Shown: piece after piece, positions 1-64,000 of the stretch
Layout: each line of letters starts with the position of its first letter
Position numbering within the stretch: the first letter of the stretch is position 1
NCBI RefSeq assembly: GCF_000003815.2
Contig: NC_049990.1
Location: forward strand, 3,318,438-3,382,437
Reading direction: 5' to 3'
Origin: Branchiostoma floridae
Lineage: Eukaryota; Chordata; Leptocardii; Amphioxiformes; Branchiostomatidae
DNA length: 64,000 nt
The notes under the pieces: model-generated
Seen by the model: the letters and a program-made list of their open reading frames with translations, nothing else
Told to the model about the DNA's origin: nothing
Databases searched by the model: none
Program-made: the position numbers and the translations under genes

Positions 1-2455
1 TTTTTTCTAGAATAGCATATTCATGTGAAATTCTGATTTTCAAACAAATAAGTCACATTATCAATCCATCCCAAACTCAGAAATGCTTGCAGTTGGTTTA
101 CATAACAAGTTCTCCATGTCAACATTCTTAATTCTAAATGATTCCCTTAATATTTTCCCAGCTCTGTTTAGAGTTCCTAATGTCAGTGTGAGAAAGACGT
201 TATTCGATTATGTATAATGACAATTTGTATATATATATATTATTGTTATGTGTGTTCTGTATAATACATTGATTTAGCCAAGAGTTCGAAGATTTTCATC
301 CCAGATTATTTAGTTGTGGGACAATGAGGCTTAAAAGAGCACTCAACTCCAGAGAAGGGGTGTTATATTCTGATATGTATCAAAGAATGCATAATTGCCC
401 AACTTTTTTGCAGAATACCCGTTTTGGTGAATTGCTTAACCTGTGTTTTGAATCAAATAGCCATGAATATTTTCCCTATCACAGTTAGCAATGTATTCTG
501 CCATTCAAAAATCACAGCCACAGCACAATCTCAAAACCGGAAGTTGACCTGCAGTACCTTAAAAAGCCACTAGGGGGCCCATTATCAAACCTTCATTGTC
601 CCAATCCCTGTCCAATTGTTGGCAAGATATGAAATAACACAAGACCAGTTTTTCTTGTCGCCCCTGTAATAATCTTTGTAACCTAACTTTTGCCAGGCCT
701 TGGCAGACACATTATAATAACTTAATTATGGGCTTCTAGATGAATTTAGTAGAATACTGAATGCCTTTTGATTGGACTAGTCGGGGTACTCTATCATATA
801 CTGTGACGTCGTATGCATTTTTCCTTCCTACTTCTAGAATAATTATATAATTGGAAAATAACACTCCCCCCGGAGTTTAGTGCTGCTTTATGCTCTAAGT
901 TGAAGCCAAGTCAAAGGTGGGGTAGCCTGATCAGCACAATACATTGTAAGTGTATTTTTAGAGGAAAATCTCCCTTGCAAGCAGCGAGGCGATTCGAAAT
1001 AAAGGAAACGATGAATAATAAAACAGGTTGAAATGTATGATTCGGTGTCGTGTTTTAATGAACAGCTTTGTTAACTTAAGAAAACTATAGTTTGGACTAA
1101 GTAAGTCAACGTACTTAAGGACTTAAAGCAGGACTTATGTAAAGTCAAAAAATGTTAACAGAGATTTTATGTCACAGTAAGGCCACACCAATTTAATATG
1201 TTACTTGGATTTTTTAAGAAAAATATTGGGGCGGTCGGTGGAAAAAATAATAAAATGAAACTTTGCAAAAAGTCTGGAATGAACATGAGGCTTTTCAGCT
1301 TTTCATGGCATGATTTATCCAATGAATCTCTTCCTTTGATTTGATACCACTATTCTGAATAAAGGGAATTGTTTTTATACTGAAATTATGTGTTGAAGAA
1401 ATGCAAGAAGCTTATTGGTTGTTTTCTATCATGTGACTACAAAGAAGCTCTCTGATTGGTTAATCAGCTGTATGTGCCCCTGGAATGTTTTTTTTTTTAC
1501 AGGTTTGCAATAGCAAAATAGTATTTTTCTTGGGACTAAATATTTTTCTTTTCAAATCAGAAAAAATGGGTCGGGAAATCCAAGAAACAACAAATAAAAT
1601 TGGAGTGGCCTAAGGCCATGTCGATTTGATTATATGGATGACATCCGCGTGTGCATCAATTTTCGGTCGTTTCCAAAAATAAAAAAAAAGGTTTCAAAGA
1701 TACTGTAAATGTACAAAGCCGCTGCAAAATAAGCAAATATAAATACATGCCGTGGATTGCATAGTCAAATGTCTGAAAATGTATTCTTATGCTATAGAAC
1801 ATCCCAAGGTGAAAGATGTTGTGAAATAACAAAAATGAAGAATCTAATTGTTCAGTATACTACATTATGTATGTTCAACCATTTGTTCAGCCTTCCTGCC
1901 ACTTAGATTTCGTAATAAAGGCAGTAATGGGGGGTCAAATCTATTTTTAACTATCTATCACTGTGTCTCCGTCCGATGAGATATTTCAATACAATGTGAT
2001 AGATAATGGCTTTTAATAACGTGTAAATACAAGTCAAAGTCATGATTTCCGCAAATTAGAAAACTTAAAGACAAATTATCGTCTAGTTTTCATTAAAACA
2101 ACATGACAAATTTTATATTGATTGCGGACATTGATTGGGTCTTAACATAGCATTTTGGAAATACGTGTGGACCTTTGCTTTTAAGATCTTAACACTGACA
2201 CTTAAAATGTAGGCATGGTAGAGACATGCTGGTACGTAAAATATAACAGCACTAGGTCATCTTTATCCAGGGAGTAACAACCTATATCCGCATTTAGGTA
2301 CTACTAGTAGTATATCAAGAGGTTTCAGCTGCAATATTTTGCAACTACATGCACTCGCCCTAGGCCTAGCCATAGGGGATACAGTAAAGGAGGCATTCAT
2401 TGAATCTATTAAACATTGCATGGGTTAAACATTGAATGGACTAACAACGTATGTA
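1..2455. other. AT-rich intergenic DNA, no gene recognised
   Basis: This stretch lies downstream of the 3-beta-HSD gene. I see no long open frame, no splice-bounded coding exon and no RNA gene. It holds A/T runs and a short TA dinucleotide tract near 229-240. Part of it may be the 3' UTR of the gene that ends at 2641, but no convincing poly(A) signal was located on the minus strand. Confidence 0.5.
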
Positions 2456-2636
2456 CAGTAGAAGCCGCATATTTGCCTGTGAATTTCGTGCAATTTTCCG
2501 GCTGGTGCAATATTGCTAAGTTTTTAAACTATCTACTAGCTGGACCGCACCGGTTTGAGATTTGGGGATTCCGTGCAATACATTAACAGAAGTGTGCGTT
2601 AATCCGTTGTGCAATTAACTGCCAGGGCCTCTACTG
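2456..2636. mobile_element. pogo/Tigger-like MITE, copy 1
   Basis: The 181-bp element begins CAGTAGAAGCCGC, ends CTCTACTG and is flanked by TA on both sides. The same sequence, including the internal TGCAATTATCCGGCTGGTGCAATAATGCGAAG-type core in shorter form, recurs at 10452-10619 and 31829-32000. TA target duplication with CAGT/ACTG ends is typical of pogo/Tigger elements of the Tc1-mariner group. There is no coding capacity, so it is non-autonomous. The family assignment is inferred. Confidence 0.75.
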
Positions 2637-2640
2637 TATC

Positions 2641-5600
2641 TTATGAGAACTCTCTAGCTTTCCATTTTACCAGCCAGTCAGACGTTCTCTGTTTAGATTC
2701 CTCCCAAGTGAATATCGGCTTGTAGCCGAGGACCCGCGTGGCTTTCTTATAGTTGAAGTAGAACGTAGTGTTTTGGATCGTCAGTACGTCAGAATTTAGC
2801 GGAGGCACAAAGGTGTAAAATGGCTTCACAACGAAACGAATCAAGGCTAAGACATTAGCGATGACGTACAGCAGCCACAGAGGGAGGACCAAGTTGTCGT
2901 TCCAACGGATTCCGATAGGGGCGCACAGCTCGGCGAGCAACGTGGCGTCATCTTTCAGGGGCGTATCATCGGATATGTTGATCGCCTCGCCTCCGGCCGT
3001 CTTCGGTGACGTCACTAGCGTCTGGGCGGCCAGCAGGTGAGCCCAGGCGACGTTGCCAACGTACTGGCGGCTGACTTTGACCGTGGTGGAACAGGCGCGT
3101 CTCATGGGGCGAGTAAACAGGTTCGAACCACGTTTCTTCAACACCCCTATAGCCAGCAAGGCTCATCACAGGACACAAACTCCGAGACCACGTGACAGTC
3201 GACAACTTGAGAGCAGAGGCAGGGATAGACTCTGTGCGTAAACGGACAGAAATTACAACTCTTGTTACTGTCTTTAAGACAATTCGTGGAAAGGCGCCGG
3301 CGTACTTGGCATCTTTGTTCAAGTGGGAGGCTCCACCAACAATGAGTGTACGCCCTACTCGGTCAGAGGTAAAACGTCTAAGGGACTACGACCCTCACCT
3401 ACTTTGGTGTCCACCAGCAAGAGTCATTGCATTCAGAAACAGTCTACAGTCCTACGGACCTTTCCTCTGGAATTCACTACCGCTAAAGCAACGGCAATTG
3501 CTCAGCCTCAGGACTTTTAAGAAGTTCATTGAGAATTAGAACTTGATCTGGCTGATGCTCCGTAGTCTGGACTTTGATATTGGATAATTTTATTATGTAT
3601 TGTATATGTGCTATGTGTACTTTGTATTTTTATGTCCAGGATTACCTGAAAAGCAGGCCGATTTCCGGCCTGAGATGTAATTACTGGTAAAATAAATAAA
3701 GTGAAAGTGAAAGTGAAAGCATTTCACCATCTCCGTATATCGCTGGAATAATGATGATGATGATATCATGATGATCCATTGCAAGCTTCTCCGATTATGC
3801 TGTCAACCTCACTCACGTGCATGCACACATGCACACACAAATACACACGTGTGCACAAATACACGCGTACTCACACACAGACACACAGTGTCACACATAC
3901 GCACTCGTGTGAACACACACACACATACACGTACGCACTCACACACACACATACACAAACTCTCACACAAACATAAACAGACACACAAACACACGTACAC
4001 ATGCGCAAACTCTCACACAAACTCTCACACACACGCACACACACAAATACACACAAACACACACACACACTTGAGCACCAACACACATATGCACTTACAC
4101 ACGCAAACACACACGCGCGCGCGCGCGCGCAAACACACACACACACAACTAAAGCAAAGTGCGGGCGGTGACCATTACCTCCAGGGCGCAGAGAACACGT
4201 ATGCAGAGTCTTCCCGCCGTTCGTTCGCCGCCCGTTCCACTGCAGAACCATCGCCTCTGCAGCCGCCTTGGTACGGCCGTACGGCAGCAGCGGGCTGGAG
4301 CTGTCGTACGGCGTGCTCTCGTCCCCGTCTACCAGCGGGTCGCCCCGCCTGTTGGGCCCCACGGCCTCGATGGTGCTCGTGTAGACGAAGGACGGGATGT
4401 CCTCGTTCACACAGCATTGCAGGAGGTTTTCGGTCCCTGGTGGTAGGTTGGAAAATTGAAAGTATCAAAAGTCATCTTCTTCTTGGAAATTGGATTAGCC
4501 AAGGCTCGACGAGTGTCCTTGGGAAAAGCACTTTATTTAAGATTCCTCACTTTACTCTGGTGGACATGATTATTACCTTATTATCTTCGGTTACGGACGT
4601 CCCTAGGGTAGGACGTTAAATAGAGGTCCCTTTTTTAAAGGAGAGCCACACCCCTCGCACGTTAACCCTATTCAGACCGGGCTTTTTTGGTCATCCCTGG
4701 ACCGGGGGGGGGGGCTTTTGAGGCCCTCCACTTCTAAGTCCTCTAACTCTTGAACGACGTGCCGTAGGGCCACCAAATTTTCAGGACATGATATCAACAT
4801 AATATCTGATAAGTATATGACGTTTGACGTTACGTTGACGTAAAATGACGTAATTATGACGTCATCAATTTGATTATATTGGCCGGACCCATGAAAAAAG
4901 GGTATTCTCAGAAAACTTCAAGTTATACTACAAAAATGTAACAACAAGTGCAGATAACAGAATAATAATGTTTAGTACGACTTGTATTGCCAATAGCAAC
5001 ATCGATGACGTCATAATGACGTCATAAAATGACGTCATGCACATCTAAGATACGAGTTAGGCTCCGCCATATCATATCCACTACCTTCAATTTTTAAAAG
5101 TACTTTTTTTGCAATAAATAATCACAAAGGGCAATGGAAATAGACTAAATTCATTCATTTAGATGGTTTTTGATGAAAAAATACCAGGTAGTTGCAAATT
5201 TTAAGGGATAATTAGCTTGTTATTCTTGATCTGGCCATACGGTCCGCCATCTTGGATTTGGGGCTGATGACGTCATCAAATTAGCATAATTTATGCATAT
5301 ATAATTATGAAAGATATGCTAAATAATATAAGATTTTATTTATGTAATAAAATAGCAGTAATATAGCAAAAAATGTTAAAAATACATTGTTAAAACCAAA
5401 AATAGTGATTTTTGGCAAAACTGCCTGTCAGCAAACGGTTGCCATGGCAACACGAAAAAATGGAAAATTTGTCAAACTTCGTAAAATTGTTGCCAACAAT
5501 ATTTTAGGAGAACTCACCAAATTTGGTGGCTTTAGCGTAAGGCGTTCTGGCGTTATAGGACATCGAAGTTGGCGCAGGCCTCAAAAGCCCCCCCCCCCCC

Positions 5601-7738
5601 CCCCCCCCCCAACCACCCCCCCGGTCTGAATAGGGTTAAAGAACTAGCCACACTTATAGAAATAGGCAATGGTCTTTCCAGTGTGAGTGGATCAAATAAA
5701 TCTGTCTGGATATGTATCTTGTGCTCTTCGGTACTGAACACTCGTGCGTTCCCGCACACACACTTGTGCACAAACTTAAGCTTGCCGTGGGGGTGTCTGT
5801 GTGGCGCAACGGCTAGAGCGTTGGAATCAGAATCAGTAGGTCCTGATTTCGACACTCGCCATGCCCCTTTCCCCATGACGGTGGAGTGACGCCCACCGAG
5901 TCTCATGGCTAATCTGTCTAAAGGTGCCAACAACACCTACGGATTTGGTGCTGCAAGTGTGTCAACATCTGCACGGTTGTCACTATTAAAGACCCGTGAA
6001 TTAATGAATAGTACTAAACTTGTTACGCCTTGAGGTGGTTCACTGGGTAAGCAATAGAAAACAAAGACAAGATCATTAACATCTTTTAAAGAAACAAAAA
6101 GAAGATGTATAATCAAAAATGGACCTTGACCTTCGTCTTTCCACCTATTATGTAATTCTGTTAATTCGCATAATAAAATTGTGAAACTGGCATATACCAT
6201 AGTTATGACGTTATGACATTGGGAACACACCTTTCACATTAATGTGCCACAAGGTCGCGTCGCTGACCAATCCCAGGAAGTCAATCAGCGACGCCGTGTG
6301 GATGACCACGTCTGCGCCTCCGCACACCTCCGTCATCTGTGCCATGTCTGTGACGTCACCGCGGATGAGGGAAACTTTGACCCCTACATGTCATGACGTA
6401 ATGAATTGGGACTTGAAAGGTATTTCACATGTTTTTTTACCCTTGGCCCCTACAAGTCATGACCCATGTAACCTATGACCCCAATAACGTGACAAAATAC
6501 TTAATTTATCAATTAAGTCATTTAAGTTCGCGGCGGTCTTCTTTTCACTCTTTTCACGGTGACCTCTTCACCGCGAATTCTGAACCACCACGAAAAGTTT
6601 TGTACTGCGTTCTGGTCGGCTTATCCCGCATACGCACTTGGAACCATGATTATCCTCATTGCTACTGTGTCAGACCAAAGGATGGGTTTGCCGACTGACC
6701 AATACAGTAACAGATAAACCATGCTTAGTTCCAAAACCAACCATCATTTCTCTTATAATCGCAGAACCTACAAATTGTAGAAAAAGCGGGGCTTTTCCTC
6801 TTCCCTTTCATTCAAAAAAGAAGTCAAATCCCGGCAACCTGTCCTGTGCTGGTTACCCCCGAAACGGGGAAGTGTTCATGGCAAAGAACTACGAACAAAA
6901 GACAACTACACACAGTTTAGATGCAGGTCATCCAGATTCAAAAATAGCACACTTCCTTTCATTGTGTCATTGCTAAACGAGTCTTAATTAATGAAGTTTT
7001 TATCAAACGTATTGTGTATCATACACCTTGTATGGCTGCAATGTTATGTACATGTATATGCGCACTTGTTTTAGGTGCTAATAATCCATTCATTAATTCA
7101 GATATAGCCAACGTTGGTAATCAAGAAGTCAGTCTTTTTACAACAACAATAATCGCTGCCCATTGTCACATGCTACGTTTCCACCACATACTTATGATAT
7201 CATCCTTCGGGCATGAACTTAAAAAATGCAGTCTTTCTTTTCATCGTACAATTACACCGTAAATCGTACAAAGCAGCTTCAAAATAGCCAAATATTGGAT
7301 TGCAAAAATAAATATTGGAAAACGTCATAGGATATTCAAACGTCAAAGAAGATTGTGAAAGAACAGAAATGAAGAAACTATTGTTTGGTATACTACATTC
7401 TGTGTGTCCGGTCATGATACTTATGTTCCACCTTAAGCTTCCTCGGACCACTAATAAAATTAGATTTCATTATAATGAGGCAAATTTTTTTTGTCAATTT
7501 TTTTTCCATTCGCACGCTCGCATAAATTTTGGGGTTCTCAGAGGATGTCGACATCCATATAATCATTAATCAACATGGCCTTACCTTCCCTGTCCGCTGT
7601 TGACAGTCGGCTGCGAAGGTTCTTGTCCACCACACGGATCTCAGAGATGTTCTCCGCTCTCTCCGCCAACATGTCGACAATGCGGGCGCCGAGAAACCCA
7701 CACCCTCCCGCAACCACATACGTCAGGCCTGGTGTCAT
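2641..7738 (-). CDS. HSD3B: 3-beta-hydroxysteroid dehydrogenase / delta5-4 isomerase
   Basis: Complete coding model on the minus strand: exons 7738-7585, 6383-6231, 4436-4179 and 3146-2641, with GT-AG introns all in phase 1. The total is 356 aa, close to the vertebrate family length of about 370. Residues 11-17 are the Rossmann GGCGFLG (GxxGxxG) of an extended short-chain dehydrogenase. The catalytic YGRTK gives Y155 and K159. YTST (121-124) sits where vertebrate enzymes have YTSS, so the second Ser is Thr. QYVGNVAWAHLL and the hydrophobic stretch LPLWLLYVIANVLALI near the C-terminus match the membrane-associated family pattern. The family oxidises 3-beta-hydroxy-delta5 steroids with NAD+ in the ER or mitochondria; the exact substrate is not known here. 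An acceptor at 7757-7756 just before the ATG exon shows that a 5' UTR exon lies further upstream. Confidence 0.93.
3165..3725 (+). mobile_element. 3' fragment of a CR1/L2-like non-LTR retrotransposon
   Basis: The plus strand from about 3175 to 3539 reads as the C-terminal end of a non-LTR reverse transcriptase ORF: VYK-like VFKTIRGKAPAYLASLF, then LWNSLPLKQRQLLSLRTFKKF and a stop. It is followed by a 3' UTR whose end (AAAGCAGGCCG...GGTAAAATAAATAAA) is shared with tails at 12830 and 32627, then a GTGAAA tail repeat. It lies in 3-beta-HSD intron 3, its 5' end within about 30 bp of the acceptor of the last exon, which is still intact. 5'-truncated and inactive. Confidence 0.75.
3806..4148. repeat. 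(CA)n microsatellite, interrupted
   Basis: About 340 bp of CA-rich simple repeat lies in 3-beta-HSD intron 3, starting only about 30 bp beyond the exon 3 donor. It has ACACTC and ACACG interruptions and a short (CG)n run near 4114-4127. The open frames predicted through it on both strands are low-complexity artefacts. Confidence 0.95.
4495..4661 (+). mobile_element. SINE, left part (split by the piggyBac-like element)
   Basis: The segment matches the tail of the SINE at 10978-11480: CTTGGGAAAAGCACTTTA, CCTCACTTTACTC, a TAGGACGTTAAAT block and GAGAGCCACACC...GCACG. It stops exactly at the TTAA that flanks the next element. The sequence resumes at 5640 with AGAACTAGCCACAC, corresponding to AGAACCCCCCACAC in the intact copy. 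The tRNA-like head is missing here. Confidence 0.7.
4666..5635. mobile_element. piggyBac-like non-autonomous element (TTAA target)
   Basis: The 970-bp element starts CCCTATTCAGACCGGG and ends CCGGTCTGAATAGGG, and is flanked by TTAA on both sides (4662-4665, 5636-5639). CCY ends with TTAA duplication are the signature of the piggyBac superfamily. The terminal repeats extend imperfectly: GGCTTTTGAGG and GCCACCAAATTT recur inverted near both ends, next to a G-run on the left and a C-run on the right. The interior has many TGACGTCAT-like motifs and no transposase. It interrupts a SINE within 3-beta-HSD intron 2. Confidence 0.8.
5785..5945 (+). mobile_element. tRNA-like SINE head
   Basis: TGGCGCAACGGCTAGAGCG resembles a pol III box A. 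About 40 bp on, a TCCTGATTTCGACACTC stretch resembles a degenerate box B within a tRNA T-arm. No CCA end or full cloverleaf was verified, so I read it as a SINE-type relic rather than a functional tRNA gene. It lies in 3-beta-HSD intron 2. Confidence 0.45.
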
Positions 7739-7769
7739 GGTCGGTGCACGTGAGGCTGGAAAGGTTAAA

Positions 7770-8113
7770 AGGCAACCTTAGCAATATTGCAGCGTTAAAA
7801 ATGGAAATACTAGTATTCTGGATAAGGCAATCTGTATAATATTGACATCTAATGCATTATATTCCCACATTTATATCATTATTTCATACTTTGAGAGGTT
7901 ACAAACGGCCCAGAGATATGTTGCACGAGGATATTCCTTATTATTATTGGAACCCCCAAAATTTAGGCCTTGATCAGGAATCCTTGTGCGAATTGTTTCT
8001 GCTGAAATAATGATTTAAATGTGCTAAAATAGTACATTAGATGTCAATATTATACAGATTACCTAATCCAGATTATTTCCACTTTCAATGACCTCATATT
8101 GCTTAGGTTGCCT
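7770..8113. mobile_element. MITE with ~85-bp terminal inverted repeats, TTAAA duplication
   Basis: The left end AGGCAACCTTAGCAATAT and right end ATATTGCTTAGGTTGCCT are inverted. The similarity continues through AATCTGTATAATATTGACAT on both sides for about 85 bp. TTAAA flanks each end (7765-7769, 8114-8118). There is no coding capacity. The element lies only about 13 bp upstream of the splice acceptor that precedes the 3-beta-HSD start exon, in its 5' UTR intron. Confidence 0.7.
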
Positions 8114-8119
8114 TTAAAA

Positions 8120-10130
8120 CAAAAAAAGAACTTTGAAACTTTGATCTTTATTTGCATGTTCTTGCCCACATGGGCTAAATGTAGTGATAGTATTACATGG
8201 AATACTTAAGACTAGATACTACTAGTATTACAAGTAGTGTTACAAGCAGACAGTTGGATGATAAACACAACACCTGGAGCTATGCTATCACTACAACTAT
8301 TCTTTACATGCCTCTTCTCTCTTCTTAAAACATGTGTATACGAACTCACCACAGTGCGAACTCACCGAATTTTTTGTTGTGCAATGTTGTCTCTGGCTGT
8401 CATTATACATACAAATAGCTCATCTTTGGTTAACTATTTACATCGGGTGTCTACATTGAGAGCACAAAAACTTTACGAATGCTTGCACATACATGTATAT
8501 GCCCCGTCTGAGAGGACTTCATGGCCAAAAAAAAGCAAAACTGAAGTCAGTCATCATTATCAGGTAAATAGCTACTAGTAAATAGCGGTGGCGGCCAGTT
8601 CTGTCCGACAAGCTTTTCTTTGACGGAGGTGTTCGAAGTAGAACATGATCGAGCAGAGGGCGGGGCTTCAGGATCGGTCCAGTAATTACGAGACATCGTG
8701 GAATTGAATGCAAGAGATACTAGTAAGAAATTAAAATTTCTTATAAGATACAGAGAAAAAAGCTATCTGCAAGTGAACTTTGGTTATGATTTGGCGCATC
8801 TACTAGAGGTGCAGGTACACAGATGTTTAGGCCCGAACCTGTACCTAAACAATTTTATAGGTACGGTACAGGCACGGGTATTTAGGTACATAGCCATAAT
8901 TCCCACGGTATATTTTCCCACACATATCATGATCACCAGACCGTCACGAGACTATGAATACACCGCTACCATTGAAATAACAGAATTTTCTTTATTTGCT
9001 ACTGGAGTAGGAAAATTATCTTTTATAATACGTCCCGACGGACACTAACGAACAATCATCAGTGGCAATTCTACAACCGTTTGGAAATGATATAGCCAGT
9101 ACCACAACTGCCTCTTCCGCAGTGTTTTTTGCTTCTGGGAGCTTTGGCATTTAGCGCATGGTCACATGATACGTCGTGTGAACATCGTACGATTGCTAAC
9201 TTATGGAGGCAGCCGTGCTTGTGTCCTGCAAAGTTCACCTTCTTGTCTCCTTGTCGGTAGTTGTTTCTGTCACAGCCTGCTTGAAAATCCTATAGCCTCA
9301 CTATAATGCCATCAAAATCGTACGACAAATCGTACATGTTGTGTCTGCGCCCTAACTTTTAGGGGGAGCGCTGATGCACGACTTTAAACATACGGGCCCG
9401 GTTCTTATGCTGGGAAGACTGTGCTTGCTCCGTCTATAAGGCCTTTCACTTGTTTCAGTCGGCTCTGTGTAGAATGAAGAACCTGGGCCATCCGTTGAAA
9501 GTCACGAATTAGTGTCCCACTTACACATGTGGGTTTAAAGCTGACCAGTTTCTATACTCTTTGTGTTTCTATCAAACTATCTTCCCCAAACCACTAACAT
9601 ACAAAACGACATGTATGTAACAGTAGACCCTGCAAATTATCAAACCTTGGTTTGAAGCTACTTAACACTTCTTGATCTAACCACAATTTCTGAGGTCAAT
9701 TAACGATAGAGAACCTTTCTCCAAAAAATAAGCAGGAAAGATGGTTAATATTCTCAGACTGATAACTTTATCTTTAAGTTAGTCTTAGTGGAAACTCCAA
9801 TATGAATATGGATAGGCTACAATTTGATAAATTCTTACCAGAGAGTTTTGTTGCTATGTCTTCTTCCCTGGCCCATAAAGGTCAAAAGAGACCGTGTGAT
9901 GTGTTCATAAAGAGTTATTCTAGCTGTGTATGGGGGTGGATACCTCTCGGGTCTTGTCCACTTGGTTATAGGGGTGGTTGCGTACTCTTTGTGTTACTTT
10001 TTTGTGGTGTCTAAGCAAGGAAGTCCCATTCAAGAGGAGACAGCACAAAATTAAGTTGTAACAGCCAGTTCTTATACCAAAGCGTCCTTGCTCTATGTAT
10101 TGTGAAGTGTAGTTTGATTTTAATTTAATA
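8120..10130. other. Upstream region of 3-beta-HSD, no confident gene
   Basis: The region is presumed to contain the 5' UTR exon and promoter of 3-beta-HSD, because an acceptor precedes its start codon exon. One exon-like open frame on the minus strand (8700 to about 8570) has no good donor. Nothing else is supported. Confidence 0.4.
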
Positions 10131-10135
10131 GGATA

Positions 10136-10330
10136 CTGTAAATGCATGTAAGTTCGCGGGGATTTAATTTTGCGGTAGCGGGAAAAAGGACTTTTTGCTG
10201 TGGTTTTAAGTTCGCGGAAGCACCATGCACTGTAGTCTCTTACTGCCATGGAAAAATGTCCGCGGTGGTTTAAGCGGCCACTGCGAAAACTGCGAACATT
10301 AAACCACCGCGAAAGTTTCTGCATTGTCAG
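10136..10330. mobile_element. MITE with TTCGCGG-rich inverted ends
   Basis: The left end CTGTAAATGCATGTAAGTTCGCGG and the right end (reverse complement CTGACAATGCAGAAACTTTCGCGG) are inverted, and TA lies outside both. The interior repeats the phrase AAGTTCGCGG / CCGCGAA. A degenerate piece of related sequence lies near 6525-6600 in 3-beta-HSD intron 1. It has no coding capacity. Confidence 0.6.
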
Positions 10331-10451
10331 TACTTAAAAATCAAGTGTTGTCCCTGGGTGCACATGTACATGTATATCATGTTGACTGGCCGTTTGTTGC
10401 CAACATCAAATAAAACTACCGAGTGAGCGAAGTGTTGAAATGAATGAAATA

Positions 10452-10619
10452 CAGTAGAAGCCGCTTAATTGCACGGCCAATTTGCCAGTGAATTTTGTGC
10501 AATTATCCGGCTGGTGCAATAATGCGAAGTTATCTTGCTGGACCGCACTGGTTTTGGGGATTCCGTGCAGTTAACAGAAGTGTGCATTAATCCCTTGTGC
10601 AATTAACTGGCTTCTACTG
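10452..10619. mobile_element. pogo/Tigger-like MITE, copy 2
   Basis: The best preserved of three copies: 168 bp, from CAGTAGAAGCCGCTTAATTG to CAATTAACTGGCTTCTACTG, with TA on both sides. The inverted ends are about 20 bp. See 2456 and 31829 for the other copies. Confidence 0.8.
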
Positions 10620-10849
10620 TAGTTCAATTTTTTTTTTCCATTTTAGTTTACAGCGGCAATAATCTAATGACATTTGTATCCAAAAATGATCTCATCAGGC
10701 TGGTAAATGACTGAATAAGGTCTTCATTGCCCGAAAAAGGACTTCACGTTTGGAACCGCATTTCTTCACACAGCAGTAGTGACACCTACATGTGCAAAAT
10801 TGATGTACATGTACCCCCGTGAATAGTTTCATCAGGTTGGTACTTCACT

Positions 10850-11635
10850 GAATAAAGAGACTCTTTTTACACAACCATTCCTTTATTCTCACCGATGTTA
10901 CAGTGCATGACCGTCTGTCACCTTCTTCAGGGCAATCCTGACTGGTTCTTCTAGTGTCGCTGCTCACAGTTCAGATGCGGGACTGCATAGCACAGTGGCA
11001 GTGTGTTCGCCTCGTGACCGAGAGGTTGCGGGTCCGAATCCAGCTGCCGTGTTACCGATCTTGTGCCCTTGGGAAAGGCACTTTACATGGCTTTCCTCAC
11101 TATATTCAGGTAAAAATGAGTACCTAGCTTCAGCTAGGGCTGTCCCTCGGATAGGACGTTAAATGTATACGTGGACGTGTATGGGGAGAGTCACACCTTA
11201 TGCACGTTAAAGAACCCCCCACACGTGCGATGGTGCGGTGTGAGATGGAGCAAACCCTTCTGTCTGGAGTTGGTGATTCACTTCAAATCACCCGGTTGGA
11301 GGCCTGGCGAACCTCCATACCGTATCAGCCACACGGTGATTTACATCATTCACCCAGACGGGAGACCTGGCGCATCCCCGTCTTGTAATTAGCCAGCGAA
11401 AGGGTATGTCACCCCGTAAGGGGCGGTATCACCGTCGTGTGTAAACATGTGCGAACAAGTGCGATCACGTCGACCGATGATGATGATGATGAGATGCAGT
11501 CTCAAAACGTTAAGTATTTACATAATTATGTGCATTACAATGTAAACAAGTCAGAATTGCCCTGAAGAAGGTGAGAATAACGAAACATCGGTGAGAATAA
11601 AGCATTGGCTGTGTAAAAAGAGTCTCTTTATCTAA
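10850..11635. mobile_element. Inverted-repeat element carrying a SINE
   Basis: The left arm (about 10850-10955) and right arm (about 11530-11630) are inverted over roughly 100 bp. They share AATAAAGAGACTCTTTTTAC, TTTATTCTCACCGATGTT and CACCTTCTTCAGGGCAAT. The arms bracket a SINE (10978-11480). The superfamily is not assigned. The CCTGAAGAAGG...GAAACATCGG phrase resembles the conserved end of some Penelope-like or other retroelements, but this is not enough to name it. Confidence 0.55.
10978..11480 (+). mobile_element. tRNA-derived SINE, near full length
   Basis: TAGCACAGTGG (10988-10998) fits a pol III A box and GGTCCGAATCC (11031-11041) fits a B box, with normal tRNA spacing. A long unique body follows with CCCTTGGGAAAGGCACTTTA, TAGGACGTTAAAT and GGGAGAGTCACACC, ending in a GATGATGATGATG tail near 11477-11492. 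A tail fragment of the same family was split by the piggyBac-like element at 4495-4661 and 5640. Confidence 0.75.
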
Positions 11636-11904
11636 TGTACATGTAGCTGCAGTGAGAAGTGAACCTGGTCATTTTCCATAGATTTCTGTTTTGTGGCTTT
11701 TCAATACTTCCCATCTCAGCATCTAGGACAGTTGTTTTTAACATCATACATACAATCATATTTCAATCATGTTTCTACTTTAAATTTATCAAGTCTACGG
11801 CAGTGTCTCCATATATCTAATATGTTTCACTTAACTATTGGGTGGTAAGCCCTTAGATAACATTAATTGAGTCACAGAACCATTCACTGGGAAAAATGGA
11901 TGCA

Positions 11905-11910
11905 TTTATT
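11905..11910 (-). promoter_or_regulatory. TAF5: Poly(A) signal of TAF5
   Basis: AATAAA on the minus strand lies about 80 bp beyond the TAF5 stop codon at 11992-11994. It is well placed to end the transcript. Confidence 0.6.
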
Positions 11911-11991
11911 GTTAAGTCATCTCATGAAAGTAACAAAATTTAAGGTGTCTTCATGTGCTGTAATCCCCCCATGGACCACAGTGGTACAGTC

Positions 11992-14900
11992 CTAGTTATG
12001 TTGGTATCTCCCACACCCCAGCAGTAGGTTCCTGTGTGAGAAATGCAGTTTCAGAACCGGCGTAGCTTTCGTGGGAAACGAACCCAGCAACAGCGATCCG
12101 ACCTCCACCAACGACGCCCGGTCCAAACTCGTCAGATCGTCCGAACCCGCAATCTCCTCGAAAACCTTCTGGACGTCCCAGACCTTAACGGTGTTGTCGA
12201 TCCCGCCGGAGGCGAGTAACGAACCCTCCCTACTGAAGCAGAGAGAGTAGACAGGGTCGGTGTGTCCCTTCATCTCGGCAAGAAGCCGGCCGTACGCAAT
12301 GTCCCACAGCAGCACGTTTTTATCCACGCCCGCTGATGCTAAATACCGTCCGTCTGGCGACCACGCTAGCGTGTGAACCGCCGCCTTGTGTCCGGTCATG
12401 ACGCGCACGCAGTTCCCGTTCAGAACGTCCCACAACCGGACCGTCCGGTCGCTGGAACCGGTGGCGACGTAGTTGGAGTTGGGATGGTACTGGACACAGG
12501 TGACGTCCGAGTAGTGGCCCACGAACATCCGGATGGGCTGGAACTGGTCGGTGCCCCAGAGTCGAGCCACGCGGTCATGGCCCGCCGAAACGAAATAGTA
12601 CCCCGTCGGACTGAACTGGACGTCCCACACCGGGTAGTTGTGTCCTTTGTAGACAACCTGGGAAGCAACAAAAAAAATACTGTTAGAAGCTACCAACGTT
12701 TCACCAGTATCACATCAGGTAGTTGTGCCTTTGAAGAAAAAGAAGACTTGTTAGTAGCTAACAGAATTTCACAATTGCTACAGTTCTAAAACTGGTTTGA
12801 GCACTTTCCCACACCGGGTCATTGTGCCCTTTCATTTTATTTCATTTATTTATTTCACCAGGGAAAAACACTCTCAGGCTACTGCCTGCTTTTCAGGTGC
12901 CCCTGGGCACATATACATACATAAAACATTTGTACACCACCTGGGACGAAACAAAAGACTTGTTAGTAGAAAGACAGTGTCTGTAGATAGTGTCTGTGTG
13001 AATGTGAGGAATGTTTAACCATTGTTACATTTCTGAAACTGCTTGGTTTAAGCTCTTTAACAAGACTGTTACCCTGTGCATGCATATGAATGTTCCACAG
13101 TCCCAGTGTCAGTGAAGGAGACTGTGTGTGTATGTGTATGTGTGTGTATGTGTATGTGCGTGTATATGTGTGTATATTTGTGTGTGTGTGTGTATGTGTG
13201 AGTGTCTATGTGTATGTGTGTGTATGTGTATGTGCGTGTATATGTGTGTGTATATTTGTGTGTGTGTGTGTATGTGTGCGTGTCTATGTGTGTGTGTGTG
13301 TGTATGTGTGTGTATGTGTATGTGTGTGTATATTTGTGTGTGCATGTGTGTGTGTGTGCGTGTCTATGTGTATGTGTGTGTATATTTGTGTGCGTGTCTA
13401 TGTGTAAGTGTGCGTGTGTGTGTGTGTGTGTCTGTGTGTGTGTGTGTGCATGTTCTAACATACCAAGTTACTATATGTATGCAGGCTCCACAGTCTCACT
13501 GTCCCGTCCTCTCACGATGTCAGTAACTGCTCCCTGTCTGGGCTGAAGCTCGTGGCGTAGACCGGCCCCGTGTGCCTGTGCGTGCGTGTGTCTGTGTGTG
13601 TGCCTGTGTCTGCGTGTGTATGTGTGTCTGTGTGTGTGTGTGTGCATGTTCTAACATACCAAGTTACTATAAGTATGCAGGCTCCACAGTCGTACGGTCC
13701 CATCCTCTGACGACGTCAGTAGCTGCTCCCTGTCTGGACTGAAGCTTGTCGAGTAGACCGGCCCCGTGTGCCCGTGCAGAAGCCAGGAGTCCGCCGCTGT
13801 TTTCTCGTCCATCATTCGCTCGACGATGTCGTCCGCCTCCTTGTCGAGTTGGTCCAGTTCGGATGCTCCGCGCATGGTGCGTAGGCGCTGGGGGGACAGG
13901 CTCCACACTCTCACATTCGAGTCCTCAAAACCTGGGGAGGGGGGGGGGGGGTGGGGGGCGATGTATTTATAGAAGTAAGTGAATCTGACAAAAATGGAAA
14001 TCCCTGGAAAGTCGAAGCCTAACGTTACAGATCAACCAGCTGGTGCTATCTGTGGCCACGCTGAACAATGCGGTAAAGAGACTCAAGACCATGACCAAGA
14101 TCAAACACTAGTTACAGGAAGCGAAAGGAAGTCTCATTGCAATTTATGTGATGCTTTCCTGATTGTCTCAACTATGTTCATCCCCGAGGAAGATTTCAAT
14201 TTTAGTGAATGTGTTGAACAGTTCCCTCCCTGATTGTTCCAGCTATGTTTATCCTCTGATATTTTCATCCAATGCGCTTTGACTGAGTCGACCGGTACTT
14301 TCCGCTTGCAAAAATTGTTGCGACGTGAGGTTGCTGATTGGCCATATCGGGCCTACATCACTACAAATGGTATGAGGGTAACCGTCTTTAAATACATCAT
14401 CTTATCATCTATCTTGCTTACAAATGGATTACAGACCAGTTTAGTGTGATAAAATTCCTCTTATTTCAGTGATCAATACAAGCAATATACGAAAACCTCC
14501 CCCATATTATTCAGCCAAATGGTTTCATCCGGCGCGGGTAAGCGCTATATTTGGGACACGCCAGGTCATGGCAGCTCGCCAGAAGACAAAGTCCAGGTAG
14601 CCAATCAGCGCGTGTTGTTCACGTGAACCGGGCCTGATAGCGAGTGATCAGCACGGTGTGTTCACGTGCTCAAGTTGCTGCCTGTCAGAAACACCCGCCT
14701 CCATGATTATCATACAGTGTGCCCAGGCTTGAACAGACATTTCACAGACGAGAACATAAAATCTTCAACATTTTACTTCATTCCCACCGGCGAATCGTTT
14801 CCAGTCTGAGATATCTTGTGCGATACACCTCAAGGGAGATATTTTGAGGGAAACAACCGCTATTCTGTGGGAAATATCTTTAGTTTTGCGGCTGAAAAGG

Positions 14901-17900
14901 TGAGATTTAAACCGCTTTTCAAATCTTTTACCGGTGACTCAGGGCCATTCACTCGATTTCTGCCAGACGGTGTGTTGGGATTTCGAGTTGACTCGAATAT
15001 TTTACAAGACGTTAAGTTTCACTTTCATCCATAAAAAAAGACACTCAAAACAGGTCGAAGGTTTTCACAAGATCTAAGCTTCAAGACGTGTACAAAAAAA
15101 AAATTGGGAAGGGATTTACAAGATAGTAGACTCCAAACACCCATGTTGGAGTCCTCAAAACCTGTGCGGGTGGGGTGTCACAAGATATACATGTAAGCTT
15201 CACAACATCTGTATGAAAGGAAATTGTTTAAAATGTATAACAGGCTCCACATATGCATGTCCCAGTCCTCAAAAGCTGGGGGAGATTCACAAGATGTAAG
15301 CTTCACTACCCACAATCAATCATTACTCAGTTTATCATCTGTTGTTTCCCCATCAGGCGAGGATTAGACATGTAGATGTGGTGGGTTGATGGCAGCTTAC
15401 CACCATCCTCTGCCTTTAGGGTTGGCACTGTGTAGAATGAGGAGATGAAGATCTTCCTTATACCAAAAGGAATTAAATTTAGGTACTTGTCCACAGTTTA
15501 CAACTTGTGTAACAAGTAACTTGTGTAACAATATGTGACTGTTTTTAGCACTAGGGGCAGGGATGGCAGTGTCAGTGTGAATGTCATTCAGCACCAGGGA
15601 CAGGGATGGCAGTGTCAGTGTGAATGTCATTCAGCACCAGGGACAGGGATGGCATGTCAGTGTGAATGTCATTCAGCACCAGGGACAGGGATGGCAGTGT
15701 GAATGTCATTCAGCACCAGGGACAGGGATGGCAGTGTGAATGTCATTCAGCACCAGGGACAGGGATGGCAGTGTGAATGTCATTCAGCACCAGGGACAGC
15801 AGTGTCAGTTTGAATGCTATTCAGCACCAGGAACAAGGATTCTAAAGGTACCATAGCACTTCTGTAACGAGTAAGGTGAAATTTGGCACAAATGAAACAT
15901 GTACATGAATTCTACCTCTCAGATCTCTAACCCTAACCCAATCAGATCCTATCATCATCATCATCATCTTCAATAACTCTAACTCTAACCATAACTGTAT
16001 CCCTAACTCTAACACAAACCTGCAGCCAGTAGACTGGAGTCTTCTGAGATCCCCACAGCCGACACATTCTGGTAGGCGTTGGCCAGGGTGTAAAAGCAGA
16101 TGGACGGCAGGTTCTCCCTCCCGAGGGGAACTCGCTTCAGACCCTCCTTCCAGCTTAGAACCTTCTCCAACTTGTCTGCATCTGGGGGCAAAAAGATGTT
16201 AAGTCATTGGTGCAATTTTCATAAAACATTATTGCCTTGAAAAGGCATGGAATTTATAACAAAAAAAAGCAGTAAAATAAACTTCTTTTATCTCTAGTCT
16301 TCAGCAAAGTGACATATTTACTGGCATACCATCATAGTCTGGTACATACATTTGTGTAGGGCTGTGACATACATTGCACTGAAGGCTTTTAACACTAGTC
16401 ATAGTATACACTGGTCATAGGAAACACTGGTCATAGTATACAAATATAAAGATATCATTCCCCCATCTTCTACTTGTTATTAGATGTCAAAGTCATTTTA
16501 CAATGGTGTGATACCTACTCAATACACAACACAAAAGTTTCTCATTGACAAGCAATTAGATATCGGGGGTAAAGTTTGTAAACAGACATTTCAGATTCAT
16601 AGCATCTGTTATCTTTTGTTAGTGACTTTTTAAGCATGAAATTTTCTCAATATAGCATGTATTCATAAAGTCTATTAAAAATCTTAAATGCATGTATGTC
16701 AATTTCCTCTCCTTTCTTCATTTTAAGAGAATGTGTTGCAACAAAACAAAACAGACCTTTCAGCTCAGGCAGCGGTATGCGGCTGGGAGGGGGTGCGTTG
16801 GGGTCGGCTTTCTTGTTCTTGTTCAGCAGCAGGTCTTTCTTCTGCTTCTTCTTCTTGGGCTTGTCTTCTCCGTCTCCTCCCTCATCATCATCATCCAGGG
16901 GAACATTGATGTCTGGCTCCTGGGGATAAAACAACTCCTGTTAATGAATTTTGTACGGATAAACTCACTAGCTCACTCACTATCCGTTGTTTGATAGAAA
17001 CGTAATTTGTACATGTAACATCTTCTTGGGTTCATCTTCCCCCTCCCCACCCTCATCATTGTCATCCAGGGGCACATTGATGTCTGGTTCCTGAAGATTA
17101 TATACAAAATAATGTAAACTCTTGTTAACACTATGGAAATATATTAGTACAATGTAACATCTTCTTGGGCTTGTCTTCCCCCTCCCCACCCTCATCATTG
17201 TCATCCAGGGGCACATTGATGTCTGGTTCCTGGAGATGATAAACAAATGTAAACTCTTGTTAACACTATGGAAATATATTAGTACAATGTAACATCTTCT
17301 TGGGCTTGTCTTCCCCCTCCCCACCCTCATCATTGTCATCCAGGGGCACATTGATGTCTGGTTCCTGAAGATTATATACAAAATAATGTAAACTCTTGTT
17401 AACACTATGGAAATATATTAGTACAATGCAACATCTTCTTGGGCTTGTCTTCCCCCTCCCCACCCTCATCATTGTCATCCAGGGGCACATTGATGTCTGG
17501 TTCCTGGAGATGATATACAAAATAATGTAAACTCTTGTTAACACTATGGAAATATATTAGTACAATGCAACATCTTCTTGGGCTTGTCTTCCCCCTCCCC
17601 ACCCTCATCATTGTCATCCAGGGGCACATTGATGTCTGGTTCCTGGAGATGATATAAACTCTTGTTAACACATTTCATACTAATACACTGTAGAAATGTA
17701 CATGTAACTTCTTAATGGATTTGTCTTCCCCTCCTCTCTTTGAGTCTTTTATCTTCCTCATCAAGAGGAACATGCCCGGTTTCTGAAGAGCAACAAAAGT
17801 TTTTGTCAAGTCTTTTGGGTACGTGTTTATGTTCCCCCTCCCGCCTTTGACACTCAATACCAAGTGGAAAAAACAACCCCCGCAGAAATTGCTTGCGCAA

Positions 17901-20900
17901 TGTTACGAAATCACGAAAAACTGGTTCAAACTGGTTGGGGACGGAGGCATAAACCAATTTAACGCAGGGTTTTAAATGTCTACTTTGAAAAAGTTTTGCT
18001 CTAAAATCAAACCCAACTGTACAATTATGGTTGTTATAAAAGCTTACTACTAATACTAGTATAAATAGTAGTCAGAGATGAGACAGAGGAACAGGTATTC
18101 ACTACAATGTAGTCTTGCTTGAACATCAATGTGTACTGACTAGTAGTATGTGCAAAATTACTTCATGACAGTAAATACACTACAGGAGCACTTGTCATAC
18201 ACAATGAAGTTTTCTTGTTTATGATTAACCCGGGCCAAATTTGCACCAGAGACTGTTTGGCTTTCTGGTGTGGCAACATGGAATCAACAGGTACAAAGTT
18301 CCTGGTTAAAATTAAACCAATTTGGTTAGGGTACATCAGTATAATGTACATGTAGGGGTCCACTTTTAAGACTTTTGGTCTTTCACTGTTTAATTGCGCA
18401 ATGCACACAATGTATGGCGATTAAAAAAAAATGTTGCTGCAAACTTGCAACATTAAGTTTATACATAAACCTGTATTTTTCTTGAACACAGTATAGCATT
18501 AAAACTTTTCTCAACTTCCTTCCTAAACGTCCAATAGGGTAGTCCAAATCACAGCTTGCTCATTGGTCAACCATTGTCCGCACTGCGCAAGATGCTTATC
18601 AGTCATTTTTCCACAGTGGAAAGGCTCTATTCACAGCTTGAAGAGCCGGTAAGTCATGGTAGTATTGTATTCCAACTTCTGCTGTTTCCTTTTAGGTTCA
18701 ATATGCTGTATAAGCATGAAATAGAATTTAAGTCCTCCTATGTTTCAGCTGTTTTAAGTTCTACATTTTGCACCAGGGCATACGCACCTGTTTTTTTTTT
18801 CATACGCTGCTCTCAATGTTCGACTCGTAGCAGCACAATCATGTGTATCCACCTGTACATTGTACATACGCCAAAATATGCATGACTATATGTCCAGGTA
18901 GATATTGCAACCTTTTGCCACAAGAGATCCCAACCGGAGACCGTATATGTACTCTCCTTAACAGAGGTTGGTGGGAAGGCCGGTCGAAAAAAATGGATGA
19001 AAGGATAAGATCACGATTTTTCCCACCAACCTCTGCTTGGAGAGTACGTCAATGTACATGTACATTGAAGCCTTAAAGACAGACAGAACTTTTAAACTTT
19101 GATTCTATTTCATGTTACTTTCATGTACAATGTACATGCATCTTGCCCAGAAATGCAAGACCATCCTAACACACACTGACGACAGAGATTACAATCTCTG
19201 CTGGTAGAACATTACTTTTAGTGAACTAAAATGTTTACTATTCAAGTACAATGCACATTAATATATTCTCCTTTCCCTCTACTCTAGAGAGCTGATTGAA
19301 AGCCAAGGAGGTTAAAATCTTGATTTTAACCTCCTTGCAGAAAACTAAAGATGGCCACAGGGCATGCTGAAACTACAGGGAGTACGGACACTACAGGGGG
19401 TACGGCTGCTACATTTCTACGTACATGTATATGGTGTTGTTTTGTGTGTCTGCGTGTGTGTGTGTCTATGCATCTGTGTGTTTCCGCATAATTGTGGCCA
19501 TCATAACTTTGGAACCTGGATTGTAGGTGGATGGGGGTTGGGAAGACGAAGATCAATATTGATTTTTGGGCCCTGGTGTATGACCTTGGTACTGCAGCAT
19601 AACTTTGTTTTTGTATCTTTGTCCTGGAAATACTAGTCTTGATATTTTGGTGGGAAGGAAGACATTCTGTAGGTTTGGGGCCCCCTAGCAGCTTGCTCTG
19701 GAACTGCAGGGGGATTTCTATATATAGTTCACTCCACCATACCATACCAGTCATGTAGGCAAGGGGGTGAAATATATTGCGTCTTTTTTTTACATTTAAC
19801 TTCACCACACCATAGCTTACTGTTTTTTACATGTTGATCCTGCTTACACAGTATGAAGAAATTTACAACTAGAAAGGCCGACATTTGATTGGGAGCAAAT
19901 ACAGCATATTGCAATCCATCTTCATACATATGCCCCCTTACAAGAATGGACTCTTCCAGAACGGAAGATGTATGCAAAATGGACTGGTCTATGTGGCCCA
20001 TTTTCCATTTATAGTGCTAAAGCTACCCCAATACCAAATTCCAGATCAGTTGGCTTTTTCATGACACAGGATCAAAAATATACATTTTTGGTCAAAAATG
20101 GCAAAAAATTCCAAATTTAATCATTTTTATTTCATGTACACCATAGGTGTGAATAGAGCCCTGTGGCCACATACCGTACGCACATTCATACCAAATTTCA
20201 GACCATTTGGTTTTCATACATAGGCACAGGAGCCAAAACTTCACATTTTTAGTCTATAAATGGCAAAAAATTCAACAATTTAAAGTAATTTATGCCCAAA
20301 GTGAGAATGAAGTACTGTGGGCACTTGCCTGACACACCTCTATGCCGAATTTCAGGTCATTAGGTTTCCATACAAGGGCGTAGGAGCCAAAAATATACAT
20401 TTTTAGTCAAAAATGGCCGAAAACCCCAAAATAACTCATTTTTAAAGTGATCTATGAAGAAAGTATTGATGGAGCTCTGTGCTCATATGTCTAATGCACC
20501 TATGTACCAAATTGCAGGTCATTTGGTTTCCATACAAGGGCATAGGAGCCAAAAATATACATTTTTCATCAAAAATGGCCAAAACCCCTAAAATAACTAA
20601 TTTTTGAAGTAGTCTATGAAGAAAGTGTTGATGGGTTCCTGTGCTCATATGTCTAATGCACCTCTGTACCAAATTTCAGGTCATTAGGTTGTAATACCAG
20701 GGCACAGGGGCCCAAAATATACATCTTTTGTCTAAAAATGACCAAAAACCCTAAATATCATAATTTTTAAGGCATCTATCAAACAGTGAAAAAAACACCT
20801 GGGGGTATTTGCCATTTCTACCACCCTGCCAAATTTCAGCTCATTAGGTCCAAAAATGAAAAAGTTGAATCCATTTGAAGATTTGACAGGAGGAGGAGAA

Positions 20901-23900
20901 GAAACAAAGCAAAAGCAATATATTGCAATCCCATACTGTAGTATGGATTGCAATATAATGATGATAAAAATATTGGTTACAACCAGTATTTTTTATCAAG
21001 CCATTGTGGAACACCTTGTTAAATCTCAGTCTGGCATTGTCTAATATTATTTATGATATGGAAAAAATCACTTGTTAAACATGTTGACATGCCAACCCTA
21101 ATGGTTGCTTTAGTGCAGCCTGTGAATGAACAAGCATGTGATGTGGAATAAAATTCAACCTTAATGCCATATTTCCAGTCATCTACTTTGACACATCCTT
21201 GTTCAATACAGTTAATGACTATTTCGACAAAGTCATCAAGAACGTGAGCTATAAATGGGACGACTTGGCCAGGAACCTGGGGTTCGAACGAGGCGAGATC
21301 GAGGCTATCCGAGCTACAGTGTCACTGCAAGGTCCTGACAAAAAGTGCAGGGAAGTACTCGAAAGGTGGCAAAACAGAAATGGAGCAAAGGCTACTCTAC
21401 AGGTTCTGCAGCAGGCTCTTATCGACATTGAAGAAAAGCACACAGCTGAGGAGCTACATGTATGGAAAAAAAAGGAAACACAGCACTCATTGAAAACTTT
21501 CGGCCAAGAGATGAAGACGACTGGGAAAAAGACAATGGAAAAGCTTGATGGACTTAAAGTAGAGCTTCAAGAGGGGCATTACCTGGCTGCAAAAGACACA
21601 GGGCAAAGTATAAAAGGTGAGGAACTTAAGCCTGGTTATTCTCTTATTTGTGTCTTAAACCTACATGGTCCTAGACCTATCACATGTATAATTATCTATT
21701 AACAGTCTAGTACATCTGCAAAGATGGAAGGATGCCTACATTTGTACTTAACTTTTTTCAATCACTTAATTGCAGTCTGATAGATATTCACTCAGTATCA
21801 GTAGCATCTAATAAGTTGTCACCAATGTTAAACAGTAGTCTTGTAGGTTTACTGATCAAAGCTCCAACATTATTCCAGGTCCGAACCCCATCTTCGAGAA
21901 GCTACCCAATCATCTACAAGACCGTTACAGAAGAGAGCTGGCAAGGATCAGACCTCTGCCATGGTGTGAAGACTTCTATCTGAACCTGGATGACATGTTC
22001 ACAACTCTAGAGATGGTAGGTAGGGATGGCCAGAAGAAAGATACTGCAGTAGCAGTAGAGGACATGTTCAAGTTATACAATGACTCTGTCCCCAAAACAA
22101 TCCGAGTAGAAGGTGATCCAGGCATAGGGAAAACCACATTGTGTTACAAGATTGTTTATGATTTTTCAGCAGAGAAGTCTAAATTTCAGACAGACAACAA
22201 ATTCTCATCCTTCAAGCTGGTCTTGTATGTTGAGATGCGTAAAGTGCCTCACGATGCCACTGATTTAAATTCGACCATATTCCAACAGGTGTTCCCCACA
22301 GCCTACTATAAACATGAGGAAGAATTCTGGGATTATGTAGAATGTAACCCTGAGGATGTACTGTTTGTACTAGATGGTTTGGATGAAATGCCTGAAGAAA
22401 CTAGAGAGAAACTGAAGATTGCAGACTTCATCAGAGGTCAGGTTATCCCAGATGTGCATGTGATAATCACATCAAGACCCTACCTCTGTAACAAACAACT
22501 CGCATCTTGTGACAGGCATTTTGTGATTAAGGGTTACTCTCGCAGGAACATAAAAAGCTACATCCAAAGGCATTGGAAATTGGACACAGATTCAAAAGAA
22601 GGCCTCTTAAAACAGTTGATTGAGAATGAAAGTTTGCATCAGCTAACTGAGAACCCTCTGAACTTNNNNNNNNNNNNNNNNNNNNNNNNNNNNNNNNNNN
22701 NNNNNNNNNNNNNNNNNNNNNNNNNNNNNNNNNNNNNNNNNNNNNNNNNNNNNNNNNNNNNNNNNGGCACTACTCTGTATACTGTGGCAAAAAAATTGGA
22801 ATAATGCTGTACTACCTCAAACACTGACTGGTTTGTACTCACTTTTGGTCCTGGCAATAATCAAAAGGTATGCAGAAAAATGTCCAGGAATAAGTGATGT
22901 TTCTGACTTTGGTTTTGAAGAAGTGCCAGAGCCAATACAAGTGAAAGTTGATCTTCTCAAAAATTTGGCATGGAGGGGCATTGAAGAAGATCGTTTGCAT
23001 TTCTCAGGAAAGACAGTTGATGAAGGTGTTGTGAAGATGGGGTTCTTGACCAAAGACCTGAATCTAACCACTCTAATTCAGCAGTCTTTCTGTTTTCAAT
23101 TCCTGCATAAAACATTTCAGGAGTACTTTGCAGCAAAGCACCTTCTCAGTCTTTGTGTTAAAACTGGCAAACAAAGTTCAAAAGCATCAAATGATTTGGT
23201 GGAGTGTGTTCAACATGACAAATACCAACAAGTACTGAAGTTTCTTGCTGGACTCCTTGGGACCAATGCAGACTGTCTGTTTGAAGCATTTCATGACAGC
23301 TTAAGCACAAAGCAAGATGAAAGAATCATATCCCTATGCCTGGAATGTCTTCATGAATGTGAAGCTGGTACTGAACTAGTAAAATATGTTGGTGATGTAT
23401 TGCCTAGAGACTGGCAGGTAGGTCAAAACATACCTGTACAAGACTCTGGAGTGTATAAGGGAATATCCCAGTTTTACACTATAGGAAATGCTGATCAGAC
23501 CATATGTTACAGCACTCAAAACACATGCATATTGTCTTGCAAAACAAATATGTCTAGTTTCCAAATACTGAGAGGATGTAAGACATGCCTTATTACATCA
23601 AATGAAGCTCTGTATGGACTTGTTTATCTGTTGTGCCATCAGGCAAAACACTCACAGGATAATCCTCAGTTGAGCAACGTGCACTTAGGAGCTGGCCTTG
23701 AACACGCTACATGTAGGTTTTTGAGAGCAGTCTCCAGTACAAAAGTATTCAGCTCACTGTTAGTGGACTCAGATGCAAGTCATCATAGTGGCCCAGTCAT
23801 TAATGAAGTCTGCAATCTAATGCAGTGTGATGCATATAGAGACCTTACATGTGACTTTAACCTGTATTCTTACAGTTCTTCATCACTTGATATCTTGAAC

Positions 23901-26900
23901 AACGTGTTATCTTCAGTGCAACCAGAAACTAAACTATCACTATATAGCCGTGTTTATGTTGACAGAAATATTAACCCAATAAATCAAGGCACATTTTCTG
24001 AGGTAATACACAAGATGGTCAGGCTTGGGAGCATCCCAAGAGAATGGGAAGCATCAGTAGAGCTGTATGTTGATTGTGCAGATGATACATATGTCCCTGA
24101 ATCTGTGAGTTCTTCCTTAATAAGTATTGTAACAACAACCAAACAAAGTCAGATTTGGAGTTCCCATTCATGGGGAAAATTGGAACTGCTGTTCATTGTC
24201 AGAAACTTACCGCTGGCAGAAAAGCCTGCAGTACAATCACAACTTGTTGATCTTTCATCAATGTTGGAAGACCGTAACTGCACTTTCGGGGTTATCAAAT
24301 TTGAATGCAGCTGTGAAGATGGCTCTGCAGTAAGTATTGGCACCACTGAGCAGCCTTCAAATATTCTACTACAAAGTCTAGTCCAAAACGAAAGCCTGAC
24401 TGAAGTATCCTTCTTGTGTGGTGGTCCAAACAAAGTGGCAGAGTTTCTACAAAACATTTTTGCAAAGAACAGAACTCTGCAGAAACTAGAAATTGGCTTC
24501 CTACATCCTGTGGATGATGAAACAATGGCAAACATATTCAGCAGTTATCCTGTGGATAGTCAAAGCCCCATAAAATCCTTTTTTGTATTAATGAAAACAA
24601 GACTTGATTCATCCCTTACGGACAAAACTGTCAGTAACCGTCACAGTTATGAACAAACAATCAGAGCTATTCTGTTCATATGTCAGAACGTAGGTGAAGG
24701 CAGTGCTTTACAGAGAATCTCATTTATCAGTAGTCTTGAAAATATCATGATGAACATGACCATCATGATGAAAGAAGTCACACCAGTTTGCCCCAGTTCC
24801 CTCTTAAAACCCTTGGTAGAGGCAATAGTAGACTCACAGTTGACTGTCAACTTAGGTATAAAATGGGAGGGTGTAACAAACCTCCATGTAACTGCAGAGG
24901 AGAGAACCAAATATGAGAATAGTGATACTTTAAGGCGGTCCAATCTTGGATATTCTGACACTGGAGTGTCTATCAAGCAGCTACTTGGATTCAAAGATTA
25001 GTTTGATTTACCTACAGTAAGAACATGAAAGAAGTAATGACACGCTGCAAACAGAAAATACTAAGATTATCAGATTATGAGATTATGCAATACAAATTGA
25101 AGAGTTGGACTGGAAGATATTGTCAACCCATCACACCCCACCCTGATCATTCCTGGTTCATCCCTAATCTCTTCAAAAGTCTAAAACATTTTAACATTAT
25201 TGATTAGGTTTGATCAACAGATGTACAAAAAATGTAATACTAATAGCTGATTGACAAATTAGACACATGTCACAATCAGTGATGTTTCTCATTCTAAGTT
25301 GACTTCATACCATCCAGATGATCTAGTACATGTACTAATATTTTTTCATGACTTTTGTAATATTCTACTTATATACTTATAAGTTAACATTGCCTCAGGT
25401 TATGTCTTAATTTGTGCAATCCTGTACAGTAGCTGTGTAACACGTAAATGTATATACCTGTGAAAGCTAGTCAAAAGCAACGTAAAGATAGTATACTCTT
25501 GTATATAAAACACAAATGTCTATTTTCATACATCTTTGTCAGGTGTATTTTTGTACTGCATGTTGTGCAATGGTGGACACTGTATTTGTACATAATTGAA
25601 TGTATCATAGACCGTAGGGTCCACAGTATCTGTGTACATATCAATTTACAAAAAAATTATTTTTCTAAGACTATATAACGCTGTAAATATCAGAACAAGT
25701 CCTGGTTATAAAAATGAACACTGTTTTTGAAATAAATTCTTTCGTTGAAAATTCGAAAGCTACTATCTCTTTCCTTTTTCTTGTTACCTACCTACCTACC
25801 TACATGTAGTACCTTAACCTCCAAGTCGTAGGGGCAAGGTAGCCTTGAAGATAGACAAATTGTTCTTGATTACTATGATTTTATCTAACATATAGCTGCC
25901 CGACAAAATCTGAATCAATCCGAAATGGAGGTATCTGGAATTGTAAAGCAGTTCTCTATGAGTCAAAGAAACAAAAGCCCTTACCTTAGGCAGTCCATAC
26001 AGCACCTTGACCTTGTTAGCATCTCTCCTGGCCTCCCCCATCATCGCACCTGACGTGGCTTGTACCTGAAGAAGGCATTCAAAAAGGCAATCAGTGAATA
26101 AAAGTAGCTTAAAATATCTTGGTCTCTTTGTCCTATGTAGAGATGGCTGTGACAGCAAACACCTACATGTACATATGTACACTTGAATTCAGGATGCTAA
26201 AAAGAGGACTAGTACGCCTCTTGCAAAGAGCTCGGGAAATTTACCTGGTACATTCAAGCAACACACCTGATCCTTTTTAAACCATGATATCAAGGAAGTT
26301 CTTCTGTTCCTACCCCAAACAATTAAGACTAGGTACTCTCAAACCAAAGCAACATACACTGTACACTTGCTGTACACTGACTTATCCTTGCTCTTTACCT
26401 GTTCCCTGTTGCGTGGAACCCCATCGAACACATCGATGAACAGGTGGTCCTGTAGGATGGAGCGATGTTCGTTTTGCTTCAGGACCACCTCTTCATCAAC
26501 CTGTACCTGATGTTACACATCCTACTCTCACCTGTACCTGATGATACACATCCCTACTCTCACCTGTACCTGTACATCTTTCCTCTTACCTGTTCCCTGT
26601 TCCTGGGCACCCCATCGAACACATAAATGAAGAGATGGTCCTGGAGGATGGACAGCAGCTCGCGATGCTCGTTCTGCTTGAGGTAGCGCCACAGGGACTG
26701 GTACCTGATGTTACCTTTAAATACTTGTAGATGTACACATCTCTACTCTCACCTGTTCCCTGTTCCTGGGCACCCCATCGAACACATCTACATGAAGAGA
26801 TGGTCCTGTAGGATGGACAGCAGCTCGCGATGTTCAGGACCACCTCTTCATCAACCTGTTCCTGATGTTACACATCCTACTCTCACCTGTACATGTACTT

Positions 26901-29900
26901 GATACACAGCCCTAACTCTCACCTGTTCCCTGTTCCTGGGCACCCCATCGAACACATCTATGAAGAGATGGTCCTGTAGGATGGAGAGCAGCTCACGATG
27001 CTCGTTCTGCTTGAGGTAGCGCCGCAGCGACTGGTACCTGATGTTACCTTTAGATACACGTCCTACTTTGGTACATATCCCTACTCTCACCTGTACCTGT
27101 ACCTGATGTTATGTTTAGATAAACAGGCCTACTCTCACCTGTTCCCTGTTGCGTGGCACCCCATCGAACACATATATGAACAGGTGGTCCTGTAGGATGG
27201 AGAGGAGCTCGCGATGTTCGTTCTGCTTGAGGTAGTGCCACAGGGACTGGTACCTGATGTTACCTACCCTACCTACCCTGATGATACACGTCCTACTTTG
27301 GTACACATCCCTACTCTCACCTGTTCCCCGTTCCTGGGCACCCCGTCGAACACATCTATGAACAGGTGGTCCTGGAGGATGGAGAGCAGCTCTCGGTGTT
27401 CTTTCTGCTTCAGGTATCGCCACAGAGACTGGTACTGATGTTACCTTTAGATACATGTAGATTTACACATCCCTACTCTCACCTGTTCCCTGTTCCTGGG
27501 CACCCCATCAAACACATCTATGAAGAGATGGTCCTGTAGGATGGAGAGCAGCTTGCGATGTTCGTTCTGCTTCAGGACCACCTCTTCATCAACCTGTACC
27601 TGATGTTATGTTTAGATAAACATCCCTACTCTCACCTGTTCCCTGTTGCGTGGAACCCCATCGAACACATCGATGAACAGGTGGTCCTGCAGTATGGAGA
27701 GCAGCTCGCGATGTTCGTTCTGCTTGAGGTAGCGCCGCAGGGACTGGTACGAGTCCCGCGACATCCGCAGCACAAACTTACTGGAGCGGAATGTGTCCAT
27801 CAGGTCATTCACCTCCATCTGTTCTCTGGTCTTTACTGGAGGGAACAAAAATGAATGAATGAATGAATGACTGGTTTATTTCCATAAACAAACAAAAAAT
27901 CACACAATTACTAACATGTCATTGCAGTTACTACAGGACTATATTGAGACATGATTCACTGTAAGTTGTAAAATCTATTGTACACTGTATTAAAATACAA
28001 ACAATCAAGATCATCAGAGTTTCTAAACCTAGAAGTTCTACATTTGAATTGTGAGATTTTGTCTTTGGACCTCAGTAGTCAACAAGTCAAATATCAATCT
28101 ACCAAAAATGTCCGCAGATGAAGGCATTTCCTTTTTGATCATTCCCAAAGCAAAGGTTTGCTCTGACTATACATTTGTTTATTTGCATCTGGTTTGAATG
28201 AAAGAGAACAATACAAATATAGTAAAAAAAAAAGAATACATTTTCCTTTGCACTTAAATCTAGACATACATGTACATGTACTAGTAACATTAACCAAACC
28301 TGTAGACAGAGTCCTAAGGTCCTCTTGATGCCAGTCTTCCTGCTCTACACTGAACCTACAGGACAACAGTGTACCAGTATTAAATATTGCAACATTTCAC
28401 AAAGACTATTGAAAAATTAACTTAAAGGAAAATAAGAAAAGGAATGTACAAGCAACAAACTTAACTCAGAAAGGTTTCTAATTCAAGGCTTGTAATTCAG
28501 GAAGCCTCATGTTGTTGTTGCTGTTGTTATTGCTGTCAGAAGGCCTCATGTTTTTGTTTTGTTGTTGTGTCTACAAATTTAAATAAAACAAGTCTAACTA
28601 CACACCTGTTGAAGAACTTCTGCGCCTCCTTCTCATGCCTGTTGTAGACCAGCTGCAGGTACATGTGGATAAACACTGGATACAGCAGGCAGCCGAGCTC
28701 GTGTTTGTGGGCGTCTAGCGAGGACTCGATGAACGAACTGAGAGAGCTGTAGTATTCACAGTACCTGGCAAAACATACACATTTAGCAATAAACATGGGG
28801 TACAGCAGACAGCCAAGCTCATGTTTGTGGGCATCTAGCGAGGACTCGATGAAGGAGCTGAGGGAACTGTAGTACTCACAGTACCTGGAAATATCAGTAG
28901 CAACAACAATATAAACATTTAACAATAAACACAGGGTACAGCAGACTTCATGTTTGTGGGCGTCTAGGGAGGACTCAATGAAAGAACTGAGAGAGCTGTA
29001 GTATTCACAGTACCTGGAAATAGAGCATGGAAAAACATACACAATTAGTAATAGATTAAACACTGGATAGAGCAGGCAGCCGAGTTCATATTTGTGGGCA
29101 TCTAGCGAGGACTCAATGAACGAACTGAGAGAGCTGTAGTACTCAGTGCTACTCACAGTACCTGGAAATATCAGTAACAAAAAATATAAACATTTAACAA
29201 GAAATACAGGGTACAGCAGGCAGCCGAGTTTGTGTTTGTGGGCGTTGAGGGAGGACTTGATGAACGAACTGAGAGAGTACATTTGTACTGTAAATTTATT
29301 TATTTATGAACCTACATATAATTTCATGGAAGCAGTGGGGAAAAAGAGATTTGCCCAGTGTTTTACGCCCATGTCTGAAACAATTCTACTAGTGCAGTAG
29401 TAAAACGTTCTAATAACAATGTTGTTGTACTTAGCCTGTGTACTATTCACCGCAGTAACTGCTGGCTCAATCTCTTTGCTTGCTAACTACATACTAGTAG
29501 TAGTACTGGTACATTAGTCATAATACAAAAGACTATGCCAGCAGTTACTACACCAGTGGATGGTACCCAGGCTAGCTTGTAAGTGATACTGAGTGATAGT
29601 GTCATTTCTTCGCGGAGAGAGGTCAGCTGTTAACTTACAGTGTTAGAGAACTTAGACCAATACCATGAGTTCTATGTCCAATTATTCCGTCTTGAGCACA
29701 CCGTACCTTGCCAGGTCCCCTTCGCTCTCGTAAGCTGACAGGACCGATGACACTTCTCCGCTGGTGGCGACCCTGGATGACCCCCCAGAGTCCCCGCTCC
29801 CATCTGGCAGCTTGGCCTCCCGTCTCAGAGCAGCCTCAGCGTCCTTCAGCTTGTTGTTCTTAAGAAACTGCAAGACGGCAGCAAGGGTCTGCTGGTCCAT

Positions 29901-30912
29901 CTTACTGGGGTCTGTCCTGGTGGGAAGGAAGTGAAAGGGAAATAAATATCAATTGCAGCCTCCGCATCCTTCAGCTTGTTGTTCTTAAGGAACTGTAAGA
30001 CGGCTGCAAGAGTCTGCTGGTCCATCTTACTGGGGTCTGTCCTGGGGAGGGAAGATGGCAGGTGTTCATGATAGGACTTGATTTATAAATGCTCCTTGAT
30101 TTTATAAAAAGAAAATAAAGTACTTAGTAAGTTAGTGAACTTTCCTTTTTTCCTATTCTCTTTCGTTCTAGTATTTCCCTCTACTTCCATCTCTCCTTTC
30201 CTCTTTCTCCTCCATTTTCTCTCTTCCTCTCCCCATCTACTGTTACATTGTATCTCTCTCTCTCTCTCTCTCTCCCTCTCTGAGTCTCTCTCTCTCTGTC
30301 ACATGCTTCAGACCTTGAATGAGTTTACAGGGATTTGAAGCCACAAGTATTTGATCCAAAGGTGGACTTCTTAATATCTTGACAACAGCACACAGACGAT
30401 AGGGTTTGATACTTATATACCAACAGCAGCAATTAAACAACATAAACTTATCATGAGTGCCCTCTTGCGAATCATCTTGTATGACATGTTCCAACTGCTA
30501 GCTAGGGCATCATGTAGCACAACAGTAACTAAACAGTAACAGCAATATCTGATAATGTTTCTTCTGTACAACCAAAGTACGTAAATTAGACTTGCATATA
30601 TGTGTGTGTGGGGAATAAAGTATATCATAAAGGGTGACAATCTACGAACGTTAGCAACGATAACTCTACTCTACTCTAAGCTCTACTCTACTCGCGTTGT
30701 GAAGCGATTTTCTGGCGGGCTTGCGCTAGCGAGCACGCAAAACGACTTGTACTTGAGTCTAAACCTAACATAACACCTTCAAAGTCAGCAGAATCTTACC
30801 CTGCGCCTTTGTCCACCTTGGGTGAGCTCTGTACTCCCGTAGCCGCCACAGAAACGGCGCTACCGTTGTTTGAACCATCGGAAACCACGACGGTACGGTT
30901 GGGGTCCGCCAT
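11992..30912 (-). CDS. TAF5: TAF5, WD40 subunit of TFIID and SAGA
   Basis: Complete model on the minus strand: exons 30912-30800, 29916-29707, 28764-28606, 28355-28300, 27835-27636, 26065-25985, 16919-16757, 16181-16020, 13931-13660 and 12657-11992. All junctions keep frame, giving 693 aa (human TAF5 is about 800, with a longer N-terminus). A LisH-like segment lies near residues 46-77 (TLAAVLQFLKNNKLKDAEAA). The TAF5 N-terminal domain spans roughly 108-273 (EYYSSLSSFIESSLDAHKHE; SKFVLRMSRDSY). A charged linker (VPLDDDDEGGDGEDKPKKKK) precedes WD40 repeats from about 382 to the end (GHTGPVY, VRLWSL, GHDRVARLW, GSSDRTVRLWDVLNGNCVR). TAF5 scaffolds the general transcription factor TFIID. Five exons have tandem partial copies beside them, and the 9-kb intron 6 hosts an NLR gene on the other strand. 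Confidence 0.95.
12830..12930 (-). repeat. CR1/L2-like retrotransposon 3' tail
   Basis: Read on the minus strand this is the tail CACCTGAAAAGCAGGCAG...CCCTGGTGAAATAAATAAATGAAA. It matches the 3' ends at 3640-3700 and 32627-32700. Only the tail is present, as expected from extreme 5' truncation. It lies in TAF5 intron 9. Confidence 0.65.
13108..13455. repeat. (TG)n microsatellite/minisatellite
   Basis: TG-rich simple repeat with higher-order units (TGTGTGTATATTTGTG...) in TAF5 intron 9. A second block at about 13575-13650 separates the partial and complete copies of exon 9. Long open frames here on both strands are low-complexity artefacts. Confidence 0.95.
13460..13580 (-). repeat. Partial copy of TAF5 exon 9 (donor side)
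   Basis: The minus strand repeats the last ~110 bp of exon 9 (HTGPVYATSFSPDREQL... to the donor TTG|GTATGTTAG), ending within the exon. It lies 196 bp beyond the real donor (13660) in transcription order. It has diverged (for example stop-like changes and SPSHD for SSEDG), so it is not functional coding. It follows the pattern of donor-side copies placed after the intact exon. Confidence 0.85.
15545..15835. repeat. Minisatellite, ~41-47 bp units
   Basis: Six to seven units of GTGAATGTCATTCAGCACCAGGGACAGGGATGGCA-type sequence lie in TAF5 intron 8. I found no exon similarity in the unit. Close by, at 15920-16020, are degenerate CTCTAACC/CCCTAACC hexamers that resemble telomere repeats but are too short and irregular to be one. 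Confidence 0.85.
16995..17795 (-). repeat. Array of partial copies of TAF5 exon 7 (acceptor side)
   Basis: Five close units with a period of about 139-140 bp, plus one older diverged unit (about 17690-17790). Each has an intron end (ATCTCCAG or ATCTTCAG), the first ~69 bp of exon 7 (EPDINVPLDDNDEGG...KPKK), then intron-like sequence ATGTTGCATTGTACTAATATATTTCC. Each would hit a stop shortly after. The complete exon 7 is the last unit in transcription order (16919-16757). The copies read NDEGG and EGED where the real exon reads DDEGG and DGED, so they share changes and arose from one another. Confidence 0.9.
18949..19047. repeat. 99-bp foldback element
   Basis: GTACTCTCCTTAACAGAGGTTGGTGGGAA and its near-complete inverted copy (ending CCAACCTCTGCTTGGAGAGTAC) flank a ~40-bp loop. 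It is probably a tiny MITE or foldback. It lies in TAF5 intron 6. Confidence 0.55.
19304..19337. repeat. Perfect short hairpin
   Basis: The 16-bp arms CAAGGAGGTTAAAATC and GATTTTAACCTCCTTG are separated by two bases. The phrase AAGGAGGTTAAAATT recurs near 47910, so it may be the end of a repeat family. Function unknown. Confidence 0.5.
19736..20960. repeat. Interspersed repeat with internal ~160-bp tandem units, copy A
   Basis: Units containing GGAGCCAAAAATATACATTTTT and CAGGTCATTAGGTTTCCATAC recur about every 153-161 bp (for example 20222, 20375, 20536, 20697). The flank holds CTAGAAAGGCCGACATTTG...GAGCAAATACAGCATATT. The whole block is present in inverted orientation at 40685-41985. A short hairpin built on ATATTGCAATCC/GGATTGCAATAT lies at about 20921-20957, and ATTGCAATCCAT also occurs near 19907. 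No coding capacity. Confidence 0.75.
21179..25001 (+). CDS. DEATH-NACHT NLR-like receptor (5' end not found)
   Basis: Two exons are visible: 21179-21616 (starts with 2 nt of a split codon, so an upstream exon is missing) and 21879-25001, with stop. Exon one encodes a Death domain (SYKWDDLARNLGFERGEIEA; CREVLERWQNRNGAKATLQV). Exon two has a NACHT ATPase: Walker A GDPGIGKTT (22112-22138), Walker B VLFVLDGLDEMP (about 22357-22392) and VIITSRP. A post-NACHT helical region follows (FLHKTFQEYFAAKHLL). The C-terminal ~600 residues have no clear leucine-rich repeats; NESLTEVSFL and NRTLQKLEIGFL are only LRR-like. NLRs are cytosolic innate sensors, and this domain pairing is expanded in amphioxus. A 100-N gap interrupts the NACHT region. 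The gene sits inside TAF5 intron 6 on the opposite strand; AATAAA follows at 25731. Confidence 0.88.
22666..22765. other. Assembly gap (100 N)
   Basis: A run of exactly 100 N, the usual placeholder for unknown gap length, falls in the NLR exon. Codon phase before and after is compatible with a missing length that is a multiple of 3, including zero. Confidence 0.98.
25731..25736 (+). promoter_or_regulatory. Poly(A) signal of the NLR-like gene
   Basis: AATAAA on the plus strand, about 730 bp after the NLR stop codon and about 250 bp before TAF5 exon 6 on the other strand. It is a plausible transcript end. Confidence 0.45.
26394..27605 (-). repeat. Array of partial copies of TAF5 exon 5 (donor side)
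   Basis: Seven partial copies follow the intact exon 5 (27835-27636) in transcription order, near 27480, 27315, 27135, 26921, 26750, 26585 and 26394. Most span from ...GGTACCAG|TCCCTG to the donor GAACAG|GTGAGAGTAG, encoding about 36 codons (RYLKQNEHRELLSILQDHLF ... FDGVPRNREQ). In those copies the piece is 108 bp and phase 0 at both ends. The 26394, 26750 and 27480 copies are shortened. Intron-like spacers contain ACCTGTACCTGATGTTAC phrases. Confidence 0.9.
28775..29285 (-). repeat. Array of partial copies of TAF5 exon 3 (acceptor side)
   Basis: Four partial copies precede the intact exon 3 (28764-28606) in transcription order. Each starts at an acceptor (TTTCCAG or TTGCCAG|GTACTGTGA), encodes YCEYYSSLSSFIESSLDAHK plus about 10 more residues, then runs into intron-like sequence without a donor. 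The outermost copy has decayed (SFIKSSLNAHKHKLG). The units and spacers keep one open frame of 248 codons (29282-28536), which includes the real exon. Confidence 0.9.
29945..30050 (-). repeat. Partial copy of TAF5 exon 2 (acceptor side)
   Basis: The minus strand repeats the exon 2 acceptor and its first ~85 bp (DPSKMDQQTLAAVLQFLKNN, then KLKDAEAA), then diverges. It lies upstream of the intact exon 2 in transcription order, as in the other acceptor-side arrays. Only a few substitutions separate the two copies. Confidence 0.85.
30250..30302. repeat. (TC)n microsatellite
   Basis: A TCTC run with few interruptions in TAF5 intron 1. Confidence 0.9.
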
Positions 30913-31262
30913 TTTGGTTCGGCAAGATTGGGGAAAATTCGTTATATAAATTTATGGGACGTAGCCTCTATTTTAAGTACTGTACTATCTTCTTTTATAG
31001 TATAAACAATAATATTCCAACAACAATTAGAGGACGCACAATTGAGACAGTTTTTGTGATATCGTCTGTGCTTAAGAGAGGGATCGATTTTATGATCAAC
31101 GTCTAACTGAAATGGTTCACCCCTATATTCAAGGCATCAAAATGTAAACATGAAGCGATGCGCGTAAAATACAACTACTTGTTGGTGTAACGTTAAGTTA
31201 ATTTTGAAGGATAGACATGAAATATATAATATTTTTTAGTAATTCTAGGGAAGATTAATTAC

Positions 31263-31572
31263 AAAATGTTTATTTGTGCTTCATCTTCATGAAGTGTTCA
31301 TAACTATGGTGTAGTTGCGTTTCTTTCATATCATTGTCTTTCAGCAGTCTTTGGAGGACCTCTGGCGAGATAGATTGAAACTGCATCTCACTCTTCATTT
31401 GACCCAATGGTGACCCCATGACGTAGTTACACAACATATGACTGCAGCAGACGGAAACACACGCTGACGAAACCAAGAGCATTTCTTCACTGCTATATCG
31501 TCTCAGAAGAAAGTCACAACGAAGGTAGGACGATATTAAGCTACTGCAGGTCCTGTACAAGCTGGGAACATA
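31263..31572 (-). CDS. Exon-like open frame, unknown product
   Basis: On the minus strand, a good acceptor (ATGTTCCCAG) is followed by about 100 open codons ending in TAA near 31270. The peptide is rich in Cys and Ser in its first half and charged at its end (SPEVLQRLLKDNDMKETQLH). I do not recognise it. It lies between the TAF5 and transporter start codons and would be a terminal exon, but no upstream exon or poly(A) signal was found. It could be a chance frame or a gene relic. Confidence 0.25.
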
Positions 31573-31599
31573 TGAATAACATAGACTAGAGGTAGATCT

Positions 31600-31701
31600 A
31601 TGGGGAAATGCTGTGTAGATAATTGTTCAAATTCACGGTGTCGCGTTGGCTCACCAGTGACCTATATTTTCCCAATTAAAGGTCGTATGATGCAAAGTTG
31701 A
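31600..31701 (+). pseudogene. THAP-like N-terminal fragment
   Basis: An ATG frame of 33 codons encodes MGKCCVDNCSNSRC...TYIFP, which resembles the first zinc-binding part of a THAP domain (C-x(2-4)-C, then FxFP). It ends in a stop with no convincing donor or continuation. It is probably a fragment of a transposon-derived THAP gene. This is weak evidence from a short motif. Confidence 0.25.
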
Positions 31702-31828
31702 AGGTATATGTGAGGTGGGCAGGTGTTAAGCGGTAAACAGATACTAACAGGTTACCGTACCGACAAAAACAAGATGATTACGGTAAGTGAACGGTGACAA
31801 ATTTTGTTAAGCTACAGTACGTAGAATA

Positions 31829-32000
31829 CGTAGAAGCCGTTTAATTGCACATCCCGTTTGACAGCATATTTTATGCAATTATCCGGATGGTGCAATAATG
31901 CGAAGTTATCCAGCTGACTGCACCGTTGTGGGATTTGGGGATTCTGTGCAATAAACAGAAGTGTGCGGTTATCCGGTGTGTAATTAACTGACTTCTACTG
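31829..32000. mobile_element. pogo/Tigger-like MITE, copy 3
   Basis: The 172-bp copy runs from CGTAGAAGCCGTTTAATTGC to TTAACTGACTTCTACTG, flanked by TA. It lies about 180 bp upstream of the SLC16 start codon, so it may be part of that gene's 5' region. Confidence 0.75.
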
Positions 32001-32182
32001 TATATTTAGGGTTTGACTAATCACACCTCACAAAATAATGGTGTTTTCCAGTATTATATATGAATGATTGGACCCGGAAAAGATAATTTTTAATCAGATA
32101 TATATATACAGAAACTTGTCTCCAGCTCTGAATGTCTTCTTTTCCACAGATTTCATCCCCATAATAAAGGGACGGACTTGTA

Positions 32183-35100
32183 ATGAAGCATGTGCAGTAC
32201 CTAGAGGAGGCGCCAGATGGCGGCTGGGGCTGGTTCGTCGTCCTGAGCAGCTTCCTCTGCCACCTCTGCATCGTGGGCGTCGCCAAGTCCTTCGGCGTTT
32301 TCTTCCCGTACTTTCTCGAGGCTTTCGGAGAAGACGCCAGAAGCACATCTTGGGTGAGCTCCATCCAAGGAGCGACCTGTCTGTTTGGATGTAAGGTTTC
32401 ATCGTTTAATTCCTCATTGTCCAACTGAGATTGCTTCAACCATATATTAGGGCATTTCATTTTCCATTAATTCCAGTAAAAGCAAAACATATCTCCTAGA
32501 AAAGTTAAACTTGACTTCAATCATCTTGAGATGTAATACTGTTGGCAGGACTTTTACTGTTATCTTATTCCTAAGTTATGTGACTGTGTAGTTCCCAAGT
32601 ATTGTATGGTGTCTGTTTCTATATGTGTCCAGGGAGTCCTGAAAAACAGGCTGAAGCCTGAGTGATGTAACCCTGGTAAAACAAAATAAATGAAAAAGGA
32701 AAATGAGAACAGGATAATCAGTATGGCAATCCCCCTAGTACAGTAGGGGCATCTTTGTTGGATAGTTTTAAAGAACACTTGCAGCAAGATGTGCAGATGT
32801 TAGGTGTGACGGGTCGTTCAGCTGCTGCCGCGCCGCGTGCCTGCGAAGCTGGTGTGTTATGCCGAAGGGCGGTTATACTGGCTATATAGATACAGATACA
32901 GAAGCTGGTGTGTTACGCTGAAGGGCGGTTATACCGGCTATATAGATACAGATACAGAAGCTGGTGTGTTACGCCGAAGGGTGGTTATACCGGCTATATA
33001 GATAGAGATACAGATTCACCATCCACTATGTTCTCCACAGCTGTGTTTGCGGGTGCCCTGACTAACGTGTTCGGCTGCAGAGCTGTGGTGATGATGGGGA
33101 GTCTGATCGCCGCCGCGGGTCTCATCTCCAGCTTCTTCATCACTAGTTTACCTGCCATGTACCTCACCACTGGGTTCATCACAGGTAAATAAAGTACAGT
33201 AGGTAGAGTGTTGCAGCCGGTAAGTCATGAGTTCGATTTAAGAATGAGGCATGCCGCTTTATACCAACCCATATTCGCATGTACAGACACATACAAGAAT
33301 TCTTTTTTTCCATGCACAATACCATGCACAATGAGTGGAACGCCCTGCCTGGCACGGTTGTAAGTGCTCCCAACGTTGAGTGCTTCCGTGACAGGCAGGC
33401 GGCCTGCCCGCCCTAACCCGGGACCTCAACTCCCCCCACACACACACACGATGCTCCATGCGGGGCCATTTGGGGGTACCCCCATGCAGATGAAGATGCT
33501 TTCTCTGCTTAGCACTCAGCATCTGTGAAAGTGTATTGGCTGATTAAACTTAACTACCAGAGGACTAGCCCCCTGCTGTAGTGATTGCCCAAAGTTGTGT
33601 GGCCCAGGACTACAGAAATGGAGATGGGCACTGCCCTATGCACCATCTGGAAGGACTTTAACTTATCTTTGTTCTATTCTGCAAAAGGCTACAACCACTT
33701 AGCAACCAACAAATTTACTTAGATTTATGAGCAATTTTTTCACATTTCATGATGTGCGTCAGATTCCAATTAAACTTTAAGACCAAAGTGTAATACACCA
33801 ACTTAGTTAGCTCTACTGTCACTGCTGTTCAGCCTTTGCATCATCTTTGCTATTGCATGCAGTATTATGCACTCAAAACTATGCCAGTAGGCAAACATAC
33901 AAATAGACAGATGAATGCTTCTTTATATCAAAGTTCTAACCTCCTTGACATAGGAACTTAAGTCTTATTTGTCAGCTTCCTTTCTTACAAATGAAATTTT
34001 TCCATTTTTTCTCTCAGGTGTCGGCTTTGCCCTAATGTACACCCCCTGCCTCACCATGGTTGGCAGATACTTCAAGAAGAGACGTGCCCTCGCAAACGGC
34101 CTCGGTGTGACCGGGACGGGACCGGGGACCTTCATTCTCCCGCCATTTTTCCAGTACATCATCGACCAGTACGGCTGGCGGGGTGCCCTACTTGTAACCG
34201 CAGGGGTAGCCCTGCAAGGCCTCGTGTTCGGCGCGCTGCTAAGACCTATATACCTCAAGGAAGACCTTGAAAACCATTCCGCAAGAGCACCTCAGGACAA
34301 AAGCATGTGTTTGACACGTTTATTCGACTTCTCTCTCTTCAAAACACCGATTTTTGTGATTTTTGCGCTGTCGAATATTTTCTTATTTTTCGCCAACTTC
34401 ATTCCGTACGTGCATCTAGTTGCCCATGCGAGGCATGTTGGGATAGATGCGCAGAAGGCTGCTTTCCTGATTTCAGTGATAGGTATCGGCGACGGAGTGT
34501 CCAGAATAGCATACGGCTGGCTTTCTGATCTGGGATTGTTCGTTCGTCTGAGAGGCTACATCGTGTGTCTGCTCGGATTCAGTTTAAGTTTATTATGTTT
34601 ACCTGTTGCAAGGACATACCCTGCCATGATCGTCTGCTGTCTGTGTTTCGGAGTGTTCGCTGGTTGCTACACTACGCAGACAGCGGTGTTTGTAGCAGAG
34701 TTCTGTGGAGTGAAGCGACTGGCCAGCGCGATTGGGTTACTGTACAGCCTGGGAGGGCTCCCAACGCTGTTCGGACCTCCAATAGCAGGTAATATGAAGT
34801 AAAGAACCCACCTAGCCTCCGTTGCAGTCTTCGAACTGGGCTGGTTTTTATTGTTGGGGGGTGGAGTCTTGGTTCGCTTGTTGGCTTGTTTGCTTGGTTC
34901 TCTTGTGCTGGGAAAGGCAGTTTGAAACAGGCGAAGCTCGCTTTCACGACAAACTCCCTTCCACAGCAAACTCCCTTCCTCGACAAACTCCCTTTCCTGA
35001 CACAAGAGAACCTAGCCAATGTTGAAAATCGCGAACCAAGCCCCCCCCCCACCCTCAAATAAAAACCAGCCCCATTTGAAGACTGCAACGGTGGCTAGAA

Positions 35101-35795
35101 CCCACCACACTTCTCCATTAGGGCAAATAACTCCCTAATGATACATCTAGAAGGCTTGGCCTTAATGAGGAATAGTACCATTTTGCTTGGTTGGGTAGTC
35201 TTGTCCACATGCCGAACACATAAAAGAAATTACGACATAAAATATACAACAAAGAGAGGGGTATTAGAAATCAACTGATTATCACAAAATCCCTCCAAAT
35301 CTGTTTTACTTTTGGTGAATCTTCTTTTAGGTTGTTAAAAATGCAAATCTTCATAGTTCTTGTATACCTCTCTTCTGATAATGATATTAAAGTGTATCGA
35401 GATGTTCTGCACACTGGGATGTCATTTTGACTCTGCTGTATATAGTCTTAAAAGCTCAATATCACTTTCACAATCATCTGTATCTGACTTAACATTTTGT
35501 ATTTTCTCCCTCATCTTCAGGATATTTGTATGATGTAACCGGAAACTACGACGCTTCGTTCTACACGGCCGGAAGTGCGGTGCTCTGTAGTGTGTTGCTC
35601 ATGACGCCAGTAGAGATCTTTCTCACCAGAACAGCCCATTCCCGAGGGGATCGGGAAAGAACAGTGCCCGATGACATTGACATTGACCTTGCAGTGTCTG
35701 GGACAGGAAAGGAAGCAGTAGAAGAGTCCTTAGAGTTAACTGAGGACATGAGAAACTGCAAGGTTCCATTTCTTGAAGAGGAGACAACAGTGTGA
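32183..35795 (+). CDS. SLC16 monocarboxylate-transporter-like protein
   Basis: Complete four-exon model: 32183-32390, 33041-33184, 34018-34788, 35521-35795. All introns are phase 1 with GT-AG sites; 465 aa. The N-terminal PDGGWGWFVVLSSFLCHL motif is diagnostic of SLC16 transporters, followed by KSFGVFFPYFLEAF and TSWVSSI. VFGCRAVVMMGS and RYFKKRRALANGLG follow, and GVSRIAYGWLSDLG falls in the second half. The pattern of hydrophobic segments fits the family's 12 membrane helices with a large central loop (near residues 205-225). The family carries monocarboxylates, aromatic amino acids, creatine or thyroid hormones across the plasma membrane; the substrate here is unknown. It is arranged head-to-head with TAF5 (about 1.3 kb between start codons). 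The acidic C-terminal tail is duplicated after the stop. Confidence 0.93.
32627..32700 (+). repeat. CR1/L2-like retrotransposon 3' tail
   Basis: CCAGGGAGTCCTGAAAAACAGGCTGAAGCCTGAG...CCTGGTAAAACAAAATAAATGAAA matches the tails at 3640 (plus) and 12830 (minus). It lies in SLC16 intron 1. Confidence 0.65.
32845..33014. repeat. 56-bp minisatellite, three units
   Basis: GAAGCTGGTGTGTTATGCCGAAGGGCGG... repeats at 32845, 32901 and 32957. It ends just before the acceptor of SLC16 exon 2 at 33041. The unit itself does not contain exon sequence. Confidence 0.9.
33308..33415 (+). mobile_element. C-terminal scrap of a non-LTR reverse transcriptase ORF
   Basis: An open frame reads NEWNALPGTVVSAPNVECF then RDRQAACPP and a stop. 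This resembles the conserved end of RTE/CR1-type ORFs (W-N-x-L-P ... S-A-x-x-V-x-x-F). It lies in SLC16 intron 2 with a (CA)n run after it. Truncated on the 5' side. Confidence 0.45.
34813..35097. mobile_element. MITE with 9-bp target duplication
   Basis: The 285-bp element starts TAGCCTCCGTTGCAGTCTTC and ends in the inverted GAAGACTGCAACGGTGGCTA. Inverted similarity covers about 50 bp, including GGGCTGGTTTTTAT. GAACCCACC occurs directly on both sides (34804-34812, 35098-35106). A 9-bp duplication suggests the Mutator group; hAT (8 bp) is the alternative. It lies in SLC16 intron 3. Confidence 0.75.
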
Positions 35796-35796
35796 C

Positions 35797-36003
35797 ATCG
35801 AACAGTGCCTGGTGACATTGACCTTGCAGTGTCTGGGACAGGAAACCTTGAACCTTGAACGTGGACATCAGGGATGTCATCACTGGTCGCAATGGATCCT
35901 TCTTCTCCACTCGGGAAAGGAAGTAGTAGAAGAGTCCTCGGAGTTAACTGAGGACACGAGAAACTGTAAGGTTCCATTTCTTGAAGAGGAGACAACGGTG
36001 TAA
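35797..36003 (+). repeat. Duplicate of the SLC16 C-terminal coding end, after the stop
   Basis: After the stop at 35795 the sequence repeats the last part of exon 4 with changes: ACAGTGCCTGGTGACATTGA, GTGTCTGGGACAGGAAA, then an almost exact copy encoding KEVVEESSELTEDTRNCK, VPFLEEETTV and a second stop (36001-36003). The copy has an internal insertion. It is probably now 3' UTR. Confidence 0.85.
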
Positions 36004-36118
36004 TGCCATCCTATGTAGTCTGTATTGTGCATTGTGTTTCCTAGAACCTACATGCCTTGTATTAATTCATAGCCAGTTGCTTTATACAATGTACATTACT
36101 TTGCCTCAAGCTAAGGGC

Positions 36119-36380
36119 ACAACCCGCCATATGTGCAAATACGTGCTGTCTACGTGCAAAAACATATATTAGGCAATCTTTTGGGATCCGTAAGTGGTAA
36201 GTACCGCCTCCGTACAAACTCGTAGGTAATCTGACGGGTTTTGGAGCACGCAGACACGCCGTAGAACTTTACGTGCAGGCAAAACTTTGTGTGCCATTGG
36301 GCTTCGGATTCGCCCCCATACGTACCAGTACGGACGACGTGCCTGCCTTGTACAGCCTAAATGCACGTACGGCGGGTTAG
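36119..36380. mobile_element. Possible MITE
   Basis: AACCCGCCATATGTGCA at the left and the inverted TGCACGTACGGCGGGTT at the right give ~17-bp imperfect ends around a ~225-bp core that is itself rich in TACGT motifs. No clear target duplication was found. Confidence 0.35.
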
Positions 36381-36710
36381 GCTCAAAATCAAACCTGACT
36401 GTCGGGCGACCACACTAAACAAATCTACCAAATACCATCGCAATAGCACGCTGAGTACTGGAGATATAACAGCGAAAACTCACCAAAACACACAAAACAC
36501 GAACCTAAAAACTATACCTGTATTTCATACAGGTAAATATAACCTTGGCGAAGGTAATTATTTAGGTACCTTTAAAACTAAATATTGAAGATTCTTATTG
36601 ATATCACAATTAAACATAAAGCCACTCACAACAACATTGTCGGGTAGTGTACTTTATTTCTCTTTCTCTGTTCTCCAACAAAGACACAAACTGAAACATC
36701 ACTTTAAATC

Positions 36711-36716
36711 TTTATT
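36711..36716 (-). promoter_or_regulatory. Poly(A) signal of the CCP gene
   Basis: AATAAA on the minus strand, about 70 bp after the CCP gene stop codon (36785-36787). Confidence 0.6.
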
Positions 36717-36784
36717 TAGTATGCGGCATGGTTGTATATCCTCACTCTCTCCGCTGGGGGTCGCTACTGGCTATCCAGGTCGGC

Positions 36785-37230
36785 TCACTTTCCTACGAAC
36801 CTGTGGGAAAAAGATACATCACTTTTAAAAATGCCATCAACGTTCAAGGTCTTTAAATACGTATGGTTGTTCTCTGACGTAATACATCGACCGCAGTATT
36901 CTTTTATATCTCTATCTAACATTCTGAAAGCAATGTTCCACAGTAAATGATATCGACAATGCATCTTAGCCTCCGTTGCAGTCTTCGAATTCGAATGGGG
37001 CTGGATTTTATTGGAAGGGGGGTGTCATTAGTTTGTGATTTTCAATGTCGGCTAGGTTCTGTTGTGACAGGAAATGGTGTTTGCCGACGAAAGGAGTTGG
37101 CCGGTCGCGCAGGGGAAGCATTAACTTTAACTGACTCCCCTGGCCAATTTCCCGATTTGTTTTGCCGAATTCTGCAATCCCCGTACGCCCGTAGGCAGGG
37201 CTGGTGAACACCAAACACGTGCACACACAC

Positions 37231-37264
<34 letters not shown>

Positions 37265-40200
37265 GTATATACATACACACACACTCACGCACACACAGAC
37301 ACACACACATACATACACGCACACACAAACACTCACACCACGCACACATATACATACATACACACACAAACACACGAACAAACAAACACACAGAGAGAAA
37401 GATAATGAAAACAATACCTCTAATCTAACGACTTTGATGCAGTAGTACGTTCACACACGCAGATACGCACACACACACATACACACGTGCACACACACAC
37501 ACACAAACAAATACTCATAGAAAGATAACAATAACGAAACCTTCACGACTATGAAGTAGTAGCAGTGGTGTACTTACATCTGACATGTGTATACCCCACC
37601 GGTACCAGACCAGGCGCCGTTCTGCAGACATGTCATGGAGGAGACGAAGGATGTCGGGATGTACCCGGAATAGCAGTGGAACGTACAGGTGGTCCCGTAG
37701 GTGTACGGAGGGGCGCTGGTACAGTGGAAGTAGGCGCCGAACGTTAGCGGCGGGTTACAGGTGCCCTGGCTCTCGTCTTTGTCGGGAAAAAAGTCAACAA
37801 TGTTATCCTTTTATCTTGGAAGAAGAAAATGTCAAGCATGTCTGTTAAAGCCATACTGTACAGAGGGTCGCTGGTACAGTGGAAGTACGCGCCGAACCTC
37901 AGTGGAGGGTAACAGATACCTTGGCTCTCGTCTTTGCAGGGGAAAAACCTTGCCTCTTGATCAACATTGTTATATTATCAAAATGGTAATATTATCAGGT
38001 GGCCCCGTAGGTGTACAGAGTCGCGCTGGTACAGTGGAAGTAGGCGCCGAACGTCAGTGGAGGGTTACAGGTACCCTGGCTCTCGTCTTTGTCGGGAAAA
38101 AGAAGAATACAAAGTCAAGCATGTCTCTTGATCAACAATGTTATATTATCAAAATGGTACGTAATATCATCAGATGGTCTCGAAGGGGTACGGCGCGCAG
38201 GTACAATGGAAGTAGGCGCCGAACGCTACTGGGTAGTTACAGGTACCCTGGCTCTCGTCTTTGCAGGAGAGGGAAGAAAAAAACTACGTCAAGCATGTAG
38301 ATCAACATTATTATATTATCAAAATGGTAATAAATTATTATCAGGTGGCCCCGTAGGTGTACAGAGTCGCGCTTGTACAGTGGATGTAGGCGCCGAGCGC
38401 TAGCGGAGAATTACAGGTACCCTGGCTCTCGTCTGTGAAGGAGAAAGAAGAATACAAAGTCAAGCATGTTTCTTGATCAACACTGTTATATTATCGAAAT
38501 GGTGATATTATCAGACGACCTCTTAGCTGTACGGAGGGGCGCTGGTACAGTGGAAGTAGGCACCGAACGTTAGCGGCGGGTTACAGGTGCCTTGCGTCTC
38601 GTCTTTGTCGGGAAAAAAGTCAACAATGTTATCCTTTAATTTTATCTTGGTTTTCTGTTCCGGCCTCGACCTGAGGCCCCGTCTTTACCATCCATACCTT
38701 AAGGGGGTTACACGTGCCCTGGGTCTCGTTTTTGCAGGAGAAAGAAGAAGAAAATGTCAAGCATGTCTCTTAAAGTTAAAGCCATACTGTACGGAGGGCC
38801 GCTGCAACATTGGAAGCAGGCGCCGAACGCTAGTGGGGGGCTACAGATACAGGTGCCTTGGGTCTCGTCTTAGCAGGAGAAAAAGAAGATACAAAGTCAA
38901 GCTTGCCTCTTGATCAGAATCGTTATATTATTATCAAAATGGTAATATGGTGGTCCCGTAGCTGTACGGAGGCGCGCTGCTACAGTGGAAGTAGGCACCG
39001 AACGCTAGCGGCGGGTTACAGGTGCCTTGGGTCTCGTCTGTGAAGGAGAAAAAAGAATACAAAGTCAAGCATGTTTCTTGATCAACACTGTTCCATTATC
39101 AAAATGGTAATATTATCAGATGGCCCCGTAGGTGTACGGAGCGCTGCTACAGTGGAAGTAGGCACCGAACGTCAGTGGAGGGTTGCACGTGCCTTGGGTC
39201 TCGTCTTAGCAGGAGAAAAAGAAGATACAAAGTCAAGCTTGTCTCTTGATAAGAATCGTTTTATTATTATCAAAATGGTAATATGGTGGTCCCGTAGGTG
39301 TACGGAGGGGCGCTGGTACAGTGGAAGTAGGCACCGAACGCTAGTGGCGGGTTACAGGTACCCTGGGTCTCGTCTTTGTCAGAAAAAAAAGTCAACAATG
39401 TTATCCTTTTATCTTGGTTTTCTGTTCGGGCCTCGACCTAAGGCCCCGTCTTTACCATCCATACCTTAAGGGGGTTACACGTGCCCTGGGTCTCGTCTTT
39501 GCAGGAGAAAGAAGAAGAAAATGTCAAGCATGTCTCTTAAAGTTAAAGCCATACTGTACGGAGGGCCGCTGCAACATTGGAAGCAGGCGCCGAACGCTAG
39601 TGGGGGGCTACAGATACAGGTGCCTTGGGTCTCGTCTTTGTCGGGACAAAGAAGAAGAGAAAGTCATAAGCTTGACTCTTGATCAACATTGTTATATTGT
39701 CAAAATGGTAATATTATCAGGTGGTCCCTTAAGGCCCCCTCTCACTTGACGTGCGGCACGCTTGCGGCATTGCTGCGTTCGTTCACTGCGGCACTGTTGT
39801 GTTAATTTCACCGATTTGGTCTTGCACTCACACTGACGTGCGGCACTGTTGCGTTTCTAGACTAAATGAACATGTTATTGACAATTGCAGCGTTGTCAAT
39901 TTATTAAAAATCACTGTAAAATGATGAGAATGCCCCAAAATGAGATTTATAATGAAAAAAATTTCCCTTATGATAATGAATTATATGATACATATGCTAC
40001 CTTCAACTAGTTAAATTGTATCATGTTGTTTTTTCATATGTTTGTTATTCTGTTATCAGTCATGTCTGTTATCAGTGACCTGTACCTAGCCCGTCGAGGC
40101 ATGAATGTACAATAAAGGTCTTTCATTATTATTATTATTATCATTATTATTATAAATAACCTTGAAAGACTTTTACTGTAAAGGAAATGACCCAAATGAA

Positions 40201-43200
40201 CGGACACGAACCATATACCAGATTTGAATCGATGTGTACGTTTTGCACCATGTAACGTTATGTGTAATTATGTATGTTTATATGTTTATTCACCAATTTT
40301 GCAAATTTTTAAAATGAAAATGCTTGATATTTCATACTTTTTTGTATGACGCGGAGTATTTTCATTGTCGGCGGATGGCTTGCCAGCCTATTGATGTCTA
40401 AGTCTATCATATTTGTAAAAAGTGAGAAAAATATGGCCCATGGGTCTGAATGACTGCAATTTTGTTTTTTATCGGTGGCAGGCTACCAGCAATGATTAGC
40501 TTGTAACGTTATAACGCAAACGCAAACTCGTTATCATCCAACATAAATAATTTCTTTTTGAACGTTGTACGATAACCTTTATCTCTACATCCGTAGGTTA
40601 ATCGATAAACCAGTTACTTATTTTTTGTTTTCAAGTATAAAATACTGACCTACTTCCAATTAAATAAATCAAAAGATGTATTTATATTTCAGCCATACCA
40701 TAGGTATGGTGAAATATATTGTATTCGTAATGTTTCTTTCTTCTTTCTTTCTTTCTTTCTCCTGTCAAATCTTCAAATCGAATCAACTCCGCCATTTTTT
40801 GACCGATTGACTTGAAATTTGGCACAAAGGTAGAGTAAGCCAATACCCCCAGGTGTTTTTTTCATTTTTTTCATATCTGCCTTTAAAATGATTTTATTGA
40901 GGTTTTTATCAATTTTTATGTATATTTCGGGCTCCTGTACCCTGGTATTACAGCCGAATGACATGAAATTTGGTACAGAGGTGCCTTGATCATATGCTCA
41001 CCTAGATTCAATAACAGTTTTGGCATACGGTACAACAAAATGCTTAATTTTGCGATTTTTGGCCATTTTTTTACCAAAAAAGGACATTTGTGGCTCCTGT
41101 AGCCTCGTTTTACAACCAAATGATCTGAAATTTGGTATAAAAGTGCCCTTCAATTATGTGCACATAAATTCAATAAAATTTTTCCCATACGGTACAACAA
41201 AATGCTTAATTTTGCGATTTTGGGCCATTTTTTGACCCAAAAAGGACATTTGTGGCTCCTGTAGCCTCGTTTTACAACCAAATGATCTGAAATTTGATAT
41301 AAAAGTGCCCTTCAATTATGTGCACATAAATTCAATAAAAGTTTTCCCATACGGTACAACAAAATACTTAATTTGGGATTTTTGGGCATTTTTTTGACCA
41401 GAAAAGGACATTTTTGGCTCCTGTAGCCTCGTTTTACAACCAAATGATCTAAAATTTGGTATAAAAGTGCCCTTCAATTATGTGCACATAAATTCAATAA
41501 AAGTTTTCCCATACGGTACAACAAAATACTTAATTTTGCGATTTTTGGGCATTTTTTTGACCAGAAAAGGACATTTTTGGCTCCTGTAGCCTCGTTTTAC
41601 AACCAAATGATCTAAAATTTGGTATAAAAGTGCCCTTCAATTATGTGCACATAAATTCAATAAAAGTTTTCCCATACGGTACAACAAAATACTTAATTTT
41701 GCGATTTTATGGCCATTTTTGACAAAATTTGGACATTTTTGGCTCCTGTTCCCTCGATTTACAACCTAATGACCCGTAAATTGGTAAAGGGGTGCTCTAG
41801 ATATCTATTCAAATGACCCATGTATAATTTTTGGCATGGACCACTTTAAAATGATATATTTGGGATTTTTTTGGTCATTTTCCAATGGCCAAAGGGGTCA
41901 ACGACCTCAAGGCCTATTGTTGCATGAGGGAGATGGCTGAAATATGCTGTATTTGCTCTCAAGCAAATGTCGGCCTTTCTAGTTTTAAGTTAACTCTGAA
42001 TACGGATACAAGGTAAGTTTTGTGGAATTCGCAGTGTTTTTACTGGATCGAAAACCACTGTAAAATTATTAGAAATGCATCTAAAATAGTTTTTCGGTGA
42101 TAAAAGGATGTTTACTTTTGATTCTTGGTGTGAAATAGGCAAAATATATCCTTGATACTGTTTGGGGCATGGTGGCGGCACTGTTGCGGCACCGTTGCGG
42201 CACTGTTGCGGCACTGTTGCGGCACTGTTGCGGCATCTTGCCACTTGCGTTATTTTTAAACTTTTTAAAAAACGTCGCGCTTGCTTGCGGCACTTCTAGG
42301 TTTGCTTGCGGCACCTCTAGGTTTGCTTGCGGCACCTCTAGGTTCCGTGGCGGTACATCTGCGTTTTCGAACGCAGCAATGCCGCAAGCGTGCCGCACGT
42401 CAAGTGAGAGGGGGCCTTTAGCTATACGGAGGCGCGCTGGTACAGTGGTAGTAGGCACCGAACACTAGCGGTGGGTTACAGGTGCCCTGGGGCTCGTGTT
42501 TGCAGGAGAAAGAAGAAGAAAAAGTCAAGCTTGTCTCTTGAACAACAATGTTACCTTTTGTTTTTTTAACGACGCAATATGGTGGTCAACTCATGCAGTA
42601 GTGCTGATATAAGTTGCCAACATACGGACTTGTATATATGTGCGTATATATTCAAGTCCGTATAATGTCCATATAGAATTCTTATCCTTTAACGTGCTTC
42701 ACAGTTCGCTGGAAAAGTTTTAGAAATCGGACAAATCTAGACATACAACATGCCAGAGGTGTTATATTAGCTGGAAGCAAACCATACTCCTCAACCATCC
42801 AACTCCTCTAGCATGTTGTGTGTACGAGTATAATGCCCATTTTTTCAGCAACCTGTGGAGCCTGCTTGAATTCAGCTGCCGTAATTAGCTAGCGCCGAAA
42901 AAGTCCGAGAGCCCAGTAGAAAGTCGCAGAATATACTGTGTAAAAGAATCTCTAGTTTCTCTCATACTGCATATTTTGTTCTGTGAAATCTTGTTATATA
43001 ATGCGTATGTTACTATTCCTGTTCCTTGTAAGTCCACGAGGGCTGGGCGCACAAAGCGCAAGACATGTACTACTAAATAAAATGTCATTCATTCATCCGT
43101 CCAATTCATTCATTTGCCACGTTATAACACAAAGTTAACGTATCAACCGTACCTTGTGACAAAGCCGGGCAGGCGACCATCGCCGCGATCAACAACAGAA

Positions 43201-43222
43201 ACGTCCACATCTCAGTTACCAT
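36785..43222 (-). CDS. Small secreted protein with one Sushi/CCP module
   Basis: Three-exon model on the minus strand: 43222-43153 (phase 1 end), 37776-37578 and 36800-36785; 94 aa. Exon one encodes a classic signal peptide ([20 protein letters not shown], then LSQ). Exon two encodes one CCP module from [11 protein letters not shown] to YTCQM with six cysteines. The extra FHC/TTC pair recalls selectin-type CCPs; GYIP and NGAWSGTGG fit the CCP core. Exon three adds only FVGK and a stop. A TATA box precedes exon one and AATAAA follows the stop. CCP modules mediate protein or glycan recognition; a free single-module protein has no assigned role and may be a soluble recognition or inhibitory factor. 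The 5.4-kb intron 1 is packed with partial copies of exon two and a Harbinger-like element. Confidence 0.8.
36967..37206. mobile_element. MITE related to the one at 34813, right end degraded
   Basis: It begins TAGCCTCCGTTGCAGTCTTCG like the copy at 34813 and shares internal phrases in inverted order (TTTTCAATGTCGGCTAGGTTCT, GTGACAGGAAA). I could not find a matching right end; the sequence runs into a (CA)n tract. Lies in CCP gene intron 2. Confidence 0.5.
37217..37515. repeat. (CA)n microsatellite blocks
   Basis: CA-rich simple repeats at about 37217-37400 and 37448-37506, in CCP gene intron 2. Open frames through them are artefacts. Confidence 0.95.
40040..40155 (+). repeat. Possible non-LTR retrotransposon tail with (ATT)n
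   Basis: A CTGTACCTAGCCCGTCGAGG...ACAATAAAGGTC segment ends in CATTATTATTATTATTATC, as expected of a retroposed 3' end. A loosely similar tail ending in CATTCATTCATC occurs near 43000-43095. Family not identified. Confidence 0.35.
40685..41985. repeat. Interspersed repeat with internal ~163-bp tandem units, copy B (inverted)
   Basis: Same family as 19736-20960 on the other strand. GGCTCCTGTAGCCTCGTTTT recurs at about 41091, 41254, 41417 and 41580, a period of about 163 bp, and the block ends in GCAAATGTCGGCCTTTCTAG. A (TTTC)n run lies at 40737-40760. Nested in the Harbinger-like element. Confidence 0.75.
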
Positions 43223-43287
43223 CTGTTGAGTCGAGTAAAGAGCACTGCAGTAGTCAAGTTAGGGCTTGTTGCGGGTGTGGCAATTTC

Positions 43288-43293
43288 TTTATA
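43288..43293 (-). promoter_or_regulatory. TATA box of the CCP gene
   Basis: TATAAA on the minus strand, about 66 bp upstream of the CCP start codon. It would place transcription start about 35-40 bp before the ATG. Confidence 0.5.
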
Positions 43294-43299
43294 CTGTAT

Positions 43300-45377
43300 C
43301 AAAGGCCATGGGAACCACACAGCTGATCGATAGGGACCGGAAATATTTCTAGAGTCTGATACAATCGTATCTACACACACACACACTCGTGTAAGCGGTA
43401 AGGTAAATACGATTGTACGCGGCAAAATTTGATTTCAATGAATAGGATGTTCAATGTGTATTTCGGCCTCGAAAGAAGATATCAGAACTCCGTAGAGCGC
43501 GATTCTAAGTGTTTTGAACACAAAGTTTCTTTGCTGTACCAATATCGATGCTGTACTATATCTATGAGTATTTGTATCGTCAATGTTGATGATATCTACC
43601 CCTCAGTTATGAGGGGATACAGACTAAGTCACATTTTGCACACAAAATTCGTGCCTTAGCGCCACCTTGCGAAATAAAGCGGAACACCATTACAACCCTG
43701 AGGAATGCTTAGGTCAGATGTTCAAACCGGGACCCGGCCGGGCTGTATGTGGGAACGAAAAAGTATGATATAAAAGACAACAAAACAGTCACAAAACGTT
43801 TTGAAAAATTATTGGTCTTGAGCACAATTTGTGCATATTTCTTTGTACAAAATTTGGGCACGTCTGAACGCAAATAACACTTAAACTGTGAAAAAAATAT
43901 CAGTCCAACGCCTACATGTATAGTAGCTCATTTTGCGTTATGAGCAAAAGCTAGTGGTTGAAGCTACGTCATCTTGAAGAAATTGCAAATGAGTTTTTGT
44001 GTGGAAAACTGATATAAAGGTTCATAAAACGCATTGTAGGTATTTCCTAGCCTCCGTAGCAGGCTCTCTGGGGCCCTTTTCCGTCTCTTTTTGGCTCATG
44101 ATACACTTTTGCTGGTCATTTATCTTTCTACTGGATCGCTTGACTGCCGGGGCCAGGAAGAAGGCTATGGGGGCTATTTTCACTTTATTCATAAGGCATT
44201 GTGCCATGTGGACTTGATAACTTTTAGGCCATCAGAAGCCGGGCATCATAATTATTCATATAGTTAGTTTTGACCCCTCTCGACCATACAAGTGCCTGGT
44301 GCTTTAAGCAAACCCTGAAAAATATCAGCCGGTCCCGTTTCTCTCCAGCATTCAATTTTCCCCCTTCTCTATTCCTTATAAGGGCACAGCGACCCCATCG
44401 TCACAATCCCGTGGCGTAACCTAACTGTGTTTAACTCAGCTGTCAGCTATGCTGTAACAATAGGGACCGTATTTTCCCTACGTAGGCGTCTGTTTGAGTG
44501 CCCCACACCTGAAACGCGATACCACTGCACGTCATGGCATGTTGGGGTCGACCCACTTATTCGAAAGAAAAACACAGACTTCTTTCTATGTCACACTGCG
44601 CTTAGAGGTCGACATTCATCTACAAGTTTGGCGGGTTTCTGTCTTGCTTTGCCTTTGGACGTACGCGTCTTGTCGCTATTTTAGGACGCATTCGATTCTA
44701 GGCTCCTCGTAAAGAAAGCCTTTGAAAGACGTTCAGGACAAGATGACGCCGCACTTCTGCTTGGAGTTTACGGAAGCGTGTCGTCCGACTCCCACGCGAC
44801 CTTGCACCAAAACCTACTGATGACGTCATGACATGGATACCTGCCAAGAAAAGCCTTTAATTCAATCTGTCCAAAAATAGGAGGAATGCTTTTTAAAAAG
44901 TCCACAAATTACAAAATATGAGTCTATTTTTACACCCTACTAAGCTCCATCGTATAGAAAATATCTAAATTATATTTTTTACTTCAAAAATATTGATTTT
45001 TATGGCTTGTGGTGTTGCCAAGGTGACAGGAAAACACGTTCTTGGCAAATTTTCCTCCCACTAAGCTGACTACCGGAAGACAGTCCTGATTGTCGTCACG
45101 TGGGTTCGACTGGCCGGTGAGTCTCGAGTCCAGGAATTTCCCGGTGAAAAACCGTCTCGAGCTGCGCTTCCTTCTGCTTTTCGCTTTCTTCTGATTTTTT
45201 ATCCTCTCGTTTCTACGTTCTACACGACACAACTTGGTTTATAAGACCTTCAGTGTGTGATTTAAAGCGTTAGGAACTCGGTACATAGTTAGAGAGTGGG
45301 CCAACAGTTCTTTGTTGGACGGGGCGGGAGATTTAAACGTTAAACCCGACGGCGTCGTTGTCCCCACCGTACCCCGG
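43300..45377. other. Region between CCP and Plk genes
   Basis: The two genes are divergent, so their promoters lie here. TGACGTCA (44821-44828) is a full CRE palindrome about 550 bp upstream of the Plk start. GTCACGTG near 45096 contains an E-box and GGGGCGGG near 45320 a GC box. These are single motif matches. No further gene was found. TAGCCTCCGTAGCAGG at about 44050 resembles the start of the MITE family at 34813, but no right end was seen. Confidence 0.35.
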
Positions 45378-59208
<13,831 letters not shown>

Positions 59209-59371
59209 GTGGGGGAATATTGTCTTTTCTCTACTGCCTTCTCTTCTTCAATATATAGCTTCTCTTTTTTGATATCTAGCAAGGACGCCATCATCTAGCT
59301 TCTCGTCTCTTAGATTGAGATTCTCTTCTTTTATATACATGTATATATGCATTGCATTTAATTCAATACCA

Positions 59372-59726
59372 TGGTGTTGTGTGTTGAGTGGATCCCCTCT
59401 GAGTTAATTGACCCCAGAAGTCCTATTCACCTTCATCTGGGGGGGTGTGTTGCCAGTTAGTGCAAAGCGTCCCCACGCCAGACCCCTGGGGTGGTGGAAT
59501 GTCCCAGATATGGTACCAGCTAATTTGAATGCATAGCGTCCCCACGCCAGACCCCTGGGGTGGATGTGGAGAGGAGAGATATAAATAGGGGAGAGCTGGA
59601 GGACGGGGCAGTCCTGCTTGGGGAGAGAGGATCGAGAGTGGAATAAACAAGTATGAATTTGCAAGAAGTCTCCGTATCTTCAATCGGAAAATAACCTGAT
59701 CCAACATTAAGAACCTGGATCTAACA
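59372..59726 (+). mobile_element. 5' LTR of a Ty3/gypsy (Gmr1-like) retrotransposon
   Basis: A ~350-bp LTR begins near TGTTGTGTGTTGAG and ends ..ATCTAACA just before a TGG-starting primer site (TGGCGTTGTCTGGC, 59728 on). It contains TATAAATA (59580-59587) and AATAAA (59642-59647), as needed for promoter and polyadenylation. An internal direct repeat, GCGTCCCCACGCCAGACCCC, occurs twice (about 59467 and 59536). The left edge is uncertain by a few bases, since the other LTR is outside the window. Confidence 0.7.
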
Positions 59727-60533
59727 TTGGCGTTGTCTGGCAAGGATTGGCAGACGCGGAGACTGACGCAATCGGAAGAGGATTTCAGTGGATTTCTGGA
59801 AGGTTTCATGGAGTTGAGAAGTTAACTTCAAACCCGCAAGATCCTGGGAACGGAAGACTGGGACAGTCGGAAGAAGTTCCAGAGGATTGCTGGGAGGTTT
59901 ATGGTAGTTGAGAAGTACACTACCAATCTGCAGGAGTTGCAGGGAAACGGGGGACTTGGGGATCGCCGAGGAACAACAGGAGACTAGCCTACCAATTTGC
60001 AGGAGTCTGCAGGGAAGCGGAAGGCTGGGGAAAAGACTCGGGGATCACCGGAGGAACAACACAGAAGAATAGCCTTAGGATTGGACACCGTCTTCGTGTG
60101 CGGGGAAGATTCCACAGGACGAAGGCAGAGTTCAACGGAAGGAAGGCAGTGCCCGGCAAGAGGATCTGTTCCTGGACTTTGAACACTTACAGTGTAGAAC
60201 TGTAAGAGGAAAAAGGGAAATTTATTCCAAGGACAGATTCCGGAAGTCGAACAGTTGGTGGATTTACTGTTGTTTTCTGATACTGATTGTTGTTGTGTAT
60301 TGCTGTGTATGTAGTCTCAATCCTGTCTGTACCCAGGAATTTGGAAACTTGATGGATTGCACATGTGGCTTTGACAGGTAGAGTAGAAGGCTCCGGGGGA
60401 GGTACATTGTTGTTCATTGTAGGTGCTTGTACCTATTAGCAGTGTAAAGTTACATTCCTGAGGGCTGGTTCGTTAATACTAGGAATAGTACATTGACTGT
60501 AGCTAGGGTAGGGTCTCTAGATCTGAGCCAACC
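59727..60533 (+). other. Retrotransposon leader
   Basis: An untranslated leader of about 800 bp lies between the LTR and the gag start. It contains the primer binding site and degenerate purine-rich repeats (GCAGGAGTCTGCAGGGAA, CTTGGGGATCGCCGAGG, TCGGGGATCACCGGAGG). No long open frame. The start codon at 60534 is the first in the long frame after these repeats. Confidence 0.6.
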
Positions 60534-63500
60534 ATGGAGAGGTTTGTCAACCTTGGGAAGGAAATGGGCTATGAAGGTGTAGCACTGCAGGAGTTCGTGG
60601 CAAAACAACAAGAACTGGAGATCGCGAAGCAGGCTCTGGAGAGGGAGGAAAGGGCCCTTGAGCGTGAGGCTAGGAAGCAAGCCGAAGAGGCTAGGAAGCA
60701 AGCCGAAGAAGCTAAGAGGAAGCATGAAATAGAAATAGAAGAGATCAGATTTAAGCAGATGGAACACGCCCACCACCTTAACCTAACCGCGCCCAAGGTG
60801 AAGATGGAAAACAATGACACAGATACCGGAAGCGCCGCAGCTAAGGCGAAGAAGCCCAGTCTGCCACCATTCAAGGAAGGGGAGGACATTGACAGTTACC
60901 TCCACCGGTTCGAACGGGTTGCAAGGGCGAGCGAGTGGAAGGAAAACACCTGGGCGCCATACCTCAGTGCCCTATTGTCCGGAGATGCACTGGAGGTGTA
61001 CAGTAGGTTATCAGATAGCGACGCCGGCGACTACCAGAAGGTTAAGGAAGCCGTGCTCAAGCGCTATAAGTTGACGGAGAAGGGATACCGTGCTATGTTC
61101 CGTAACGAGGTCCCAAAATATGGAGAGAGTCCCGACCAGTACGTCACAAGGATAGGTAACTACCTGGATCGGTGGGTAGACCTGTCAGGGACTCCGTCTA
61201 CGTACGCAGGAATTCGCGAGCTGATAGTTAAGGAGCAGTTCCTGGACTCTTGTCCGGCAGACTTAGCCGTGTTCCTTGGTGAGAGAAAACCCAAAACGCT
61301 AGCAAAGCTAGAGGAATTGAGTGAACAGTTCCTATTGGCTCATGATCGGGATCTGTCGACAGGCGTACGTCCCCGTAGCTCGCCAAAGCCAAACCGCAAG
61401 CCTTACCCCAAGCTGTCAGCGAGGTCGGCGGCTCAGACCCCTTCATCCGGAAGGAGCAGTTCTAACCGTGGTGGAAGTGACGGAAGCTTCCCGTGGGAAT
61501 GTCACTACTGCCATAAAACAGGTCACAAGAAGGCAGACTGTCCCCGGAGAAAGGAGACAGCGCTTAAGAAGAGTATGTTCGCCCACGGGCGCTACAAGTT
61601 TTGGGATGAAGCCTTGGGGGAGGAGAACGAGTATTGCAGCTCCGGTCTGGTGAACGGCCAGCGTGTGAAGGTATACCGCGACACAGGCAGTTCGATGACG
61701 TACGTCAATCGCAGACTCGTGCCCAGTAACGCGTACCAGGAAGACAGCATCAAGGTTCGGCTGGCTAACGGAACTGTTGATACCATTCCTACAGCTCAGG
61801 TTGAGCTGGAAGTAGGAGGCACCAGGAAGAAGGTAGAGGTAGGGGTGATGGACACGCCCTACCCGGTGTTGTTAGGTAACGACTACGAGATGGCATGCGT
61901 CGCCACTAGGGCTCAGACCAAGAAACAAGAAGCGCTTGCGAGGAAAGTGGCCGAAGATGAGAAGAGAACAGGCGTTAGACCGAGCCCACTCGTCCTAGAG
62001 CAGGACGAGGAAGATATCCAGTCAGAAGAAGAAGACAGTGCTTCAAGTAGACAGGAAGAAATAGTCGCACAACCACCAACGGTGTTCGATGTGAAACCTG
62101 AGGAGTTGCGGAAGCAGCAACTCAAAGACGTGTCACTACAGTCAGCATGGGAGGATGCTGTGAGCGAAGTACAAGCCAAGGAACTGGAGACGTGCTTCGT
62201 GAAGAACAGGGATGGATTCCTCATGAGGAAGTGGACGCAGTTACCGAAGCAAGGCGCAGCCACTGAGGGTAGCCAGGCGGTGATGCAGGTGGTGGTACCT
62301 GCCGTCCACAGACAGGAGGTTCTTAGACTGGCCCACTCCATCCCATTATCAGGTCACATGGGGATCGCACGCACCAAAGAGCGTGTTCTGAAGCATTTCT
62401 ATTGGCCGGGGGTGATCCGGGATGTGAAGAAGTTCCGCAGGAGTTGTCCGGAATGCCAGAAGACAGCCACCCGCCGTGCCGATGACAGACATACCATGGT
62501 ATGCCCACCAGTAATTGGGGAGCCATTTCGAAGGCTAGGCATAGATATTGTAGGCCCATTACCACGTTCAAATTCTGGGAACAAGTATGTCCTCACTATC
62601 ATCGATCATGCCACCAGGTTTCCGGAGGCCGTAGCCATGCCTTCGATGGAGGCGGAAAGGGTGGTTAAGGAGTTGATTACATTCTTCACTCGTGTTGGCA
62701 TCCCTGAGGAGATCCTAAGTGACCAGGGGGCCAACTTTATGGCCGCCATAACTACGCAAATGTGTGAACGATTGGGAATCGCTAAGATATGGACATCTCC
62801 CTACCATCCGCAAACGAACGGAATGTGTGAAAGGTTCAACGGCACGATGAAGACGATGCTCAGGAAGCTGGTTGATGAGAAAGCGACAGATTGGGATGAG
62901 TATCTCCCATATGTCTGCTTTGCATACAGGGATAGCCCATGTGTGTCCACGGGATTCTCGCCATTCGAGTTAGCATACGGACAACAGGTCAGAGGCCCGC
63001 TGAGGGTCCTACAGGAGACCTGGCTCAACGCTCCAGAACCAGAAGAAGATGTAGCCGAGTACATCACCGAGGTGAAGAACCGCCTTGAATGGGTGAAGGA
63101 ATGGTCCATGCAGATGCAGGAAGAGAAGAAACAGAAGTCAAAACTCTGGTATGACAAGAAGGCCAGAGACCGCGAGTACGAACCGGGTCAAGATGTTCTT
63201 GTCCTGTTGCCCACCTCTGCAAGCAAACTGAAGAAGCAGTGGGCCGGGCCGTATAAGATCTCACGTAAAATGAGCGACGTCAACTATGAAGTAGACACAG
63301 GGCGTCGTGTCAAGAGGAAGAGGATCTACCATGTCAACCTTCTACGTCCATGGGAGAAGCCTGTACAGATTGCAGCTTTCGCCGGGGCCGAGGACGAATT
63401 TGGAGGTGAGGTTCATGGACTAGATGGGCGCCACCCCTACGCATCTGTTACTGATGTACGGGCAACTTTAACTTTAACTTTTCATGGACTAGAGTGGACA

Positions 63501-64000
63501 AGCGAAGAAGAGGACTTGTCCAAAATCATGTATGGGAAGCAGTTATCCCAGGAACAGTTGAAGCAGGTGCAGGAGGTAGTGTGGAGGCATGCGAAGGTGT
63601 TCTCTACGATGCCAGGTCGGACCAATATGGCGAAGATGGACATTCAAACCCATCAGGAAGAGCCAGTTATCCAGAAACCGTACCCCCTCCCACATGCAGT
63701 CAGACCAACCCTGAAGAAGGAACTAGATACCCTGGTGGAAGAAGGGATCATAGTGGAGTCTGACAGTCCGTACTGTGCGCCAGTAGTCCTTGTCGGGAAG
63801 AGAGACGGAGGAACGCGCATGTGCGTAGACTACCGGAAGTTGAACGCTGAGACAGTAGCGGATAAGTATCCCATGCCGAGGGTGGAAGAGCTGGTAGATA
63901 AAGTCGGAGCGTCCAAGTACATCACGGTGATAGACCTCACCAAGGGATTCTACCAGATCCCTCTGACGGATGCCGCACGTCGTAAGTCCGCGTTTCAAAC
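60534..64000 (+). CDS. Gag-Pol polyprotein of a Gmr1-like retrotransposon (3' end outside window)
   Basis: One uninterrupted frame of 1155 codons runs off the window. The order is a coiled coil (about 15-85), a gag capsid-like region (about 112-256), a CCHC zinc knuckle (C323, C326, H331, C336) and an aspartic protease (DTG at 383-385). Next come an integrase with an HHCC finger and a DD35E core (D671, D730, E766), then the start of a reverse transcriptase (from about 1046; VLVGKRDGGTRMCVDYRKLN, YITVIDLTKGFYQIPL). Integrase before reverse transcriptase is not the usual Ty3/gypsy order but defines the Gmr1-like group of deuterostomes. The missing 3' part should hold the RT catalytic motif, RNase H and the 3' LTR. 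The open frame suggests a young copy. It lies in the Plk gene in the same orientation. Confidence 0.9.
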   Translation, partial: MERFVNLGKEMGYEGVALQEFVAKQQELEIAKQALEREERALEREARKQAEEARKQAEEAKRKHEIEIEEIRFKQMEHAHHLNLTAPKVKMENNDTDTGSAAAKAKKPSLPPFKEGEDIDSYLHRFERVARASEWKENTWAPYLSALLSGDALEVYSRLSDSDAGDYQKVKEAVLKRYKLTEKGYRAMFRNEVPKYGESPDQYVTRIGNYLDRWVDLSGTPSTYAGIRELIVKEQFLDSCPADLAVFLGERKPKTLAKLEELSEQFLLAHDRDLSTGVRPRSSPKPNRKPYPKLSARSAAQTPSSGRSSSNRGGSDGSFPWECHYCHKTGHKKADCPRRKETALKKSMFAHGRYKFWDEALGEENEYCSSGLVNGQRVKVYRDTGSSMTYVNRRLVPSNAYQEDSIKVRLANGTVDTIPTAQVELEVGGTRKKVEVGVMDTPYPVLLGNDYEMACVATRAQTKKQEALARKVAEDEKRTGVRPSPLVLEQDEEDIQSEEEDSASSRQEEIVAQPPTVFDVKPEELRKQQLKDVSLQSAWEDAVSEVQAKELETCFVKNRDGFLMRKWTQLPKQGAATEGSQAVMQVVVPAVHRQEVLRLAHSIPLSGHMGIARTKERVLKHFYWPGVIRDVKKFRRSCPECQKTATRRADDRHTMVCPPVIGEPFRRLGIDIVGPLPRSNSGNKYVLTIIDHATRFPEAVAMPSMEAERVVKELITFFTRVGIPEEILSDQGANFMAAITTQMCERLGIAKIWTSPYHPQTNGMCERFNGTMKTMLRKLVDEKATDWDEYLPYVCFAYRDSPCVSTGFSPFELAYGQQVRGPLRVLQETWLNAPEPEEDVAEYITEVKNRLEWVKEWSMQMQEEKKQKSKLWYDKKARDREYEPGQDVLVLLPTSASKLKKQWAGPYKISRKMSDVNYEVDTGRRVKRKRIYHVNLLRPWEKPVQIAAFAGAEDEFGGEVHGLDGRHPYASVTDVRATLTLTFHGLEWTSEEEDLSKIMYGKQLSQEQLKQVQEVVWRHAKVFSTMPGRTNMAKMDIQTHQEEPVIQKPYPLPHAVRPTLKKELDTLVEEGIIVESDSPYCAPVVLVGKRDGGTRMCVDYRKLNAETVADKYPMPRVEELVDKVGASKYITVIDLTKGFYQIPLTDAARRKSAFQ

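Follow-up and report, generated by a model that had tools for sequence, protein, structure and literature searches.

In most of the tandem arrays that we find beside exons, both in a 64,000-bp stretch of the Branchiostoma floridae genome (the window) and in a few genes elsewhere, the coding halves of the repeated units have changed mainly silently. The arrays in the window are amphioxus-type mirages, tandem duplications of exon/intron boundaries, and they add new members to this reported class; the arrays are of a known kind, while the way in which their half exons have evolved looks like a new and testable anomaly. The partial exon copies, which we call decoys, appear not to be inert. The best explanation, to which we give a confidence only just past the halfway mark, is that the real exon and its decoys frequently exchange sequence by gene conversion within a very large population.

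Boundary arrays in the window

Local direct repeats, as detected by TRF and self-BLAST, form 18 clusters and occupy 10,492 of the 64,000 bp of the window (16.4%). All the boundary arrays listed in the preliminary description were recovered, five of them in TAF5, one at a Sushi (CCP) exon and two in Plk, and the gene identities proposed there hold according to Pfam matches and comparison with human TAF5 and PLK3/PLK2, Plk being a PLK2/3-type kinase. Beyond these there is a fourth gene, for an MFS transporter (MCT), with a copied exon part. Units run from the intron into the exon (acceptor side) at TAF5 e2 and e6, Plk exon 4 and CCP, and from the exon into the intron (donor side) at TAF5 e4 and e8 and Plk exon 11. 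The earlier statement that each unit has one breakpoint in the exon and one in the intron and keeps a real splice site is correct for nearly all aligned copies; it does not apply to the e1 copy, which holds a start codon and upstream sequence, or to the outer e2 copy (29208-29295), in which the acceptor is lost. AG or GT is present at the anchor in 28/28 scored decoys, which do not include this outer copy, with anchors that were partly picked by that very signal; in e2 decoy 29151 the AG at the anchor is not the acceptor. Tandem units spanning an exon-intron boundary, together with splice signals kept in the copies apart from the outer e2 one, are the features by which these arrays belong with the mirages.

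TAF5 lies on the minus strand and spans ~12.0-29.9 kb, as identified by its TFIID_NTD2 and WD40 Pfam domains and by human TAF5. Our labels e1, e2, e4, e6 and e8 correspond to exons 2, 3, 5, 7 and 9 of the preliminary description, which apparently counts one more exon upstream. The coding exon e1 (29700..29918) contains the start codon and a LisH-like region (Pfam LisH families match weakly, below cut-off), and a copy that takes in its 5' part and sequence upstream of it (29955..30043) differs by 6 silent and 0 amino-acid changes. Intact e2 (28608..28764; TFIID_NTD2, human TAF5) is accompanied by an acceptor-side array of 4 decoys (28789..29277) with spacings of 120, 129, 138 and 144, the nearest decoy showing 11 silent differences and 1 amino-acid difference over 96 bp. 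All four spacings are multiples of three, and one open frame of 255 codons (28539-29303, minus strand) holds the array, which could be read as an in-frame expansion. Intact e4 (27636..27836; TFIID_NTD2, human TAF5) has a donor-side array of 7 decoys with mosaic silent-site patterns (26371..27596); the last 64 bp of the outermost decoy depart from the intact exon at 2 sites. The exon at 16760..16919 we take to be e6 from gene order and from its likeness to TAF5 sequence, no Pfam family being over cut-off; its acceptor-side array (17005..17656) has 5 decoys with a unit of ~139 bp. The WD40 exon e8 (13661..13947; Pfam WD40) has one donor-side copy of its 3' part at an offset of ~194 (13464..13581), with 10 silent and 3 amino-acid differences and one in-frame stop, and the last coding exon (12000..12660; Pfam WD40) is free of arrays.

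The intact Sushi/CCP exon (37577..37795, minus strand; Pfam Sushi) is preceded by an acceptor-side array of 12 copies or fragments with units of ~155-175 bp (37857..39731), and a stray copy of the unit is found on the same strand ~3 kb off (42419..42515). Beside the stray copy is a perfect 51-bp inverted match (39731-39781 / 42368-42553), which suggests a rearrangement that displaced one CCP unit.

The plus-strand arrays belong to Plk and the transporter. Exon 4 of the PLK2/3-like gene (50557..50779; Pkinase, PLK3/PLK2) has an acceptor-side array of 7 decoys and a fragment (49277..50504), in which differences from the exon range from 11.5 silent and 4.5 amino-acid down to 5 and 6. Small deletions towards the end of the exon-derived stretch, in HRDLKLG, are common to most of these decoys, and decoy 50376 contains an internal duplication of ~20 bp whose two sides, judged by eye, are like different decoys. 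In this region (49250-50800) the motif GTAAG, a possible cryptic donor, occurs inside the exon part of 4/7 decoys and is absent from the intact exon. Exon 11, which ends at 57538, has a short donor-side 60-bp repeat (57510..57636). In the transporter, copies of the probable last coding part (35678..36001; MFS_1 Pfam on the preceding exon) include one at 35914-36000, and the longer copy shows 3 silent and 3 amino-acid differences.

Self-BLAST also revealed arrays of similar units where we recognise no exon, at 20031-20849, 40924-41786 and 54927-55484, so the arrays are not confined to splice boundaries. The first two, with units of ~160 bp, are mutually inverted relatives (~73% identity over 585 bp), and this unit is therefore present at more than one place. 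Many units measure 120-200 bp, a nucleosome-like size, but the sampled offsets begin at 60 and detection is poorer for short ones, and we make no claim about it. Mobile elements are also present in the window. Two 479-bp inverted repeats in a Plk intron, 99.6% identical (54240-54718 / 56749-57227), flank ~2 kb with a zinc-finger-like frame seen by eye, and by its sequence the whole resembles a DNA transposon of recent origin whose terminal inverted repeats are long. At 60507-63998 there is a long frame like that of a Gypsy retrotransposon, with protease, integrase and reverse-transcriptase-like stretches recognised by eye, which continues past the window end.

Arrays elsewhere in the genome

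The number of events in one window had been taken as a sign of a genome-wide process rather than a single accident. A single accident is indeed not what we see, as similar arrays are found elsewhere in kinesin, kinase and CCT genes: one kinesin gene (L063) has a long array, long arrays flank a kinase exon on either side (L032), and short ones were noticed by eye at a kinesin exon and at two CCT exons. The idea of a process directed at splice boundaries, on the other hand, is not supported when the rate of repeats at boundaries is compared with shifted positions in a small sample. Among 108 CCT/kinesin exons, 7/216 boundaries were within 30 bp of a local repeat vs 10.3 under random circular shifts (p for at least this many, 0.91). 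This sample of CCT chaperonin and kinesin genes comprised 29 segments and 134,478 bp with 3.45% local repeats, leaving aside L063, whose own array had led to its discovery, any kinesin row of at least 300 bp and the kinase loci. The window gave 11/48 boundaries near a local repeat vs 9.0 by chance (p 0.34), with exon ends that are approximate. Local duplication is common, and a sample of this size shows no preference for boundaries.

Counterparts were searched for in 513 Mb of genome in 431 contigs, where no second haplotype of the kinase array was found. Tables for mitochondrial-carrier, myosin and UCH genes showed no clear array, a result of little weight since only copies matching a protein model are visible there, 65/346 myosin candidates were scored and the carrier domain is self-repeating. 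One globin locus out of 9 globin matches, inspected as a possible known mirage, showed no repeat. At L032 a stretch of ~82 bp 3' of the kinase exon (~2032-2126) has at least 40 dispersed relatives with 84-92% identity among the 40/1062 candidates scored.

Silent bias in the exon-derived halves

Differences are concentrated at third codon positions in 9/11 arrays with a usable exon part, and Fisher's method gives a combined p of ~8e-11 over all 11 arrays, both negative ones included. Counts per array are small. Since the copies of one array are related and not independent, the safer test is by variable columns: over 7 arrays, intact exon against decoys, these fall at codon positions 1/2/3 as 30/23/83 (p 4e-11), and among the decoys themselves as 28/21/64 (p 3e-7). 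For the nine positive arrays, which have 32 copies between them, gapped local alignment, which trims diverged ends, yields 207.0 silent differences over 708.1 sites and 65.0 amino-acid differences over 2006.9 sites, a dN/dS of 0.11; this set excludes CCP, MCT and the short exon parts in L043, L059, L070 and L073. A second, fixed-anchor alignment of 30 of the decoys, without the outer e2 copy and the Plk fragment 49277-49324, gives a dN/dS of 0.16, and the ratio of amino-acid to silent differences (N:S) over the nine arrays is 0.31 or 0.47 depending on the alignment. Outside the window, the kinesin decoys show 6 silent and 0 amino-acid differences, and 4.5 and 1.5, and those of the kinase 3/0, 3/0, 3/0 and 4/0. 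The two arrays without silent bias are CCP, with 16/18/18 variable columns at the three codon positions, and MCT. The three non-genic arrays show no 3-base signal.

Base composition does not explain the bias, as third positions are more variable at G/C sites (77/244 vs 55/314), at A/T sites (38/91 vs 43/357) and at non-CpG sites (90/292 vs 80/606), in pooled tests in which 6 columns, from MCT, were read in the wrong frame. Constraint is as strong in copies with a frame break or a stop as in open ones (dN/dS 0.13 for 5 copies and 0.11 for 27), so that it does not require translation. An apparent contrast between open and broken copies, 0.10 vs 0.35, arose from poor alignment and is gone in the gapped one.

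Proposed exchange between decoys and the working exon

The mechanism that we propose would start from local tandem duplication, which may occur anywhere; where the unit happens to straddle one boundary, the product would be an array of half exons with one splice site each, next to an intact exon that still works. Short conversion tracts would then shuttle sequence back and forth between the real exon and its decoys, both within and between chromosomes, turning the exon part into a multicopy family with one working seat. Each decoy would have a working exon as a recent ancestor, and a decoy with a changed amino acid would be purged once copied into the working seat, while silent changes would pass freely and could persist up to ~n times longer than at a single-copy site, n being the number of copies. 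That decoys exchange with the working exon, show purifying selection without a function of their own and should raise the silent variation of the real exon several-fold over the genome average is a prediction to which we assign a little less than an even chance.

Forward simulations, run once per setting in small populations in which a single working copy was accompanied by neutral decoys, show which kinds of exchange could produce the bias. Unequal crossover alone gave N:S of 1.1-2.4, and one-way conversion from decoys to exon 1.35-1.85; when conversion ran only in the reverse direction the lowest N:S was 0.56, and silent divergence was no more than 1.7-3.8 pi at the higher rates. Since N:S never fell below 0.56 in these runs, we rejected crossover alone and one-way conversion as sources of the silent bias. 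Slow symmetric conversion (2Nc 8-40) gave 1.1-2.2, whereas at 2Nc 200 N:S was 0.27 (n=3) and 0.64 (n=7), and at 2Nc 1000 0.09 (n=3) and 0.26 (n=7). Under frequent symmetric conversion silent divergence reached 2.6-4.1 pi (n=3) and 7.3-9.0 pi (n=7), and allelic diversity was raised. In the simulation, frequent exchange can produce both the silent bias and a large part of the divergence.

Published values for amphioxus allow the required rates to be gauged. The pi_S of B. floridae is given as 0.0397 and its Ne as 1.68 million (PMC12862219), and the average number of non-crossover conversions per offspring as 96.1 over 73.0 Mb on the paternal side and 56.3 over 61.1 Mb on the maternal side, with a mean length of 99 bp (PMC12500494). 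From these figures, 2Ne times the allelic non-crossover rate is 439 (paternal) and 307 (maternal) per site. A simulated site is covered by ~1/3 of tracts, as estimated from the tract rule, which puts the working range at ~10-110 per site and unit, below both of these figures, so neighbour-copy conversion at ~5-35% of the published allelic rate would suffice.

The observed silent divergence of ~0.3, by array 0.12-0.39, is 7-8 times pi_S. The n=8 arrays (Plk 0.24, e4 0.35) fit the model, but in most small arrays silent divergence is above n x pi (e1 0.29 and e8 0.32 with n=2; kinesin 0.21 and the kinase acceptor array 0.33 with n=3), and arrays with n=2-3 would be 1-4 times too divergent unless they were formerly longer. 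In the nearest unit of the kinase acceptor array only 2/85 sites differ in the intron part against 0.33 at silent sites, and with such a near-identical intron the exchange model needs separate conversion of the exon part. Incompatible site pairs in TAF5 e4 agree with mosaic exchange, being 11/56 nearer than 30 bp vs 52/80 farther away, while incompatibility does not rise with distance in Plk (7/18 near, 6/18 far) or e2 (5/5, 3/5).

Could the decoys be under selection as protein? If alternative splice sites placed half-exon copies in the product, the bias would follow directly, and the open e2 array, in which 3/3 tested decoys, alone among the acceptor decoys, read through into the exon, is what one would expect. 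However, translation could not run on from 16/19 acceptor decoys into the real exon (14 meet a stop and 2 are off frame), hence the constraint cannot in general stem from decoy translation. Half exons also lack a second splice site, the broken-frame copies are equally constrained, most Plk decoys share the deletions in HRDLKLG, and the Adh3 data and globin RT-PCR in PMC3087553, as far as presented there, point to no splicing interference; we consider translation very unlikely. At the opposite extreme the decoys would be inert, the outcome of plain tandem duplication and neutral decay, with the bias due to chance or detection. CCP (N:S 88:54 summed over 13 copies) and MCT (3:3) are unbiased as this would have it, and the kinesin array was noticed through repeated protein matches, a route that favours conserved copies. 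Against this, 10/11 arrays were delimited by DNA similarity, composition fails to account for the bias, and inert decoys under crossover gave a simulated N:S of at least 1.1, far from that of the nine positive arrays, so that we regard inert decoys as unlikely.

Selection might instead favour silent change in the real exon away from its decoys, either for splice-site choice or to block harmful exchange. It would account for silent divergence being larger than nearest-unit intron divergence in the kinesin (0.21 vs 0.08) and kinase acceptor (0.33 vs 0.02) arrays, yet differences between decoys are also mainly silent, which selection driven by the exon does not predict, and the intact e2 exon has silent states in common with its outer decoys rather than being set apart; to this, too, we give only a slight chance. 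The units could also come from deeply diverged haplotypes, through introgression or old balanced alleles, joined by unequal crossing over with no continuing exchange. The silent-site mosaics of TAF5 e4 do interleave, and alleles of one gene would have few amino-acid differences, but silent divergence 3-10 times pi_S in several unrelated genes would require many very old haplotypes, and we find this origin quite unlikely.

If frequent conversion between decoys and the working exon is the correct reading, a low dN/dS, which is normally taken to mark functional coding sequence, could arise in untranslated debris in very large populations. Mirages would then be natural recorders of conversion between neighbouring copies, testable with the published amphioxus pedigree, and silent-only divergence would be no proof that an extra exon copy is used, which is a warning for annotation.

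Relation to known systems

The preliminary description mentioned intronic minisatellites at an amphioxus Adh locus and left it to be checked whether they include exon ends. The lead was right: at Adh3 the repeats extend across an exon-intron boundary, and the name mirages was given to them (PMC3087553). The same paper describes them in two globin genes, BflGb6, with units of 150-160 bp and 81-100% identity, and BflGb9, with a unit of 157 bp; splicing was apparently undisturbed, and the units of a cluster evolve in concert. One mirage array is described there as seemingly misassembled in the draft genome, but BflGb6 exists as two haplotypes with 6 and 3 units (PMC3087553), and the class is therefore real rather than an assembly artefact as a class. 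Similar repeats are reported in PGBD5, with troponin C cited (PMC3902484). As far as these two papers describe them, known mirages have the same build as our arrays, with tandem units over one exon/intron boundary, on either side of the exon, up to ~160 bp long and with splice signals in many units; what differs is the genes, here TAF5, a PLK2/3-like kinase, a Sushi protein, a kinesin and a further kinase. The words "synonymous" and "gene conversion" are absent from the main text of PMC3087553, where silent-only divergence is apparently undiscussed, and a literature search mostly at the level of titles, and largely outside subscription papers, returned no report of such divergence in mirages.

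Minisatellites share with the arrays their head-to-tail imperfect repeats and mosaics; here, in contrast, most units are 120-200 bp long, each is coding in part, and one of the copies serves as the end of a working exon. Mutually exclusive tandem exons are likewise tandem exon copies within one gene, but those are whole exons with both splice sites, whereas our units end inside the exon and 16/19 acceptor decoys have no open, in-frame path into it. In multigene families under concerted evolution, copies exchange by conversion and diversity scales with copy number; in the arrays described here the exchanging unit would be half an exon, and only one copy would be under selection.
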